Assembly: GCA_023664865.1 (NCBI GenBank)
Contig: JAMPEU010000007.1
Coordinates: 1 to 64,000, forward strand
Origin: Butyrivibrio sp.
GTDB lineage: Bacteria; Bacillota; Clostridia; Lachnospirales; Lachnospiraceae
Reading direction: 5' to 3'
Length of the DNA: 64,000 bases
Below the pieces are notes generated by a model. That model was not told where the DNA came from, ran no database searches, and saw only the letters and a program-made list of their open reading frames with translations. Positions 1 to 64,000 of this stretch are shown piece after piece (the stretch's first letter is position 1; each line of letters begins with the position of its first letter). A program made the position numbers and the translations under genes.

Positions 1-101
1 AGAATCCGTCATGAATGCAGGGCATTTACCGCTCTGCATATAGAAAATAACTGATAAACGTAGTATAGCACATTTGTGTTCAGAAATGCAATACTTATTT
101 T
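1..101 (-). repeat. Dispersed repeat D, copy 1: promoter and leader of an Rpn-type gene lying left of the window
   Basis: These bases match 22943-23036 closely and in the same orientation. The second copy is the promoter and untranslated leader of the Rpn-family gene at 21985-22860. On the minus strand this copy also keeps a TTGCAT box, 18 bases and TATACT (62-91). The inference is that a paralogous Rpn-type gene starts just left of base 1 and is cut off by the window edge. Confidence 0.6.
62..91 (-). promoter_or_regulatory. Sigma-A type promoter reading out of the window
   Basis: On the minus strand TTGCAT (86-91) and TATACT (62-67) are 18 bases apart. The same arrangement is conserved in repeat D copy 2. 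It would drive a gene to the left of the window. Confidence 0.5.
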
Positions 102-128
102 GAAATTTCTTACAAAAATTTCTCCACA

Positions 129-165
129 CAAAAAACCGGAACAGCCTAAGCCATTCCGGTTCCCT
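129..165 (-). terminator. Rho-independent terminator of the mannan operon
   Basis: AACCGGAA (134-141) pairs with TTCCGGTT (154-161) across a 12-base loop. On the minus strand the stem is followed by a run of T. It lies about 190 bases beyond the stop codon of the last operon gene. Confidence 0.8.
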
Positions 166-355
166 GTAACTTTTATTTTACACTCGCTTGCTCGTTTCGT
201 CCGCTCACACCTATCTCACGCATTCCTCAACTAGTCCTGTCAATATCAGGTGTTGCTCTTACTTTACGAACAAACTCTCGCTCGCGCCTTCACAAAATCT
301 GCCTTTAGCCGCATTGCTCGCGCGCTCGCTATTCTTCGTCCTTTACTCCTGCCTC
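166..355. other. Non-coding 3' region of the mannan operon
   Basis: This stretch lies between the stop of the last operon gene and its terminator. It is unusually rich in CGCTCG/GCTCGC words but I find no convincing gene or hairpin in it. An open frame on the plus strand here overlaps the binding-protein gene antisense and has no ribosome binding site. Confidence 0.4.
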
Positions 356-1918
356 TTAGCCGAAGTATGCGTCAAGTCCATCCTGTACCTGCTGCTTGAA
401 GGACTCCTGGAACTGAGCGGGAGTCATCTCGCCATTGATAAGCATCTCAAGCGCATTCTTATCATCGCCGTCTCTGGTGTACTGAACGCCTAAGCTCTCC
501 CACAAATCAAGACCTGTCTTCGCACCACACTCGAACATTACGTCGAAGTTTGCATCCTGAAGTTCAGTATCCTTTGCAGTTACTCTGTACCACCAGCTCA
601 TCAGCTCTTTAGAGTCACGGATAGATGTATCGCCGTCATACCAGTTCCACATATCATAGAGTACGTGATAAGCCTGCTCAGGGTTCTTGCCGCCTGCCGC
701 TATCATATAGAACTCGCCGCCAAGAGCGTTCTTTCCGGCATTGGTATCTTTGTTTCCGGAAGGACCTACCGGCCAACGTACATACGCAACATCAAAAGGA
801 AGTGTGGTTCCAAGTGTGCCATCCCAGTCATAATCTCCGTTACCTGACTGAATCCATGCAGCGCAGGGGAAGAAACCGATATTACCCTGTGTATACTGAT
901 TTCTCATGCTGTCTGAAGGAGTTCCTGCAAAATCATAAGGATAACATACGTTATTTACATTGTACATATCATAAATCTGCTGTAAAACTTCGCCTGTAGC
1001 AGAAGAAGACAAGGACTCGGTAGGGCCTGTAGCGATTCCTGTGCCGTTGCTCATCATCAGCTCTGATAAAGTCTCATTTTCATAGCCGCAGTATCCGTAC
1101 TGGTCAATCTGTCCGTCGCCGTCGGTATCCTGAGTAAGCACCTGCATATATTCATTGAACTTATCCCATGTCCACTCTCCGCGATCCCACAAATCCCTAG
1201 GATCTTCCAGATTGTTATCCTCTAACATCTGAACGTTGAATGCCAACGGATAGGTAGATGCAACCTGAGCCTGAGCCTCTGCCCTTACAATCAGGCATGC
1301 CTTGCCGTCTCCGATATCCAGATAAGACACATTCTTCTGCTCGGTAAATATATCATCATCTTCCGGAAGAATAGTCTTTAAGTCAACTGCAAGACCATTA
1401 AGCTGTGCCGGAATACCCACACCGGGCTCTACCAGATAGATGTCACAGTCCGGGCTTCCTGCCATAATGGAAGTATTGATTGATTCTTTACAACCCGAAT
1501 ATGTCAGGTTGTTAAAATAAAACTTAATGCCGTACTTCTCTTCAATCTTACTCTTGTTATCAAACATCATCTGATGTGACTGACGGTTGAGCGCGTTCTG
1601 TTGAAGAGTAGCCTCGTCCTGTCCTTCCTTATCCTGACATGACTCCCAATCACTCTTATCAGAGATGTCGGTATTGTTGCTGTCATAAAATGTATGCTCT
1701 GTCCACCATGTACCAATATATACATCGCTCGGTGCTGCTGAAGAAGTGCTTGCATTACCGGTTCCGGAATTTGCATCAGTACCAGTGCTAGTATTGGTAT
1801 TAGTATTAGTATCAGTATTGGCGCTATTGTTGCCGTCTGAGCTGTTTCCACATGCCGCAAGTGATAATGTCATAACTGCTGCAAGACCAAGAGCCAAAAA
1901 TTTTTTCATATTTTTCAT
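356..1918 (-). CDS. Extracellular solute-binding lipoprotein, sugar ABC importer
   Basis: This 520-residue protein has a lysine-rich start, a hydrophobic segment and the lipobox LAAC at about residues 20-23, so it should be a lipoprotein on the outer face of the membrane. A 40-residue Asn/Thr/Ser/Gly linker follows the lipid-bearing cysteine, then a binding-protein fold of the family 1 type used by carbohydrate importers. It is the last gene of the operon and lies 32 bases after the triple-repeat lipoprotein. Its partners are probably the permeases at 3928-5888; no ATPase is encoded, as is usual for importers sharing an MsmX-type ATPase. The first ATG has AAGGAG 11 bases upstream. The ligand is inferred to be a manno-oligosaccharide from the GH26 enzyme in the same operon. 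Confidence 0.85.
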   Translation of the reverse strand: MKNMKKFLALGLAAVMTLSLAACGNSSDGNNSANTDTNTNTNTSTGTDANSGTGNASTSSAAPSDVYIGTWWTEHTFYDSNNTDISDKSDWESCQDKEGQDEATLQQNALNRQSHQMMFDNKSKIEEKYGIKFYFNNLTYSGCKESINTSIMAGSPDCDIYLVEPGVGIPAQLNGLAVDLKTILPEDDDIFTEQKNVSYLDIGDGKACLIVRAEAQAQVASTYPLAFNVQMLEDNNLEDPRDLWDRGEWTWDKFNEYMQVLTQDTDGDGQIDQYGYCGYENETLSELMMSNGTGIATGPTESLSSSATGEVLQQIYDMYNVNNVCYPYDFAGTPSDSMRNQYTQGNIGFFPCAAWIQSGNGDYDWDGTLGTTLPFDVAYVRWPVGPSGNKDTNAGKNALGGEFYMIAAGGKNPEQAYHVLYDMWNWYDGDTSIRDSKELMSWWYRVTAKDTELQDANFDVMFECGAKTGLDLWESLGVQYTRDGDDKNALEMLINGEMTPAQFQESFKQQVQDGLDAYFG

Positions 1919-1950
1919 TCCTGCTTATTCTCCTTTCTTATTCCTTACTA

Positions 1951-3882
1951 TTATTCTACAGGTGACTGACCGATTGACAGGCTATATACTTCCCATGCCC
2001 CATCAGACTCACACTGTATGGTTGTACCCCATGCAGATACGTCGTCGCCGCAGTATTCTGCAATCATCTCATAAGGAATCTGACAGGTAGAACCATCACA
2101 TGCTGCATAGCCCTGTCCGCTTCCGTCTGCATCGCCTACTCCGACTCTCATCCAGCCTGCTGTTGCTCCGGGCATTACCAGCCACATATTGCCTGTTTCA
2201 CTTGTATATGAGACAGTAATTACTGAACCGGGTACTAATGCGTCAATAAATTCCTGAGTCATATCCATACCGTCCTGAGCCCAGCCGCCTGCTGCTTTAG
2301 CGAAGCCTTCAAGACTTACAACGTGATTGATGGGCTTAAACTCTATAGGAGTTCCGACCTTAACTGAATATACTTCCCAGTCGCCGTCTGATTCACACTG
2401 TAAAGTTGTACCCCATGTTGATACATCATCGCCGCAGATTTCTGCAAGAGTCTCATATGTAATATAGCACTTGGAACCGTCGCATAATGCGTAACCCTGA
2501 CCGCTGCCGTCTGCATCGCCTACTCCGACTCTCATCCAGCCTGCCGCTGCTCCGGGCATTACTATCCACATATTGTCTGTTGAACTTGAGTAATCAATCT
2601 GCACTACAGAGCCCGGTACTAAAGCGTCGATAAATTCCTGAGTCATATCCATACCGTCCTGAGCCCAGCCGCCTGCTGACTTAGAGAAGCCTTCAAGTTC
2701 AACTGCACCCTGTAATCCTGCATATGAAGGAGCTGCCTGGCCTACTTTTACTGAGAATACTTCCCAGTCGCCGTCAGACTCGCACTGCATGGTTGCGCCC
2801 CATGTAGATACGTCGTCGCCACATACTGCTGCAAGCTGCTCGTATGTTACCTGTGCTGTAGTGCCTGAATTATTAGTATAAGCGTACTCCTGTCCGCTTC
2901 CGTCTGCATCGCCTACTCCGACTCTCATCCAGCCTGCCGCCGCTGAAGGCATAACAAGCCACATATTGCCTGTGGTGCTGGTGTAGCTTATTTCAACTAC
3001 TGCACCCGGTACTAAAGCGTCGATGATTTCCTGAGGCATATCGAAACCTGCCTGTCCCCAGCCGCCTGCTGAAGTTGCGAAACCTGTGAACTCAACCGCC
3101 TTGGTCAGACCTGCAAGGTTGCTTCTGTCAGGACCGCTGCTCTCAAATCCGTCAGGAGCTACGAAAGCTACGGAAGAATCCGCACCTACTAATGCGCCTG
3201 ATGCATCTAAGAAACGAATGTTATCAATATAAAGAGTTGCATTTCCCGTGCCGGCGTCTGCACTGACGTCACTTGACAGGCTGACAATAAGAACATTGCC
3301 GGCATCTGCCACAAATCCGTCTACTGCAACTGCAGCAGTCTTTGGATTAGCGTTCTCCATATATACGCTCCAGTCAGTAGATGTCTCATGCGCATCATCA
3401 CCACTCCATGTCAGAATCGCGCCTGAAACCGCACTGAACTTACCGCTGTCAAATGTTACGCCCATATCCATTTCGATATTCGCTACTTTGGATATGTCCG
3501 CACCCAGCAGGCTTGCTACATCAATAGCTACAAACGGAACATTTCCGTTCAGGTTCTTCACCTGAAGAGCCTTGCTGCCGTTAAAGTCGGCAACTGACAG
3601 CTCTATTTCCGCTGCATTGCCGGGCTGCATGTAGGCTGCTGCGAAACCGCAGTTGCCATCTTCAAAATCCACGCTGGCTTCCACTACTGCAGGAGCCTCA
3701 GGTTCCGTACTCTCTACCGGTGCTTCCGGCTGCGTTTCTTCCGGCGTCTGAGTTTCTGTGACAGTTTCTGTCTCAGTCTGTTCAGGCGTCGTTTCCGCGT
3801 CATTGCCGCAAGCTGTCAGAGAAAGTACCATTGCGCCCGCCATAAGGCAGGCTAATAATTTTTTCGTCTTCAACTTTTTCAT
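1951..3882 (-). CDS. Lipoprotein with three tandem carbohydrate-binding-like repeats
   Basis: This 643-residue protein has a lipobox LTAC at about residues 22-25 and a Glu/Thr/Pro linker to residue 68. A beta-rich module follows at about 70-235, then three tandem repeats of about 127 residues. Each repeat carries GGW near its start, a NMWLVMP or NMWIVMP motif and GWMRVGVGDADGSGQ. The repeats are also nearly identical at DNA level, which points to recent duplication or gene conversion. No catalytic signature was recognised. It lies between the second permease pair and the last binding protein. The exposed aromatic motifs and the operon suggest a surface glycan-binding protein; the repeat family is not one I recognise. 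Confidence 0.75.
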   Translation of the reverse strand: MKKLKTKKLLACLMAGAMVLSLTACGNDAETTPEQTETETVTETQTPEETQPEAPVESTEPEAPAVVEASVDFEDGNCGFAAAYMQPGNAAEIELSVADFNGSKALQVKNLNGNVPFVAIDVASLLGADISKVANIEMDMGVTFDSGKFSAVSGAILTWSGDDAHETSTDWSVYMENANPKTAAVAVDGFVADAGNVLIVSLSSDVSADAGTGNATLYIDNIRFLDASGALVGADSSVAFVAPDGFESSGPDRSNLAGLTKAVEFTGFATSAGGWGQAGFDMPQEIIDALVPGAVVEISYTSTTGNMWLVMPSAAAGWMRVGVGDADGSGQEYAYTNNSGTTAQVTYEQLAAVCGDDVSTWGATMQCESDGDWEVFSVKVGQAAPSYAGLQGAVELEGFSKSAGGWAQDGMDMTQEFIDALVPGSVVQIDYSSSTDNMWIVMPGAAAGWMRVGVGDADGSGQGYALCDGSKCYITYETLAEICGDDVSTWGTTLQCESDGDWEVYSVKVGTPIEFKPINHVVSLEGFAKAAGGWAQDGMDMTQEFIDALVPGSVITVSYTSETGNMWLVMPGATAGWMRVGVGDADGSGQGYAACDGSTCQIPYEMIAEYCGDDVSAWGTTIQCESDGAWEVYSLSIGQSPVE

Positions 3883-3927
3883 TCCTCCTTTTTTATTGTA
3901 AAGTTGATGAGATAGGCAGGGTGAAGG

Positions 3928-4917
3928 TTATCCTACGATACCGCTTCTCTCCACGCCTTCTATAAAGTATTTCTGCAGCACACAGTAAATAATGATGATA
4001 GGTAATATTACCAGTATGATGCCCGCATCCAGATAAAGTTCCTGAATTGTAACGTCCAGAATCTTATCTATATTCGCGATGGTGCTTTGCAGCGCGGATA
4101 TCTTCTTACTGATTACCACATCCTGGCTTATCAGAAATAGCTTTGCAAAGAAAGTATCATTAAACTGCCATACGACTGAAAATACCGTTACCGTTATGAC
4201 AGCGGGCATGGCGTTCACAAGCATGATTCTGAAGTATGTGTACCATACGCCTGCCCCATCCACTAACGCCGCCTCTTCTATTTCCTTAGGCAGCCCGCGG
4301 AAGAACTGATTAAATATATAAATATAAAGTCCTGACCTGACCCCGCACCCAAATAGCGTCATGATATACATGGGAACTACCGTCCCCATCAGACCCGAGG
4401 TGCCTCTGATTGCCGTTACCATTCCAAACGGATCAAAGTTTCTGAAAGTCATATATACCGGAAGCATGATTACATGCGAAGGTATTACTATCATTACGAC
4501 TACGCAGCCAAACAGAATCTTCTTAAGCGGAAAATCAAATCTGGCAAAACCGTAGCCTACCATGGAGCAAACAACCAACTCTAATACAGTCAGCGTAAGC
4601 GTATATAACAGATCCTTGCCCATGGTAGTGAAATAGCCAAGCCTCTCTATCGTAAGCTGGTATCTTTCCAGAGTAGGCTCCTGCGGCAGGATAAATACCA
4701 TCGGGTTATACGCGTCCTTATTCGAGGAAATGGAATTGACGAACAATCCAATTACCGGGGAAAGGATTACATACCCGACTCCCACCAGAATGGCTATCCT
4801 TCCAAGCGTTAAGACAAACTTCTTAATATTATTAAGCAGGCTCTTAGTCTGGTCGGGATCTTGAAATACTGCTTTAATTCTTGCGAAATAACTCTTTTTA
4901 ACTGCTTCTTTTGGCAT
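3928..4917 (-). CDS. Carbohydrate ABC transporter permease, MalG-type
   Basis: This 329-residue membrane protein has a basic N-terminal tail, about six hydrophobic segments and the permease EAA loop (EEAALVDGAG, near residue 215), where the ATPase docks. It is the second of a permease pair and lies 17 bases after its MalF-type partner at 4935-5888. The pair, with the binding protein at 356-1918, forms the second importer of the operon. No ATPase gene is present in the window's sugar operon, so a shared one encoded elsewhere is assumed. The segment between the first two membrane helices is long, as in the YtcP-like group. Confidence 0.88.
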   Translation of the reverse strand: MPKEAVKKSYFARIKAVFQDPDQTKSLLNNIKKFVLTLGRIAILVGVGYVILSPVIGLFVNSISSNKDAYNPMVFILPQEPTLERYQLTIERLGYFTTMGKDLLYTLTLTVLELVVCSMVGYGFARFDFPLKKILFGCVVVMIVIPSHVIMLPVYMTFRNFDPFGMVTAIRGTSGLMGTVVPMYIMTLFGCGVRSGLYIYIFNQFFRGLPKEIEEAALVDGAGVWYTYFRIMLVNAMPAVITVTVFSVVWQFNDTFFAKLFLISQDVVISKKISALQSTIANIDKILDVTIQELYLDAGIILVILPIIIIYCVLQKYFIEGVERSGIVG

Positions 4918-4934
4918 TTTCTTATTCTCCCTTC

Positions 4935-5888
4935 CTAGTTATAATAGAATGTCCGCTTCTGTATAGCTCCGCACACGACAACCAGTATTACGCAGGTAAT
5001 CGCCGTGCTGACGAGGCTGAATACGGAACTGAGCCCATAATTCATTTGCGTGAACGCCGTTTCATAGGCAAGGTCTACAACTCGGCTTTCCGTGAAACTG
5101 TCCACAATCGTATATACCACGTTGGTAATAATGTGCGGCATCACCATCGGGAAGGTTACCTTCCAGAAGGTTTCATAGCCTGTCGCGCCCTCAATCTTAG
5201 CAACCTCATACATCGAGCCTGGAATAGACTGCAGCGCCGCGATAAAGATGATTATCTGCACCCCCGATGCGGAGATGATATCATTGATTCTCGCTACCGC
5301 CGCCACGATATAATCCAGTATCGTAGCCGGAAGCCCCAGACTCATAAAGATATTTATCAGGTAATCGATATCAAACGCTATAGTGCTGCCCGCAGTAGCC
5401 GTTACTTCCGCTGCCTGTGTGGCGAGGCCGCCCTGCATCATCTGGCTGCACATCTCCATTGCCGAAGATATGGCGCTGGAATTAAGTATTACCGGCAGGA
5501 AGAAGATTGCACGCACAATCGCCCTTCCGGGGAACTTCTTATTTAACAGCATCGCCATAAACAAACTGAAAAAGATAATTAACGGCACGTCTATCAGCAT
5601 ATTCATAACCGAGCTTGTAAGCACCTGTTTGAACGTTCCGTGTACCCTGAAGGCGTAGCGGAAATTCTCAAGCCCTACCCATTCCAAATTGTATCCGCCG
5701 TTTATCGCATCTATAGTCAGATTGGAAAAAGCAAACTGACCGGTTATAAACAGCGACCTCACATAGAACAGTATGAAACCTATAAACCATGGCAGGATGA
5801 ACAGATATCCGGTTCGGCTGCGTTTTTGGAGAAGCGTCAGTTTTTTCCTCTTTTTTACCTCAGCGTTTTTAACTTTTGCCTCCTTCAT
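4935..5888 (-). CDS. Carbohydrate ABC transporter permease, MalF-type
   Basis: This 317-residue protein starts with a Lys/Glu-rich cytoplasmic tail, then has about six membrane segments. The loop EVAKIEGATGYETFWKVTFP (near residues 225-245) is the ATPase-contact motif of sugar permeases. The start ATG lies directly after the TAA of the DUF5696-type gene, and its ribosome binding site GGAGGGG is inside the end of that gene, so the two are translationally linked. It should form a heterodimer with the permease at 3928-4917. Confidence 0.88.
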   Translation of the reverse strand: MKEAKVKNAEVKKRKKLTLLQKRSRTGYLFILPWFIGFILFYVRSLFITGQFAFSNLTIDAINGGYNLEWVGLENFRYAFRVHGTFKQVLTSSVMNMLIDVPLIIFFSLFMAMLLNKKFPGRAIVRAIFFLPVILNSSAISSAMEMCSQMMQGGLATQAAEVTATAGSTIAFDIDYLINIFMSLGLPATILDYIVAAVARINDIISASGVQIIIFIAALQSIPGSMYEVAKIEGATGYETFWKVTFPMVMPHIITNVVYTIVDSFTESRVVDLAYETAFTQMNYGLSSVFSLVSTAITCVILVVVCGAIQKRTFYYN

Positions 5889-8249
5889 TTATATCCCCTC
5901 CAATCTGTACGACATGGCGGGAATCTCCAGACCGTCCGCCTGCACCGGCTCTTTATTATAATTAAGATAAATCGTCACTCCGTTATCATAAGTTACCTTC
6001 CTGACTCCTTCAGTCAATATCTGATGGTCTGTCATAACCGCTCCCGATACATACTTAAGCGCATCGTTAATCTGGTTATACACAGATACCGCCTCGCCTT
6101 TCCATGTCTCGTATGTGGTTGCATAGTATCTGTTCAGTCCGGTATTTTTCATGCGGCTGGATTCTTCCCATGTAAACACATAATGCGGAGCGGCTCCCGC
6201 CTCGATTGCCATAAGCACTGTTCCCGTCATGTCTTCCTCGTCTTGGAAGTTAAGAAGGTCTGTCGAATAAGGAATACTGCCATGTATAATCATTTCATAG
6301 AGCGGAATGTTTTCATCTACAATCGGGAACTCGTTATCCGTAATCGGCGCGTTTATAATGTCGCTGCTGTAAACAAAAGCATAAGCGTTACCGGCATTGG
6401 TCATAAGTTTCTTGCCCGTGCCTTCCAATATGTCAAGCTGCGCCAGCACTACGTCTAAAGCCTCTTCCCTGTTGATGATATTGGTACGTTTCTTATCGGA
6501 ATGCAGCTCGTCGCCTAAATCCCTTAAAGAAATTCCTTCAATATCAATATTCTCCACTTTAGCCGCGAACTTCTGCACATATCTGGGCAGGAACTTCGGT
6601 GAAACTAAATCGTATCTGGTCTCGCTGTATCCTAACCCCGATGTGTTACGGAGCGTAGTCGGGTTTACCTGGCCTAAGGCTGCTACATATCCCGCTCCAT
6701 AGTAGCGTGAACTTTCCATGTTATAGCTAAAGCCGTTATCCGCAAACGTCACCCTCTGGAAAGCCACGTCGCCGTACAGCCTTCCGCCGTTTCCGGTTAC
6801 CGTCTCCTGTAATTCCTTAAGCCCCGACTTTCCTCCGAGTTTAGAGACTACCCTGATATTGTGCGCCGCATTGTGGTAATACCCGCCGTTGAACCAGCCC
6901 TGAAGGTTCATGACCTGATTACTTACGCCGCTTGCCGCCAAATCGTCGGAAATCTTTCCGGCTTCGTCAAATGTCGTCATGGCAAAGGTATTAAGCCGCT
7001 GTACTCCGAGGAAATGCGCCGTTTCTTTTCCCGCCGCGATAATGTCGTAATATAGCGGAATATCGCCGTTTTCTCCGGAAGGCGTAATTACCCCTTCTGC
7101 AATCAGACGGTTTCTGTAATAGTTTGCAAGTCCTGCATAGCCTTTATTCTCTTCCGTAAGGAAGGTATATTTTACTTTATAGTTAATGTCATAAGCATTC
7201 GGCTCCATAACGAAGATATCTTGCGTGGAATCCCCAAACATGCTCAAGTTATCCGTATTCCTAAGCACTACGGTAGAATAAGCGTAGTTATAATCATTTA
7301 ACGCTCCTGACACATTAGCGCTTATTAATGCCGTGGAAGCTCCGTCCTCCACCGAAACCAGAATGCTCCTATCCTCACGGCAGATGCCGAAAATCGGCAG
7401 TTTGGCGCCCACTACATTCTCTGTCGTCGTATAATTAGCCGCCAGCGGATCTATATCATAGATATACTGCGAATATAGAGCCGAACCCGCCTTACCGTTG
7501 TTGAAGTTTATTATTGAGCCTGATGCATTCGGCACTACGATATATCCGTCCTCCGCATTGGAAGCCGCTCCGAAATAGTTAAGAAGCTGTATACGATGCA
7601 CTGCGCCGTTTCCATATTCCTTGATCCCCGATACTGGAATTGATACGTCTAAAGCGTCTCCATTCAGCCTGTATTCCAATGGGATTTCAAATGAAATAGC
7701 CTCTGATCCATTGGTAGTGGTAAGCTCTCCTACACGATAGATATAGCGTATTCCGTTTTGAATTCCTTCGATACTGTACTGTCCCTTTGCCACGGACTGA
7801 CTGTATGAATCCATATTGGCGGATATTACGTCAGCGTTATAATAGCTTAGGATAAACTGCGACTTCATATAGTTCTTAATGCTGGCGTTTGCCATAGAGT
7901 CGTTATCCGCATCCGGCGGGTTGGAATATGTAACCGAACCGTCACGCTTATCATATATAGCGATGCTTGCCGTAGCGGTATCCGTATACAATTTAAGCGT
8001 CTCATTCTCCGCTGCCAGTTCCATGCCCGCTACGTCCGCCGATGAATCGGCTATCGGGGCATACTGCGTACCCTGCTCATATTCATACGAGGACAGATAA
8101 TCCCTGTACTGGTTGTATGACACATAATGAATGACATAATATAGCAGATAAATCGCCACCGCTACTACAGCTATCCCTAAGATGCTTAGCACGATTTTCT
8201 TAGTAAGGCTCATAGGGCGTTTGGTTTTCGTTTTTTCAGATGATTTCAT
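5889..8249 (-). CDS. Membrane-anchored DUF5696-type protein
   Basis: This 786-residue protein has one N-terminal membrane helix at about residues 19-42, with a short basic cytoplasmic tail, and a large outside domain. It resembles the DUF5696 family, which I recall from Paenibacillus and Clostridia beside sugar importers; this family call is from memory of sequence style and context. The middle part (about 370-600) has an aromatic, TIM-barrel-like pattern that could be a divergent glycoside hydrolase fold, but no catalytic pair was identified. It lies between the YIP1 gene (10 bases upstream) and the second permease pair (abutting). A role in glycan processing or presentation to the importer is inferred. 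Confidence 0.65.
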   Translation of the reverse strand: MKSSEKTKTKRPMSLTKKIVLSILGIAVVAVAIYLLYYVIHYVSYNQYRDYLSSYEYEQGTQYAPIADSSADVAGMELAAENETLKLYTDTATASIAIYDKRDGSVTYSNPPDADNDSMANASIKNYMKSQFILSYYNADVISANMDSYSQSVAKGQYSIEGIQNGIRYIYRVGELTTTNGSEAISFEIPLEYRLNGDALDVSIPVSGIKEYGNGAVHRIQLLNYFGAASNAEDGYIVVPNASGSIINFNNGKAGSALYSQYIYDIDPLAANYTTTENVVGAKLPIFGICREDRSILVSVEDGASTALISANVSGALNDYNYAYSTVVLRNTDNLSMFGDSTQDIFVMEPNAYDINYKVKYTFLTEENKGYAGLANYYRNRLIAEGVITPSGENGDIPLYYDIIAAGKETAHFLGVQRLNTFAMTTFDEAGKISDDLAASGVSNQVMNLQGWFNGGYYHNAAHNIRVVSKLGGKSGLKELQETVTGNGGRLYGDVAFQRVTFADNGFSYNMESSRYYGAGYVAALGQVNPTTLRNTSGLGYSETRYDLVSPKFLPRYVQKFAAKVENIDIEGISLRDLGDELHSDKKRTNIINREEALDVVLAQLDILEGTGKKLMTNAGNAYAFVYSSDIINAPITDNEFPIVDENIPLYEMIIHGSIPYSTDLLNFQDEEDMTGTVLMAIEAGAAPHYVFTWEESSRMKNTGLNRYYATTYETWKGEAVSVYNQINDALKYVSGAVMTDHQILTEGVRKVTYDNGVTIYLNYNKEPVQADGLEIPAMSYRLEGI

Positions 8250-8259
8250 GCTCCGCCTC

Positions 8260-8892
8260 CTATGTCCTGAATATAATCTCTGTGTAGATGCTTCTGAAGA
8301 AGTTAAACACCATGCCGAGCAGATTAGTCAGAAGCAACAGCAGAAATACGATAATCAACATTGCAACAATAGTTAAAAACAGTGTTAAAAGCGTCTTGCC
8401 AAGCGTATAATTATGAACCTGCATAATCCCTATCAGCATCATAATCAGCCCATATGCTATACCCACTACCAGAAGCAGTATGTAGAATGCCTCTTCATCA
8501 TCAGCGATTACCTGGCTGATTACAGTAGCTACGGCAAGCACCACGCTTATCGGCACAGTGGCATATCCGACCGCTATTGCGATATCCTTAAGCCTTCCTT
8601 CACCGTTAAGCAGGCAGGTGATAGACCAGTTGCCGACGCAGATAAGCAGATAGAAGGCAAGCACGCCTGAAAGCTCATACAGGCTGTCAACCGACCTTGG
8701 ATCCAAATCGTTGACTACAAAGCTTGCAAGCAGCCTGTTCGCCGTAAAACAAATAGAAAAGATGATTACCATCAATATAGCAAGGGGTACGCTTCCCCTC
8801 TCCGCATGGCGTATCCAGTAATAGCCGTCCATGGGATGGGATATGGTATAGAACATGTATTGCCACTTTTCCTTAGAAAAATATTTACTCAT
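8260..8892 (-). CDS. YIP1-family polytopic membrane protein
   Basis: This 210-residue protein has about five hydrophobic segments and the N-terminal HPMDGYYWIRH pattern typical of bacterial YIP1-domain proteins. Its start overlaps the end of the NHL/TPR gene by eight bases (ATGAGTAA), showing translational coupling. The function of bacterial YIP1 proteins is unknown. The strict coupling to the NHL/TPR protein upstream and the DUF5696-type protein downstream suggests that these three form one envelope complex serving the two importers; that is inference. Confidence 0.75.
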   Translation of the reverse strand: MSKYFSKEKWQYMFYTISHPMDGYYWIRHAERGSVPLAILMVIIFSICFTANRLLASFVVNDLDPRSVDSLYELSGVLAFYLLICVGNWSITCLLNGEGRLKDIAIAVGYATVPISVVLAVATVISQVIADDEEAFYILLLVVGIAYGLIMMLIGIMQVHNYTLGKTLLTLFLTIVAMLIIVFLLLLLTNLLGMVFNFFRSIYTEIIFRT

Positions 8893-10372
8893 TCTCTGCT
8901 CCCCCCTTCTTTCTCTTTCTTACATTCTTTATTACAAGATAGGCAACTATCAGCACTGCCGCGCCCGTTAAGAAATAACTCGCATTCTCGGTCAACATTC
9001 CGTTACGGTAACGCCTGTATGCTACTGAGTAATAGTCACGGTTCATGCCAAGTTCCAAGTATTTCATTGCCTGAACATAATCCCCGGCTGTCAGATACGC
9101 CTTGCCGATACCGGTATTGGCAAGTTCATTGTTCTCATCCAGTTCAAGCACCCTGTTCCATAAATCCACTGCCTCGGCCTCATCGCCGTCAAATCGTAAT
9201 GATACCGCCTCATTTATCAACCTGCCGTATTCAGTTTCTTCAAATAAAACGATTGTACCCGCGGTTGCGTCCAGAACCACTATCCTGCCGCCGATATCAT
9301 CAACAGCCACAGGCATCTGGAATGTTCCTTCCTGCGTACCCAGGCCGCCGAATATATACAGAAGGTTTCCTTCATGGTCGTAGGTAAATATACGTCCCCG
9401 CTTACGGTCAAGGCATGAATATATGCCATTCTGTCTGTACACCACGTCCGTAAGCTGTGACGGTCCCGCATAATCGGTAGTTCCGTCTATCTGAAGGTCT
9501 CCGCCTACGTTGCCGTTCTCGCCCTTCTTAATTACGTCCTCGCCTCTGGGGTTAAGGCGCCTTACGCCCTGCACCCCTGTCGGGTCGATATTGGAAGAAT
9601 ATATGAATCCTTCCGGGTCTACGTCGATTCCCGTGAACTCGGTAGGAATAAATAACAGCTGTTTTGAACGTTCTTCCTTAGTTGCAAGCCTCTTCCAGAA
9701 CTTCTCCCACAGGCTGATCTGTACTTCAATCGTTCCGAAGAAGCTGGAGAAGTTGCCGTTGCTCTCAAATACCATGATGCCCTCGAACATGTTCTGTGCG
9801 ATGACATATATTCTGTCCGCGTAGTCTACCGCAATCTTTAAAGGTACGAATATATAACCGTCCTCCAAGCTCTCCGACTGCGGATTCGCCACTATCTTTG
9901 CGAGGCTTCCGTCTTTATTCAGGACTACCACGCGGTTGTTCTGGGAATCGGCGATATAAATCTGTCCGCTTTCCGACACGCATACGCCGTAAGGCTGCTT
10001 AAACGTATCTTCAGTCCCTTCATTATCAAAAGTGGTGATTACGTTTACCACTTCCTTCATATCATTATCCAGTACAACGATTCGGTTATTGCCCGTATCC
10101 GCTATGTAAATGTTGCCGTCGTCCGCCTGGCATAAATCCTGCGGAACTACAAACTTACCAAGCGATTCTCCGTTCCATGTAAATTTGTCCCCGCTTATCG
10201 TTCCGGCAGGCACATACGGAGCCGGAGTAAAGTGGATATACTCCCGATAGTCATAATTGTATGTATCATACGGAATAGAAGTAGCGTATACGTTTTCTCC
10301 CGCCATAAGCGCCAATACAAAGACTGCCATGCAGAGGGCTGTAATTTTTCGTAGTTGAATGAATTTTTTCAT
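8885..10372 (-). CDS. Secreted NHL-repeat protein with TPR and C-terminal membrane anchor
   Basis: The chosen ATG at 10372 follows GGGAGGGAGAG and gives a 495-residue protein with an export signal (MKKFIQLRKITALCMAVFVL). About residues 60-380 contain several NHL-type beta-propeller blades, marked by repeated ADTGNNRIVVLD and ADSQNNRVVVLN sequences. A TPR-like helical part follows at about 385-455 and a single membrane helix at about 467-487, then a basic tail. It should sit outside the membrane, tethered at its C-terminus. It is encoded between the first permease pair and YIP1. A scaffolding or glycan-binding role is inferred; enzymes with NHL propellers exist, but no active site was seen. 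Confidence 0.75.
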   Translation of the reverse strand: MKKFIQLRKITALCMAVFVLALMAGENVYATSIPYDTYNYDYREYIHFTPAPYVPAGTISGDKFTWNGESLGKFVVPQDLCQADDGNIYIADTGNNRIVVLDNDMKEVVNVITTFDNEGTEDTFKQPYGVCVSESGQIYIADSQNNRVVVLNKDGSLAKIVANPQSESLEDGYIFVPLKIAVDYADRIYVIAQNMFEGIMVFESNGNFSSFFGTIEVQISLWEKFWKRLATKEERSKQLLFIPTEFTGIDVDPEGFIYSSNIDPTGVQGVRRLNPRGEDVIKKGENGNVGGDLQIDGTTDYAGPSQLTDVVYRQNGIYSCLDRKRGRIFTYDHEGNLLYIFGGLGTQEGTFQMPVAVDDIGGRIVVLDATAGTIVLFEETEYGRLINEAVSLRFDGDEAEAVDLWNRVLELDENNELANTGIGKAYLTAGDYVQAMKYLELGMNRDYYSVAYRRYRNGMLTENASYFLTGAAVLIVAYLVIKNVRKRKKGGAENE

Positions 10373-10386
10373 CTCTCTCCCTCCCG

Positions 10387-11289
10387 TTAATCTTTCATAC
10401 CAGATGATGTCATAGTTTCCAATACGTTTCGCTGGCAAATCAGGAAGAAACTTATCGGCACTGCCGCAATAATAAACGTTACCGCTGCCGCTGCTCCGGC
10501 TCTCGCCGTACCGCCCGCCGCTATCTGCTGTAATGAATACTGCAGCGGTTTCAATTCTTCATCCCGAAGGAAAGTGCTGCCCGTATTGCCCCACATCTGC
10601 TGGAACTGGAATATGGCAAGCGTCAGCCATGCCGGCTTAACGTTAGGCATTACTATTTTCCAGAAAATCTGCCATTCGCTCGCGCCGTCCAGCCTTGCTG
10701 ACTCCATCAGGGAATCCGGCAGCTGCTCCATAAACTGCTTCATCAGGTAAAGCCCCATACCAAATGAACATGCCGGCAATATAAGCGCCCAATAACTGTT
10801 ATTAATATGCAGCCATGAAATAATCATGTACTGCGGCGTCTGGGTAACCGTCCAGTGGAACATCATGGAAAGGACTACCATCTGGAAGAGGATGTTTTTA
10901 CCCGGAAACCTGTGCTTTGCAAGCGGATACGCCGCCATTGAAGCTATAATGACGTGGCCTACCATGCCGCCGCCCGTAATTATGATGGTATTCAGTATGT
11001 ACCTTGAAAAAGGCACCCACGAATCGCTCATCATCGTAAACAAATCCGAGAAGTTCTCCAAAGTAGGATTTCTTACGAAAATCTTAGGTGGGAACTGATA
11101 CAATTCATCAAGCGGCTTTAAGCAGTTGTTGATTACCATGACAAGCGGCAGCACCATTGCCACTCCGCAGAACGCCATTATCACAAACAGCAGCGTATTG
11201 CCCGCCATTGAACGGTTCAGTTTCTTTTGCTTAGGCTTGAAAAAACGCCTCTTTTTATAGGGTTTCAAATAATCTTTTTGTCTGCTCAT
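10387..11289 (-). CDS. Carbohydrate ABC transporter permease, MalG-type
   Basis: This 300-residue permease has a strongly basic N-terminus, about six membrane segments and the docking loop MESARLDGASEWQIFWKIVM near residues 195-215. Its ATG overlaps the stop of the MalF-type partner at 11289-12248 by one base (TAATG). With that partner and the 998-residue binding protein it makes the first importer of the operon. Confidence 0.88.
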   Translation of the reverse strand: MSRQKDYLKPYKKRRFFKPKQKKLNRSMAGNTLLFVIMAFCGVAMVLPLVMVINNCLKPLDELYQFPPKIFVRNPTLENFSDLFTMMSDSWVPFSRYILNTIIITGGGMVGHVIIASMAAYPLAKHRFPGKNILFQMVVLSMMFHWTVTQTPQYMIISWLHINNSYWALILPACSFGMGLYLMKQFMEQLPDSLMESARLDGASEWQIFWKIVMPNVKPAWLTLAIFQFQQMWGNTGSTFLRDEELKPLQYSLQQIAAGGTARAGAAAAVTFIIAAVPISFFLICQRNVLETMTSSGMKD

Positions 11290-12248
11290 TATTCTCCCAC
11301 CCTCCTTAACAATCTCTGTACTATCAGGTTACTGCCTACCATCAATAGGAACAGTACCGTCGCTATCGCCGAGGCATAACCCATTTCAAAACGCACCGTA
11401 CCATAATCCATCAGGTGGGTAACTACCGTCGCGCCCGAATAGTTGACGGAAGGGTTGCCGGCAAGCTGTATGGATACGTCTGCAATCGCAAATGCCTGTG
11501 TAATCTGCATAACCGCGCCGAACATCAACTGCGGCTTCATCGCCGGAAGCGTTACATACCACAGCTCCTGCCAGCGGTTCTTGACGCCGTCCAATGCCGC
11601 CGCCTCATATAATGAATTGTCAACCGTCTGCAAACCCGCTATGAACGAAAGGAAACCTGTTCCCAAGCTCAGCCACAGCTGGACGACTATCAGGAACGGA
11701 AGGACGTATTTCTCGGTCTTCATCCAGATTACTGCTTCATCCAGTATTCCGAGTTTCAGCAAAATACCGTTTAAGTATCCGTATCTGTCTCCTGAAAGAA
11801 TCAGGTTCCATACCACGTACGCGTTACCGCAGATGCTCGGCGCGTAGAAAATCAAGGTAAGGAAGGCTCTAAGCCACCCCTTAAATTCATTGATTATCCA
11901 TGCGAATAACAGACACAGGAAGTAGCTGACCGGTCCCGTTATAACCGCAAGTATCATGGTATTCTTTAAAGCCTTTAAGAAGATATCATCTTCCAAAAAC
12001 AGCTTTATGTAGTTCTTCCACCCTATAAACTCAGGCATTTCCAGCATATTATAATAGGTGAAGCTGAACGCAACGCTCATTATTACCGGAAGTACCGTGA
12101 AGAAGAAAAACATTATAAAATAAGGTGCAAGCAGCATATAAGATGCTTTGTTTCTTTTAATCTGATATCCGAGAGTCGCCTGTTTCTTAGCTATATCAAG
12201 CGCTTCCTGCGATATTTTTACCTCAGAGGTATTACCTTTTTCCGCCAT
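11289..12248 (-). CDS. Carbohydrate ABC transporter permease, MalF-type
   Basis: This 319-residue protein has a hydrophilic N-terminal region followed by about six membrane segments. The motif YEAAALDGVKNRWQELWYVT near residue 215 is the conserved contact with the ATPase. It starts 24 bases after the 998-residue binding-protein gene and ends in the start codon of the next permease, so the three are one transcription and translation unit. Confidence 0.88.
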   Translation of the reverse strand: MAEKGNTSEVKISQEALDIAKKQATLGYQIKRNKASYMLLAPYFIMFFFFTVLPVIMSVAFSFTYYNMLEMPEFIGWKNYIKLFLEDDIFLKALKNTMILAVITGPVSYFLCLLFAWIINEFKGWLRAFLTLIFYAPSICGNAYVVWNLILSGDRYGYLNGILLKLGILDEAVIWMKTEKYVLPFLIVVQLWLSLGTGFLSFIAGLQTVDNSLYEAAALDGVKNRWQELWYVTLPAMKPQLMFGAVMQITQAFAIADVSIQLAGNPSVNYSGATVVTHLMDYGTVRFEMGYASAIATVLFLLMVGSNLIVQRLLRRVGE

Positions 12249-12272
12249 TTTTATATCTCTGCCCCTTTCTCA

Positions 12273-15269
12273 CTATTTTCCTGTATCGAGTCCAAGTTCT
12301 TCACGCTTATAATCAATTTCCGCATTTATGTATACAACCTTATCCATCAGCTCTTCCCTCGGCATCGCCGTATCCGTTTCCGTTACTACCGTGTAGAATG
12401 CGTTGTATACGTTACGCCATGAATAGTAACCGCCCGGCACCTGTGGTATTCCTTTTACCCACTCCATAGATTCTTTAAGAGCCTCAAAGTCGTCTACCGG
12501 CCACGGCATATTTAAGAATGCCTCATAGTTTGCAGTAGGAACTCTGGCGGCGGAACCCATCAAGCCTTCCATTTCACGTCCGTACATGGTCTGTGTCTCC
12601 GCACTCGTCCACCATTTCAGGAATTCCCAGCTTGCATCGGGATGCTCCGTATCCGCCATAATCATGCTTGCAAGCCCCGTGCTTGCTACCGAATGGTCTA
12701 TGCTGCCGTCTTCCTTCACGGTTCCGGGTATCTGTGTGAAACTCCACAAGCCTGCAATATCCGGCGCGGATACCGCAAAGTTGTTATAATCGGTATAATC
12801 CGATATGATAATCGGACATTCGCCTGTACGGAAACGCTCCTGCACACTGGTTTCCTTATCAAGTTTGTAGTCCGTATAATATTCACAGAAATCTTTGAAC
12901 GTGCTTACTGCAATATCTGAATCAAGCGCAGACGCCGCTCCGTTCTCCGTATAGTAAGAGCCGCCGTTCTGATACAGCAAAGATGCAAATACCTGCTCCG
13001 TAGCAAGCATGCCAAATTCCATCTGGTTCTTGGCAAGCACTGTCATTGCCACTTTTACGTCGTCCCATGTCTCAGGTATCTCCATGCCGATTTCCGCTAA
13101 GATGTCCTTGCGATAGAACATAACCGGATAAGTAATCGTCTCCGGCAGCGCGTAAGTCGCTCCGTCAAATGTAAACTGCAACGTCGCCGCTTCCGGAAAC
13201 CTCGCCATAACCTCGTCTATATCCGGGAACTGCCCTAAATCCAAAACCGCGTTTCTTATTCCGTAATTAACAGGCGTATCATTGCCGGTATTCAGAACCG
13301 CGCCCGCGATGCCGTTGGTATTCGCAACCTGTATAGCCACATCCGGCCCTTCCCCTACCAAAGTCGCCTTTAATAAGGTAGACATATCTACAAGCTGTAC
13401 GTTTACGCCGATTCCGGTCTCATTAGTAAAGTGGTCGTCTATCAGAGCCTTAATGACATTCGCCTGATCACGTCCTGAACCAATCCAGAGCGTAATCGAC
13501 TCGCCGCTGCCATCGTCCGAAATGCTGCCGATGTTGTTATAATCAATTACAAATGAATAGAAAAGCCTCTGTATCTCATATCCCGCGCCCGCAAAGAAAG
13601 ACCTGTGGGCATATTTAATCTTTACGCCCGGTGAATATACGTTGATCCTGTCAACCTGAAGCGGCTGGCTGATTACCTGCGTAATCCATGTTCCCAACGC
13701 CCTGACGTTTATCTTATAAGAAGTAATCGTGCGGACAAAGTACTCATTATCCTCAATCAAATCATCCAACTGATCCCTCATGGTAAGGAGCGCAGTCTTC
13801 TTATCACTGTTCTTGCCCGCTACCAGTTCAAGTTCCGTAAGAGCCTCGTTAAGGATAGCCCTAGCCTCTATAAGTTCAGACGTCAGGTTAGGCAGTATCG
13901 CTTCTATCTGATAGTCACGGTATGTATCAGGGCTTACGCCGGTAACTTTGATAACTTCACGGTAGATGCTGTTAAGCTTCTGTATGGATTCTTCTACCAG
14001 TCCGACTATATTTGAAAATTCACCAAGAACGGCTTCCATACGGATTGTGTGGTGTCCCTCTTCCAAATAGAACTTATACGCTTCGCCGCTTTCATCTGAA
14101 AGCACGTCTTCCCGCCAGCTCTGACCGTAATCAAACGCATAATCCGACATTTCCTCAAACGGCACCTCGCCGTCGATTGTTATACGCCTTGAAACATGCA
14201 CGCCCCTGCTGAAATTCTGTTTATCATAAAGGGAAATATTGTAGTAACCTGAACTGCTTACGTCAAATTCCCATTCTATCCACTGTCCAACCAGCCGCCA
14301 TGAATTGCCGCCGATGGAATTATTAAGAAGCACCTTGGAACTTGCCGGTGAAACCGAAGGCGAGGACTGGTCCTGCTGCGGATATAACATCTGCGAAGAC
14401 GTCTTCGTCGCATATTCGCCTTCCAGAACTATATGCTCATTCGCCGTATCAGACGCTCCCGCCGCGTCCCATGCCGCCTTTACCTGTTCATATGAATTAA
14501 TAACGCCCTCGCTGCTTAATACAAGCTTGTTTATCAGCATAGGCTCTTTCAAAGAAATCATGGAAATGGTATGCGTTCCCGCTTCAAAATAGATAGAAAG
14601 CGGTTCGGTAATATAACCGTCACTATCATACAGATATCTGCTCTGCCACTCCGGAGCCTCCATGGTAGTCGGCTTTACGTCATTACCCTGATTATCCTTC
14701 TCCCATGTCATGATTTTGACGCCATTATCGTCAAGGTAACTGTTCTCCACATAGTTGGTCCAGATTCTCGGGAATGTAAGCAGTGACATTTCCTGAAACG
14801 GCAGGACGCCGTCCACAAAAACACTTCTCTGGATATCCGAGTTTTTGCCTTCTACCGGATAGTACACTACGGACAGATTATACAGTCCGCTTTCCGATAC
14901 GTTTACTTCAAACTCAATCAAAGAGTCTTCGCTTGTCAGAACGCTTTCTCCTTCCATTCCTTCATAATCGGTATACACCTCAGGAGAAGCCTCCATATCG
15001 CTTTCCTCGTACCGCACATATCCGCCAGCGGGTATCTCTACCACCCCTGTCGACCTGTTCATGGTTCCGTATTCCGCCATATAACTCTTGTAATTGGGAA
15101 TGGAATCATCAATATTGTACGTGCTGATGATTTCATCAAAGTCGTCCATCGCCATGTCAGTCTTTGCATAGCTTTCCAGACTTGCCGTGGGAGACAGCGT
15201 TAGCGCCATAGCAGCAGCCAACACAAGCGCGATAACTTTTTTGCCGGTTTTCCTCCGTTTCATACTCAT
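12273..15269 (-). CDS. Extracellular binding protein fused to carbohydrate-binding-like modules
   Basis: At 998 residues this is about twice the usual size of a sugar-binding protein. An export signal (about 1-35, cleavage probably after SYA) is followed by two beta-sandwich modules at about 60-260 and 270-430 that resemble CBM35/CBM6-type sheets (VRYEESD, YNLSVVYYP, YYNISLYDK). A helical linker covers about 430-540, and a family 1/8-like solute-binding domain about 560-930 (GPDVAIQVANTNGIA, YALPETITYPVMFYRKDIL). There is no lipobox, so it may be released or held by its partners. It is the second gene of the operon and probably the receptor of the first importer. The extra modules may hold polymer near the transporter. 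Confidence 0.8.
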   Translation of the reverse strand: MSMKRRKTGKKVIALVLAAAMALTLSPTASLESYAKTDMAMDDFDEIISTYNIDDSIPNYKSYMAEYGTMNRSTGVVEIPAGGYVRYEESDMEASPEVYTDYEGMEGESVLTSEDSLIEFEVNVSESGLYNLSVVYYPVEGKNSDIQRSVFVDGVLPFQEMSLLTFPRIWTNYVENSYLDDNGVKIMTWEKDNQGNDVKPTTMEAPEWQSRYLYDSDGYITEPLSIYFEAGTHTISMISLKEPMLINKLVLSSEGVINSYEQVKAAWDAAGASDTANEHIVLEGEYATKTSSQMLYPQQDQSSPSVSPASSKVLLNNSIGGNSWRLVGQWIEWEFDVSSSGYYNISLYDKQNFSRGVHVSRRITIDGEVPFEEMSDYAFDYGQSWREDVLSDESGEAYKFYLEEGHHTIRMEAVLGEFSNIVGLVEESIQKLNSIYREVIKVTGVSPDTYRDYQIEAILPNLTSELIEARAILNEALTELELVAGKNSDKKTALLTMRDQLDDLIEDNEYFVRTITSYKINVRALGTWITQVISQPLQVDRINVYSPGVKIKYAHRSFFAGAGYEIQRLFYSFVIDYNNIGSISDDGSGESITLWIGSGRDQANVIKALIDDHFTNETGIGVNVQLVDMSTLLKATLVGEGPDVAIQVANTNGIAGAVLNTGNDTPVNYGIRNAVLDLGQFPDIDEVMARFPEAATLQFTFDGATYALPETITYPVMFYRKDILAEIGMEIPETWDDVKVAMTVLAKNQMEFGMLATEQVFASLLYQNGGSYYTENGAASALDSDIAVSTFKDFCEYYTDYKLDKETSVQERFRTGECPIIISDYTDYNNFAVSAPDIAGLWSFTQIPGTVKEDGSIDHSVASTGLASMIMADTEHPDASWEFLKWWTSAETQTMYGREMEGLMGSAARVPTANYEAFLNMPWPVDDFEALKESMEWVKGIPQVPGGYYSWRNVYNAFYTVVTETDTAMPREELMDKVVYINAEIDYKREELGLDTGK

Positions 15270-15283
15270 ACCTCTCTCCTTGA

Positions 15284-16882
15284 TTATTTTAGTTCTTCCC
15301 GAATCTCATAAGCCGTCAGATCCGGTAAATCTTCCAATGTTATTACGTTCTCATCCTCATATGCCTTTTTAAGCATATATTCTTCCGTATACTGTTCACT
15401 CAGAGCAAATATCGCCGTATTCTTTGCCACGAACTCGCCCTGCCACGTACACCACATTCCCCACATCGCGCCGTCTCTTTTAGCAAGTTCAGGGTCAAAC
15501 ACACAGCCGTTCTCGGACAGATGCACCATCTTTCTCTCCGTGCTGTAGTTGTTAGCAGCGTTTAAAAATGAATCCACCTGAGATGTATAGACCTTTTCGC
15601 CCGGATATATATCCTCGCTGACTATATCCACATACTCATCCCCCGGGTACCACTCCGCGTCCTGTCCGTTCCAAACCCAGATTAAGTTGTCCAAATTATA
15701 TTCATTCGTCAATCGCTCATAGAGCAGTATGTATAACTTCTTATAGGCATCCGCTCCGGCGTTCCCCCACCAGAACCAGCCGCCGCTCGCTTCATGAAGC
15801 GGCCTCCACAATATCGGCACTTTCGCTTCCTTTAATATAAGAAGCTGCTCTGCTATCGCATCTATATCTTTCATCAGAAGGTCATAGCCTTCCGTATCCT
15901 CGCCGTTCATTATCTTGGCTAAGTCGATATTCGTATATTCCTTATAGAATCCGCTGTACCACTGGCCTGTCAGATATTTGGAAGGAGCGTTCCAGTGCCA
16001 GCAGAATGTGACTATGCCGCCATCGTTCCAGAAATTAATCGCAAAATCCGTTGAATGCCCTATACTGCCGTTTTCCACGCGTGAAGGCGTATATTCTATA
16101 AAATCCAGCCCCAAAACCGCCGGGGTCTTCCCGGTTGCCTTATTTATAATCTGAAACTCCTTGCCGTTATGACCCGTATCGCAATACTGCCCCGAAAGGA
16201 ATTTCTCTCCATATATGTCCAAAAGATAGCTGTAGAGCCTTTTCGTTTCCTCGGAGGCGTTAGGATTGCTTAACTTCGCCGTAACTTCATATATGCCCTT
16301 ATCAATCTCCTGCGACTCTGCAACCTCAAGGGCGCTTATGCGTATCCAGCCCCAGCTCTTAGTAAGTTCCACCTTATGCGTTCCAGTTTTCATATATATC
16401 CTTCTTATAACCGCGTCAGTAAACTCTTCGTCCTCATTCACTATTGAACCCACGCTCTCTCCGTCCACAGACACAAAGTTCTCTTTATGCCCGCCCTCGC
16501 TCGCGCTTATGAAATTCAAATCATAAAAGCCTTCTTCCGGTATCTCTATCGTGAATACGCAGCCGTCCCCGTCCTGCTCGATTTTATGTATGTATGAGCC
16601 GTCAGTTCCTTCTGAAAGCTGCGCATTTCCCAAAGTTTCAGCCTCAGACGCCTGCCATGTTCCGATTACTACGAGTTCTTTGACCTGCTCCGATACGCCG
16701 GCATCAGCAGTTCCCGAACCATCCGATTCGCTCAAACCGCCTTCCACGCCCGTCCCCTGACTGCCGCAGGCGGTAACAAACACCGATGCCGCAAGCAATA
16801 GTGATAGTACAGATAAGATGGTAGATTTGCGTAAATATCTTCTATTATTATCTTTACAATTTTCTACATTGCTTCTTTTCAT
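15284..16882 (-). CDS. Lipoprotein GH26 endo-beta-1,4-mannanase with N-terminal CBM35-like module
   Basis: The start at 16882 gives 532 residues with a lipobox VTAC (Cys39); a longer frame from 16969 would add a segment that does not fit a signal peptide. A beta-sandwich module at about 71-190 (ASEAETLGNAQLSEG, GFYDLNFISASEGG, SWGWIRISALEVAES) resembles CBM35. The GH26 domain covers about 211-510. Glu364 in WRPLHEASGGWFWWG is the expected acid/base and Glu457 in LSENG the expected nucleophile. GH26 enzymes cleave the beta-1,4 links of mannans. Being first in the operon and anchored outside the cell, it should release manno-oligosaccharides for the two importers. Other GH26 activities exist, so the substrate is likely rather than proven. 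Confidence 0.88.
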   Translation of the reverse strand: MKRSNVENCKDNNRRYLRKSTILSVLSLLLAASVFVTACGSQGTGVEGGLSESDGSGTADAGVSEQVKELVVIGTWQASEAETLGNAQLSEGTDGSYIHKIEQDGDGCVFTIEIPEEGFYDLNFISASEGGHKENFVSVDGESVGSIVNEDEEFTDAVIRRIYMKTGTHKVELTKSWGWIRISALEVAESQEIDKGIYEVTAKLSNPNASEETKRLYSYLLDIYGEKFLSGQYCDTGHNGKEFQIINKATGKTPAVLGLDFIEYTPSRVENGSIGHSTDFAINFWNDGGIVTFCWHWNAPSKYLTGQWYSGFYKEYTNIDLAKIMNGEDTEGYDLLMKDIDAIAEQLLILKEAKVPILWRPLHEASGGWFWWGNAGADAYKKLYILLYERLTNEYNLDNLIWVWNGQDAEWYPGDEYVDIVSEDIYPGEKVYTSQVDSFLNAANNYSTERKMVHLSENGCVFDPELAKRDGAMWGMWCTWQGEFVAKNTAIFALSEQYTEEYMLKKAYEDENVITLEDLPDLTAYEIREELK

Positions 16883-16911
16883 TAACCCATTACCACTCTC
16901 ATAAGATGTTC

Positions 16912-16953
16912 TTGTGAGAGTTTGAAAAGGTATACTTTTCCAAATTCTCACAA
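16912..16953. promoter_or_regulatory. Long palindrome, candidate operator of the mannan operon
   Basis: The 42-bp element reads TTGTGAGAGTTTG...CAAATTCTCACAA. The two 21-base arms agree at 18 positions, with a GTATAC-like centre. It lies 29-70 bases downstream of the -10 box and upstream of the GH26 start. A repressor site or a leader hairpin are both possible; no regulator gene is adjacent. Confidence 0.6.
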
Positions 16954-16981
16954 ATATAATATTCAACAACGCATATTTCTA

Positions 16982-17010
16982 ATTATCTTATATAGTTTAT
17001 CACAAAACAA
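16982..17010 (-). promoter_or_regulatory. Promoter of the mannan operon
   Basis: On the minus strand TTGTTT (17005-17010) and GATAAT (16982-16987) are separated by exactly 17 bases. The leader from here to the GH26 start is about 95 bases and contains the palindrome at 16912-16953. Confidence 0.65.
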
Positions 17011-17096
17011 ATCGTTTATCAATCAATTTATTGTAATTTTTGCATAAAAAGAAATAAAATTATGAGCATTCTGCACAAATCTCCCTATTCTGGGAA

Positions 17097-17120
17097 TTAT
17101 TTGAAAAGGTATACAAATAA
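17097..17120. promoter_or_regulatory. Second copy of the GAAAAGGTATAC motif
   Basis: TTATTTG and CAAATAA flank AAAAGGTATA. The word TTTGAAAAGGTATAC occurs here and again in the palindrome at 16912-16953, on the same strand, with the promoter between them. This is compatible with a pair of regulator sites. Confidence 0.4.
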
Positions 17121-17157
17121 ATACATTTCTTTGTGAGTCAAAAGTTCTTCTTAATAT

Positions 17158-18153
17158 TTATGAATTTATAGATGCATCATTTATAGCCGCAAGCTCTTCC
17201 CTCGTAAAATCAAGTTTTTCAATGCACTTTACATTTTCAACTATCTGTTCAGGACGGCTTGCACCTATAAGGACCGTAGCCACCGCAGGATTATTCAGCA
17301 CCCATGAAAGCGCCATTTGAGAAAGTTTCTGCCCTCTTGCAGCGGCAATATCATTCAGTTTGTTAAGGCGAAGGCGCATTTTATCATCAAGCTTACTGCC
17401 TATCCATGATACGCCTCTGCCTATTCTTGAATCCGCGGGGATTTCCTTTAAATATTTATCAGTAAGCAGCCCTTGATATAATGGTGAAAATACCGCCAGC
17501 CCGACACCGTTTTCAACTACAAATTTATCCAGACCGTCGTCTTCTATCCATCTGTTGAGTATCGAGTATGAAGGTTGATTGATAATAAATGGCGTGTGCA
17601 GCTCCTTAAAAACCTTCATTATCTCCGCCGTTTGTTCCTTATTATAATTGGAAATGCCGACATACAAGGCTTTGCCCTGTTTTACTGCATTGTCAAGGGC
17701 AAGCGCCGTTTCTTCAAGCGGAGTGCCCGGATCAAAAATATGATGATAATAAATGTCAACATAATCAAGCCCCAGGCGTTTTAAACTCTGGTCAAGAGAG
17801 GCGGTAAGATATTTCCTTGAACCGTTCCTGTCACCGTAAGGTCCTGGCCACATTTCATAGCCTGCTTTGGTGGAAATACACATTTCATCACGGTATTGCC
17901 GCATGCCGACAAGAATTTTGCCAAAATTCTCCTCCGCGCTGCCATTGTAAGGATTGCCGTAATTATTGGCAAGGTCAAAGTGGGTTATGCCCAAATCAAA
18001 CGCCGTATGGACCATTTCCTCCATATTGGAAAAAACGCTGCCATGCCCAAAATTCTGCCATAAGCCAAGGGATACCGCCGGCAGTTTCAAACCGCTTTTC
18101 CCGCAGCGCCTGTAAATCATTTTTTCATATCTTTTTTCATCTGCTTCGTACAT
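17158..18153 (-). CDS. Aldo/keto reductase, YghZ-like
   Basis: This 331-residue protein matches the YghZ (L-glyceraldehyde 3-phosphate reductase) group along its length: MIYRRCGKSGLKLPAVSLG at the start, FDLANNYG with the catalytic Asp and Tyr, STKAGYEMWPGPYGDRNGSR, and a C-terminal NADPH-binding part (VLIGASRPEQIVENV). The family reduces aldehydes, including methylglyoxal-like compounds, with NADPH in the cytoplasm. It starts after GGAGGAACTCGT and lies 39 bases beyond the second ABC exporter gene, so it may be the last gene of that operon. It is separated from the mannan operon by a promoter region. Confidence 0.88.
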   Translation of the reverse strand: MYEADEKRYEKMIYRRCGKSGLKLPAVSLGLWQNFGHGSVFSNMEEMVHTAFDLGITHFDLANNYGNPYNGSAEENFGKILVGMRQYRDEMCISTKAGYEMWPGPYGDRNGSRKYLTASLDQSLKRLGLDYVDIYYHHIFDPGTPLEETALALDNAVKQGKALYVGISNYNKEQTAEIMKVFKELHTPFIINQPSYSILNRWIEDDGLDKFVVENGVGLAVFSPLYQGLLTDKYLKEIPADSRIGRGVSWIGSKLDDKMRLRLNKLNDIAAARGQKLSQMALSWVLNNPAVATVLIGASRPEQIVENVKCIEKLDFTREELAAINDASINS

Positions 18154-18192
18154 ACGAGTTCCTCCTTATATTCAATACATTATTCCTATGTT

Positions 18193-20115
18193 TTAGTTAT
18201 AATACTGCGCCTGCGCCGCGAACATCTTGGCGTAAAGCCCGCCGTCTATGCACACGAGTTCGTCATGCGTGCCGTATTCCATAATCCTGCCTTCCGAAAA
18301 TACTGCGATTCTGTCGCAGAACTTACAGCTTGAGAGACGGTGGGAGATATATATCGCCGTCTTGCCGCCGACTAAGGTATCGAACTGGCGGTAAATGTCG
18401 TATTCTGCGATTGGATCAAGCGCGGCTGTGGGTTCGTCTAAAATTACGACCGGAGAGTTTTTAAACAACGCTCTGGCAATCGCAATCTTTTGCTGTTCGC
18501 CACCGGAAGGCTCGATACCGTTTTCGTCGAATGCCTTAAATAATATGGTATCTATACCATTTTCAAGGGACTGTACTTTCTCACCAAGCCCTACCTGTTC
18601 AATTAAGGAATTAAGATTTAAGTCATTTTCTCCATTATCACTGTCATCATTGCCGTCGTTATTGCTATCATTAATGCAATTAGTTCTGATATTATTGCCG
18701 CTGTCGCTGCCATCGTCAGCACCGAATTTTCCACTGTCTAGGGTTATATTATCCCTAATGGAAAAGGCGAACAGCTTAAAGTCCTGAAAAACAGGAGCAA
18801 ACAGCGACATATATTCGTTGTAGTCGTATTCCTTGATATTGACTCCATCTAAGAGAATCTCGCCGCTGGTGGTGTCGTAGAGCCTGCATAGGAGCTTGAC
18901 AAAGGTAGTCTTGCCCGCGCCGTTTAAGCCGACGATGGAAAGATGTTCGCCGCTTTTAAGTGTCACGGAAATATCTTCAAGGACTTTGACGTCGCTTCCG
19001 GGGTATGCGAAAGAGACGTGCTTAAATTCCAGCGTATGCGCTCCTGCGTCTACATGGCGCGTTCCCTTTTCAATCGCGGGCGGATAATTCATAAACAGCA
19101 CATATTCGTGCGCATATTGTATGCGCTCGATAAATTCAGTAATATCAAATATCAATCCGTAGATGAGGGAATAATGTAATATGTTTCCGGCGGAAAGCAT
19201 CTGTGAGAAAACGCCGATGGAAATTCTGCCCGTGATTACCAGGATGCCAAGATAAAGGTAAGCAGCGGCTTTTCTTACCACATCAGTAATGCCGTTGATG
19301 GTATGCAGCGGAGTCCTTTTATCCGCCCTCCACTTCCAGACGTCCAGAGCATCGGACGTAAAGCCCTGCCATTTTTCAACCATCATGTTGTGGGCGTCGT
19401 AGAGACGGATATCCTTGCCGTATCTGAAATCCGTCAGGTCGTAGCCGAAGTAGCCAAAGAGACGATTAAACTTGGAAAGCCGTTCATATGTCTGAATATC
19501 GGTTTTAGCAAGTTTGCTGTTTGTGACGCCATTAATCACAAGCAGGATTGCAACAAACACGAACAACAGCGGCGCATGAAGAACAATAAGTGACACAACG
19601 CCTGTTATTTTAATTATATTTGAAATCATTTGGAAAATCTCAATGGAAATACCATATACGCCGCCGGAATACCATCCCAGCCCCTGACGCGCGGATTCTA
19701 TCTGGTCTAGCGCCTTTTTATCTTCCGTAAGCTGAAAATCCAGCTCCATAACGCGCCGGCTCATTTCTTCCGTAAAGTAATTTTGCATCTTTTCATCGTA
19801 CTTTTCCAGAATAACACCTGTTACCGACTCTAACAGTGATAGCAAAGAGCCGCCAACAGCAATTATGGCAGCATAAATAATCAGCCGCTCCACATTTCGC
19901 TCACCAAGAAGCTCGTCAATTATTAACGGCGTTACCATAATGGAGACAAAGGGCTGTATGGACTTAAATACGATATTAGCCGCACCGCAGAGGAAAAAGC
20001 CCTTGAACTTTTTCCATGCGGCAGGATAGAAATATCCCAAGGTATCTTTTGCTATTTTGTATATGCTCTTTTTAGGAGCGGTATCTTTAACTGCCTTTTT
20101 GGACTGTTCAGACAT
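18193..20115 (-). CDS. ABC exporter half-transporter with fused ATPase, second subunit
   Basis: The start at 20115 (MSEQSKKAVKD) has AGGAGG nine bases upstream and overlaps the partner's stop by eight bases; ATG 20121 is an alternative. The 640-residue protein has a six-helix membrane domain (about 45-330) and an ATPase domain with Walker A GLNGAGKTT, signature PSGGEQQ and Walker B VVILDEPTAALD. A low-complexity Asp/Asn/Ser insert of about 30 residues lies between the Q-loop region and the signature (bases about 18625-18730). It pairs with the protein at 20108-21937. Such heterodimers export peptides, lipids or drugs; the substrate is unknown here. Confidence 0.85.
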   Translation of the reverse strand: MSEQSKKAVKDTAPKKSIYKIAKDTLGYFYPAAWKKFKGFFLCGAANIVFKSIQPFVSIMVTPLIIDELLGERNVERLIIYAAIIAVGGSLLSLLESVTGVILEKYDEKMQNYFTEEMSRRVMELDFQLTEDKKALDQIESARQGLGWYSGGVYGISIEIFQMISNIIKITGVVSLIVLHAPLLFVFVAILLVINGVTNSKLAKTDIQTYERLSKFNRLFGYFGYDLTDFRYGKDIRLYDAHNMMVEKWQGFTSDALDVWKWRADKRTPLHTINGITDVVRKAAAYLYLGILVITGRISIGVFSQMLSAGNILHYSLIYGLIFDITEFIERIQYAHEYVLFMNYPPAIEKGTRHVDAGAHTLEFKHVSFAYPGSDVKVLEDISVTLKSGEHLSIVGLNGAGKTTFVKLLCRLYDTTSGEILLDGVNIKEYDYNEYMSLFAPVFQDFKLFAFSIRDNITLDSGKFGADDGSDSGNNIRTNCINDSNNDGNDDSDNGENDLNLNSLIEQVGLGEKVQSLENGIDTILFKAFDENGIEPSGGEQQKIAIARALFKNSPVVILDEPTAALDPIAEYDIYRQFDTLVGGKTAIYISHRLSSCKFCDRIAVFSEGRIMEYGTHDELVCIDGGLYAKMFAAQAQYYN

Positions 20116-21937
20116 TCTCATACGCCTCCTTTTCCCTATAATACTGCGCCTGAATCTCAAACATTTCCGCGTAGGCGCCGCCTTTATTAAGAAGTTCTTC
20201 GTGTGTGCCGTATTCAATCATGCCGCCGTCCTTAAACATGGCTATGATATCGCAGAAACGTGTCGATGAAAGTCTGTGCGATATGTATACGGCGGATTTA
20301 TTCGCCACGATGTCGTTGAAATTTTTATACAGGTTATATTCAGCTAATGCGTCCAGCGCGGCAGTAGGCTCGTCGAGAATAATAACAGGTGCATTTTTAT
20401 ATAACGCCCTTGCCAGAGCAAGTTTCTGCTTTTCACCGCCCGAAAAATCTACTCCGCCATCGTCAACTATTTTAAGTAACTGCGTGTCAACGCCGTTTGC
20501 AAGGCTTTCTATTTTCTCCGACATTCCGGCTTTTACAAGACATTCTTTTGCAAGCTCCTTATCCGTGTCTACGGGGCGTTTCATCGAGACGTTTTCCGCA
20601 ATGGGAAAAGCAAAGACTTCGACATTCTGAAAGACAGGTGAGAAAAGCCTGTAATATTCGTCCCTTCTAAATCTGCGGATATCGACGCCATTAAGAAGGA
20701 TTTCTCCTTCCGTCACGTCATATAATCTTAAAAGGAGCTTGATAAATGTGGTCTTACCCGCGCCGTTATGCCCGACAATAGCAAGCTTCTCTCCGGCATG
20801 CAGCGTAAGATTCAGATTTTTAAGGGCGTAAGTTTCAGAGCCTTCATATTTAAAAGAAACATTCTTAAATTCAAAGGTATAGGAGTCTCCGTCAGGGACA
20901 GGAAGAAAATCCCCATCTTCTTCAGTTTTCAAATCCATAAAAGAGCGGTAGTCGTCCACTTGAAGGGAGCGTTTCTTAAATTCACCCATTGCGTTTAAAA
21001 ACTCTGTCATAGATGAAGTGAAAGTGGTGCAGAGTCCAAGATACAGCGTGAAATTGCCGATGTACATATTTTTATCTATGACGGTAAAAAACAGTATGCC
21101 ATAGACTGCCGCCGTGGACAGCATCGATATAACATGCGAAAATCCGGAATTATATATCCATAGGTTACGGCTGTACAGCATTTTCTCCTGCTTATCCATT
21201 AGGATTTTATGGTGCCTGCCTAAAAGCCAGTCCTTCATGCCGAAAAGACGGATATCCTTAGCATAACCAAAATTCTGTGTGGTATTTGCCATATAGTCCA
21301 GTTTCCGCCATGTAGGAGCGAGCATATCCCAGACTTTGCGCTTGTCCTTCTTGACTGTGTATCGGAAGAACAGATATTGCACAATGGAAAGCGCGGACAG
21401 AATAAGGATAATGCGCCAGTTAAGAATCATTACCGCCGATAGCGTAATAACCATCGTAACAACCTGCACGCCGAAAGCATAGATGGACTGCATAACCCCT
21501 TCGACGCCGTTATCGTTGCCGTCTGTGGCGCGAAGCGCCTTTTGGTGCATATCGAGAATCTTCGGCTGCTCTAACATCTGATAGTTCATGGAAAGCGCCT
21601 TAGAGACGCGCTCGGTAATCATGTGCATACGCACATATGTGAAATTAAACCATTGTATGTTGTAGGTAAGAAGGCGCACAATAGAGACTGTTAAATCAAT
21701 AACAGTCGTTATTATAAGCAGTTTTAGTAAGGGAATGATGTTTTTATCGGGCGAAGCGGCTTGCATCTGCACGATATCTATTACGAATTTCCCGATAAAG
21801 CTGGGAAGATACTGCGTCAATGAGTCCGCGACTCCCCCCACGAGAATTATGAGCAGAAGGCGCGGCTGGTATTGTTTTATCTTGCCCAGTATGTAAAATG
21901 AGTTGTTGATAATTCCGTATGTCTTATGTTCCGGCAT
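20108..21937 (-). CDS. ABC exporter half-transporter with fused ATPase, first subunit
   Basis: This 609-residue protein has a six-helix type IV membrane domain (about 20-320) followed by an ATPase domain: Walker A GHNGAGKTT, signature FSGGEKQ, Walker B VIILDEPTAALD and an H-loop in YISHRLSS. It lies 47 bases after the Rpn-type gene and overlaps its partner, so a heterodimer is expected. Both subunits keep Walker A lysine and the Walker B glutamate, so neither site looks degenerate. Confidence 0.85.
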   Translation of the reverse strand: MPEHKTYGIINNSFYILGKIKQYQPRLLLIILVGGVADSLTQYLPSFIGKFVIDIVQMQAASPDKNIIPLLKLLIITTVIDLTVSIVRLLTYNIQWFNFTYVRMHMITERVSKALSMNYQMLEQPKILDMHQKALRATDGNDNGVEGVMQSIYAFGVQVVTMVITLSAVMILNWRIILILSALSIVQYLFFRYTVKKDKRKVWDMLAPTWRKLDYMANTTQNFGYAKDIRLFGMKDWLLGRHHKILMDKQEKMLYSRNLWIYNSGFSHVISMLSTAAVYGILFFTVIDKNMYIGNFTLYLGLCTTFTSSMTEFLNAMGEFKKRSLQVDDYRSFMDLKTEEDGDFLPVPDGDSYTFEFKNVSFKYEGSETYALKNLNLTLHAGEKLAIVGHNGAGKTTFIKLLLRLYDVTEGEILLNGVDIRRFRRDEYYRLFSPVFQNVEVFAFPIAENVSMKRPVDTDKELAKECLVKAGMSEKIESLANGVDTQLLKIVDDGGVDFSGGEKQKLALARALYKNAPVIILDEPTAALDALAEYNLYKNFNDIVANKSAVYISHRLSSTRFCDIIAMFKDGGMIEYGTHEELLNKGGAYAEMFEIQAQYYREKEAYENV

Positions 21938-21984
21938 GGTGCGTCTCCTGTGTAGTGGGTTGCTGCTTTATCTATAATTGAATA

Positions 21985-22860
21985 TTATACTAACTCTTCC
22001 AAATATTTTTCCACATATTCTTCAAGAATGCCCTCTACATCATAATTTGGGGCATACTTTTTTGCTATGTCACAGATACGTTGAACCGTATCTATATTGT
22101 CTTCCTCTAATTCTTCTGCGATTGTTTCAAGCGTTTTGCCTTTTTTTAGTTTTCGGCAGACTTGCTCTATCTTGGCTTCAATTTTGCCTTCAGCTATGCC
22201 TTCCCTTTTGCAAAGCCTCATCGTTACCGCATAACTCATATACTCCTGCCTCCATTTCTTATGCTGTCTTGCCGCAAGCACTTCCTTATCAAGTTCTTCT
22301 GTAAAAGCATCCTGCGGCTTCATACTGTCAAAATATTTTAACAGATTAATAAGTTCCTCGTCGGCATCATTCATTTTTCCCTTTGTGTTTAAGAATATTT
22401 TCTCCGTTCCATCATTAAGGCGGATTGTGGTATCTTCGAGACAAAGGTTTCCAAAATGATATATATGCCTTCCTTTTCCAAATAAATCAAAGGTACAGAT
22501 AAAGATTATGTAGTTCTTGCCAAGCTCCTCATAATCCATGCCCTTTTCAATCATGTTGATGTCAATAACCGCCTGATAGTAACGGCTTCTCAAAGGAAGT
22601 TCACCTGTGTTCCGCGTCTGCATCTCCACAGCGTAGACAGTATTCACATCATCATCGGCGTACACGTCGATACGAACTCCTTTTGCCCTGTAGTCGGGTG
22701 CAACTGACTGTTGTTCGTCTACAAATGCCAGCTTGCGGATTTTTATGCCTAAGACTATCTCCAGCAGTTTCTTACAGTGTTTCGGGTTGCGCATCACCTT
22801 ACCGAACATAAAATCGTCAACAATTGTAAGTTCTTCGTACTTCTTTCTTTGTTTCTCCAT
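21985..22860 (-). CDS. Rpn-family recombination-promoting nuclease/putative transposase
   Basis: The start at 22860 has AGGAGG six bases upstream and gives 291 residues; earlier in-frame starts lack a site. The N-terminal PD-(D/E)XK-type domain includes DDFMFGKVM, RIDVYADDDVNTVYAVEMQT (Asp...Glu-x-Gln catalytic pattern) and RSRYYQAVID. A charged, helical C-terminal tail with KREGIAEGKIEAKIEQ follows. Rpn proteins are DNA nucleases that promote RecA-independent recombination and occur in several copies per genome. A copy of its promoter region at bases 1-101 indicates a second family member next door. Confidence 0.85.
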   Translation of the reverse strand: MEKQRKKYEELTIVDDFMFGKVMRNPKHCKKLLEIVLGIKIRKLAFVDEQQSVAPDYRAKGVRIDVYADDDVNTVYAVEMQTRNTGELPLRSRYYQAVIDINMIEKGMDYEELGKNYIIFICTFDLFGKGRHIYHFGNLCLEDTTIRLNDGTEKIFLNTKGKMNDADEELINLLKYFDSMKPQDAFTEELDKEVLAARQHKKWRQEYMSYAVTMRLCKREGIAEGKIEAKIEQVCRKLKKGKTLETIAEELEEDNIDTVQRICDIAKKYAPNYDVEGILEEYVEKYLEELV

Positions 22861-22882
22861 AGTTTCCTCCTGTATTTTGCAG
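22861..22882 (-). promoter_or_regulatory. Hairpin that hides the ribosome binding site of the Rpn gene
   Basis: On the minus strand CTCCTG and CAGGAG pair across CAAAATA, and the second arm contains the AGGAGG site used by the gene at 22860. Translation would need this hairpin to open. Confidence 0.5.
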
Positions 22883-22942
22883 GAGTCTAACTTGAAACCC
22901 CCGCTTTTGTTATGTTGTGTTATTAGCATGGGATTTCTGAAA

Positions 22943-23036
22943 GAGAATCCATCATGAATGCAAGCGGATATGCCGCTGCATATAGAAAATAACTGATAAG
23001 CGCAGTATAACACATTTGTATTCAGAAATGCAATAG
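22943..23036 (-). repeat. Dispersed repeat D, copy 2: promoter and leader of the Rpn gene
   Basis: About 95 bases match window bases 1-101 with few changes. It contains a small hairpin (CGGCATA...CCG type) and the promoter at 23004-23033. The remainder of the 323-base gap between 22861 and 23183 holds the ribosome-site hairpin and the divergent BMP promoter. Confidence 0.65.
23004..23033 (-). promoter_or_regulatory. Promoter of the Rpn-family gene
   Basis: TTGCAT (23028-23033) and TTATAC (23005-23010) are 17 bases apart on the minus strand; TATACT one base on gives an 18-base spacer. The leader to the start codon is about 140 bases. Confidence 0.6.
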
Positions 23037-23082
23037 TAAACTTATATTTCCACCAACATAATATTACTTTTCAACTTAAATC

Positions 23083-23111
23083 TTGAAATTACGCCCGCAC
23101 AATGATAATAT
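23083..23111 (+). promoter_or_regulatory. Promoter of the nucleoside importer operon
   Basis: TTGAAA (23083-23088) and TAATAT (23106-23111) are separated by 17 bases and lie about 72 bases before the lipoprotein start. No purine riboswitch was recognised in the short leader. Confidence 0.6.
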
Positions 23112-23183
23112 TACTATGTCACTTACATTAAAGGCAGTTTTATTTATGCCTGTCTCAAAAATGTTCAAAATAGGAGGACTATT

Positions 23184-24320
23184 ATGAAAAAGAAACTTTT
23201 ATCAATTCTTGTTGCCTCTGCTATGGTGTTTTCCTTAGCGGCGTGCGGTAATGCAGATGCCGAGACGTCAGGCGGGAACAGTTCTTCAGGCGGTGGTCTT
23301 AAAATTGCCATTGTCTCAAGCCCGTCAGGAGTAGACGACGGTTCTTTTAATGAAGACAACTATAACGGTATCTTATCATTTATCGACTCGCATAGCGATG
23401 CTACCGTAACACCCGTGCAGGAGACCACAGGAGATACATCTGCGGCGGTTCAGGCAGTAGCCGATATCGTAGCTGACTATGACGTTATTGTATGCTGCGG
23501 CTTCCAGTTTGCTGGAATTTCCACAACGGCTCAGGAAAACCCCGATGTTAAATTCGTTCTGGTAGACAGCTTCCCTTCCGACGCTGATGGCAACACCATA
23601 GAAGTAGACAACATCTACGCTATGTGTTTCGCAGAGCAGGAATCAGGCTTTTTCGCAGGTATGGCGGCAGCGCTTGAAACAGCCTCAAACAAAGTCGCAG
23701 TTGTAAACGGCATTGCATACCCTTCCAATGTAAATTATCAGTATGGTTTTGAATGCGGAGTTAAATATGTTAATGAGACAGAAGGAAAAAGCGTGGAAAT
23801 CGTAGAGCTTCCTTCATATGCAGGAACAGACGTTACAGGAGCTAACGTAGGCGGCAACTATGTAGGTTCATTCGCAGACGAAGCTACAGGCAAGGTTATC
23901 GGCAATGCGCTGATAGACGAAGGCGTTGATATTGTATTCGTAGCCGCAGGAGCATCAGGAAACGGCGTGCTTACAGCAGTTAAAGAGGCAAGCGGCGTTA
24001 AGTTCATCGGCTGCGACGTTGACCAGTATGACGACGGCGCTAATGGCGATGGCAACGTAGTCCTTACATCTGCGCTTAAGGTTATGCACCTTAATGTAGA
24101 AAGAGCCTTGAATGCGGTTGCAGACGGCAGCTTCAAGGGCGGCAACGTAACATTACAGGCAGACACAGACTCTACGGGCTATGTAAACGCCAGTGGAAGA
24201 AACCAGTTATCAGCAGATACAATTTCTAAGATTGACGCTGCATACGAACTGGTAAAATCCGGCGCAATCGTACCCGCTGCAAACTTCAACGGCGTAACGC
24301 CGGATAGTTTTACCTGGTAA
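23184..24320 (+). CDS. BMP-family nucleoside-binding lipoprotein
   Basis: This 378-residue lipoprotein (lipobox LAAC, about residue 21) belongs to the BMP/PnrA family, seen in IAIVSSPSGVDDGSFNEDNYNG, the AEQESGFFAGMAAAL segment and GCDVDQYDDGANGDG. Family members bind purine or other nucleosides outside the membrane and pass them to NupO/P/Q-type transporters. The start follows AGGAGGACTATT. The three transporter genes follow downstream on the same strand, after a terminator-like hairpin that could keep binding-protein levels above transporter levels. Confidence 0.9.
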   Translation: MKKKLLSILVASAMVFSLAACGNADAETSGGNSSSGGGLKIAIVSSPSGVDDGSFNEDNYNGILSFIDSHSDATVTPVQETTGDTSAAVQAVADIVADYDVIVCCGFQFAGISTTAQENPDVKFVLVDSFPSDADGNTIEVDNIYAMCFAEQESGFFAGMAAALETASNKVAVVNGIAYPSNVNYQYGFECGVKYVNETEGKSVEIVELPSYAGTDVTGANVGGNYVGSFADEATGKVIGNALIDEGVDIVFVAAGASGNGVLTAVKEASGVKFIGCDVDQYDDGANGDGNVVLTSALKVMHLNVERALNAVADGSFKGGNVTLQADTDSTGYVNASGRNQLSADTISKIDAAYELVKSGAIVPAANFNGVTPDSFTW

Positions 24321-24411
24321 AACTTTTTACTTGGTAAAAAAGTTCAGACTTAACAGTCTGAACTGCAAGAATTACGAAGTAATTCTCGCGGGCATATTAT
24401 TAAACCTACAC
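24321..24411 (+). promoter_or_regulatory. Series of hairpins between binding protein and transporter genes
   Basis: Directly after the stop codon come AACTTTTTAC/GTAAAAAAGTT, a perfect ten-base stem AGTTCAGACT/AGTCTGAACT (24341-24364) and AGAATTAC/GTAATTCT. They may stabilise the upstream mRNA or take part in attenuation together with the following terminator. Confidence 0.45.
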
Positions 24412-24446
24412 AGGCTGCATGGAGTTTTCCGTGCAGCCTTTTTTGT
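24412..24446 (+). terminator. Rho-independent terminator inside the nucleoside importer operon
   Basis: AGGCTGCA (24412-24419) pairs with TGCAGCCT (24432-24439); four more pairs extend the stem, and TTTTTT follows. It lies 80 bases before the ATPase start, so it is probably a partial terminator. Confidence 0.75.
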
Positions 24447-24526
24447 TTTCAAGAACGCTCAATCTTGCACTTTTTATTTCCCTCATTTATAATATGAATA
24501 TAAATACTTCCGAAAGGAGTACATAC

Positions 24527-26059
24527 ATGTCTGACTACATTATTGAAATGAACCACATTACCAAGCGTTTTCCCGGAATCGTAGCAAACGACGACGTTAC
24601 CATCAAGGTAAAAAAGGGCGAAATCTATGCCCTTCTCGGAGAAAACGGCGCGGGGAAGTCCACGCTTATGAGCATGCTTTTCGGTATGTATGAGCCTGAC
24701 GAGGGCGAAATCATAATCCGTGGGGAGAAAGTCAAAATCGAATCCCCCAATCACGCCACGGAACTGAATATCGGCATGGTGCATCAGCATTTTAAGCTGG
24801 TAAGCAACTATACGATTGCCGAAAACATAATTATGGGCATGGAGCCTGTAAAGACTGCTTTAGGCTTTATTAAGAGCATAGATATCAAAAAGGCAAATAA
24901 AGAGATTGCCGAACTCTCCAAAAAGTACGGTCTGGAAGTAGAGCCGACCAAAGTAATTGAGGATATCAATGTTTCCATGCAGCAGCGTGTGGAAATATTG
25001 AAAATGCTTTATCGGGAAGCGGAAATACTGATTTTCGACGAACCGACCGCCGTACTTACTCCGCAGGAGATTGAATTTCTGTTAAAAATCATCAAAGAAC
25101 TGCAGGGCAACGGCAAGACAATCATTCTGATTACGCACAAACTCGAAGAAATCAAAAAGGTAGCCGACAGATGCGCTATTTTATGCCGCGGCAAACTGAT
25201 TGACGTGCTAGACGTAGCATCTACAGACACTAAACTAATGGCAAATATGATGGTGGGGCGTGAAGTAAGCTTTACGGTGGACAAATCCGCGCCGAAGTTC
25301 GGGGATGAAGTGCTTAAGGTGGAAAATCTTACCGTCAAAAATCAGGACAAGTTCAATGTGGTTAAAAATGTCAGTTTCACAATACACAGCGGTGAAATCT
25401 TCGTAATCGCAGGAGTTTCCGGCAACGGCCAGATAGAACTGGCAGACGCGATAGCGGGGCTTATCAAGCCAAGCGGCGGCACGGTCACGCTAAACGGCGT
25501 GGATATTACACACTATGCCATAAGAAAACGCAATCTTGCAGGAATATCCTATATCCCTGAAGACCGGCACAATGTAGGTCTTGTAATGGACTTCTCCCTT
25601 GCCGATAATCTGGCGCTTAAGAATTATTTTGAAGAACCTTTTTCCAAAAAAGGCATCATCAATGAAGATGCGTTCACAACATACGGTGAAAAATTGATTG
25701 AAGAATATGACATCAGGAGCAGCCAGGGCAACGAAACAATCGTGCGCTCCATGAGCGGCGGCAATCAGCAGAAAGCGATAATTGCAAGGGAAATCGAACT
25801 TGAAAGCGAACTTATGATAATAGTGCAGCCCACCAGAGGACTTGATATCGGTGCGATTGAAAACATACACAAGCAGATAGTGGCGCAAAGGGACAAAGGC
25901 AAGGCGATACTGCTGATTTCGCTGGAACTTGACGAAGTAATGAACCTTGCCGATACCATCGGCGTTATATATAACGGCGAGATACAGAAAATAGCCGACG
26001 CCAAAACATTAACTTCCATCGAAGTGGGAGAATTTATGATGGGGGTGGGACATAAATGA
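24527..26059 (+). CDS. Nucleoside ABC importer ATPase with two ATP-binding domains
   Basis: The ATG at 24527 follows GAAAGGAG and gives 510 residues; an earlier frame start at 24419 runs through the terminator and is rejected. The first domain has Walker A GENGAGKST and Walker B LIFDEPTAVL. The second has a degenerate Walker A (AGVSGNGQIE, no lysine), signature MSGGNQQK and LIISLELDE-type end, as in RbsA and NupO proteins, where only one site is fully active. It energises the permeases that follow, the first of which overlaps it by four bases (ATGA). Confidence 0.9.
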   Translation: MSDYIIEMNHITKRFPGIVANDDVTIKVKKGEIYALLGENGAGKSTLMSMLFGMYEPDEGEIIIRGEKVKIESPNHATELNIGMVHQHFKLVSNYTIAENIIMGMEPVKTALGFIKSIDIKKANKEIAELSKKYGLEVEPTKVIEDINVSMQQRVEILKMLYREAEILIFDEPTAVLTPQEIEFLLKIIKELQGNGKTIILITHKLEEIKKVADRCAILCRGKLIDVLDVASTDTKLMANMMVGREVSFTVDKSAPKFGDEVLKVENLTVKNQDKFNVVKNVSFTIHSGEIFVIAGVSGNGQIELADAIAGLIKPSGGTVTLNGVDITHYAIRKRNLAGISYIPEDRHNVGLVMDFSLADNLALKNYFEEPFSKKGIINEDAFTTYGEKLIEEYDIRSSQGNETIVRSMSGGNQQKAIIAREIELESELMIIVQPTRGLDIGAIENIHKQIVAQRDKGKAILLISLELDEVMNLADTIGVIYNGEIQKIADAKTLTSIEVGEFMMGVGHK

Positions 26060-27180
26060 AAAAAGAGAAAAAGAACATATTAAAACAAATCGTCATGTCT
26101 ACAATCGGGCATGAAAGGCGGCAGAGCTATATGATACCTGTTTTTACTATTCTCTTAAGCCTTATTGTCAGCGCTGTCGTAATCGCCTGCCTTGGCAAGA
26201 ATCCTTTTTATGCCTATTACAATCTGCTGCAGGGTTCAGGGCTTGCGCCCAAAGCTTCATATGCAGGTCATAAAGGCATGATAACGGACTTTACCAGCTT
26301 TTTAAACGCTTTAACTCCCATGCTTTTTGCCTCGTTATCGGTAATAATTGCGCTCAAATGCGGATTATTTAATATCGGCATTTCCGGTCAGATGCTGGCG
26401 GGTGCTTTTACCGCCACAGTTTTAGTGGGATACTCTTCTCTTCCTTCCGTTATCGCCAAGCCCCTTGTAGTCGTTATCGGATTTATGATGGGCGCTTTAG
26501 TGGGCGCGTTGGTAGGATATTTAAGGCACAATTTCAATATTAACGAAGTGGTTTCCACAATCATGCTGAATTATATCATACAGTACATAGTAAGTTTCTG
26601 CATTAATACGAACTATATAGACCCTGTTTCCAGACAGTCGAAGAATGTCGGAGCAAACAGCCGTCTTACGCTTGTAGATACGTTGATAGGAAACTACAAA
26701 ATGGACATACCGCTCGGAATCATTGTTGCGGCGGCAGGAATCGCCATAACTGCCTTTCTGTTTAAGAAAACCACTCTGGGATTTGAGATTAAGGCAGTCG
26801 GGAGCAGCGTAAAAGCTGCCGAGTATGCAGGCATCCAGGTCGGACGTACAAGAATCCTTGCCATGATGCTTTCCGGCGGCTTTGCAGGACTTGCCGGAGT
26901 TACATATTATCTCGGCTACTTTGCATCAATACAGCCGCGTGTGCTTGCCAGCACAGGCTATGACGCAATTGCCGTGGCTCTGCTTGGAAACAGCTCTCCC
27001 ATAGGGATAATCTTCTCATCTTTCCTGATTACCGTAATCTCTAAAGGGAGTACCTACATGAGTTCATCATCGGGCGTGCAGCCTGAGATAGCGTCTGCTA
27101 TTACAGGTGTTATTTTATTATTCAGCGCGTGCGGCGCTTTCGTGAAATATAAGGTCAACAGATGGAAGGAGGAACATTGA
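26056..27180 (+). CDS. Nucleoside ABC importer permease, NupP-like
   Basis: This 374-residue membrane protein has a basic N-terminus and about eight to ten hydrophobic segments. The stretch FNIGISGQMLAGAF and the motif VGSSVKAAEYAGIQVGRTRI are characteristic of the BPD_transp_2 permeases that pair with BMP-type binding proteins. Its ATG overlaps the ATPase stop (ATGA), and its own stop overlaps the next start (TGATG), so all three are coupled. Confidence 0.9.
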   Translation: MKKEKKNILKQIVMSTIGHERRQSYMIPVFTILLSLIVSAVVIACLGKNPFYAYYNLLQGSGLAPKASYAGHKGMITDFTSFLNALTPMLFASLSVIIALKCGLFNIGISGQMLAGAFTATVLVGYSSLPSVIAKPLVVVIGFMMGALVGALVGYLRHNFNINEVVSTIMLNYIIQYIVSFCINTNYIDPVSRQSKNVGANSRLTLVDTLIGNYKMDIPLGIIVAAAGIAITAFLFKKTTLGFEIKAVGSSVKAAEYAGIQVGRTRILAMMLSGGFAGLAGVTYYLGYFASIQPRVLASTGYDAIAVALLGNSSPIGIIFSSFLITVISKGSTYMSSSSGVQPEIASAITGVILLFSACGAFVKYKVNRWKEEH

Positions 27181-28139
27181 TGAATACCATTATTATTGAC
27201 GGTCTCTCATTCGCCCTGCCCCTTTTCATTATGGCAATCGGCGGCATATATTGTGAAAAAAGCGGTATTACCAACCTTGCCATCGAAGGTCTGCAAGGAT
27301 TCGGAGCTTTCTGCGGCGCACTTTTTGCGTACAGCATCGCCGGAAATTTTGCCGACAACTCCCCTATACCATTTTATTTTGCTATGCTGTTTGCATTTTT
27401 GGGCGGAATGTTATTCTCGCTCATTCATGCGCTTCTTTGCATTAAATTCAAGGCAAACCAGGTAATCAGCGGAGTTGTAATCAACATCCTTGCCATGGCG
27501 CTTACGGAATTTCTCACCAAGCAGATTAACGCCAGCATATTCGGCGCGGCGTCCAATAAATTCATACTCGGCGTTTCGTCAAGGCTCACAATCCCTGTTA
27601 TATCGCAGATTCCGGTTATTGGAGCCGTATTTACGAATTTATATCCTTTTGAACTTATCATCGTGCTAATCGCTTTCGTTGCATGGTTCATTTTGTATAA
27701 AACCCGTTTCGGGCTGCACCTTCGCGCCTGCGGCGATAATCCGCATGCCGTTGATGCGGCGGGGATAAATGTAGGAAAGGTGCGGCTGATTGCGGTTATG
27801 GCATCGGGCGCGTTTTCCGGACTCGGCGGAATCTGCTTTGCCTACTCTATTTCGGCAAACTTTTCTTCCAATATCTATTCAGGGTACGGATATCTCGCCA
27901 TAGCCGCCTTGATATTCGGCAACTGGAAGATAATGCCTACGTTGGGAGCCTGCATGCTTTTTGGCATAGCACGTTCCACAGGATATGAGGTTGTTAAAAT
28001 CTTGGGAATGCCCAGCACATATCAGGATTTGGTAATGCTGCTTCCCTATGTGCTTACCCTGCTTATGCTCATATTCTTCAGTAAAAGGAATCGTTCTCCG
28101 AGGGCGCTTGGGGAAATTTATGATAAAGGGGCGAGGTAA
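27180..28139 (+). CDS. Nucleoside ABC importer permease, NupQ-like
   Basis: The ATG at 27180 lies in TGATG with GGAGG eight bases upstream, giving 319 residues. It is a polytopic protein of the same family as the previous one, with TNLAIEGLQGFGAF near the start and the cytoplasmic loop LRACGDNPHAVDAAGINVGKVR. The two permeases should form a heterodimer with the two-domain ATPase. It is the last gene of the importer; a family A repeat follows 40 bases after the stop. Confidence 0.9.
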   Translation: MNTIIIDGLSFALPLFIMAIGGIYCEKSGITNLAIEGLQGFGAFCGALFAYSIAGNFADNSPIPFYFAMLFAFLGGMLFSLIHALLCIKFKANQVISGVVINILAMALTEFLTKQINASIFGAASNKFILGVSSRLTIPVISQIPVIGAVFTNLYPFELIIVLIAFVAWFILYKTRFGLHLRACGDNPHAVDAAGINVGKVRLIAVMASGAFSGLGGICFAYSISANFSSNIYSGYGYLAIAALIFGNWKIMPTLGACMLFGIARSTGYEVVKILGMPSTYQDLVMLLPYVLTLLMLIFFSKRNRSPRALGEIYDKGAR

Positions 28140-28178
28140 TAGTTCATAGGCAGCTTGCGGCTGTATGCTACTGTGGGT

Positions 28179-28326
28179 GGAATAAACTCGTATACTTCCA
28201 CTTGAGGCACGCTCCCGCTCCGTGAAAAATCGCAGCGGTACTAAGTTCAAAGGCCGCTTTCGCGTCTTTTTCACTAAGGACCGGCGTTTTTCAAGGGCCT
28301 CAAATGAAAGTATATGAGTTCATTCC
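28179..28326 (+). repeat. Family A structured repeat, copy A1
   Basis: An outer stem starting GGAATAAACTC and ending GAGTTCATTCC encloses the family core (GGCACGCTCCCGCTCCG, then a TGAAAAA/TTTTTCA stem). This is the most divergent copy; the inner P3 arm differs. It lies between the nucleoside importer and the glycosyltransferase. The rest of the 28140-28494 gap holds the promoter at 28379-28407. Confidence 0.7.
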
Positions 28327-28378
28327 GCATATATGCTGTGAATAGTAGTCTTATGCTGGGATATTTAGAAATTGTGGC

Positions 28379-28407
28379 TTGTGTACCGTCCTAAAGTATG
28401 ATATGAT
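28379..28407 (+). promoter_or_regulatory. Promoter of the glycosyltransferase gene
   Basis: TTGTGT (28379-28384), 17 bases, TATGAT (28402-28407). It lies about 88 bases before the ATG at 28495. Confidence 0.45.
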
Positions 28408-28494
28408 TTACATATGTAGTTCAAATTGCGCTGATTCTGTAGTGGAAAATCGAAAACAGCGGTAAAATTGGAAATCGTCGGGAATCGAGGTAGT

Positions 28495-29475
28495 ATGGCA
28501 GAGATAACGGTTGTTATTCCCAACTATAACGGAATAAAATACCTGTCGGATTGTATACAGGCAATAGAAAAAGAACGCCAATCTCCTTCAACTCCTGAGT
28601 TTGAAGTTCTGATTGTGGACGACGCTTCTACAGACGGCAGTTTACAATTTCTTCGTGAGCGTTTTTCCAATGTGAAAACGATTTCGTTAAGTGAAAATGG
28701 GGGATTCTGCCATGCTGTCAACGTCGGCATACAGGAGTCAAAGACCCCATATATAATCCTATTGAACAATGATACTAAAGTTAAATCAGGATTTATCGCA
28801 TCATTATATATGTCCATTCGCAGTAATCCCAGAATTTTTTCAGTCAGTTCACAAATGCTTATGTGGGATAAACCGGAGCTTATTGATGACGCCGGTGATT
28901 ATTATTGCGCGTTTGGCTGGGCATTCGCCAGAGGCAAAGGCAGAGCGGCTGCCGCTTATAATAAGCCCGCCGAAATATTTTCGGCATGTGGCGGAGCTTC
29001 TATCTATCGTGCATCAATATTCGACGAGATAGGATTATTTGACGAAAACCATTTTGCTTATCTGGAAGATGTCGATATCGGCTATCGGGCGCGTATTAAC
29101 GGATTTATAAATTTATATGAGCCTCGCGCAAAGGTGCTGCACTTTGGAAGCGCCACCACTGGTTCACGCTATAATAAGCGCAAAACTTCTTTGGTATCAG
29201 CTAACAGCGTTTATATCATATGGAAGAATATGCCGGTATTACAGTTGTTATTAAATCTGCCGTTTATCTTAGTAGGCTTTTTTATAAAGTTCCTCTTTTT
29301 CTGTAAAAAAAAGATGGGAAGATTGTATCTGGAGGGATTATTGCGGGGACTTAGGCTGTGTATAGATAAAGAAGGCAGCTGCCACAAAGTAAAGTTCAAG
29401 TGGAAGAACTTCGGCAATTATCTTATAATTCAGCTTGAATTATGGATAAATCTGTTCAGGCTTATAATAAAATAA
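28495..29475 (+). CDS. Family 2 glycosyltransferase, membrane-associated
   Basis: The ATG at 28495, five bases after GAGG, is preferred over an in-frame TTG at 28468; it gives 326 residues. The GT-A domain shows ITVVIPNYNGIKYL, LIVDDASTDGS and the DXD-like LLNNDTKV. ENHFAYLEDVDIGYRARI is the acceptor-side acidic motif. A hydrophobic segment at about 245-275 and a basic tail suggest attachment to the inner membrane face. Relatives add rhamnose or other sugars to polysaccharides. No other surface-polysaccharide genes are nearby, so the acceptor is unknown. Confidence 0.85.
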   Translation: MAEITVVIPNYNGIKYLSDCIQAIEKERQSPSTPEFEVLIVDDASTDGSLQFLRERFSNVKTISLSENGGFCHAVNVGIQESKTPYIILLNNDTKVKSGFIASLYMSIRSNPRIFSVSSQMLMWDKPELIDDAGDYYCAFGWAFARGKGRAAAAYNKPAEIFSACGGASIYRASIFDEIGLFDENHFAYLEDVDIGYRARINGFINLYEPRAKVLHFGSATTGSRYNKRKTSLVSANSVYIIWKNMPVLQLLLNLPFILVGFFIKFLFFCKKKMGRLYLEGLLRGLRLCIDKEGSCHKVKFKWKNFGNYLIIQLELWINLFRLIIK

Positions 29476-29586
29476 TTGTTATTCTTGCATAAACGTAGTT
29501 AAATCTAAATTAAACAAATAAAAATATCTCAAATATTAGCGCCTGTAATGGGCTTACAGACGCGGAAAGGCATGGTTATTAATAAG

Positions 29587-30765
29587 ATGCAGTATCGCAA
29601 AAATAAGAAAGGAAATGATATTTCGGTTCTTGGCTACGGTTGTATGCGTTTCAGTAAAAAAGGAAACGCCATAGACATCGACAAGGCGGAAAAGGAGGTT
29701 ATGGCAGCCATAAATGCCGGAGTCAACTATTTGGATACGGCATACATATATCCCGGCAGCGAGGCTGCAGTGGGTGAGATTCTCAATCGTAACCAGTGCC
29801 GTGAAAAAGTCAGTATTGCCACTAAACTTCCGCATTATCTGATAAAGTCCATTGAAGGAACAGAAAAGATTTTCCGTGAGGAACTTAAAAGGCTGCAAAC
29901 CGATTATATCGACTACTATTTGATGCACATGCTTTCAGATGTTTCCGTCTGGGATAAATTAAAGAAGATGGGAATGACTGAATGGATAGAAGAAAAGCTC
30001 TCATCAGGACAGATACGCAATATTGGCTTTTCTTATCATGGCAGTTCAGATATGTTTAAGCAGCTTGTAGACGTATATGACTGGGATTTTTGCCAGATTC
30101 AATATAACTACATGGACGAACATTCGCAGGCGGGCGTAGAAGGACTCAAATACGCCAATTCAAAGGGGCTGCCCGTAATAATTATGGAACCGCTGCGTGG
30201 CGGCAGACTGGTAAACCTATTACCCGAGTCCGCAAAAGAGTTGTTTAACAAAGACCCTGAACACCGCACACCCGCAGAACTTGCATTAAAGTGGCTCTAT
30301 AGCCAGCCCGAAGTCACTTGCGTACTTTCAGGCATGAATTCTATTGAAATGGTAGAACAGAATATAGCTACCGCATCTAATTCACACATAGGCTGCATGA
30401 CGGAATCGGATAAGCTGTTAGTAGAGCAAGTCCGTAAGGAAATCGAGCGAACCGTAAAAGTCGGCTGCACAGGCTGCGGATACTGTATGCCGTGTCCAAA
30501 AGGCGTGGATATACCAGGTACTTTCCGCTGTTACAACGCCATGTATTCCGAAGGAAAACGTTCCGGCAGAATGGACTATCTGCAATGCACGGCGCTGCGC
30601 AAAGATACTTCCAGCGCATCACAATGTATCCAGTGCGGGAAATGCGAAAGCCACTGTCCGCAGCATATTGAAATCCGCAAAGAATTGAAAAATGCGGCAG
30701 GCGAACTGGAAACGCCGCTTTACAAGCTGGCAAAAGGTGCTGTACGGTTGTTTAAGTTGTGGTGA
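29587..30765 (+). CDS. Aldo/keto reductase with C-terminal ferredoxin-like domain
   Basis: The start at 29587 (MQYRKNKKGNDISVLGYG) gives 392 residues and fits family members; ATG 29572 is possible but closer to GGAAAGG than usual. The reductase barrel shows LDTAYIYPGSE and IATKLPHY. The C-terminus carries two cysteine clusters, CTGCGYCMPCPKG and CIQCGKCESHCPQ, expected to hold two 4Fe-4S clusters. Such proteins are common in anaerobes and probably couple carbonyl reduction to ferredoxin; the substrate is not known. Confidence 0.85.
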   Translation: MQYRKNKKGNDISVLGYGCMRFSKKGNAIDIDKAEKEVMAAINAGVNYLDTAYIYPGSEAAVGEILNRNQCREKVSIATKLPHYLIKSIEGTEKIFREELKRLQTDYIDYYLMHMLSDVSVWDKLKKMGMTEWIEEKLSSGQIRNIGFSYHGSSDMFKQLVDVYDWDFCQIQYNYMDEHSQAGVEGLKYANSKGLPVIIMEPLRGGRLVNLLPESAKELFNKDPEHRTPAELALKWLYSQPEVTCVLSGMNSIEMVEQNIATASNSHIGCMTESDKLLVEQVRKEIERTVKVGCTGCGYCMPCPKGVDIPGTFRCYNAMYSEGKRSGRMDYLQCTALRKDTSSASQCIQCGKCESHCPQHIEIRKELKNAAGELETPLYKLAKGAVRLFKLW

Positions 30766-30774
30766 TAAGTAACC

Positions 30775-30911
30775 GCGCATGGACACATATACTTCCACTT
30801 GAGGCACGCTCTCGCTCCGTGGAAAATCGCAATGGTACTAAGCTCGAAAATACCTCGCTAAGTACCAGCGTTTTCCAAGGACCTCAAGAGGAAGTATATG
30901 TGTCCATGCGC
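30775..30911 (+). repeat. Family A structured repeat, copy A2
   Basis: The outer arms are perfectly complementary over 22 bases (left arm starts GCGCATGGACAC), then CTTGAGG pairs with CCTCAAG after one mismatch. The core has CACGCTCTCGCTCCG, stem TGGAAAA/TTTTCCA and stem GGTACT/AGTACC. It fills the gap between the convergent Fe-S reductase and glutamine synthetase genes and could also act as a transcription barrier. Confidence 0.8.
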
Positions 30912-30953
30912 CTAACAACTAAACTATTTTAACAGCTTTTTATTAAAATTAAA

Positions 30954-32384
30954 TTACAAATCGTAGTACATCTTAAATTCCGCGGGATTGGGAATCTGTT
31001 CCATCTTCTTTAACTCGCTGCGTTTACGCGCTACCCAGATATCAATTAAGCGCTGGGGGAATACGCCGCCTTTAGTCAGATAGTCGTGATCTGCTTCCAA
31101 TGCGTCTAATGCTTCTCCGAGGGATTTCGGCAGTCCTTTGATTTTCTTCTGCTCTTCTTCTGAAAGCGTATACAGGTTAAAGTCATACGGTCCCCAGCCG
31201 TTCTTTTCCGGGTCAATCTGATTTTCGATTCCGTCCAGACCTGCCATCAGGATTGCTGCATATGCAAAATACGGATTTGCGGTTGCATCAGGATTACGCA
31301 GCTCAAATCTCTTTGTTTCAGGTGTCTTGGCATATGCCGGAATACGTATAACCGCGCTTCTGTTTGAAGTCGCATATCCTACGGTAACAGGTGCTTCAAA
31401 GCCCGGCACCAGACGCTTAAAGGAATTAGTAGACGGGTTGGTGAACGCGCACAATGAAGCTATATGTTTAAGCAGTCCGCCCATAAAATAATGCGCCGTG
31501 CGGCTTAATGACGAATATCCGTTTTCATCATAGAACAGCGGCTTTCCGTCCTTCATAAGCAGCATATGTACATGGAGTCCGCTTCCTGCTTCCTGATATA
31601 TCGGCTTAGGCATGAAGGTCGCCGTCTTGCCTTCTTTTGCCGCAATGTTCTTGATGATATATTTGATAATCATGGTATTATCAGCCATAACAGGCATATC
31701 GGCAAGTTCCACTTCTATCTCCATCTGCCCGGGACCGCCCACTTCATGATGATGATATTTCACTTTAATGCCCCAATCTTCCATCATCATACACATACGG
31801 CTCCGCAAATCATATCCGACATCTTGGGGCGCTGCTACATGATATCCGCCTTTTGCCGGAACTTCGTATCCGTTATTTCCCGGTACGTCCAGACTGCAGT
31901 TCCAATCCGCCTGTCTGGTATCAATTCGATAACCGCACTGTTTCTGTGTCACTTCATAACGCACGTTATCTAATAAATAAAATTCAAATTCCGGTCCGAT
32001 TATCATGCGGTCGGCAATTCCGCTCTCCTTCATATACTCTACCGCACGCAGGCTTACATTCTTGGGATACTGGTCAAACGGCGTATTTTCGCCTTTTCCT
32101 ATTGTACATACGTTGCCACACATAGTAAGCGTAGGCACATCTGCAAAGGGATCCACATAAGCGGTATCCGGATCAGGCAGGAATACCATATCGCTCTTTT
32201 CAATAGGCGCATAGCCATAATTAGAGCCGTCAAATCCTATGCCCTGCGTAAATGTGTTTTCTCCAAACCGCTCCACAGGAATCGTGATGTGCCGCCAGCG
32301 TCCGTCAATATCCGTCATTTTAAAATCAATCATGCGGATTTGATTCTCTTCACACTTCTTTCTGATTTCTTCAATTTTGTTCAT
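30954..32384 (-). CDS. glnA: Type I glutamine synthetase
   Basis: This 476-residue enzyme makes glutamine from glutamate, ammonia and ATP in the cytoplasm. The N-terminal beta-grasp domain (about 15-105) has IDFKMTDIDGRWRHI and FDGSNYG. The catalytic domain holds GPEFEFYL with the metal-binding glutamates, GSGLHVHMLLMKDGKPLF, NSFKRLVPGFEAPV and RFELRNPDATANPYFAYAA. The length is close to the long GSI form. It is a single gene, with AGGTG before the ATG, divergent from the TauE/SafE gene. Regulation could not be read with certainty from the AT-rich upstream region. Confidence 0.95.
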   Translation of the reverse strand: MNKIEEIRKKCEENQIRMIDFKMTDIDGRWRHITIPVERFGENTFTQGIGFDGSNYGYAPIEKSDMVFLPDPDTAYVDPFADVPTLTMCGNVCTIGKGENTPFDQYPKNVSLRAVEYMKESGIADRMIIGPEFEFYLLDNVRYEVTQKQCGYRIDTRQADWNCSLDVPGNNGYEVPAKGGYHVAAPQDVGYDLRSRMCMMMEDWGIKVKYHHHEVGGPGQMEIEVELADMPVMADNTMIIKYIIKNIAAKEGKTATFMPKPIYQEAGSGLHVHMLLMKDGKPLFYDENGYSSLSRTAHYFMGGLLKHIASLCAFTNPSTNSFKRLVPGFEAPVTVGYATSNRSAVIRIPAYAKTPETKRFELRNPDATANPYFAYAAILMAGLDGIENQIDPEKNGWGPYDFNLYTLSEEEQKKIKGLPKSLGEALDALEADHDYLTKGGVFPQRLIDIWVARKRSELKKMEQIPNPAEFKMYYDL

Positions 32385-32714
32385 GTTTTCACCTATACCC
32401 TTCCCTTAGTATGAGTAATATTCGTATTTCTTCCACAAATACAAATATCTAGTAAAATTGTACCATAAATCCGTGTATCTGGATAGAGTTTTCGGAAATA
32501 TTTACCTATATTTATCAACAGTTCAATCAACCTTGGCATAGATAAATTTACACGTCTATTTGCCTAAAGCCTATATTGATATCCAATTCAGTTTATTCTA
32601 TATTAATAAAAGTTAATATAAATTTAATCGCAATATAGGCTCTATTTACTTGACAAATAATATATTAGCATTAAAATATATTTTTATACGGTTATTTTAG
32701 GGGGCTGCAAGAGA
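32385..32714. other. AT-rich divergent regulatory region between glnA and the TauE/SafE gene
   Basis: No gene is visible. AGCCTATATTG (32568-32578) is exactly complementary to CAATATAGGCT (32631-32641), 52 bases apart, just upstream of the plus-strand promoter. This could be a paired operator or a cruciform-like element. No GlnR-like site was recognised. Confidence 0.4.
32650..32677 (+). promoter_or_regulatory. Promoter of the TauE/SafE gene
   Basis: A perfect TTGACA (32650-32655) is followed after 16 bases by TAAAAT (32672-32677), about 38 bases before the start codon. Confidence 0.6.
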
Positions 32715-33479
32715 ATGTACAAATTTTTTATTTGCTTTATTGCCGGGATTGGCGCAGGGCTTGGAACAGGATTTGCCGGAATGAGCGCCGCTGCCGTAAT
32801 TTCACCCATGCTTATTACATTTTTGGATTTTCCGGCATATGAAGCGGTCGGAATCGCCTTAGCAAGCGATGTTCTTGCAAGCGCCATAAGCGCATACACA
32901 TATGGTAAAAATAAGAATCTCGATATACGCAACGGCTTAGTCATGATGATTACTGTTTTGTTGTTTACCCTGGTCGGAAGCTTCGTTGCAAGCCTGCTGC
33001 CAAATACAACTATGGGAAGCTTCTCCGTATTTATGACACTGCTTCTCGGTATCAAATTCATCGTCAAGCCGGTTATGACTACCAAAGAAGCCATGCAGTC
33101 TGTCAGTCATAAGAAACGCATCGTCCAGTCGATTATATGCGGAAGCGTCGTAGGCTTTATCTGTGGATTTATCGGCGCAGGCGGCGGAATGATGATGCTG
33201 CTTTTATTGACAGGTATTTTAGGATATGAACTTAAAACCGCCGTTGGAACCAGCGTATTCATTATGGCATTTACCGCTTTTACAGGCGCAGTCAGCCATT
33301 TTGCCATCGGCGGCATGCCCGATATATTGTGCCTAATTTTCTGCGTGGCTTCTACTCTGCTCTGGGCAAGAATTGCCGCCAAATTCGCCAACAAAGCAAG
33401 CGCTGCCACACTAAACAGGGCTACAGGAGTCGTGCTTGCGGTCTTGGGAGCTGCGATTTTAGTGGTTAATTATGTATAG
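32715..33479 (+). CDS. TauE/SafE-family membrane exporter
   Basis: This 254-residue protein has about eight hydrophobic segments and the internal two-fold repeat of the family: GAGLGTGFAGMSAAAV near residue 13 and GFIGAGGGMMMLLLL near residue 155. Family members move sulfite, sulfoacetate or other organic anions across the membrane; the substrate cannot be told here. It is a single gene divergent from glnA, with AGGGGG ten bases before the ATG. Confidence 0.85.
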   Translation: MYKFFICFIAGIGAGLGTGFAGMSAAAVISPMLITFLDFPAYEAVGIALASDVLASAISAYTYGKNKNLDIRNGLVMMITVLLFTLVGSFVASLLPNTTMGSFSVFMTLLLGIKFIVKPVMTTKEAMQSVSHKKRIVQSIICGSVVGFICGFIGAGGGMMMLLLLTGILGYELKTAVGTSVFIMAFTAFTGAVSHFAIGGMPDILCLIFCVASTLLWARIAAKFANKASAATLNRATGVVLAVLGAAILVVNYV

Positions 33480-33823
33480 GAGCTTACCTTATTTGTCCCA
33501 ATACTTTAAAATTAAGACAAATCTTAAAAATATCATGATTATGTAATTATCAATGCCGGATTACTTATCAAAGCATCAACTATCGGCTTGTAGACTGCCC
33601 TGTCATGGACTTCCATAAATGCTTTTTAAAATTTTGGTACAATAATAACGATAAAATCTCTAGGGGGTCAAGTGAACCCCCTCTAAAAGTTCCATAAATA
33701 AAGGATTCCCGGCAAAGTATGTATCATATAACTTCCTGCGGGAACATGTTTTCTTCATATTGTATTCTTTCGCCAAAAATAAAACTCGTTCTAAAAACAA
33801 ACTATGATTGGCTGTTGTTACAA
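33480..33823. other. Intergenic stretch with one strong hairpin and a possible gene remnant
   Basis: AGGGGGT and ACCCCCT (about 33661-33681) form a compact hairpin. On the minus strand 33539-33616 reads as 25 codons starting MEVHDRAVYKP and ending LIIT before a stop; it looks like the end of a lost gene, but has no ribosome binding site. ATTTGTC/GACAAAT after the TauE/SafE stop may be a weak terminator. Confidence 0.3.
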
Positions 33824-35038
33824 TTAATGGTATTCATCCATCCATTCATTTATAAAATTTGATATATTAATCAAATCATAATCCTCACACAACTTTCCTT
33901 TTTCTATGGTATTTTTCAAGTTATTAATTTCCTCCTTGAAATCCAAACTTGTTTCACCTTTTACTACTAAATAATTATAATACACCAATTTAACACGAAA
34001 ATAATTAAGCAATACGCCCGTTACCATATACCGTCCGTTCACATTCTGCAAATCTATATTCAAATCAAAAATAAACTCGTCCCACGAATGTATACTTTTC
34101 TGAAACGATTCTTTAATATTGTTACTCATTTGAAAAATTATATTTTGCATAATATATATTCTTTCCATACTCGAATAAATAAACATTGAATAGGGTTTGT
34201 TATATAATTCTGACTCCATCGCACATCCAAATGCTGTCAGTGCATTTTCAAAGCATATACTCAATTTTTTTCTATCTTCTTCGAATATCTCTGCCTTTTC
34301 TAATTCTTTCATCTGTGAGATTAAGAATGGATTTGAGCCATGTATATATTTTTCTATAATACGTAATGCTTTAAAATAATAGTCACGTCCAACAGAATCA
34401 TAATACAGATATTTTGTATATGGGTTTTTAAATAAATCTCCCCGAATTTCATATATGTCTACAGGTCTCCCCACTTTATACAAATATTGAAGCAGTTTAA
34501 TATTTTCATCAACAATATATTGTGTACCATTGCTGATATTTTTCATTCTCTTATATCTTTTATCAATCAACTCCAGATTCTCTTGCATCACTTTCTGGTA
34601 ATGCTCATTGTGATAGTTATACCATCCAACAATGAAATAATCATCAATGATTTTTTGTATGCAATCTGTAAATTTCAGATTAGTTCCAGACTGTTTTTTT
34701 AACATACAATTTTGCTCAAAATATATTTTTTCTAATGCCACCTGTGATTCCTTTATATCACAATACTCTCGGAATTGTGTCACGGGTGAAATTGCATATG
34801 TTTCATTTTCCAATACATTTCCATCTAGCGTTGATATATCATTTACAGAATCAATAGAAAAATATGTAAATAGTGAAATAATCAAAGCCACTGACGAAAT
34901 AATCAAAGAAACAACGCCTATAACAAAGTTGCCAATATCTAAATTTCCCATAGGACTATTTATTAAGATATACACAGCAACACTAGCCATTATAAAAGTC
35001 ACAAATATTGCTACTATTGATTTTTTAACATTTTTCAT
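33824..35038 (-). CDS. Membrane protein of unknown function, AT-rich
   Basis: I do not recognise this 404-residue protein. It has two hydrophobic segments near its N-terminus (about 9-28 and 37-65) and a long helical, charged part that should be cytoplasmic (about 70-404), with many Tyr, Asn, Ile and Lys. Base composition is clearly more AT-rich than its neighbours, which suggests recent transfer. An upstream reading frame ends in its start (ATATGA), as in coupled genes. No enzymatic motif was seen. A membrane-tied sensor or effector is possible but unsupported. Confidence 0.6.
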   Translation of the reverse strand: MKNVKKSIVAIFVTFIMASVAVYILINSPMGNLDIGNFVIGVVSLIISSVALIISLFTYFSIDSVNDISTLDGNVLENETYAISPVTQFREYCDIKESQVALEKIYFEQNCMLKKQSGTNLKFTDCIQKIIDDYFIVGWYNYHNEHYQKVMQENLELIDKRYKRMKNISNGTQYIVDENIKLLQYLYKVGRPVDIYEIRGDLFKNPYTKYLYYDSVGRDYYFKALRIIEKYIHGSNPFLISQMKELEKAEIFEEDRKKLSICFENALTAFGCAMESELYNKPYSMFIYSSMERIYIMQNIIFQMSNNIKESFQKSIHSWDEFIFDLNIDLQNVNGRYMVTGVLLNYFRVKLVYYNYLVVKGETSLDFKEEINNLKNTIEKGKLCEDYDLINISNFINEWMDEYH

Positions 35039-35218
35039 ATATCATCCCCCATATCGTTTCTATAATCTCTCAGAGCCTCCAAGCCAGTAAATACACGGCT
35101 TTCAAATTCCATTTTTGTATTTATGATTTCATCTGTATCAAATCCCTGCTTGTCCAAAAAATTCTTGTACTTCTTATTAAATAGTTCAGCAAATGTATCC
35201 GCTGATATCCATTATCCA
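35035..35218 (-). pseudogene. Possible broken small gene upstream of the AT-rich membrane gene
   Basis: One frame encodes WISADTFAELFNKKYKNFL and continues to LRDYRNDMGDDI, ending in TGA that overlaps the ATG of the next gene (ATGA). It lacks an ATG in frame after the preceding TAA. A strong GGGGAGGA with ATG at 35218 starts in another frame and stops after 32 codons. A frameshift or degraded start would explain this; a non-standard start is the alternative. Confidence 0.35.
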
Positions 35219-36747
35219 TAATTAGTTCCTCCCCAATCTACTCGCACCTTCTTTGAGTCGATTTCTCCCTTGGAAAGTAAGACCACCGTCTCTATCCCCG
35301 TGGTAAAAGGGAACATATCGACAGCTACCGCTCTCTTTGCCTGATAGCCTCTGGCTGAAAATATCTCCAAGTCCCGTATAAGGCTGGTCGGCTTGCACGA
35401 TATGTATAGAATATAATCTACGCCGAAACGTATGATTTTATCAAGCGCTTTTGGATTTATGCCGTCACGCGGCGGGTCCAGAATGATAATATCCGGCTTA
35501 TCTTCTATTCCATCAATTACTTTAAGCACGTCGCCCGCAATAAATTCGCAGTTATGTAAACCATTCAATTCGGCGTTCTGCCGTGCGGCATCAACCGCTT
35601 CTTCGACGATTTCCACTCCGATTACTTTCTTTGCCACCGGAGCCATAAGCTGGGCTATAGTCCCGGTTCCGCTATATAAATCGAATACCACCTTGCCGTC
35701 TGCATATTCCCGCACATCGAACGTCGATGTGTTAAGCGGCGGCTTAATATAGTCCACAATATAATCTCTCGCCGTCTGATACAGCACTTCCGCGCCCAAG
35801 CTGTTAGTCTGGAAAAAGGAAAACTCTGATATTTTAAACTTTAACCCCAGCAGCTCCTCGAAAAAATAATCCTGACCATACAGAATATCCGTCTCATCAC
35901 TCTGTACCACATCTGCGGGAGAATCATTCTTTGTATGCAGGATGCCGACGATTTTTCCCTCCAACTCTAAATCCAGCAGTTTCTGCTTGAAACCATCTAA
36001 TATGCCCTCTTCCGTACAGCTTTCGTTATCTATATCGGCTATCCTTCCATCTGCCGCGTTTCCGTCTGCCGCCTGTGTCGTCGTTACAAGCGCAATCAAT
36101 ATTTCTCCTGTCTTTGCCGCCTTTCGCACTAAAAGATGGCGCAGATAGCCCTCATGCTTAAGCCTGTGGTAAAACTTTATGCCAACTCCTTGTTCCTGTA
36201 ATTCCGCAAAGTAATCCCTGACGCATCTTATAATCTTGCGGTAATCTTCATCAACAATCTGGCATTCCGTAACGGATACTATATCATAGAAACTGCCTCT
36301 TTTGTGCATACCAAGCGAAAGCGGACCGTCTTTTACCTCATCGCCAAATGAAAACTCCATTTTATTACGATAACCGCCCTCCACTGGGCTTGGCTTAATC
36401 CCCTCAAAACTAAAGCCTTCCTGAGCTGCCAACACGGAATCTAAAAGCCTTTTTACCTGAGTTTCTTTTATCTTAAGCTGTTCCGCATATGGCAAAGACT
36501 GATATACGCAGCTCCCACATATCCCAAAATGCGGGCAGGGGCTTGTCCTCTCAAGGGCAGACGGCTCTAATACCTCTAACAGTCTGCCTTCCGCCCTGCC
36601 TTTTCTGACTTTATTTACCGAGCATCTTACTTTTTGGCCTGTCAGCGCATTTTTCACGACGCAGATTCCTTCTTCCGTCTCCACTATTCCCTTATTGGGA
36701 AAATCCACCCTCTGCACAATTCCTTCAACAATACTGCCCTTTTTCAT
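35212..36747 (-). CDS. TrmA/RlmD-type RNA (uracil-5-)-methyltransferase
   Basis: This 511-residue protein has an N-terminal TRAM RNA-binding domain (about 1-60), the cysteine cluster CPHFGICGSC expected to hold a 4Fe-4S cluster (about 71-80), a linker, and a SAM-dependent domain (FDLYSGTGTIAQLM, about 365; DPPRDGIN, about 440). The nucleophilic cysteine lies in YISCKP. The family makes 5-methyluridine in 23S rRNA or tRNA; without comparison the site cannot be assigned. A hydrophilic Asp/Ala-rich insert lies near residues 225-250. The gene is followed by the broken small gene. Confidence 0.88.
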   Translation of the reverse strand: MKKGSIVEGIVQRVDFPNKGIVETEEGICVVKNALTGQKVRCSVNKVRKGRAEGRLLEVLEPSALERTSPCPHFGICGSCVYQSLPYAEQLKIKETQVKRLLDSVLAAQEGFSFEGIKPSPVEGGYRNKMEFSFGDEVKDGPLSLGMHKRGSFYDIVSVTECQIVDEDYRKIIRCVRDYFAELQEQGVGIKFYHRLKHEGYLRHLLVRKAAKTGEILIALVTTTQAADGNAADGRIADIDNESCTEEGILDGFKQKLLDLELEGKIVGILHTKNDSPADVVQSDETDILYGQDYFFEELLGLKFKISEFSFFQTNSLGAEVLYQTARDYIVDYIKPPLNTSTFDVREYADGKVVFDLYSGTGTIAQLMAPVAKKVIGVEIVEEAVDAARQNAELNGLHNCEFIAGDVLKVIDGIEDKPDIIILDPPRDGINPKALDKIIRFGVDYILYISCKPTSLIRDLEIFSARGYQAKRAVAVDMFPFTTGIETVVLLSKGEIDSKKVRVDWGGTNYG

Positions 36748-36968
36748 GCGGCTCTGACTCCTTAATTCATATTAAAATATATAGATAATTGATAAACTCG
36801 TGACAGCACATGGCAGCTGCAATTATCTGAGAAATAAATACGGGACGCACCGCCTACGTCCGGCACGTCCCGCTGGAAAATAAAACTATTAATTCAATTT
36901 TTACAAATACCGTCGCCTATACGGCATTAATTGTCGGACTATTTTCTTAACTTAGCAGCTTTAAGCTC
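36748..36968. other. Non-coding gap with repeat B end fragment and GC-rich hairpin
   Basis: ACTCGTGACAGCACA at about 36794-36808 is identical to the conserved right flank of family B repeats, here in the loop of AGATAATTG/CAATTATCT. CGGGACG and CGTCCCG (about 36841-36872) form a hairpin that may end transcription of the 97-residue gene. Confidence 0.4.
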
Positions 36969-37262
36969 TTATTCAGCACTATCCTCATCGTCCTCGTCTT
37001 CAAATAAATCATCATCAAAGTCATCGTCGAAATCATCATCAAAATCATCCAGATAATCCGGCTGCATATAACGATATACGGCATAAGCGATTGCCGCAAC
37101 GGCTGCAACAGCTCCTATTATAGCCAAAATCCATACAATAACATTTGTTTTCTTTTCCTCTTTCTTTTTACCCAGCAATGCATTCACCCCCGTATTATCC
37201 AGCACTTCGTCCAATTTATTTAAAACTTCGTCCTTTATTTCTCTGATTTCAACCTTATTCAT
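36969..37262 (-). CDS. Small single-span membrane protein with acidic tail
   Basis: I do not recognise this 97-residue protein. It has an amphipathic charged N-terminal part (1-38), a basic KKKEEKK stretch, one membrane helix (about 41-66) and a tail made of repeated DDFDD units, about 25 residues with almost only Asp, Glu, Phe and Leu. The acidic tail could bind cations or a basic partner. It lies between the methyltransferase and PcrA genes with its own gap on both sides. Confidence 0.65.
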   Translation of the reverse strand: MNKVEIREIKDEVLNKLDEVLDNTGVNALLGKKKEEKKTNVIVWILAIIGAVAAVAAIAYAVYRYMQPDYLDDFDDDFDDDFDDDLFEDEDDEDSAE

Positions 37263-37389
37263 ACTTATACCCTCTCTTTCATGTTGTTACGGAATGTTTG
37301 TACATCCGTTTCTATTGTATAATTATAATATACCACTAATTCACATTTTTTACTACATATTTTTTTATTAAGTTATTATACTATAACAA

Positions 37390-39867
37390 TTATACCTTCT
37401 TAAGCTTTGCAAAACCCGCATACATGATTTTCTGGCCGGCTTCGTCAAATACTACCGTCACCTGATAATCCCTCGCTCCCGGCTCAATCTTCATTACCGT
37501 GCCTTCGCCGTATTTCTGATGTCTGACTCTGTCGCCCTGTTCATAGCCAAGAGAGCCTGTGCCTGATGCCGCGCCGTTTCCTGCTGCGGTCTGTGAAGTC
37601 TGTGCAGCCATTTCAGCGGACGCCCTCGTGATATACGGCTGGTCTTCATACGCTGTGCGCTTCGGTTTTACCGTGGCTTTAACCCTTACCGCCACTTTCG
37701 GCTTATCAAAGATTGTATCGACATTCTTACCAAACTGTCTCTGATAACTGCCTGCACCGCTGCGGCTGTAACTGTCATCTGTATCAACATGCCTATTATC
37801 AGAAAATGTTACCGCACCATTACGGCTATAACCTCTATCAGTATTTTCATACTTACTTCCAAAAAATACTATATCCTCATTCGGCTTATTATCGGGATTA
37901 AAGCTTAAATCCTGCTTATTCTGTGAGTATCCCGGCTCTGGCAGCTTGTTATCCATAAGAAGCGGCGGTATCTCCTTAACGAAACGGCTGACCGGGTTAT
38001 ACTGCGTCTCACCGTGAATCATACGCGAACGTGCGCATGTAATAGTCAAATCGTCTTTTGCCCTTGTAATCCCCACATAGGCAAGCCGTCTCTCTTCTTC
38101 CAACTCTGCCAAATCATCCGACACCGTCGTCATATAGCTTGGAAAGACGCCGTCTTCAAGCCCTGCAAGGTACACATGCGGAAACTCCAGACCTTTTGCA
38201 CTGTGCAGAGTCATAAGCAACACTCTGTTATTTCCATCTTCCACTTGGTCTATATCAGCCACCAGCGCCACTTCTTCAAGAAATTCGCTTAAAACAGCCT
38301 CTTCATGCTGCTGTGCATAAGCCGCTGCCTTGCTTACAAGCTCATAGATATTTTCAACCCTGTCCTCTGCGTCTTCATCGCCCGAAGCCTCAAGTTCCTT
38401 GACATAGCCCGTGGTTTCAAGTATATCCTCAATCAAATCGTTGATGCCTACAAATTCAAGCTTGCTCCTAAATACCTGTATCATCGTGACAAAAGGCTTA
38501 ATTTTAGAGGCGCTCTTGCCAATCGTCATAATCTGGTCTGCTTCGCGCATAGCATCATAAAAGCTGATATTCCTGCTATCGGCATAATCCTGAATACGCT
38601 GGATGGTAGTAGTGCCGATGCCCCTTTTAGGAACATTGATTATTCTTTTTACCGCCACATCATCCCTGCCGTTATCAATGGTTTTCAGGTAGGCAAGAAT
38701 GTCCTTAATCTCTCTTCTGGAATAGAAGTTCACTCCCCCGACTACCTGATAGGGAATGCCTTTCATGATAAAACGCTCTTCAAGCATACGCGACTGGGCG
38801 TTAGTCCTATAAAGCACTGCACAATCGCCATAATCGGCTTTCGCATCAATCTTCTTATTGTCAATGTCCTGCGTAATATATTCAGCCTCTTCATACGCCG
38901 TATCAAAACGCCTGAAATGAATAAGGCTTCCGTTTTCCTTGCGCGTCCAGAGTTCCTTATCCTTACGTCCGGCGTTGTTCTTGATTACCGCATTGGCGGC
39001 GTCAAGCACATTCTGGGTGGAGCGGTAGTTCTGTTCCAGTTTGATAACGCAGGCTTCAGGATAAACTTTTTCAAAATCAAGTATGTTGCGTATGTTAGCG
39101 CCCCTGAACTTATAAATTGACTGGTCGTCGTCGCCTACCACGCACAAATTTCTGTACTTATCGGCAAGCAGCCTGATTAACTCAAACTGCGCGGTATTGG
39201 TATCCTGATACTCGTCAACCATTATATAACGGAATCTGTCCTGATAAGAGTTAAGCACCTCAGGGCAGATTTTAAAAAGCTCTACGGTTTTCACAATTAA
39301 ATCGTCAAAATCCAGAGCATTGTTTTTCCTTAAAGTATCCTGATATTCCCTATAGGCTTTGGCAATACGGCTGCTGTTATAATCCAACGCGCCCTGCATC
39401 TCATACTCTTTAGGTGAAATAAGTTCGTCTTTAGCAGAGGAAATTGCCGACATAATCGTCCGTTCTTTCAGCATCTTCGTATCAATCGACAGCTTTTTGC
39501 AGACTTCTTTGATAATGCCTTTCTGGTCGTCAGTATCATAGATGGTAAAGTTATTATCATAGCCCAGCCTGTCGATATAACGCCGCAGTATACGCACGCA
39601 TGTCGAATGAAATGTGGATACCCACACCTGCTCGCCCAGAGCGCATATATTCTTTGCGCGCTCACGCATCTCTCCTGCCGCTTTATTCGTAAAAGTAATC
39701 GCCAGTATATTAAACGGCGATACTCCTTCTTCCTCTATTAAATATGCAATCCGGTGCGTTAAGGCGCGGGTTTTGCCGCTACCCGCCCCCGCCAGCACCA
39801 AAACAGGTCCTTGTGTAGTTAAAACAGCTTTTTTCTGCTGTTCGTTCAAAGTATCATAAATGCTCAT
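37390..39867 (-). CDS. pcrA: ATP-dependent DNA helicase, UvrD/PcrA type
   Basis: This 825-residue superfamily 1 helicase unwinds DNA 3' to 5' in repair and in clearing stalled forks. Motif I AGAGSGKT (about 27-34), motif II DEYQDTN, GDDDQSIYKFRGA, and motif VI VGITRAKDDL are all present. The C-terminus (about 760-825) has the tudor-like GDRVRHQKYGEGTVM motif that binds RNA polymerase in PcrA. A Tyr/Ser/Asn-rich linker with repeated GYSRNGA/SYSRSGA lies before it. It starts 22 bases after the SPFH gene. Confidence 0.93.
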   Translation of the reverse strand: MSIYDTLNEQQKKAVLTTQGPVLVLAGAGSGKTRALTHRIAYLIEEEGVSPFNILAITFTNKAAGEMRERAKNICALGEQVWVSTFHSTCVRILRRYIDRLGYDNNFTIYDTDDQKGIIKEVCKKLSIDTKMLKERTIMSAISSAKDELISPKEYEMQGALDYNSSRIAKAYREYQDTLRKNNALDFDDLIVKTVELFKICPEVLNSYQDRFRYIMVDEYQDTNTAQFELIRLLADKYRNLCVVGDDDQSIYKFRGANIRNILDFEKVYPEACVIKLEQNYRSTQNVLDAANAVIKNNAGRKDKELWTRKENGSLIHFRRFDTAYEEAEYITQDIDNKKIDAKADYGDCAVLYRTNAQSRMLEERFIMKGIPYQVVGGVNFYSRREIKDILAYLKTIDNGRDDVAVKRIINVPKRGIGTTTIQRIQDYADSRNISFYDAMREADQIMTIGKSASKIKPFVTMIQVFRSKLEFVGINDLIEDILETTGYVKELEASGDEDAEDRVENIYELVSKAAAYAQQHEEAVLSEFLEEVALVADIDQVEDGNNRVLLMTLHSAKGLEFPHVYLAGLEDGVFPSYMTTVSDDLAELEEERRLAYVGITRAKDDLTITCARSRMIHGETQYNPVSRFVKEIPPLLMDNKLPEPGYSQNKQDLSFNPDNKPNEDIVFFGSKYENTDRGYSRNGAVTFSDNRHVDTDDSYSRSGAGSYQRQFGKNVDTIFDKPKVAVRVKATVKPKRTAYEDQPYITRASAEMAAQTSQTAAGNGAASGTGSLGYEQGDRVRHQKYGEGTVMKIEPGARDYQVTVVFDEAGQKIMYAGFAKLKKV

Positions 39868-39889
39868 TATTTTATCCTGAAATTATATT

Positions 39890-40861
39890 CTAAAATAACT
39901 GATTTCCGCAGTTTCCGCAGAATTTCATACCATTTGAAGGAGTGCCGCAGTTAGGACAGAATTTCGGAGCGGCTTGATTTCCCATATTCTGTGCTGTATT
40001 CTGCATACCGCCGTTCTGGTTTCCATTCATTTGATTAACCATCTGTTGTCCGATTGCCATACCCATCTGGACATTTACCATATCCGCCGCAAGTCCGCCG
40101 CCGGCTCTTCCTTTACCCATGCTGTCTGCCGCCGCCATCTGCGTATACTTATTCATATCGCCGACCATAGCCTGTGCCGCAGCTTTCTCCTGCATCTTCT
40201 TGACTTCTTCCGGATAGGAGAAACTTTCAATGGTAAACTCGGTAATGGCTATGCCAATCTTACGCATATCCATATCCAAATCGGATTCAATGCCTTTAGC
40301 TATGCTCCTTGCATCAGCCTGAAGGTTGAACATATCGCGCCCCTCTTTAGTTATCCAGCTCATAAGCAGCTGGTCAAGGCTTGCGATTATACGTTCTTTT
40401 ACATCGTCAACAGTGTACATCTGCCTGATTCCGGCAAGTTTATCAATCACAACTGCATGATCCGATATCTTACAATTAAATGTACCAAAAGCGCGAATCG
40501 GCATACCGCCGGGCAGTCCCTGCGCAGGAAGGTTAAGCGCATTCTTGGTTCCCCACTTTACCAGCACCTCTTTCGTGTTTATAAAAAGAACTTCCGCCCT
40601 TAAAGGCGTATTAAAACCGAATTTAAAACTCTTAAGCGTAGTCAGAAAGGGAATGATGTCCGATTCAATATCGTAGCTCCCCTCGTCCTCAAAAATGCCC
40701 TCCACCACGCCGTTATACATAAATATGGCGTCCTGTCCCGGACGAATAATCAGCTTAGAGCCTTTCTTAATCTCCTGATTCTGCCATTTATAGAACAAAA
40801 CCCCTTCTCTGGACTCGTTCCATTCAACTACGTTAGAAAACTGATTTGAAAATAAACCCAT
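39890..40861 (-). CDS. SPFH-domain protein with C-terminal zinc ribbon, YdjI-like
   Basis: This 323-residue protein has an SPFH-like domain (about 20-240), a Gly/Met/Gln/Asn-rich stretch (about 245-295) and a C-terminal zinc ribbon with CPNCGTP and CGNCG. Its N-terminal sequence (NVVEWNESREGVLFYKWQNQEIKKGSKL) is typical of YdjI-type proteins. In Bacillus a homologue is encoded with PspA and takes part in the membrane-stress response. Here too it follows the PspA gene, 40 bases on, so the two probably act at the cytoplasmic membrane. Confidence 0.85.
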   Translation of the reverse strand: MGLFSNQFSNVVEWNESREGVLFYKWQNQEIKKGSKLIIRPGQDAIFMYNGVVEGIFEDEGSYDIESDIIPFLTTLKSFKFGFNTPLRAEVLFINTKEVLVKWGTKNALNLPAQGLPGGMPIRAFGTFNCKISDHAVVIDKLAGIRQMYTVDDVKERIIASLDQLLMSWITKEGRDMFNLQADARSIAKGIESDLDMDMRKIGIAITEFTIESFSYPEEVKKMQEKAAAQAMVGDMNKYTQMAAADSMGKGRAGGGLAADMVNVQMGMAIGQQMVNQMNGNQNGGMQNTAQNMGNQAAPKFCPNCGTPSNGMKFCGNCGNQLF

Positions 40862-40900
40862 CTGTAATATCCATGCCTTTCCATTCTATTAATAAAATAT

Positions 40901-41584
40901 TTACAGTCCCATCTGAGCCTTTAATGCAGCAAGCTCATCATCTACTGCCGCTTTCTTGTTTTCGGCGTCATACTTTCTGGCAAGTTCAGCCGCGCTGTCC
41001 TTAGCAGGTTGGTTATTCAGTTCATTCATAGCATCCGCCTCGTCAAGCATCTTGTTGACCTTGTCTTCCATTTTGCTAAACGCTGCCAGATTGCCGCCGG
41101 CGCTTTCAAGCCCTGAACCGATTCCGCTCATTTTCTTCTGTGTTTCAGCCACCCTTACTTTTGCCTTAAGCATTTCCCTTCTGCTCTTGAGGTCAGATAT
41201 ATCCGCCTCCAGCTTATCGTGCATCTGGCGCATTTTCGCTGAATTATCACATGCTAACTCATAATTTCTGGCAAGAACTTCCTGCTTTTGCGTAAGCTCC
41301 GCTTTCTTCTCCAAAAATTGGCGCGCCTCGTTATCATTGCCTGCCGTTACGGCTTTCTTGGCATATTCCGTCATTTTGGCGATTTCAGAATCGCACTCGT
41401 CCAATTTACGCTTAGCCGCCTTTTCATCCGCCATAATTGAAGCCGTCTCCGCCTTAACCTTCGCAAAATCCTGCTCCAGGTTCCTCAGATACTGGTCAAT
41501 CATTTTCTCCGGATCTTCACAACGGTCCAAAAGTGCATTAAAATTAGCCGCCATAATATCCTTAAATCTTGTTATAATCCCCAT
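40901..41584 (-). CDS. PspA/IM30-family membrane-stress protein
   Basis: This 227-residue protein is nearly all helix. It begins MGIITRFKDIMAANFNALLD, the amphipathic helix that binds membrane in the family, followed by DPEKMIDQYLRNLEQD and long coiled coils to about residue 190. PspA proteins assemble into rods or rings on damaged membranes. It is first in a cluster with the SPFH protein and PcrA on the same strand. Confidence 0.9.
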   Translation of the reverse strand: MGIITRFKDIMAANFNALLDRCEDPEKMIDQYLRNLEQDFAKVKAETASIMADEKAAKRKLDECDSEIAKMTEYAKKAVTAGNDNEARQFLEKKAELTQKQEVLARNYELACDNSAKMRQMHDKLEADISDLKSRREMLKAKVRVAETQKKMSGIGSGLESAGGNLAAFSKMEDKVNKMLDEADAMNELNNQPAKDSAAELARKYDAENKKAAVDDELAALKAQMGL

Positions 41585-41678
41585 CTTGCCATCCTCCTTT
41601 AGACAATTAAATTATATTTTGTTTCATAACACATGCTATTAATATATTCAAACTACATCATACCGAAAACCAACCGGA

Positions 41679-43145
41679 TTATTGCTGGCTCTTTAATATC
41701 TGCGCCTGCTCATTTAAGTTCTCCACAAGCGCTGTTACCTGATTTACGATATCCGTATTCTTATCACTGATATCATATGTTTCATTGGAATGTGCAGATA
41801 CCTCTTCTATTACCGCCGAAATAGTCTGTACGCTTTCAATAATGACTGAATTAGCCTCTTCCAAATTGCCTACTACCGCCTCAAGCATCTGGCTCTGGTC
41901 GTCTGCACTCTGCGTACTCTGTGTGATTTTTTCAAAGCTGTCCGCAACCGTGGCAGCCATCTCGTTCTGCTTATTATTATTGTTCATAAGCTGTTCAACT
42001 GCGCCTACCGCAATGGCAAGCTTATCTGATACGTTATGTATTACCTCGGTAATCTTTACTGTCGCACCCTGTGTCTGATTTGCCAAATCTGATATTTCCG
42101 TTGCCACAACGGCAAAACCCTTGCCCGCTTCACCGGCGCGCGCCGCTTCAATGCTTGCGTTCAGTGCAAGAAGGCTGGTCTGCCTTGCTACGCTTGTAAT
42201 AATTTCAATAATCGACTGCATGTTTTTCATATATTCTTCCAGTTCGCTTATATCGGTAACAACCTCGTTTCCGGCACGCTCTGAAGATTCTACCTGCGAA
42301 AGCAGCGTATCAAGGCTCTGCTTGCCGCTTGTTACATCGGTCCGTGCCTGCAGCATGCTGTCGCAGATGCTTGAAGACACGCTCTTAACCTTCTCAACAT
42401 GCTTCTGAATCTCTTCCGTCTGCCCTATCTGGTTCTGTATCGCATCGGCGGTTTCATTCGCGCCTGACGATACTTCCTGCATGGCGTTTCTGGTTTCTAA
42501 AACAGCCCTGCCTAACTCTTCCATTCTCACGGTAACGTCGCTGATGCCGTCCGACATATTGCCGGAAACATTCATAATGTTATTAAGCAGCCTCGATACA
42601 TTCTCTTTTTCCTGATTGATATCATCAAGCTTCATCTTATTAATCTTAGCTATGGTATTCGTTGCCAGACATAAGAAAGCCGCTATAATCAGCATAACTA
42701 TATTTCTGATTTCATAAGTCGGCATCATTTCCGCAGGTATTCCCGCAGTGGTAGCCTGATATACCGTAAATACAAGATTAGCCACGAAACCGGCCATGGA
42801 AATAATAAGGCAGTAACGTACATCCGAATATAAAATAATGATTATATACATCGGGATTGCATATGTAAATGCTGTCAAATCCGTCGTAGTAAAAATTACA
42901 AAAACATAAAAAACGCCATATCCAACTCCCATAATATGCTGCATTACCTTATTGGCAGCGTCCCTTTTATACAGAACCCATTCTGCTATAAGCGGGCCTA
43001 ACGCCAATACCGTAAATATTGCATAATAGCCTATAGTCCTCGAACCTTTGAACACCTCCAGCGCGTATGCCGCCAGCAAAGCTGCTACTATTACGCTATG
43101 GCAGATAACCGCCACTTTGTTTACTTCACATTTCTCCCTATCCAT
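41679..43145 (-). CDS. Methyl-accepting chemotaxis protein with six membrane spans
   Basis: The ATG at 43145 follows GAGGGCGG and gives 488 residues; a longer frame lacks a site. About six hydrophobic segments cover residues 10-185, without a large outside sensor domain, so it may sense something within or near the membrane. No clear HAMP domain is seen. The signalling domain (about 200-488) has the hairpin tip [16 protein letters not shown], which contacts CheA and CheW. There is no chemotaxis operon nearby. Confidence 0.88.
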
Positions 43146-43263
43146 CGTACCGCCCTCACTGTTCTTTTTAATTGTAAATTTTGCACAACTATAGACCAAT
43201 TATAGCATAAACCGCCATTCTTCACAAGTCATTATTGCATCGCTGCCGCATTTGGATTGTTTA

Positions 43264-44124
43264 CTAAATAACGCTTATTACTATGCCGGCAATAATGATT
43301 GCGGCGCATACCAGTTTATGAGTCGTATTTTTCTCATGGAAAATGAAGCGTCCGGCAAGAATCGTCACCACGCAGCCGGACTGTTTTAACAGCGTCATAA
43401 CAGTAACCCTGCTGCCGTCGATACCGTTAGCGACAAACAGCGCCCTGTCCGCTACAACAATAAGAATACTCAGAATCCATACCCAATAATTTTTAATAAC
43501 GCTTGTTATATGTATCGGACACTTAGTTATAAGGATAAAAGCAAGGTACATGAGCATTAGAAACAACAGATACCAAAATTGCAGCTGCGAGCTGCTTATA
43601 TCTTTCATAAGCAGTTTGTCAAGCAGACCTGAAACCGCATTGAGCAGACATGACGCAAATGCCATTATTATAAGTTTGGTTTCGACATGAGTGTCATCAG
43701 AAGTTTTATTGGTTGACTGTTTTGGTCGATATTTAAGGAACAAGAGTCCGCCTGAAACCAGAATAAGCCCCAACACCTGAAATACGCCCAACGTCTCCTG
43801 CAGTACAACCACCCCGAGCAGGGTTGCAAATAAAACCCTCGATAAATCCAGCACGCCGTACAGGCTGACAGGCATTTTGCTGATTGCTTTGAAACTGAAC
43901 ATCCATGCTATAAAAATCGCAAAAGATTTTATGGCAATATAAAAATAATACTGTGGTTCCAGCCCGACTGCGTGCCCCGCGTCCGGCAAAACAAAAATAA
44001 ATGCAAGCGCCGTATATATACACAGCACTTCCATAGTCGAATTTTTCTCTAAAGCCTTCTTTTTTACTACTTCACGCGTTCCCTTAATTATTCCATAAAG
44101 AAGCGTAAACCACACCCACGCCAT
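43264..44124 (-). CDS. EamA-type drug/metabolite transporter
   Basis: The start at 44124 (MAWVWFTLLYGIIKG) follows GGAGAG and gives 286 residues; longer frames run into the divergent gene's promoter. About ten hydrophobic segments in two repeats and SFKAISKMPVSLYGVLDLSR near the middle fit the EamA branch of DMT transporters. The substrate is unknown. It is divergent from an NMT1/THI5-like binding protein, 85 bases away, and a functional link is possible. Confidence 0.8.
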   Translation of the reverse strand: MAWVWFTLLYGIIKGTREVVKKKALEKNSTMEVLCIYTALAFIFVLPDAGHAVGLEPQYYFYIAIKSFAIFIAWMFSFKAISKMPVSLYGVLDLSRVLFATLLGVVVLQETLGVFQVLGLILVSGGLLFLKYRPKQSTNKTSDDTHVETKLIIMAFASCLLNAVSGLLDKLLMKDISSSQLQFWYLLFLMLMYLAFILITKCPIHITSVIKNYWVWILSILIVVADRALFVANGIDGSRVTVMTLLKQSGCVVTILAGRFIFHEKNTTHKLVCAAIIIAGIVISVI

Positions 44125-44209
44125 TTTATCTCTCCGTTTTATGTCGTTGTAACCGTTTTTATATCTCTCCATATAATATAGTAAATTTGCCATGATGGAA
44201 AGTATTTTT

Positions 44210-45223
44210 ATGAAAAAGAAATTTTTATATTTGTTTTTAGCGGCGTTATGCGCCGTATCATTGCTTGCCGGCTGCGGCGGCAAGGATGATGAAAAGCCCT
44301 CTGATTCAGGCAATACGCCTGTAACGCTCAACGAGGTGGCCCACTCAATTTTCTATGCGCCTCTCTATGTCGCTATCGAAGAAGGCTATTTTGAAGAAGA
44401 AGGCATTGACCTAACCCTGATTACCGGGTTCGGGGCTGATAAGACCATGACGGCGCTTCTGACAGACGAAGCCGACATTGGGTTCATGGGAAGCGAAAGT
44501 ACAATATATACTTATGCAGGGGGGAATACGGACTACGCGGTAAACTTTGCGCAGCTTACGCAGCGCGCCGGCAACTTCCTTGTAGCAAGAGAGCCTATAG
44601 AAAACTTTGATTGGAGCATGTTAAAAGGCAAAGAAGTCCTGGGCGGAAGGGCGGGCGGAATGCCTGAAATGGTATTTGAATATATACTGAAAAAGAATAA
44701 CATTGATCCCGCTGCAGATTTATCCATTGACCAGAGCATCGACTTCGGTTCTACTGCTGCCGCATTCTCGGGCGGCCAGGGTGAGTTTACCGTAGAATTT
44801 GAGCCGCACGCCACATCGCTTGAAACGAAAGGGGACGGTTATGTCGTTGCATCTTTGGGCGAAGATTCGGGATATGTTCCTTATACCGCCTTTTCCGCTA
44901 AGAAAAGCTATATTGAAAAAAATCCCGAAGTGATCCAGTCGTTTACCAATGCCCTGCAAAAAGGCATGGTCTATGTACAGAACCATTCCGCCTCGGAAAT
45001 TGCCTCCGTAATAAAACCGCAGTTTGAAGAGACGGATTTAGATACCATTACTACCATCGTTGAACGTTATGCCGCGCAGGATACATGGAAGTCTGATTTG
45101 ATTTTTGAAGAGAGCAGCTTTACGCTTTTACAGAACATTCTGGAAGAGGCGGGAGAACTTGAGAACAGGGTTCCTTATGCTGATTTGGTTGACACGGCTT
45201 TTGCGGAAAAAGCTGCAAAATAG
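44210..45223 (+). CDS. NMT1/THI5-like ABC substrate-binding lipoprotein
   Basis: The start at 44210, after GGAAAG, gives 337 residues with lipobox LLAGC at about residue 20. LNEVAHSIFYAPLYVAIEEGYFEEEGIDLTL (quoted here only in part: HSIFYAPLYVAIEEGYFEEE) and FGADKTMTALLTDEADIGFM identify the periplasmic-binding family used for pyrimidine precursors, sulfonates and nitrate. No permease or ATPase is adjacent, so it is an orphan receptor. No thiamine riboswitch was recognised upstream. Confidence 0.85.
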   Translation: MKKKFLYLFLAALCAVSLLAGCGGKDDEKPSDSGNTPVTLNEVAHSIFYAPLYVAIEEGYFEEEGIDLTLITGFGADKTMTALLTDEADIGFMGSESTIYTYAGGNTDYAVNFAQLTQRAGNFLVAREPIENFDWSMLKGKEVLGGRAGGMPEMVFEYILKKNNIDPAADLSIDQSIDFGSTAAAFSGGQGEFTVEFEPHATSLETKGDGYVVASLGEDSGYVPYTAFSAKKSYIEKNPEVIQSFTNALQKGMVYVQNHSASEIASVIKPQFEETDLDTITTIVERYAAQDTWKSDLIFEESSFTLLQNILEEAGELENRVPYADLVDTAFAEKAAK

Positions 45224-45241
45224 CAGTATTAGCTTTCAGAT

Positions 45242-45289
45242 ATTAATTAAGACGGCAACTCTGGTTCGCAGGGCTCCGTCTTAATTAAT
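45242..45289. terminator. Long hairpin between converging genes
   Basis: ATTAATTAAGACGG (45242-45255) is exactly complementary to CCGTCTTAATTAAT (45276-45289), a 14-pair stem with a 20-base loop. It lies between the binding protein and the converging DUF1836 gene and may stop transcription both ways, although no clear T run follows. Confidence 0.5.
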
Positions 45290-45336
45290 TGAAACATTTT
45301 CCTTATATATAATTACCTTCGCAAATCTGTTTTTCG

Positions 45337-45990
45337 TTATTTCCCCTTCGCCTGCTTTTCCTTTGGCTGTTTCTCTTTTGATATTTTCCCATCTGTATTT
45401 CGTTCCTGCATCCCGTCTATCATTTTTTCAATTAAAAGTTTCTTTACATATACATCGAAACTCAACATACATATAAATGAAAAGGTCTGCAGAAACTCCC
45501 TGCTTTCTTCCGGCGCGTCCTTGAAGGTTTCTTCAGAGATCTGAAACTTCTCTTTTACGTCATTCTTAAGCGCTTTAGTCTGCTCCTGCTCAAGCCCGAA
45601 CACGGTCTCATATATTTTTTCCAAATCAAAATCTTCATCCGTGTCAAAAAAATTCTTCGTAATCGGTTCAAGCAGCGCCTGTATATCACTAATGGACAGG
45701 ATTCCTTTATAATAATATATAAATACCAGCAGCATCACATGCTCTTTGGAATATTTTTTCTTTACAGGGGGCGGAAGAAGGTCGTTTTTCGCATAATTAT
45801 TAATCATTGTCTTAGTGAGTATCTTATCCTCGCCCGGATTTCTCGTTGACTTCTTCAAGCGGGATTCCATAAAAGTCGTCACCTGATCCATATATAAGTC
45901 AATATTGGGAATATCCTCCGCCTTGATATACGCGATTCTATCCAGACTGCTAAGAATACTGTTAAGTAAATCTTCCGTACTAATCGTCAT
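45337..45990 (-). CDS. DUF1836 protein
   Basis: This 217-residue protein carries the DUF1836 pattern TKTMINNYAKNDLLPPPVKKKYSKEH (here given from residue 60 on: INNYAKNDLLPPPVKKKYSK), followed by HVMLLVFIYYYKGILSISDI. The family resembles MerR-like helix-turn-helix proteins and its role is unknown. The C-terminal part (about 175-217) is Lys/Glu/Gln-rich. It is a single gene. Confidence 0.8.
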   Translation of the reverse strand: MTISTEDLLNSILSSLDRIAYIKAEDIPNIDLYMDQVTTFMESRLKKSTRNPGEDKILTKTMINNYAKNDLLPPPVKKKYSKEHVMLLVFIYYYKGILSISDIQALLEPITKNFFDTDEDFDLEKIYETVFGLEQEQTKALKNDVKEKFQISEETFKDAPEESREFLQTFSFICMLSFDVYVKKLLIEKMIDGMQERNTDGKISKEKQPKEKQAKGK

Positions 45991-46121
45991 GCCTTACCAT
46001 GCCTTTCTTTTTACACGCCGCCGCGGCGGCGTTTCTATATATTACATTATATAGTTTTTATTACTACATGGCAAGTGTTTTGATGCAAATAGGATTTCAT
46101 TATTATTCGTAGTCTTTGAAG

Positions 46122-46275
46122 GGCATGGACTCATATACTTCCTCATGAGGCACGCTCTCGCTCCGTGTAAAATCGCAGCGGTACTAAGCTCGAAAATACC
46201 TCGCTGAAGTACAAGACCACTTGCAGTGGTCTGCGTTTTACAAGGACCTCAAGAGGAAGTATATGAGTCCATGCC
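46122..46275 (+). repeat. Family A structured repeat, copy A3 with an extra hairpin
   Basis: The outer stem pairs 28 of 29 positions (left arm begins GGCATGGACTCATATACTTC). The core matches the family, with stem TGTAAAA/TTTTACA. Between P3 and the second P2 strand this copy alone has AGACCACT-TGC-AGTGGTCT. It occupies most of the 310-base gap between the FlxA-like gene and DUF1836. Confidence 0.8.
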
Positions 46276-46300
46276 ATATTCAAGCACATATAAGCCGTAA

Positions 46301-47068
46301 TTAAATCCTTACATCTACGACTGTACCGCTTTCTCTTTCTGCTCCATTTTTATGTTCTCTATTTTCCGTGTTTTCGGTGCTTTCTATTTTCTTCTCTGAG
46401 CCGGTTTCTTCCGTCTCCTTCGCTTCCTGCTCTGCGTCTGCTTCTTGTGCCGCTTTTGCATCATGCTCTGAATCTGCGGCTTCTTTCAGGGTTTTATTTG
46501 CCTTGCTTAATGTATCAAGCTGTGATGCCGCCGCATTTTCCGCCTTTTTCTCTACATCCGCAAGTTCTTTCTGCTTCGCCGATGTATCGCCGTTACGGGC
46601 TGAGTCGAGTTTTATTTCCATCTCTAATACTCCTGCTCTGCCTTCCATCTTAGCTGCCACGCTACCCTGCTTAGCTGCCTGTTTCATAGATACGTCCGCC
46701 GAAATCATAGCTTCCATGCTGCCTTGTGAAATTCCGTTCGCATTTTTATTGCCTTTAGAGTTTTCCATTGCAGAAGCAGTATCAAATATGTTCTCTGACT
46801 CCGCTTTTTCCTGCTGTTTCTCTTTTCTTAACTCAATCTGACGCTGACGAAGCTGCATGTTCAAATCGTTAATCTGTTTCTGTATCTCCTGACGCTTCTT
46901 CATTTTTTCTTCGCCGCTCATTTTGGTATCGGCAGCAATCTCCTGCAGACTTTTCTGCAAATCTTCAATCTGCCTTTTGAGATTTTTACTAATAAGGTCG
47001 TCTTCCTGTCCTCCCGGCATCTGCCCTGCCTGTATATTGACTCCACTAGTCACTCCATTAACATTCAT
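46301..47068 (-). CDS. FlxA-like coiled-coil protein
   Basis: This 255-residue protein begins with a short disordered stretch, then a coiled coil at about 26-95 with SKNLKRQIEDLQKSLQEI and KQINDLNMQLRQRQIELRKE, the pattern of the FlxA family. The rest is Ala/Glu/Lys-rich and disordered. FlxA of enteric bacteria is expressed with flagellar genes, but its function is unknown. GAAAGGGGCAGGG precedes the start. Upstream lie a direct repeat that may be a LytTR-type site and a candidate small RNA gene. Confidence 0.7.
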   Translation of the reverse strand: MNVNGVTSGVNIQAGQMPGGQEDDLISKNLKRQIEDLQKSLQEIAADTKMSGEEKMKKRQEIQKQINDLNMQLRQRQIELRKEKQQEKAESENIFDTASAMENSKGNKNANGISQGSMEAMISADVSMKQAAKQGSVAAKMEGRAGVLEMEIKLDSARNGDTSAKQKELADVEKKAENAAASQLDTLSKANKTLKEAADSEHDAKAAQEADAEQEAKETEETGSEKKIESTENTENREHKNGAERESGTVVDVRI

Positions 47069-47183
47069 AGCTTTCCCTGCCCCTTTCTGAACATATATAC
47101 TATGTAATCTCAGAACTCATTTAGTGTTCGTGTTCCACCCTACACTTTATCTTTCGGAACATCGTTTTCATCAATTAACCCAA

Positions 47184-47215
47184 ATGTTGTGAAGCGCATA
47201 TTTTATGTTGTGAAG
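47184..47215. promoter_or_regulatory. Direct repeat, candidate LytTR regulator site
   Basis: ATGTTGTGAAG occurs at 47184-47194 and 47205-47215, a 21-base period; the nine-base GTTGTGAAG cores are 12 bases apart, the spacing of AgrA/LytTR sites. It lies about 120-150 bases upstream of the FlxA-like gene; a LytTR regulator is encoded 2 kb away. Confidence 0.45.
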
Positions 47216-47245
47216 GTGTCTTTTCATACTTTCTTTTTTAATAAC

Positions 47246-47349
47246 GTTAAAAAGGGGACGATAAACTCGTCCCTTTAAGTTTCCTCTTAATTGGTGGGAA
47301 CTCACCGCTTTTTTAGGTTCTCTCTTTATGGTGGAGACTCACCATCTGT
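47246..47349 (-). ncRNA. Candidate small RNA with two similar hairpins and its own terminator
   Basis: On the minus strand a TTGCGT-N17-TATAAT promoter is followed by about 100 bases with no reading frame. These contain GGTGAGTCTCCACC and GGTGAGTTCCCACC, each followed by similar AAGAG-rich purine tracts, then the terminator at 47247-47277. The layout promoter, structured RNA, terminator supports a stand-alone transcript. I do not recognise it as a known RNA family. Confidence 0.55.
47247..47277 (-). terminator. Rho-independent terminator of the candidate small RNA
   Basis: On the minus strand AAAGGGACGA pairs with TCGTCCCCTTT across GTTTA, followed by TTTTT. Confidence 0.75.
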
Positions 47350-47355
47350 ACTTTT

Positions 47356-47384
47356 ATTATACACAATACTTCTATCATACGCAA
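47356..47384 (-). promoter_or_regulatory. Promoter of the candidate small RNA
   Basis: TTGCGT (47379-47384), 17 bases, TATAAT (47356-47361) on the minus strand. It lies downstream of the kinase gene; bases 47385-47521 are AT-rich and show nothing else. Confidence 0.6.
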
Positions 47385-47521
47385 TATAATTTTTAAACCA
47401 ACAAGCAGTTTCCGGAAATATTGTAAGTACAGTCTATTGAACCCAGCATTATTATGTTAAATATTTTATATAATATTCTTTAAAATTAAAATGAACACCC
47501 ATATAACGTCTTAAAAGCTCT

Positions 47522-48901
47522 TCATTCAGACAGCAGCAGCATAACCGTAAGCACAAATTCTTTTCCGTTCTGCCCTATATCAATATCACCGCAGTATTTC
47601 CGCGCTACCTTGCGGATATTGGAAAGTCCAAAACCGTGCATACCGTCAGCTTTAGTGGTTATCGGCAGCCCGCTTTCTTTGTCAATCTGCCTTATGCCGC
47701 TTAAGGAGTTCTTTATTTCTATCATATAGGCGTTATTTCTACGGTAGGAAAGTATATGAACATATGGCTCTTCACATTCCTTCGCCGCCTCTATCGCGTT
47801 ATTCAGCGCATTATTTAATATTATGCTGATGTCAAAAGCATTAAGTTTCGTATCCTCAGGGTAATAAAATTCATATTTAAAATCAATTTTATTTTCTTCC
47901 ATTTCCTTTTTCTTTTCTGTTAAAATAACATCTGTTACAGGATTGCCGCTCTTTACCTTATCATATAATGACGTATCACATACACTCTCCTTTAACTGCG
48001 ATACATATTCTTTTGCCGTATCGTTTCCCGCATACAGTTTCTCTAAAATCATCACATGATTAGCCATATCATGCTTTATCCCACGTATATCATGATACAG
48101 TCGCTCCACTTCTTCAATATGCTTCTTGGTATCTTCAATCTGCCTTGCAAGTACAGCCTCTTCCTTTTCAATCCTCTGATGGTCTTTTATCTTCTGATAT
48201 ATTATGATAACGGTAATTATGGTGGCAAAAGCTACCGCCTGATGTATAAACAGGATTATATTATAGCTGTAATGATTATCCCAGATATACTGATGCAAAT
48301 CCTTTTCATACATCCCTGTAAAAAACTTGAACAGAAACCTGCCGTCAACTAGCGAAAGCATCGGTGCAAGCATTAACGCCAGCTCCTTCTTTGTCATATT
48401 TTCGCCCTTATATACATACACCTTATGCAAAAGGCGTATTGAAGCCGCCATAACCAAGAATTCCAGCACGATACTGCCTATTTCCATAACCACATAAAGC
48501 GCAAACTGTATGCGCGCAGAGCCTTGTACGATGGGAAGCATTAATGATAAGTCAAAATAAGTATTCCATAAAGACAGGACTATTCCTGATGATATCCATT
48601 CAATCAGATAAAATAGCACGGCAAGAAATACTTTCTGCCAAACATTTCTTTTATCGATAAAGTACATAGCGATAAATGTCGCCGTCACGCCGATTGCCGA
48701 TGAGATACTTCCGCCAAGCGGCTCCGGAAACACATATATAATAAGCATTACGACCGTATAGACTATTCCCACAAGCCTTGTATTCCTCTTATCCGGCATA
48801 AAAGGCTTAACAAGCCGGTAGAAAAATGCCCCCATCATGCACTCTTCAATAACGTCTGCTATAGTTGTGACCACCAACCAGTAAATTTCACTGACTTCCA
48901 T
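47522..48901 (-). CDS. AgrC-like sensor histidine kinase
   Basis: The start at 48901 (MEVSEIYWLVVTT) gives 459 residues. A longer frame only translates two family B repeats and is rejected. About six to seven membrane segments cover residues 5-215. The kinase core has LYHDIRGIKHDMANHV, with the phospho-accepting His, and an ATPase domain with NNALNNAIEAAKE and GFGLSNIR. This is the quorum-sensing type of kinase (HPK10). It should signal to the LytTR regulator encoded 200 bases upstream. No AgrB or AgrD gene is nearby, so the ligand is unknown. Confidence 0.85.
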   Translation of the reverse strand: MEVSEIYWLVVTTIADVIEECMMGAFFYRLVKPFMPDKRNTRLVGIVYTVVMLIIYVFPEPLGGSISSAIGVTATFIAMYFIDKRNVWQKVFLAVLFYLIEWISSGIVLSLWNTYFDLSLMLPIVQGSARIQFALYVVMEIGSIVLEFLVMAASIRLLHKVYVYKGENMTKKELALMLAPMLSLVDGRFLFKFFTGMYEKDLHQYIWDNHYSYNIILFIHQAVAFATIITVIIIYQKIKDHQRIEKEEAVLARQIEDTKKHIEEVERLYHDIRGIKHDMANHVMILEKLYAGNDTAKEYVSQLKESVCDTSLYDKVKSGNPVTDVILTEKKKEMEENKIDFKYEFYYPEDTKLNAFDISIILNNALNNAIEAAKECEEPYVHILSYRRNNAYMIEIKNSLSGIRQIDKESGLPITTKADGMHGFGLSNIRKVARKYCGDIDIGQNGKEFVLTVMLLLSE

Positions 48902-48925
48902 ATCCTTTGAATCCTTTCTCAAACA

Positions 48926-49010
48926 GAGTTCAGGCAAAATGAATAAAATAAGGAGCGACTTACCGCTTTTCAGGCATGGAGCTCCGTTTTTATTCATTTT
49001 GCCTGAACTC
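48926..49010 (+). repeat. Family B structured repeat, copy B1
   Basis: GAGTTCAGGCAAAATGAATA pairs with a complementary right arm ending TGCCTGAACTC, and GGAGC pairs with GCTCC around the conserved core GACTTACCGCTTTTCAGGCA. CTCGTGACAGCACA follows. It lies within the regulator-kinase operon. Confidence 0.75.
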
Positions 49011-49021
49011 GTGACAGCACA

Positions 49022-49091
49022 TAAATAAAACAAGCGCGACTTACCGCTTTTCAGGCATGGAGCTCCGTTTTTATTCATTTTGGCTTAACTC
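49022..49091 (+). repeat. Family B structured repeat, copy B2, left arm truncated
   Basis: It lies in tandem directly after B1. The core and right arm (ending GGCTTAACTC, then GTGACAGCA) are intact, but the left arm is shortened to ATAAATAAAACAAGCGC, so the full stem cannot form alone. It may pair with parts of B1. Confidence 0.65.
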
Positions 49092-49104
49092 GTGACAGCA
49101 TAAA

Positions 49105-49845
49105 TTACATGGAATTACCTCTTTGATTATACTTCAAATATTTCTTCACAAACTCATGGTAATTCCGCTTCGCCATAAGCGCGCTGCCCTTTTTAAGCCA
49201 GACAGTTGCCGCGTTATATTTTATTACATATTTGAAATTAACAAGATATGCCCTGTGTGTTCTGAAAAAATCGTCTCCCGCCTGCTTCTCCAAATCCGAA
49301 AGCTTTCCGTAATATTCAACGTCTTCTTTCATGGTATGAATGGTGACTTTTCGATTAAATACCTCTGCATAAACAATATCGGATACGGGAATCTTCACGG
49401 TAGTGCCGCCTACTTTTATCATGCAGCAGTTTTCGTGTGGTTTAACATGGTTTACCGTTTCAGTTACGTGCGTTATTTTATTCTCTGACAGCTCATACTG
49501 CTCTACTGCATTTTTAAGCACCTGCGCAAATTTTTCGTCTGTAAAAGGCTTTACAATATAATGGAACGCGCCCACATCAAACGCCTGGAACACATACTCC
49601 TCCATTGCCGTTACAAAAATCAATATCGTATTTTTATTATACTCACGCAGCTTTCTTGCCGTATCCATTCCGTCCATATCAGGCATCTGTATATCCAAAA
49701 ACAGTATGTCGGGCTTAGTCTGCACCGACAGCAGTTCTTCGCCTGAGCAGAACAATAATATCTCTGTTTGGGGATAAAGTTTTAGAATTTTCTCTTTAAG
49801 CAGCTCCCTTACTTCCCTTTCATCATCACATACCGCCACACGCAT
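49105..49845 (-). CDS. LytTR-family response regulator
   Basis: The start at 49845 (MRVAVCDDEREV) gives 246 residues. The receiver domain (1-115) has the acidic pair DDE and phospho-acceptor Asp in FLDIQMPDMDG. The LytTR DNA-binding domain (about 140-240) has VYAEVFNRKVTIH and FFRTHRAYLVNF. AgrA-type regulators bind nine-base direct repeats. It lies four bases after the 202-residue gene and 200 bases before the kinase gene; two family B repeats fill that second gap. Confidence 0.9.
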   Translation of the reverse strand: MRVAVCDDEREVRELLKEKILKLYPQTEILLFCSGEELLSVQTKPDILFLDIQMPDMDGMDTARKLREYNKNTILIFVTAMEEYVFQAFDVGAFHYIVKPFTDEKFAQVLKNAVEQYELSENKITHVTETVNHVKPHENCCMIKVGGTTVKIPVSDIVYAEVFNRKVTIHTMKEDVEYYGKLSDLEKQAGDDFFRTHRAYLVNFKYVIKYNAATVWLKKGSALMAKRNYHEFVKKYLKYNQRGNSM

Positions 49846-49849
49846 TGCA

Positions 49850-50458
49850 TTAAAGCCCCCTGTCGTTTGTTTGCTTTTTCTTCCAACCATGTATACCGTG
49901 CATAATTTCCGCTCTCCCAATTACCATTTTTGAGACTTTTTCATTTTCATCAAAATAGAAGCACACGCAGCTATTTCCATCCTCCACATAATAAAATTCT
50001 CCATAACCATCCAGCTTCAATCCCTGATAACTCTTGCGGTATACTTCTTCAATGGCGCTTTTATCCGTGCCAATCCCAATTTCCTTGCTTCCAAACCGAT
50101 ATTCCGGACTTGTCAATTCCATTATGCTCAAAGAATAGCCTCCACTTTTTCGTTGCTTATTATCGCGAAAAACAAACAAACGTCCATCATCATATTCAAC
50201 TTTAATAAGAAAGAGAGTAACATCAAGCTTTTCCCTTCTTATACTTTCCGGCTCACCGTTTATTGCTATTAAATCTTCATACTCTGTACTATCTGTGTTG
50301 GCAATAACTGAATAATAATCCTCACAATAAGTTGTGTAATATTCATATTCTTTTAATCCGCTCAATGCTATCAAGCTTAATACACCTATAAATAATGCTG
50401 CTATTATGATTACGCCGCATATAATTTTCTTTCTATTCTTGTTAATTACATTCGTCAT
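49850..50458 (-). CDS. Membrane-anchored protein of unknown function, two-component operon
   Basis: I do not recognise this 202-residue protein. An N-terminal membrane helix (about 10-32) is followed by an outside domain with several Tyr-rich and acidic strands (YEYYTTYCEDYYSVIANTDS) and a beta-rich end. The start at 50458 has AAAGGAG 14 bases upstream, which is long; an earlier ATG lacks a site. It is first in the operon with the regulator and kinase, so a sensor or modulator of the kinase is a reasonable guess. Confidence 0.65.
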   Translation of the reverse strand: MTNVINKNRKKIICGVIIIAALFIGVLSLIALSGLKEYEYYTTYCEDYYSVIANTDSTEYEDLIAINGEPESIRREKLDVTLFLIKVEYDDGRLFVFRDNKQRKSGGYSLSIMELTSPEYRFGSKEIGIGTDKSAIEEVYRKSYQGLKLDGYGEFYYVEDGNSCVCFYFDENEKVSKMVIGRAEIMHGIHGWKKKQTNDRGL

Positions 50459-50596
50459 ATTTATTAGATACGCTCCTTTCATCATTTGACTCAGACGACT
50501 ATTTTCTCATTTTATTCTATTTTTTTGCATATTTATATTCTATCATATCATGCAAAAACAAACTACATAAAAATCCGCCAAAAAAATCTCTTTAAC

Positions 50597-50625
50597 TTGT
50601 AATTTGCAATATATCTTTATATAAT
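50597..50625 (+). promoter_or_regulatory. Promoter of the diguanylate cyclase gene
   Basis: TTGTAA (50597-50602), 17 bases, TATAAT (50620-50625), about 98 bases before the start codon. Confidence 0.55.
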
Positions 50626-50722
50626 GTAAAATTAGGATTGTAAACAATTTGTCACTTTGTAACTGCGAAGGCACTGAACAGTTACATCAATATTAATTCG
50701 ATAATCATACGGATAAAAAATT

Positions 50723-52426
50723 ATGAAAAAATCAGGGATAATTAATAAAAAGAATATTATCAGGGCGGCGTGGATACTATTTGCCCTTATCAGTATGTTC
50801 ATATGGCTTCCGAAGATATATAATATGTTCGGGGCAGATAAGGAGAGCGTATCACAGTATATTTCACTGAATGACTCTTGGGATATAACGATTAATGATG
50901 AAAGTTATCTGAACGTTTCTTTAGATGATTTCGTTTTTCATGACTTAAGCAAGGGTGATGAAATCACCATGCAAAGAACGCTTCCGGATAACTGGAACAT
51001 AACGGAGGGCGCATTGCGTTTAATTATCTGGCATACGGCTACAAAAATGTATATTGATGATGAGCAGATTTATGAGTATGGCTATGACAGAATGGCGCAG
51101 AATAAGACTGTCGGCAGCGGTCTGCAGTTTATTAATTTTCCCAGCGAATACCAAGGAAAGACTTTTAAAATCCATCTTATTATCACAGAAGACAATACTT
51201 TTTCCAACTATGACTCTATACGGATTTATGAGTGGAATAATGCGTATAAGCTTCTTATGACTGAGAATAGGATTCCTTTGTTCTTTGGCTGCTTTTTGAT
51301 TATTTTCGGCGTTGTAATCCTTGTAATAACAGTATTTGCCCTTGCCTATTCCATGAAGTATATCAAAATATTCTGCATTTCACTCTTTTCGCTTTTTATA
51401 GGCTTATGGACTCTGTGCTACTATGATGTTACTCTGATTTTCGCCATTCCGTTGTATACAAAATCCCTTTTGGAATATCTTATGCTCTATCTGGGTTCTC
51501 TCCCTTTGCTTATCTATCTGTGGGAAGATGTAAAAAGCCTTAACAGTAAGTTATTCCCAAAACTCTACTGGTGTCTTTTTGCAGTCTATGTAACAGCAAC
51601 CGCATTTATGATAGCGCTTCATACGTTTGATATCGTTCACTTTGCAGCAACGCTTAAGTATATACAGATACTCATTATCTTCAATCTTGCCTTCGCTATC
51701 TTAATAGAACTTATGAACCTCAAACGCGGCGGCGACATGTCAAACAAGCTTTTCCTGTTCGGCGTACTTATCATGTCCGGCTGTGTTGCATATGATCTTA
51801 TAAGTTATTACCATATACGCTATATGGGCGGGGTTTCATCACTTGTACGCGGCGTATCGTCCATCGGCGTAGTTATTTTTATCTTTTTCCTCATAGGTTC
51901 ATTTTATATCTCAATGACACAGAAGCTTATGCAGGAAAAAGAACGAAGCTTCCTGATTAAAAGCGCTTATACCGATGAGCTGACACAGATACATAACAGA
52001 CGTTACTGTATAGAATATATGAATAAAATTAAAGACTCAGACTCCTTAGATTATACTGTTATCTGTTTTGATTTAAATAACTTAAAAGTCGTAAACGATA
52101 CATTAGGGCATGCACAGGGCGATATCCTGATTAAAAGCGCTGCCGAAGTAATCGCCAAAACCTACGAAAGCTATGGCATCGTCGCAAGAATGGGCGGCGA
52201 CGAGTTTATCGCCATCGTCAATACTGCCAATAGCGAAGAAATTGACAAATTAGCGGAACAGTTTCTTATGAATATAAAAGAGAAAAATGATGAAATCGAG
52301 GACTTAAATATGTCCATTGCATACGGTTATGCTTCCTTAAGCCCTAACGACACCGATATTGAAAAAATCTATCAAATCGCAGATGATCGCATGTACGAAC
52401 ATAAGAAAAAAATGAAAAGTGCGTGA
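50723..52426 (+). CDS. Membrane GGDEF diguanylate cyclase
   Basis: This 567-residue protein has one N-terminal membrane helix (about 10-32), an outside sensory domain (about 35-185) resembling the beta-rich 7TMR-DISM sensor type, seven membrane segments (about 190-400) and a GGDEF domain (about 405-567). The active-site loop MGGDEF is intact, as is DELTQIHNRRY, so it should make cyclic di-GMP from GTP. The usual RxxD product-inhibition site before GGDEF is absent. It is a single gene, divergent from the two-component operon. Confidence 0.9.
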   Translation: MKKSGIINKKNIIRAAWILFALISMFIWLPKIYNMFGADKESVSQYISLNDSWDITINDESYLNVSLDDFVFHDLSKGDEITMQRTLPDNWNITEGALRLIIWHTATKMYIDDEQIYEYGYDRMAQNKTVGSGLQFINFPSEYQGKTFKIHLIITEDNTFSNYDSIRIYEWNNAYKLLMTENRIPLFFGCFLIIFGVVILVITVFALAYSMKYIKIFCISLFSLFIGLWTLCYYDVTLIFAIPLYTKSLLEYLMLYLGSLPLLIYLWEDVKSLNSKLFPKLYWCLFAVYVTATAFMIALHTFDIVHFAATLKYIQILIIFNLAFAILIELMNLKRGGDMSNKLFLFGVLIMSGCVAYDLISYYHIRYMGGVSSLVRGVSSIGVVIFIFFLIGSFYISMTQKLMQEKERSFLIKSAYTDELTQIHNRRYCIEYMNKIKDSDSLDYTVICFDLNNLKVVNDTLGHAQGDILIKSAAEVIAKTYESYGIVARMGGDEFIAIVNTANSEEIDKLAEQFLMNIKEKNDEIEDLNMSIAYGYASLSPNDTDIEKIYQIADDRMYEHKKKMKSA

Positions 52427-52509
52427 TTTTGTATTAGAGGAAATTACATACCGTAAACGCTATTTCCGAACAGTCATTGATTTTTCGATAATTTTTTTAT
52501 AAATAACGC

Positions 52510-52538
52510 TTTACATTTGAAAACACATATGCTATTCT
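52510..52538 (+). promoter_or_regulatory. Promoter of the cold-shock gene
   Basis: TTTACA (52510-52515), 17 bases, TATTCT (52533-52538). The leader is only about 40 bases, shorter than the temperature-sensing leaders of enteric csp genes. Confidence 0.55.
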
Positions 52539-52583
52539 AAATAAGTAAACTATCAATTTATCTTAATATTTGGAGGTACTACA

Positions 52584-52784
52584 ATGAACAAAGGTACAGT
52601 AAAATGGTTTAACAACCAAAAAGGTTACGGCTTTATCTCAGATGAACAGGGTAACGACGTTTTCGTTCATTACTCAGGACTTAACATGGAAGGCTTCAAA
52701 TCTCTGGAGGAAGGCGCAGCAGTTGAGTACGAAGTAGTAAACGGAGAAAAAGGACCTCAGGCAGTTAATGTAACAAAGTTATAA
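52584..52784 (+). CDS. CspA-family cold-shock protein
   Basis: This 66-residue protein is a single OB-fold domain with both RNA-binding motifs, KGYGFI and VFVHY, and starts [12 protein letters not shown]. Such proteins bind single-stranded RNA and DNA and act as RNA chaperones. GGAGG lies seven bases before the ATG, and a terminator follows at 52927-52964. Confidence 0.95.
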
Positions 52785-52926
52785 TTGCCGTTTCTCACAT
52801 TCAACGGGATTTGTTTATCATCTCCCTATCAGAAACAACAATTAATCGGCATTACGATATGCCTTTTCATAATATAAATGATAATTTTATTTTTATTTTG
52901 AATATGCAATATTGTCATAGCAGATT

Positions 52927-52964
52927 AAAAGAAAAAAACCTGTGAATTACAGGTTTTTTCTTTT
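52927..52964. terminator. Bidirectional terminator between csp and hisA
   Basis: AACCTGT and ACAGGTT pair around GAATT, flanked by A-rich and T-rich runs on the two sides (AAAAGAAAAA/TTTTTTCTTTT), so it can end transcription on both strands. Confidence 0.8.
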
Positions 52965-52969
52965 ACATT

Positions 52970-53746
52970 CTATTGACTGATATAGTCAAGAATTTCATCA
53001 AGCTTCATGTCCCCGCCAAATAAATCCAGCGCGCTTCCTATAGTAACGTTGATTTTATTGTGTCCGAGTTCTTTTATAAGGCGCAAGTCTTCGTATGAAT
53101 GTATCCCGCCCGCATAGGTAATTGGAATTTTATTCCATTTTCCCAATATGGCTGCAAGTTCTTTTTCAATTCCTCCGGACTTTCCTTCCACATCAACCGC
53201 ATGAATTAAAAATTCATCGCAATAATCAGCCAGCATGTCCAAAGTTTGATTATTTAATACCACATCAGTATATTTCTGCCATCTGTCGGTTACAATATAA
53301 TAGTTTCCGTCCTTTAAACGACAGCTTAAGTCCAAGACAAGATTTTCCTTACCTGTTTCATGCGAAAGTTTTTGCAGATTTTCATAATTTATGCACCCAT
53401 CCTTAAAAACATAGGATGTGGCGATAACGTGCGACGCGCCGGCATCAAGAAACGATGCGGCATTGTCCGCAGTAATCCCGCCGCCTATCTGCAAGCCTTT
53501 GGGATACGCCTTTAGCGCTTTAAATGCCTGCGCCCTGGTTTCTTCATAAAATGGCGACTCCTTAGAATTAAGCATAATGATATGCCCGTTTTTAATTTTT
53601 TTCTCTTTATATAAAGCGGCATAGAACTCCGCGCCGCTTGAAGCGACAAAATTTTCCACAGCAATATCGCCCTTATCCGCAAGACTGCCGCCCACAATCT
53701 GCTTCACTTTCCCATTATGGATATCAATACAAGGCCTAAACTCCAT
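52970..53746 (-). CDS. hisA: HisA of the eukaryotic (HIS6) type
   Basis: This 258-residue protein isomerises ProFAR in histidine synthesis. Its sequence follows yeast and plant HIS6 rather than usual bacterial HisA: CIDIHNGKVKQIVGG at the start, LQIGGGI, LVLDLSCRLKDGNYYIVTD, FLIHAVDVEGKSGGIEKEL and ITYAGGIHSYEDL, with INVTIGSALDLFGG near the end. The catalytic acids at the strand ends are present. No other histidine genes are adjacent. It may be the cell's only HisA or a transferred extra copy. Confidence 0.88.
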   Translation of the reverse strand: MEFRPCIDIHNGKVKQIVGGSLADKGDIAVENFVASSGAEFYAALYKEKKIKNGHIIMLNSKESPFYEETRAQAFKALKAYPKGLQIGGGITADNAASFLDAGASHVIATSYVFKDGCINYENLQKLSHETGKENLVLDLSCRLKDGNYYIVTDRWQKYTDVVLNNQTLDMLADYCDEFLIHAVDVEGKSGGIEKELAAILGKWNKIPITYAGGIHSYEDLRLIKELGHNKINVTIGSALDLFGGDMKLDEILDYISQ

Positions 53747-53785
53747 GATTTTCTCCTTCTTAGGTTTCGTTTTTGCTTATAACCA

Positions 53786-53870
53786 GAGTTTAACCAAAAT
53801 GAACAAAATAAGGGGCGACTTACCGCTTTTCAGGCATGGAGCCCCGTTTTTGTTTATTTTGATTAAACTC
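53786..53870 (+). repeat. Family B structured repeat, copy B3
   Basis: GAGTTTAACCAAAATGAACA pairs with a right arm ending TGATTAAACTC, and GGGGC pairs with GCCCC around the same core as B1. AACCA precedes and CTCGTGACAGCACA follows. Compared with B1, both stem strands have changed together. It lies between divergent hisA and lipoprotein genes. Confidence 0.75.
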
Positions 53871-53971
53871 GTGACAGCACAACGAATAATTTACTTTTCA
53901 TAAGACATAATAACATATGAACAGGAATATGCACAATTTCTGTTTTATCATATAAGTAAAGGAGTAGGATT

Positions 53972-54613
53972 ATGAAAAGAATAAAAACATTGTTATTTGC
54001 TTCTCTCATGGTCTTGACATTTTCCATGATGACGGCATGCGGCTCTCAGGACAATGTCGAAGACAGCAACGGCGCAAACAATTCTACCGCAAGCAGCGGC
54101 ACAACAAGCAATGCCGGCGGTACAAATATGACCGGTACTGCCAATACAAATAATGACAGCAATGTTAATTCTGTTACCAGCGGCGATAATAATACAAACG
54201 GCAATGATGCTGCAGGAGACAACGGCAATTCCGTAAGCAATGCAGTTGATGACGCCGGTAACGCCATCGGAAACGCAGTTGATGATGTTGCGGACGGTGT
54301 AGGCAATGTTATAGATGATGTTGTCGGCACGGGTAATGGCAATGACACTAACGGCACTGACACAAACAACACTGCTAACACCACAGGCACTGCCAATAAT
54401 GACGCTGACAGCAACAACAGCGCTGGTACAACCAATACCGATGCCACAGGCACAAATGGCACTGATATAAGCGGCACAGGTACAGGCTCTGACGTTACCG
54501 GCAGCAACAGCACTACCGATGTCGGCAGAAACACGACTCGTACAGGTTCTTCAATGGTAGGAACTAATTCCCGTACGGGTTCTACTATTGGCGGAACGTC
54601 AACCATGAGATAA
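53972..54613 (+). CDS. Low-complexity Asn/Thr/Gly/Ser lipoprotein
   Basis: I do not recognise this 213-residue protein. Lipobox MTAC at about residues 21-24 is followed by a sequence of almost only Asn, Thr, Gly, Ser, Asp and Ala. One part (about 85-120) has repeated NAVDDxxxxxGN units that could form a helix. It should be tethered to the outer membrane face as a flexible spacer or wall-associated protein. AAGGAG precedes the start. A long antisense frame across it is a by-product of the repetitive codons. Confidence 0.7.
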   Translation: MKRIKTLLFASLMVLTFSMMTACGSQDNVEDSNGANNSTASSGTTSNAGGTNMTGTANTNNDSNVNSVTSGDNNTNGNDAAGDNGNSVSNAVDDAGNAIGNAVDDVADGVGNVIDDVVGTGNGNDTNGTDTNNTANTTGTANNDADSNNSAGTTNTDATGTNGTDISGTGTGSDVTGSNSTTDVGRNTTRTGSSMVGTNSRTGSTIGGTSTMR

Positions 54614-54643
54614 AACGGCAAATTATAAAATCCGTTTAAAACC

Positions 54644-54672
54644 TATGGCGCCGTAAACAGCGCGGCGCCATA
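54644..54672. terminator. Hairpin between converging lipoprotein and fbp genes
   Basis: TATGGCGCCG (54644-54653) is exactly complementary to CGGCGCCATA (54663-54672). The strong ten-pair stem should stop or stabilise transcripts from both sides; on the minus strand GGTTTTAAACGGATTTT follows. Confidence 0.65.
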
Positions 54673-54677
54673 TGATT

Positions 54678-56651
54678 TCACATTCTTTCCACGATACCGC
54701 CATAACGGTACGCCTGTAAAAGTTCATTCAACTGATGTATGCTTTCCCTAAGTTCAGTCCCAATATCCGTATCGGCAATCTTCTGCCTGGTCGTACTGGT
54801 CTCTATAATGACCGAATCCGAAAAAATATCCGACTCGTTTATAATCGCTGATTCTGTAGACTCAAACGGTTCATGCGCTACAAGTCTCATTCCGTATGAA
54901 TTTGCTACCAGCGTATATCCCGCTATCCCTGTCTTATCCTGATATGCCTTGGAAAAACCGCCGTCTATGATAAGCAGTTTGCCTCCGCATTTAACAGGAG
55001 AATCGCCTTTCTTTAACTCCACAGGCACATGGCCGTTGACAATATGGGATTTATCCGCATCAAGGCCAAATTCCGTCAAAATTTTATTTATAACTTCCTC
55101 GTTATCAAGCAGCCTGTAATAACTGTTCTTCGTCTCGGTATGCACTTCCTTTTCTTCTACGAAATATCTTTCAAAGGTCGCCATCTTGTCCTTGCCAAAG
55201 ACCGGAGAATTAGGTCCCGCCCATATATACCAGATTATATCCTGACCTTTCAGCTTTTCCTGAAGGTCATGGTGGGAATAATAGCCTTTTCTGGCATATT
55301 GTTCCAGCACGTCATACAATGCCTTGCCGCTGTACTCTTTGCCATATACATTAACTTTACTGAAATTGCCTTCTTCATCCATCGGCATACAGCCGTGATA
55401 AAGCAAATTGGAATTATATACCTTATAAAGGCTGCCTTTGGCAAAGAGAAACTTAACATGCTTCTGCAGTTTCTCGCATCTGACAAAGGCATGGCGCAGA
55501 CGCTCCATCAACTGTTCCTCTTCCGCAGTCAATTCATACGGTCTTTCCCTGTTTATGGTCGGAAAATCCGTATCCTTCATATGATATTCTTTCCCATTGA
55601 TAACAATCGTTTTTTTATCATAATCTATGTTATTCAGCAAAAGCCTGTCATTCATGCCAAACTCAGGACGGCGCAAAATAAGCTGCCCTTCCAGTTTAAA
55701 CTGCAAAACGGCAATTGCCTTGTGCATTTTCATATCCAGGCTTAAATCTTTGGTATCATAGTCTGTATTATATTTAATGGCAAAAATATCGCAGTTTGTA
55801 TCCTTGTAAACTTCCATCGCAAAAGTGGCAAGCGGAATCAGGTTGATTCCGTATCCTTCTTCCAGCGTGGCAAGATTTCCATATCTCGCCGCCATCCTTA
55901 TTACATTGGCGATACAGGCAAGATGTCCGCTTGCCGCGCCCATCCACACTATGTCATGGTTGCCCCACTGTATGTCCACAGAGTGATATTTGCACAGCGT
56001 ATCCATGATAATATGCGGTCCCGGTCCTCTGTCATAGATATCCCCTACGATATGCAGATGGTCGATTACCAGCTGCTGTATCAGATTGCTCAAGGCGACT
56101 ATAAACTCAGGCGCCCTGCCGATACGGATAATAGTATGGATTATTTCATTATAGTACGCTTCCTTATCTTGAATCTCCGCCTTTTCCGTAATCAGTTCTT
56201 CTATTACATAGGAAAAATCCGGCGGCAGCGCTTTCCTGACCTTGGAGCGGGTATACTTGGAAGAAACCCTTTTCGTAATCTGCACCAGTCTGTGCAGCGT
56301 AATCTTATACCAGTCTTCAATACTGTCCTCATCTTCCTCTCGCAGAACTATTTCCAGCTTTTCTTTAGGATAATATATTAATGTGGCAAGGCTTTTTTTA
56401 TCTTTATTACTAAGCGTATTGCCAAATTCCTCGTCTATCTTGCGTCTGACGGAGCCTGAGCCGTTCTTAAGCACATGCTTAAACTGCTCATATTCCCCGT
56501 GGATATCCGTCATAAAATGCTCCGTACCCTTGGGAAGGCTTAAAATAGCCTGCAGATTAATAATTTCCGTAGACGCCGCCGCAATCGTCGGATACTGTTT
56601 CGCGAGGCTCTTTAAATACTTCTGCTCTAATTCGTCCATTTCAATCCCCAT
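54678..56651 (-). CDS. fbp: Fructose-1,6-bisphosphatase, class III
   Basis: This 657-residue enzyme removes the 1-phosphate of fructose-1,6-bisphosphate in gluconeogenesis. The metal-binding phosphoesterase motifs are TDIHGEYEQF (about 48), GDIYDRGPGPH (about 205) and WGNHDIVWMG (about 236). The length fits class III. The first ATG is at 56651; an ATG four codons on has a better site (TGGGGA). It begins 9 bases after the dapB stop, so it seems part of the lysine-riboswitch operon. Confidence 0.93.
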   Translation of the reverse strand: MGIEMDELEQKYLKSLAKQYPTIAAASTEIINLQAILSLPKGTEHFMTDIHGEYEQFKHVLKNGSGSVRRKIDEEFGNTLSNKDKKSLATLIYYPKEKLEIVLREEDEDSIEDWYKITLHRLVQITKRVSSKYTRSKVRKALPPDFSYVIEELITEKAEIQDKEAYYNEIIHTIIRIGRAPEFIVALSNLIQQLVIDHLHIVGDIYDRGPGPHIIMDTLCKYHSVDIQWGNHDIVWMGAASGHLACIANVIRMAARYGNLATLEEGYGINLIPLATFAMEVYKDTNCDIFAIKYNTDYDTKDLSLDMKMHKAIAVLQFKLEGQLILRRPEFGMNDRLLLNNIDYDKKTIVINGKEYHMKDTDFPTINRERPYELTAEEEQLMERLRHAFVRCEKLQKHVKFLFAKGSLYKVYNSNLLYHGCMPMDEEGNFSKVNVYGKEYSGKALYDVLEQYARKGYYSHHDLQEKLKGQDIIWYIWAGPNSPVFGKDKMATFERYFVEEKEVHTETKNSYYRLLDNEEVINKILTEFGLDADKSHIVNGHVPVELKKGDSPVKCGGKLLIIDGGFSKAYQDKTGIAGYTLVANSYGMRLVAHEPFESTESAIINESDIFSDSVIIETSTTRQKIADTDIGTELRESIHQLNELLQAYRYGGIVERM

Positions 56652-56660
56652 CTTTGCTTT

Positions 56661-57419
56661 CTAATTTTCTATAACGTCGCTCATATCATAGAGTCCGGCA
56701 TGTTTTCCTTTAAGGAATTTCGCCGCCTGAATTGCGCCTTTTCCAAACACCGCCTTGGAATACGCCCTATGCGAAAAAGTAATCACTTCGTCCGTTCCAG
56801 CGAATATTACGTCATGGTCGCCTACAATCGTGCCGCCTCTTACAGCGCTTATGCCGATTTCGTTACGAGTTCTCTTTTCCCTTTTGGCACTTCTATCATA
56901 GACATACTGGCAATCGCCGTCAAGCTCTTCTTTGATGGAATCAGCAAGCGCCAAAGCCGTACCGCTTGGCGCATCTAACTTCTGGTTATGGTGCTTCTCT
57001 ACAATCTCCACGTCAAAATCCGCTGGTGCAAGTATGGAAACCGCCTCTTTCAATATCTTTAAGAGCATATTTATGCCAAGCGACATATTGGCGGACTTAA
57101 GCACAGCGGTTTTAGCCGATATTTCCTTTACTTTGGCAAGCTGCATATCGGAAAGCCCTGTAGTGCATAACACACACGGCAGCTTTTTATCCGCGCAGTA
57201 ATCAAGCAGCGCATCGACAGCCGAGGCGGTACTAAAATCAATTATGGCATCCGCCCCTACATCGCACTTGCCAATCTCCGTAAAGACCGGATAGCTGTTT
57301 TTCCCTTCATCATATGCGTCTATCCCTGCTACGACCTCTATCTCATCATCAGCTGCGATAAGCCCGGTCAGCGTCTGTCCCATCTTGCCATTGCAGCCGT
57401 GTAAAATCACTCTCACCAT
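56661..57419 (-). CDS. dapB: 4-hydroxy-tetrahydrodipicolinate reductase
   Basis: This 252-residue enzyme carries out the second committed step to diaminopimelate and lysine, using NAD(P)H. The nucleotide-binding loop is GCNGKMG (about 7-13). KHHNQKLDAPSGTAL is the signature with catalytic His and Lys. ATG 57419 was chosen; TTG 57425, closer to AGGAGA, is an alternative. It follows dapA by 33 bases. Confidence 0.95.
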   Translation of the reverse strand: MVRVILHGCNGKMGQTLTGLIAADDEIEVVAGIDAYDEGKNSYPVFTEIGKCDVGADAIIDFSTASAVDALLDYCADKKLPCVLCTTGLSDMQLAKVKEISAKTAVLKSANMSLGINMLLKILKEAVSILAPADFDVEIVEKHHNQKLDAPSGTALALADSIKEELDGDCQYVYDRSAKREKRTRNEIGISAVRGGTIVGDHDVIFAGTDEVITFSHRAYSKAVFGKGAIQAAKFLKGKHAGLYDMSDVIEN

Positions 57420-57452
57420 TTCCAACGTTCTCTCCTTTATAAAATACCGTAA

Positions 57453-58337
57453 TTACAAAATGCCGTAATTTTTCATCGCGCTTTTAAGCTTCTCCAAATT
57501 AGCCTCTTCCATTTCACTAAGCGGCATCCTTGTAGGTCCCGCCTCTTTTCCCATAAGATTTAAGGCAGCCTTAACCGGAATCGGATTTACCTCGCAAAAC
57601 AAAGCGTCGTATAATTCAATGGCACGCAGCTGTTCCTTACAGCTTCCTTCCACATCTCCGGCAAAGAATTTCGCACAGATGTCATGCGTCTGTCTTGGCG
57701 CTACATTGGACATTACAGAAATAACTCCCTTGCCTCCGAGCGACAGGATAGGCACAATCTGGTCGTCGTTGCCCGAATAAATATCCACTTTTCCCTGTGC
57801 AAGAGACGCCAGTTTGGCTATCTGCGAAATGTTCCCGCTTGCCTCCTTGATTCCGACTATATTCGGCACATCATTGCAAAGCCTTACCGCCGTCTGCGGC
57901 AGAATGTTGCAGCCTGTTCTGCTGGGTACATTGTATAATATAATCGGGAGTTTCACCGAGTCCGCTATTTTCTTATAATGATTATACAGTCCGTTTTGGG
58001 TTGCCTTATTGTAATACGGAGTCACTAAAAGCAGAGCGTCCACACCGTATTTTTCAGCTTCCGTGGAAAGATAAACCGCCGTATCGGTGCAGTTGGAGCC
58101 GGTGCCTGCCACGACCGGAATCCTGCCGTTTACTTTCTGTGCGCAAAACTTAATTACCTCAAGATGCTCTTCATGCGTGAGCGTGGAAGACTCCCCTGTC
58201 GTACCGCATACTATAATCGCATCCGTGCCGTTTTGAATCTGAAACTCGATAAGTTCTTCAAACTTCTCAAAATTAACGCTTCCGTCCGCGCTAAAAGGTG
58301 TAACGATTGCAACTCCTGCTCCTTTAAATACTGCCAT
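57453..58337 (-). CDS. dapA: 4-hydroxy-tetrahydrodipicolinate synthase
   Basis: The ATG at 58337 follows GGAGGG by six bases and gives 294 residues; the upstream frame runs through the riboswitch terminator. The enzyme condenses pyruvate and aspartate semialdehyde. YNVPSRTG contains the catalytic Tyr, and the Schiff-base Lys is in GIKEASGN. It is the first gene after the lysine riboswitch, so lysine should switch off dapA, dapB and probably fbp. Confidence 0.96.
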   Translation of the reverse strand: MAVFKGAGVAIVTPFSADGSVNFEKFEELIEFQIQNGTDAIIVCGTTGESSTLTHEEHLEVIKFCAQKVNGRIPVVAGTGSNCTDTAVYLSTEAEKYGVDALLLVTPYYNKATQNGLYNHYKKIADSVKLPIILYNVPSRTGCNILPQTAVRLCNDVPNIVGIKEASGNISQIAKLASLAQGKVDIYSGNDDQIVPILSLGGKGVISVMSNVAPRQTHDICAKFFAGDVEGSCKEQLRAIELYDALFCEVNPIPVKAALNLMGKEAGPTRMPLSEMEEANLEKLKSAMKNYGIL

Positions 58338-58365
58338 ACTAATCCCTCCAAAAAGTAATGAAATA

Positions 58366-58398
58366 ATACAAAAGCTGACCGATAATGAGGTCAGCTTC
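58366..58398 (-). terminator. Riboswitch terminator upstream of dapA
   Basis: AAGCTGACC and GGTCAGCTT pair around TCATTATC, followed by TTTTGT on the minus strand, about 35 bases before the dapA start. It is the expected expression platform. Confidence 0.8.
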
Positions 58399-58423
58399 AT
58401 CATAATTGCTATTATAAATATCC

Positions 58424-58595
58424 CGATAGCGCCCCATCTTATTCGATGACAGTCATACAGCTATTAACTGCACGCCCAAGAAAAAATCTGCAGCCGACCT
58501 TTTCTTTCGGCATCTTTTCCTTTCCGAATACTTCATCTGCGCCTGCCGCATCCGTATCCATACTGATAAAAAATGCAACCTCTATCAACTTTCAT
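58424..58595 (-). ncRNA. Lysine riboswitch (L box)
   Basis: The minus strand reads GATAGAGGTTGCA, CAGTAT, TGCCGAAAGAAAA, TTTTCTTGGGCGTGCAG, GACTGTCA and closes with CGCTATC, in the order and spacing of the B. subtilis lysC L box. GATAG and CTATC form the closing P1 stem. It fills the gap between dapA and its promoter. Lysine binding should favour the terminator at 58366-58398. Confidence 0.92.
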
Positions 58596-58628
58596 TCGTG
58601 ATAAAATCACACCTACTGTTATTAAAAT

Positions 58629-58657
58629 ATATTAACACCGCCATTCCCAACTGTCAA
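58629..58657 (-). promoter_or_regulatory. Promoter of the dapA-dapB-fbp operon
   Basis: Consensus TTGACA (58652-58657), 17 bases, TAATAT (58629-58634) on the minus strand, about 30 bases before the riboswitch. Confidence 0.8.
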
Positions 58658-58708
58658 TATGCTCTTATGCTTAATTCCGATTAATTCTGAATTTTCTTTC
58701 TATAACTT

Positions 58709-59347
58709 TTATTCCTGCTCTTCTTCCACTATCTCCAGCTTGCTTACGGAAACCTCATACGCAGTCCTTCTTTCAAGCTGATCTTCGGAAATCTTTTTCA
58801 TATATTCCCTGCTCTGGATTCTGCCCCATACCGCGCAGCGGCTTCCCACCTCGAAGGTGCTGGCAAATCTGGCGTTTCTTCCCCAGCATATACATGGTAT
58901 GTAATCCGACTTGCCGTATGGCCTATTGACTGCTAAGAGCAAATCCGCGATTTCCCTGCCAAGCGGAGTTTTGCGGTATATCGGCGCTTTGCAGATATAG
59001 CCGTCTAAATATATCTGGTTGGTCTTGGTGCTTTCTTCAATGTCATCGACAAAATCAAGCTCTCTTGCAAACACAGACAGCACCAGTTTATTCTTTTTCT
59101 CCTCATGGCGGTTGTAGGAGCGGAACTGTCCGGAAATACTGATTTTCATACCCTTATAATCTTCATTTACGTCAAGCAGTCTCTCAGATACCATAACCGG
59201 AATGATATCCGTGGAATCGCTCAATCTGTCCACGCTGATATCTACCATATAGAATCCTTCTCCAAATATCTCATGACTAAATTCAAAATCGCTTACGACT
59301 TCCCCCATAATAGTCACTTGGTTATTTTCAATTACCTTATCTGTCAT
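58709..59347 (-). CDS. ssb: Single-stranded DNA-binding protein with two OB-like domains
   Basis: This 212-residue protein seems to have two OB-like domains: residues about 8-100 (NQVTIMGEVVSDFEFSHE) and 105-205 (NQIYLDGYICKAPIYRKTPL, then SDYIPCICWGRNARF). The second is closest to standard SSB. The end EIVEEEQE lacks the usual DDDIPF-like tip. Tandem domains suggest that two chains could do the work of the normal tetramer, or that this is a specialised extra copy. It is a single gene. Confidence 0.8.
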   Translation of the reverse strand: MTDKVIENNQVTIMGEVVSDFEFSHEIFGEGFYMVDISVDRLSDSTDIIPVMVSERLLDVNEDYKGMKISISGQFRSYNRHEEKKNKLVLSVFARELDFVDDIEESTKTNQIYLDGYICKAPIYRKTPLGREIADLLLAVNRPYGKSDYIPCICWGRNARFASTFEVGSRCAVWGRIQSREYMKKISEDQLERRTAYEVSVSKLEIVEEEQE

Positions 59348-59516
59348 TTCCTGTTCTCCCTTCTTTGTTAAAGAAACTTAACTCTTTAAGAATTTTTTCC
59401 GGTATTGTATTATCATTATATTCCTTTATTTGCAAAATAGAAGTGTCAACTGTCGCGTAAAGCAAGACTAGAATATAAAGAGTATAATAAATAGTATAAC
59501 AAAGATTACCATATAC

Positions 59517-59545
59517 TTGCAAGTTTTACTTTGTAGTGATATACT
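59517..59545 (+). promoter_or_regulatory. Promoter of typA
   Basis: TTGCAA (59517-59522), 17 bases, TATACT (59540-59545), about 60 bases before the start codon. Confidence 0.6.
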
Positions 59546-59606
59546 AAATAAGTTTGAAAAAATTATAAAATAAGTATAAATTTCAGGAAGGATTACGGTT
59601 ATTAGT

Positions 59607-61454
59607 ATGAATCAGGTAAGGGAAGACGTAAGAAATATTGCAATTATCGCCCATGTTGACCACGGCAAAACCACGCTGGTTGACGAGCTGCTAAAGCAAA
59701 GCGGCGTATTTCGGGAAAATCAAGAGGTTGCAGAGCGTATCATGGACTCTAATGACCTTGAGCGGGAGCGCGGCATTACGATTTTGTCAAAAAATACAGC
59801 TGTTATGTATAAAGGCGTAAAAATAAATATAATAGACACACCCGGACATGCGGATTTCGGCGGCGAGGTAGAGCGTGTCTTAAAAATGGTGAATGGCGTA
59901 ATTTTAGTAGTTGACGCTTTTGAAGGTCCCATGCCGCAGACCAGATTCGTATTAAAGAAGGCTTTGGAGCTGGATTTGTCAGTTATCGTATGTATTAACA
60001 AATGCGACAGGCCGGAGGCGAGGCCGATTCAGGTAGTCGATGAAGTGCTGGAGCTTCTGATGGATTTAGATGCAAACGACGAACAGCTTGACTGTCCTTT
60101 CGTCTACGCTTCCGCCAAAACGGGTACAGCTACGACGCAGCTTACCGTAAAGGGCAAGGACATGACGCCGCTTTTTGATACGATACTATCGCATATCCCT
60201 GCGCCATGCGGAGACCCTGACGCAGGCACGCAGGTGCTTATAAGCACCATCGATTATAACGAATATGTAGGGCGTATAGGCGTCGGAAAGGTTGATAACG
60301 GAACCATACATGTAAATCAGGAAGTCGTAATCGTAAACCACCATGAACCCGACAAGCTTAAAAAAGTGAAAGTCAGCAAGCTCTATGAATATGACGGGCT
60401 TAACAAAATAGATGTAAAAGAAGCGGGAATCGGCTCTATCGTAGCGATATCCGGCATTTCGGACATTCATATCGGCGACACCCTTTGCTCGCCGGAAACG
60501 CCGAACCCTATTCCTTTCCAGAAAATATCCGAACCTACCATCGCGATGCACTTTATCGTCAATGATTCCCCACTTGCCGGACAGGAAGGAAAGTATGTCA
60601 CAAGCCGCCACCTACGCGACAGGCTTTTCCGCGAGTTGAATACGGACGTGTCGCTGCGCGTCGAAGAAACCGATACGACGGAATCCTTTAAAGTATCGGG
60701 GCGCGGAGAGCTGCATCTGTCGGTCTTAATAGAAAATATGCGCAGGGAAGGCTACGAATTTGCAGTCAGCAAAGCGGAAGTGTTGTATAAGACAGACGAA
60801 AACGGCAAAAAGTTAGAGCCTATGGAGCTGACATATGTAGACGTACCCGAAGAATTTGCCGGTACGGTAATCGAAAAGCTGAGCCAGAGAAAAGGCGAGC
60901 TTAAAAATATGGGACAGGCAGCCGCAGGATATACCCGTCTGGAATTTTCCATACCTTCAAGGGGACTGATTGGCTACAGGGGCGAATTTATGACGGATAC
61001 GAAGGGCAATGGCATCATGAACAGCATCTTCGACGGCTACGGTCCTTATAAGGGAGACATCATGTACCGCAAGCAGGGTTCTTTAATCGCATATGAGGCA
61101 GGAGAGGCGATAACTTACGGTCTATATAATGCCCAGGAGCGCGGCACGCTTTTCATCGGTCCGGGTACGAAAGTATATTCCGGCATGGTAGTAGGGCAAA
61201 ATGGGCGCGGTGAGGATATCGAGCTGAATGTCTGCAAGAAGAAGCAGCTTACCAATACCCGTTCTTCCAGCGCAGATGAAGCGCTTAGACTTACGCCGCC
61301 CAAGGTTTTAAGTTTAGAGCAGGCATTAGAGTTCATTGATACAGACGAACTGCTTGAGGTCACGCCGTCAAGCTTAAGAATCAGGAAGAAAATCCTGGAT
61401 CCGACTATGAGAAAAAGAGCCGCTATATCGGCAGCGGCTAAATCCGGAGAATAA
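59607..61454 (+). CDS. typA: Translational GTPase TypA/BipA
   Basis: This 615-residue ribosome-binding GTPase has G1 [10 protein letters not shown]2 RGITI, G3 DTPGHADF and G4 NKCD, an EF-G-like beta-barrel and alpha/beta domains, and the BipA-specific C-terminal domain (about 490-610, [20 protein letters not shown]). It helps late ribosome assembly and growth under stress or cold. A family A repeat lies five bases after the stop. Confidence 0.95.
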
Positions 61455-61458
61455 TGGT

Positions 61459-61597
61459 GCGGCATGAACTCATATGTTTCTCCTTGAGGCACGCTCTCGC
61501 TCCGTGGAAAATCGCAGCGGTACTAAGCTCGAAAAGACCTCGCTAAGTACCGGCGTTTTCCAAGGACCTCAAGAAGAAGCATATGAGTTCATGCCGC
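61459..61597 (+). repeat. Family A structured repeat, copy A4
   Basis: The outer stem (left arm starts GCGGCATGAACTCATATG) pairs over about 30 positions with two G-U type changes. The core has CACGCTCTCGCTCCG, TGGAAAA/TTTTCCA and GGTACT/AGTACC. It fills the gap between the converging typA and mgtE genes. Confidence 0.8.
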
Positions 61598-61637
61598 TTA
61601 ACGTTGTGGATACATGGATTGTGAATAGTAATATGGA

Positions 61638-62969
61638 TTATATCCCTAACGCCAGTGTTGCGATTCTGAAATAGATTAATAAGGATATAGCGTCAACGAT
61701 TGTAGTTATGAATGGGCTCGCCATTACCGCCGGGTCCATTCCTATTTTCTTGGCAATCATCGGCAGAGTCGAGCCTACTACCTTAGCCACGATAACTGCC
61801 AGAAACAGCGTAATGCTGACTACTAAGGCAACTTGTACGCCTACCTGTTCTATTAAAAGTATCTTAACAAAGTTACATACTGCAAGCGTAAGGCCGCACA
61901 ACACAGCGGTGCGGATTTCCTTCCACACTACGGTAAGCCAGTCCCTGAATTGTATCTCGTCCAATGACAATCCACGAATGATAATCGCGCTCGCCTGTCC
62001 GCCCGCGTTTCCGCCCGTATCCATTAACATAGGGATAAATGCCGTCAGTACGACATATCTGCTAAGCGCATCTTCAAAAGAAGCAATAATCCTTCCTGTA
62101 AATGTGGCAGATATCATCAACAGCAAAAGCCACGGAATACGTTTTTTCCACGCATCAATAACACTTGTTTTCATATATGGTTTGTCGGAGGGCATAATAG
62201 CCGCCATCTTCTCGATATCCTCTGTGGTTTCTTCTTCAAGAATATCTACAACGTCATCGACAGTGATTATTCCGACAAGCCTCTCTTCATTATCCACAAC
62301 GGGCATGGAAGTAAAGTCGTACTTTTTGAACTGCCTTGCCACTTCTTCCTGGTCCATCATAGTATTTAAGGAGATGACATTGCCGTGCATTATATCCCCT
62401 ATAATGGCGTCTTGCGGGCTAAGCAGCAGATATCTGAGCGCTACCGTACCGACTAAAGTTCTTCTTCCATCAAGCACATAGCATATGTTTATCGTCTCAC
62501 TGTCCACGCCTACTTTACGGATTCTTGCCACAGCCTCTTCTACCGTCAATGTCTCTTTTAAGTCCACGTATTCCACCGTCATAATGCTGCCTGCAGAGTC
62601 TTCGGGATAACGCAGAAGATGGTTTATATCCCTTCTGGTCTCCGGGCTTGCATTGGTAAGCAGTCTTTTTACAACATTTGCAGGCATTTCTTCCAAAAGG
62701 TCAGTCGCATCGTCAGCCATAAGGTTATCTATGATGTTAGCCGCATCCTTATCGGACATTGAAGTTATAATATACTGCTCGGTTTCAATTTCCAGATATG
62801 AAAAGACATCCGCCGCCATGCTCTTAGGAAGAATGCGAAACAACTTAAGAAGGTCGTCACGCTCCATCTCTTCCATGGATGCCGCAATATCCGCTACGTT
62901 CATTTCCGTCATATGCTGGCGCAGCTTAAGGTACTGTCCCGAATTAAGTAATTCTATGATTTCTTCCAT
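61638..62969 (-). CDS. mgtE: Magnesium transporter MgtE
   Basis: This 443-residue protein has the N domain (about 1-120), two CBS domains (about 125-250; VEYVDLKETLTVEEAVARIR, MPVVDNEERLVGIITVDDVV) and five membrane segments (about 275-443) with GGNAGGQAS and the pore motif region near DPAVMASPFITTIVD. The cytoplasmic domains sense magnesium and close the channel. No M-box riboswitch was seen in the 13-base gap; it lies directly after yigZ, so the two form an operon. Confidence 0.95.
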   Translation of the reverse strand: MEEIIELLNSGQYLKLRQHMTEMNVADIAASMEEMERDDLLKLFRILPKSMAADVFSYLEIETEQYIITSMSDKDAANIIDNLMADDATDLLEEMPANVVKRLLTNASPETRRDINHLLRYPEDSAGSIMTVEYVDLKETLTVEEAVARIRKVGVDSETINICYVLDGRRTLVGTVALRYLLLSPQDAIIGDIMHGNVISLNTMMDQEEVARQFKKYDFTSMPVVDNEERLVGIITVDDVVDILEEETTEDIEKMAAIMPSDKPYMKTSVIDAWKKRIPWLLLLMISATFTGRIIASFEDALSRYVVLTAFIPMLMDTGGNAGGQASAIIIRGLSLDEIQFRDWLTVVWKEIRTAVLCGLTLAVCNFVKILLIEQVGVQVALVVSITLFLAVIVAKVVGSTLPMIAKKIGMDPAVMASPFITTIVDAISLLIYFRIATLALGI

Positions 62970-62982
62970 GCTTATCTCCTTT

Positions 62983-63618
62983 TCATAACATAAAATAACC
63001 CTCGCCCTTATCCTCTATCTGCGCTTTGCCGGCGGTTGCTTCGGTTATTTCTTTGATTACGGCTTCTTTATCTTCATATGGGATTTTAACTTTTATGACA
63101 ACAATATCAGTGTATTCAGGCTCCTCTATCGCAATATTCCTGCGTCCCATTATATACTGAATTTTCCCGATACCGTTGTAATCTGTGGTGATTTGCAAAG
63201 ACACGCCACGTATCATCCGGCGCACATCGCTTTCCGCCATTCCTGCCTGCGCCGCCTGGGTGTATGCGCGCACCAGCCCGCCTGTTCCAAGCAGAGTTCC
63301 GCCAAAGTAGCGCGTCACCACAATTACCGTATTGCACACTTCCATTCCAAGCAGCACTTCCAAAATCGGCTTTCCGGCTGTGCCTGAAGGCTCCCCATCA
63401 TCGGAAAATCTCACAATCTGCGCATTTTCACCCAATACATAGGCATAGCAGTTGTGCCTTGCGTCCCAATATTTCTTCTTCATAGAGTCGATGAACGCAA
63501 GCGCTTCTTCTTCTGTCTGAACGGGTGCGGTATTCGCTATAAATACGGATTTCTTTTCTTCAATTTTTCCCATGCCGCCGTGGGCAATGACATTATAAGA
63601 CTCTGCTTTATTATCCAT
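62983..63618 (-). CDS. yigZ: YigZ/IMPACT-family protein
   Basis: This 211-residue protein has the IMPACT N-terminal domain (about 15-125: KKKYWDARHNCYAYVLG, FSDDGEPSGTAGKPIL, VVTRYFGGTLLGTGGLVRAY) and a C-terminal ferredoxin-like domain (about 140-205). Its role is not settled; homologues have been linked to translation control and proline peptides. It precedes mgtE by 13 bases. Confidence 0.92.
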   Translation of the reverse strand: MDNKAESYNVIAHGGMGKIEEKKSVFIANTAPVQTEEEALAFIDSMKKKYWDARHNCYAYVLGENAQIVRFSDDGEPSGTAGKPILEVLLGMEVCNTVIVVTRYFGGTLLGTGGLVRAYTQAAQAGMAESDVRRMIRGVSLQITTDYNGIGKIQYIMGRRNIAIEEPEYTDIVVIKVKIPYEDKEAVIKEITEATAGKAQIEDKGEGYFML

Positions 63619-63656
63619 AAATTGCTTTCCATAAATACAATCTTTCTTACCGGTAC

Positions 63657-63739
63657 GAGCTTAATCCAAATGAATAAAACGGAGCTCCATGCCTAAAAAG
63701 CGGTAAGTCGCTCCTTATTTATTCATTTGGATTAAGCTC
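63657..63739 (-). repeat. Family B structured repeat, copy B4
   Basis: In minus orientation GAGCTTAATCCAAATGAATA pairs with a right arm ending GGATTAAGCTC around the family core with GGAGC/GCTCC. AACCA precedes it as in B3. The arms differ from B1 and B3 on both strands. It lies just upstream of yigZ. Bases 63740-63863 are AT-rich with nothing recognised. Confidence 0.75.
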
Positions 63740-63863
63740 TGGTTATTAAAATAAAATTCAACATTATATATATTAACATAATTGGGAATAAAAGTATATC
63801 AACTTGTGAATATTTAATAAAGATAATTATTATAGTTTATTTTGACTTTGTTCAGTTTACAAG

Positions 63864-64000
63864 CGTCAGGGGCATATATGCTCACCGAAAAGGTCCTTGT
63901 AAAACGCTGGTACTTAGCGAGGTATTTTCGAGCTTAGTACCACTGCGATTTTACACGGAGCGAGAGCGTGCCTTTTCAGTGAGCATATATGTCACTGACG
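63864..64000 (-). repeat. Family A structured repeat, copy A5
   Basis: This inverted copy ends exactly at the window edge. Its outer arms (CGTCAGTGACATATATGCTC on the minus strand) are unlike the other copies yet still pair, and the base of the core has GAAAAGG/CCTTTTC instead of TTGAGG/CCTCAA. The core strand CACGCTCTCGCTCCG is unchanged. Confidence 0.8.

Follow-up and report, generated by a model that had tools for sequence, protein, structure and literature searches.

For palindromes dispersed through bacterial genomes, the usual explanation is a RAYT enzyme or a transposon whose ends match. REP sequences are described as many short intergenic palindromes of 20-50 nt, and one group of them possesses a bulged stem (PMC8266576). 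The BOX, RUP and SPRITE elements of pneumococcus are small structured repeats enriched between convergent genes, and they are thought to be parasitic and to transpose slowly (PMC3049150). From the human microbiome, palindromic candidate RNAs were reported as predicted structured palindromes, some of which are not terminators (Fremin and Bhatt 2021, PMC8040213). The window analysed here, a stretch of 64,000 nucleotides from Butyrivibrio sp., contains five structured repeats. They are members of a large family of RNA-like folded intergenic elements of about 140 bases in gut bacteria.

Copies in the window and extent of the family

All five repeats which a sequence-only reading had reported were recovered in place, with lengths of 137-156 nt (Table 1). 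The P2 variants named in that reading are present, its outer stems of up to 30 pairs were measured at about 31 pairs, and the double change of GAGG/CCTC to AAGG/CCTT in A5 was seen in the sequence. The GGTACT/AGTACC stem described as common to the copies is not whole in all five: it is broken in A1 (AGGACC) and remodelled in A3 by an additional AGACCACTG/AAGTGGTCT-type hairpin. The strand taken to be unpaired and fixed is neither, as its complement folds into a mini-hairpin with a GC/GC stem and a loop of the GNRA type, which in A1 is GGGA instead of GAGA. A1-A4 (4/5 copies) are directly downstream of stop codons, as reported for most copies, and A5 falls, under a simple ORF rule, into the gap of a divergent gene pair.

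Table 1. The five copies of the element found in the window
Copy	Position	Stabler-folding strand	Features
A1	28179..28326	(-)	arms of ~30 bp and core; mini-hairpin 28210-28219
A2	30775..30911	(-)	31-bp arms and core; mini-hairpin 30807-30816
A3	46121..46276	(-)	extra AGACCACTGCAAGTGGTCT hairpin within P3; mini-hairpin 46153-46162
A4	61459..61597	(-)	32-bp arms and core; mini-hairpin 61492-61501
A5	63864..64000	(+)	AAGG/CCTT in arms; mini-hairpin 63959-63968

In the genome holding the window (G000, a 96.6% complete draft), a 19-base core with at most 3 mismatches gave 152 matches against 0 for the reversed pattern, a number beyond chance. The covariance model, whose use on this genome and its relatives had been proposed in the earlier reading, gave 88 matches in 1.54 Mb of G000. 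Of these 83 were kept; the five weak matches dropped each overlie a kept copy on the opposite strand, and one match in the sister genome G020 was dropped likewise. The resulting bulk-read set comprised 111 elements from G000 and G020 (1.54 Mb and 1.14 Mb). Among relatives, the model was matched in 74/77 genomes of the genus and in 30/295 of the order, all 30 from the same family. Across the phylum it was matched in 5/398 genomes, one of them of a different class, and in the family concerned in that class 5/61 genomes showed 9 to 57 matches each. The many core matches and the genus-wide and family-wide model matches, along with the site differences from G020 given below, bear out the view that these are dispersed small intergenic elements. 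Pattern hits per genome varied from 0 to 100 among species of one genus. The best identity between copies did not exceed 95% (79 copies compared), and by this measure there was no sign of very recent movement.

At Rfam gathering thresholds the sole match in the window was a lysine riboswitch. The possibility that the copies belong to an element already named found no support for A2, since the stretch with this copy was unmatched in Rfam at E values up to 10. Viral contigs searched with the exact pattern and plasmids and phages searched with A2 showed no match. In the titles and abstract beginnings of the literature covered, to which most subscription journals and preprints did not belong, no account of such repeats in Lachnospiraceae was found.

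Fold, covariation and position of the elements

The core is about 75-110 nt long and on one strand is predicted, as RNA, to form a long rod of P1b, P2 and P3, in which the P3 region has a conserved U-U mismatch as well as a CU bulge, and a two-pair GNRA hairpin 3' of the rod. Inverted arms, about 31-50 bp long, flank it; their sequence varies by subfamily while self-complementarity is kept, and for 56 copies belonging to the well-paired set the pairing ends abruptly at about pair 31. Double changes preserving the pairing were observed at 38/39 stem pairs among 108 matches from outside the two bulk-read genomes, in an alignment fitted to the model, and 0/500 shuffles reached as high. Covariation was compared with shuffles and slid controls, and a second run applied RNAalifold to 32 copies aligned with MAFFT. 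The excess over the controls is that of a structured RNA family as in Rfam. The claim of selection for the fold, and with it a core under selection for structure, is supported.

The GNRA loop was present in at least 104 of the 108 matches, with closing stems of GC/GC in 97, GT/AC in 6, AT/AT in 1 and AC/GT in 1. Among unpaired bases, A284 (108/108) and G330 (107/108) are invariant. One strand folds more stably in 100/111 copies, and G-U was found in 218 cells against 80 for A-C; folding energy and G-U counts together favour the strand with the GNRA hairpin. As judged from sequence, this hairpin and the strand asymmetry support a putative structured RNA, which had been suggested as one of two possibilities.

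Copies gather after stop codons in either orientation, with no clear preference. Of 69 copies, 52 were nearer to a 3' end (p 3e-5), and relative to co-directional genes 29 were sense and 40 antisense (p 0.23); six copies not flanked by called genes on both sides were left out of these counts. Gene ends within 60 nt showed an antisense lean (30 sense versus 49 antisense, p 0.04). Among 388 neighbouring ORFs no recurrent family suggesting a mobiliser was found; one family, which we take to be ABC transporters, recurs beside the copies. In two genomes of the genus g26, with one match each, the copy adjoins the same gene pair but at different gaps, and the proteins of this pair are 84% and 75% identical between the two. 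The case was drawn from 12 candidate loci (other genera or low copy number) compared for a common site, and the remaining loci showed none by eye. The shared gene pair could mark a hot spot or reflect some role at that locus.

Arms, sister sites and candidate enzymes

Ends were analysed in 106 of the 111 copies, five being without enough flank. They possess terminal inverted repeats as MITEs do, with a median arm of 45 nt by local extension, and arm similarity was 86% within a copy and 60% between copies. A scan for target-site duplications in these copies, several classes of which have uncertain ends, gave exact ones at about the shuffled expectation and a slight excess of near matches with 6/8 bases (15 versus 9.7 expected). 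An autonomous partner was sought with three end motifs, and none of these flanked a transposase within the sequence searched, 1.54 Mb from G000 and 1.14 Mb from G020. Copies interrupted by inserted DNA or bearing a gene were sought as well, and no candidate emerged.

Both flanks could be matched in the other genome for 16 rows (11 from G000, 5 from G020) of the 111 elements. The suggested search for empty sites revealed that G020 has no copy at 7/11 comparable G000 sites, a presence/absence difference between relatives as in MITEs, while 5/5 comparable G020 sites hold an element in G000 too. Four of the seven carry apparent arm remnants in our reading, and such remnants with a collapsed centre point to loss and not to insertion. 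At the syntenic site of A1 the intergenic stretch is missing in G020. A2 has an orthologous copy there with a C-G to G-C double arm change and a different apical part, and such swapped apical parts between orthologs suggest conversion. Three ortholog pairs, a fourth being excluded as its arms were out of register, contained 3 double changes, all still paired; of 11 one-sided arm changes, 7 are paired in both genomes and 4 are unpaired in one. The kept pairing between orthologs could also reflect a host function.

The proposed search for a TnpA/RAYT transposase found none in the 96.6% complete G000, and PF01797 (Y1_Tnp) was also unmatched in G020, G016, G079, G026 and G091. Y1 genes occur in 30/77 genus genomes, including 2/9 of those with at least 40 pattern hits (G069, G070), and their presence is uncorrelated with copy number (Spearman -0.03). 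These results speak against the IS200- or REP-type enzyme put forward earlier. A GTAG/GTGG motif within 8 nt of either foot was counted in 14/106 copies, with no chance expectation alongside. IS66, IS110 and group II maturase domains were likewise not found in G000. Other high-copy genomes contain IS66 (G069, G091), maturase (G067, G069, G070) or IS110 above the cut-off (G020, G070). Since none was found in G000, RAYT/IS200, IS66, IS110 and group II maturase have no support as present-day movers of its copies.

Weighing of explanations and relation to known systems

On balance we lean towards non-autonomous MITE-like elements built around a new structured core and spread by an enzyme. Copies would spread by transposition in trans, the core may be the structure recognised by the mobilising machinery, insertion would be tolerated downstream of stop codons, and single copies would be dispensable and lost via palindrome collapse. 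A less probable reading, to be kept in serious view, is a host-serving structured RNA that was duplicated many times, either a 3'-UTR element or a small RNA, and is retained at the ends of genes, for instance to serve processing or stability. Constraint of RNA type (covariation, GNRA loop, invariant bases, G-U excess), clustering past stop codons, the retained pairing of the double changes and of most one-sided changes between orthologs, and the gene pair shared in g26 are in its favour. It fits poorly with the unclear orientation to neighbouring genes (29 versus 40), the range of hits within one genus, the seven sites lacking a copy in G020, and putative ABC transporters as sole recurrent neighbour family. 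Somewhat more doubtful is a selfish or domesticated structured RNA which has colonised two classes, possibly with a docking GNRA loop, where the RNA itself and not an encoded protein would be selected and mobilised.

Maintenance of DNA palindromes by template switching between arms or conversion between copies, without selection on RNA, appears unlikely. Concerted arms within each copy, centre deletions, the apical swaps and the 4/11 one-sided changes leaving one genome unpaired agree with it, but it does not readily accommodate a GNRA loop kept despite a variable closing stem, invariant unpaired bases, the way G-U outnumbers A-C on one strand, or a model matched in two classes. That the copies are REP/BIME-like and owe their spread to a RAYT or an IS200/IS605 Y1 transposase is very improbable: the many palindromic intergenic copies, the bulged stem and the Y1 genes in the genus are outweighed by their lack of correlation with copy number, the rarity of GTRG near the foot, and the length of the window copies against the 20-50 nt given for REP (PMC8266576). 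Intrinsic transcription terminators, the least credible reading, were rejected for want of U tracts: stable stems do stand right after stop codons, but TTTT was present within the first 8 nt past the 3' arm in 3/106 copies and AAAA within the last 8 nt ahead of the 5' arm in 4/106, and termination does not require a branched conserved core.

Neither a RAYT nor a transposon with matching ends was found here. Pairing is kept within each copy while copies diverge, and the core, matched in two classes, carries RNA-type signatures, so that whether a bacterial repeat spreads via RNA or a single-strand fold becomes directly testable. The family is a large, trackable structured addition for gut bacteria. 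With REP/BIME and TnpA_REP (RAYT) it has in common many short intergenic palindromes and the bulged stem of one REP group; it differs in being about 3-8 times longer, in its conserved branched core, in GTRG at so few feet, and in that no Y1 gene was found in G000 or in the five further genomes of high copy number. MITEs likewise have inverted ends and are non-coding and dispersed, whereas here the scans described above showed neither clear target-site duplications nor a parent transposase, and the core covaries. Four palindromic examples of Fremin and Bhatt (2021), on which the contrast rests, are mostly or entirely from Bacteroidetes (PMC8040213), and the candidates reported there may overlap with the present family. 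BOX, RUP and SPRITE, compared by their description, are similar as small structured repeats, whereas in the present family one core fold with a GNRA hairpin is matched in two classes.

Core fold and its stronger strand

Family A, a folded intergenic repeat of about 140 nt, was shown to be a dispersed, structure-constrained element which differs between sister genomes. The five copies described for the window by the sequence-only reading (A1-A5) were borne out in the window sequence. Folding of both strands revealed a single long rod shared by all five, and in each the strand bearing AGCGNRAGCG was the stabler. The strand CACGCTCTCGCTCCG, which had been read as fixed and unpaired, is neither. 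Its complement is a mini-hairpin, GC-GAGA-GC, and in A1 the loop is GGGA, retaining the GNRA type.

RNAalifold on 32 copies gave 39 pairs, 33 of them with a pairing-preserving double change. A test alignment was composed of 108 matches from 99 loci outside the stretches of the window's genome (G000) and a sister genome (G020). Here 90.8% of cells were paired, 38 of the 39 pairs had double changes and covariation was 0.607, against 0.184 when shuffled and at most 0.129 when slid. These counts lean towards the covariance model R1, because the alignment was fitted to it and its loci were either in the training set or found with R1 or with a pattern requiring NRA. By position the GNRA loop was present in 104 of the 108. 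Three of the other four showed a GNRA hairpin a few bases off by reading, and the last, L100, has AGGA. The closing stem of the mini-hairpin varied (GC/GC 97, GT/AC 6, five others once each), and its AC/GT variant was found repeatedly in G000. The adjoining A284 was invariant (108/108), and G330 (107/108), U44 (106/106) and U263 (105/107) were nearly or fully so.

Among 111 copies, the AGCGNRAGCG strand was the stabler one 100 times and the less stable one 11 times, with a mean difference of 5.9 kcal/mol. Over the whole structure G-U cells numbered 218 versus 80 A-C, with G-U in excess in 21 pairs and A-C in 8; the sums are lumpy, one pair giving 63 G-U cells and another 30 A-C cells. The outer arms of both genomes had 53 G-U versus 17 A-C in a frame chosen by counting G-U as paired. 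Arm positions 15-29, outside that choice, had 18 versus 7, nine of the 18 at a single position. The copies are related by descent, hence none of these counts are independent draws.

Arm classes and associated hairpins

In the well-paired set, arm pairing runs to about pair 31 and ends abruptly. In other copies the arms pair almost perfectly over as much as about 50 bp and terminate near AACAGTTCAGCC, and further ones have ends like AATTGCGAAACTC. The same core carries different arm classes within one genome. Arm identity was 86% within a copy versus 60% between copies, and an arm's own partner was its best or tied match in 60 of 80 copies. An extra hairpin of AGACCACT-AGTGGTCT type gave 22 pattern hits on both strands, all within elements (reversed control 2), while CAGAAAATTTAC-GTAAATTATCTG gave 4 within elements and 15 outside (control 2).

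Other structured sequences were also observed (table). The 27-nt mini-hairpin CAGAAAATTTACTTCGTAAATTATCTG occurs both free and nested in family A elements, as if it might be mobile by itself. A two-hairpin repeat has GTAACAGTTCAGCC ends as in one family A arm class, with a different interior. The 2.68 Mb of sequence from G000 and G020 also contain another family of structured repeats, in which long complementary arms enclose the core GGAGCTCCATGCCTRAAAAGCGGTAAGTCRCTCC; 42 matches were counted at up to 8 mismatches (reversed control 0). The window also carries a lysine riboswitch.

Coordinates of features in the window and in contigs of G000
Feature	Location	Strand	Score
Lysine riboswitch RF00168	window 58419-58592	minus	115.6 bits
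GGAGCTCCATGCCTRAAAAGCGGTAAGTCRCTCC family repeat	window ~63650-63745		
CAGAAAATTTACTTCGTAAATTATCTG mini-hairpin (among others)	C180 82150-82258; C158 97066		
Two-hairpin repeat, GTAACAGTTCAGCC ends	C114 183395-183580		
Site with arm remnants in G020, centre gone	C158:82863; C114:170075; C158:92568		
Site with arm remnant in G020, another arm class, centre gone	C136:116636		
Site with a G020 element of different arm class	C136:114131		

Spread among genomes

A 19-base core at up to 3 mismatches matched 152 times in 3.82 Mb of G000 (reversed control 0). The covariance model search proposed from the sequence alone did find further copies, in G000 and in relatives. R1, trained on 32 copies, gave 88 matches in 1,544,623 bases of G000; 83 were kept, and five weak ones overlying a kept copy on the opposite strand were dropped. 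Matches were found in at least 74 of 77 genomes of the genus and at least 30 of 295 of the order, all 30 belonging to the element's own family, which by the genome names below is most likely Lachnospiraceae. Under strict filters none was found in 18 further listed genomes of this family. Across the phylum at least 5 of 398 genomes had matches, four from the same family (including G000) and one, G726, from another class. The family of G726 had matches in at least 5 of 61 genomes, with at least 57, 54, 16, 13 and 9 per genome. Since at most 49, 12, 9 and 61 candidates per genome were scored in the genus, order, phylum and other-class family searches, under strict filters, counts in relatives should be read as minima, and absences are not firm. 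In G776, also of another class, the core is embedded in a larger repeat at L363-L366, with flanks common to several copies.

A pattern scan of named genomes gave at least 103 stretches. Names among the matches listed included Lachnospiraceae, Clostridiales, Eubacteriaceae, Butyrivibrio, Blautia, [Clostridium] symbiosum and some plain 'bacterium'; the Muribaculaceae names also listed are taken to be mislabelled bins. The exact pattern was not found in IMG/VR, nor was the A2 sequence matched in the plasmids or phages searched.

Turnover, sites and possible mobility

Eleven G000 sites had both flanks matched in the G020 stretches compared. G020 carried an element at four, one of a different arm class, and lacked one at the other seven, four of which retained arm remnants by reading. 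Because the centre is gone from these remnants, loss through palindrome collapse is the simplest reading at these four sites. At comparable G020 sites G000 had an element in 5 of 5.

Three ortholog pairs, covering 96 arm positions, had three double changes, all paired in both genomes, and 11 one-sided changes. Seven of the latter kept the pair in both genomes, none via A-C, and four lost it in one genome. A DNA-level correction process keeping the pairing is considered improbable. The apical part of A2 is swapped relative to its ortholog, which suggests conversion between copies, and conversion could also explain the double changes.

Gene calls for the site analysis were crude, from a simple ORF rule; by these, 101 of 111 copies lie between two called genes, 4 within a called ORF and 6 have no neighbour. 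Of the 69 copies in co-directional gaps, 52 were nearer the 3' end (p 3e-5), and orientation was 29 sense versus 40 antisense (p 0.23). Within 60 nt of gene ends it was 30 versus 49, a weak bias (p 0.04). A U tract 3' of the stem was no rule (3 of 106 copies). A host role for the elements is considered rather unlikely. In two genomes of genus g26, with one listed match each (L092, L098), the copy adjoins a gene pair that both share, though not in the same gap, which leaves the odds of the competing readings unchanged. Exact target duplications were about as frequent as in shuffled expectation, with near matches slightly in excess.

For movement, copies would be mobilised in trans, and the core may be the structure recognised by the moving machinery. 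The earlier proposal of an IS200- or REP-type enzyme gained no support, as Y1 domains were not found in G000 and did not correlate with pattern-hit number (Spearman -0.03, p 0.83). IS66, which was likewise uncorrelated (-0.19, p 0.10), IS110 and group II maturase domains were also not found in this 180-contig draft, where absence is not proof. Genes neighbouring the copies gave no mobiliser candidate; their largest cluster, of 10 loci, is taken by eye to be ABC transporters.

Searched against Rfam with E allowed up to 10, the A2 stretch matched no family, and no paper on such repeats was found in the literature searched, largely without subscription journals and preprints. Small structured intergenic repeats are a known kind; one whose mobiliser was not found, and whose core has a GNRA hairpin and is matched in two classes, is not described in the literature examined.
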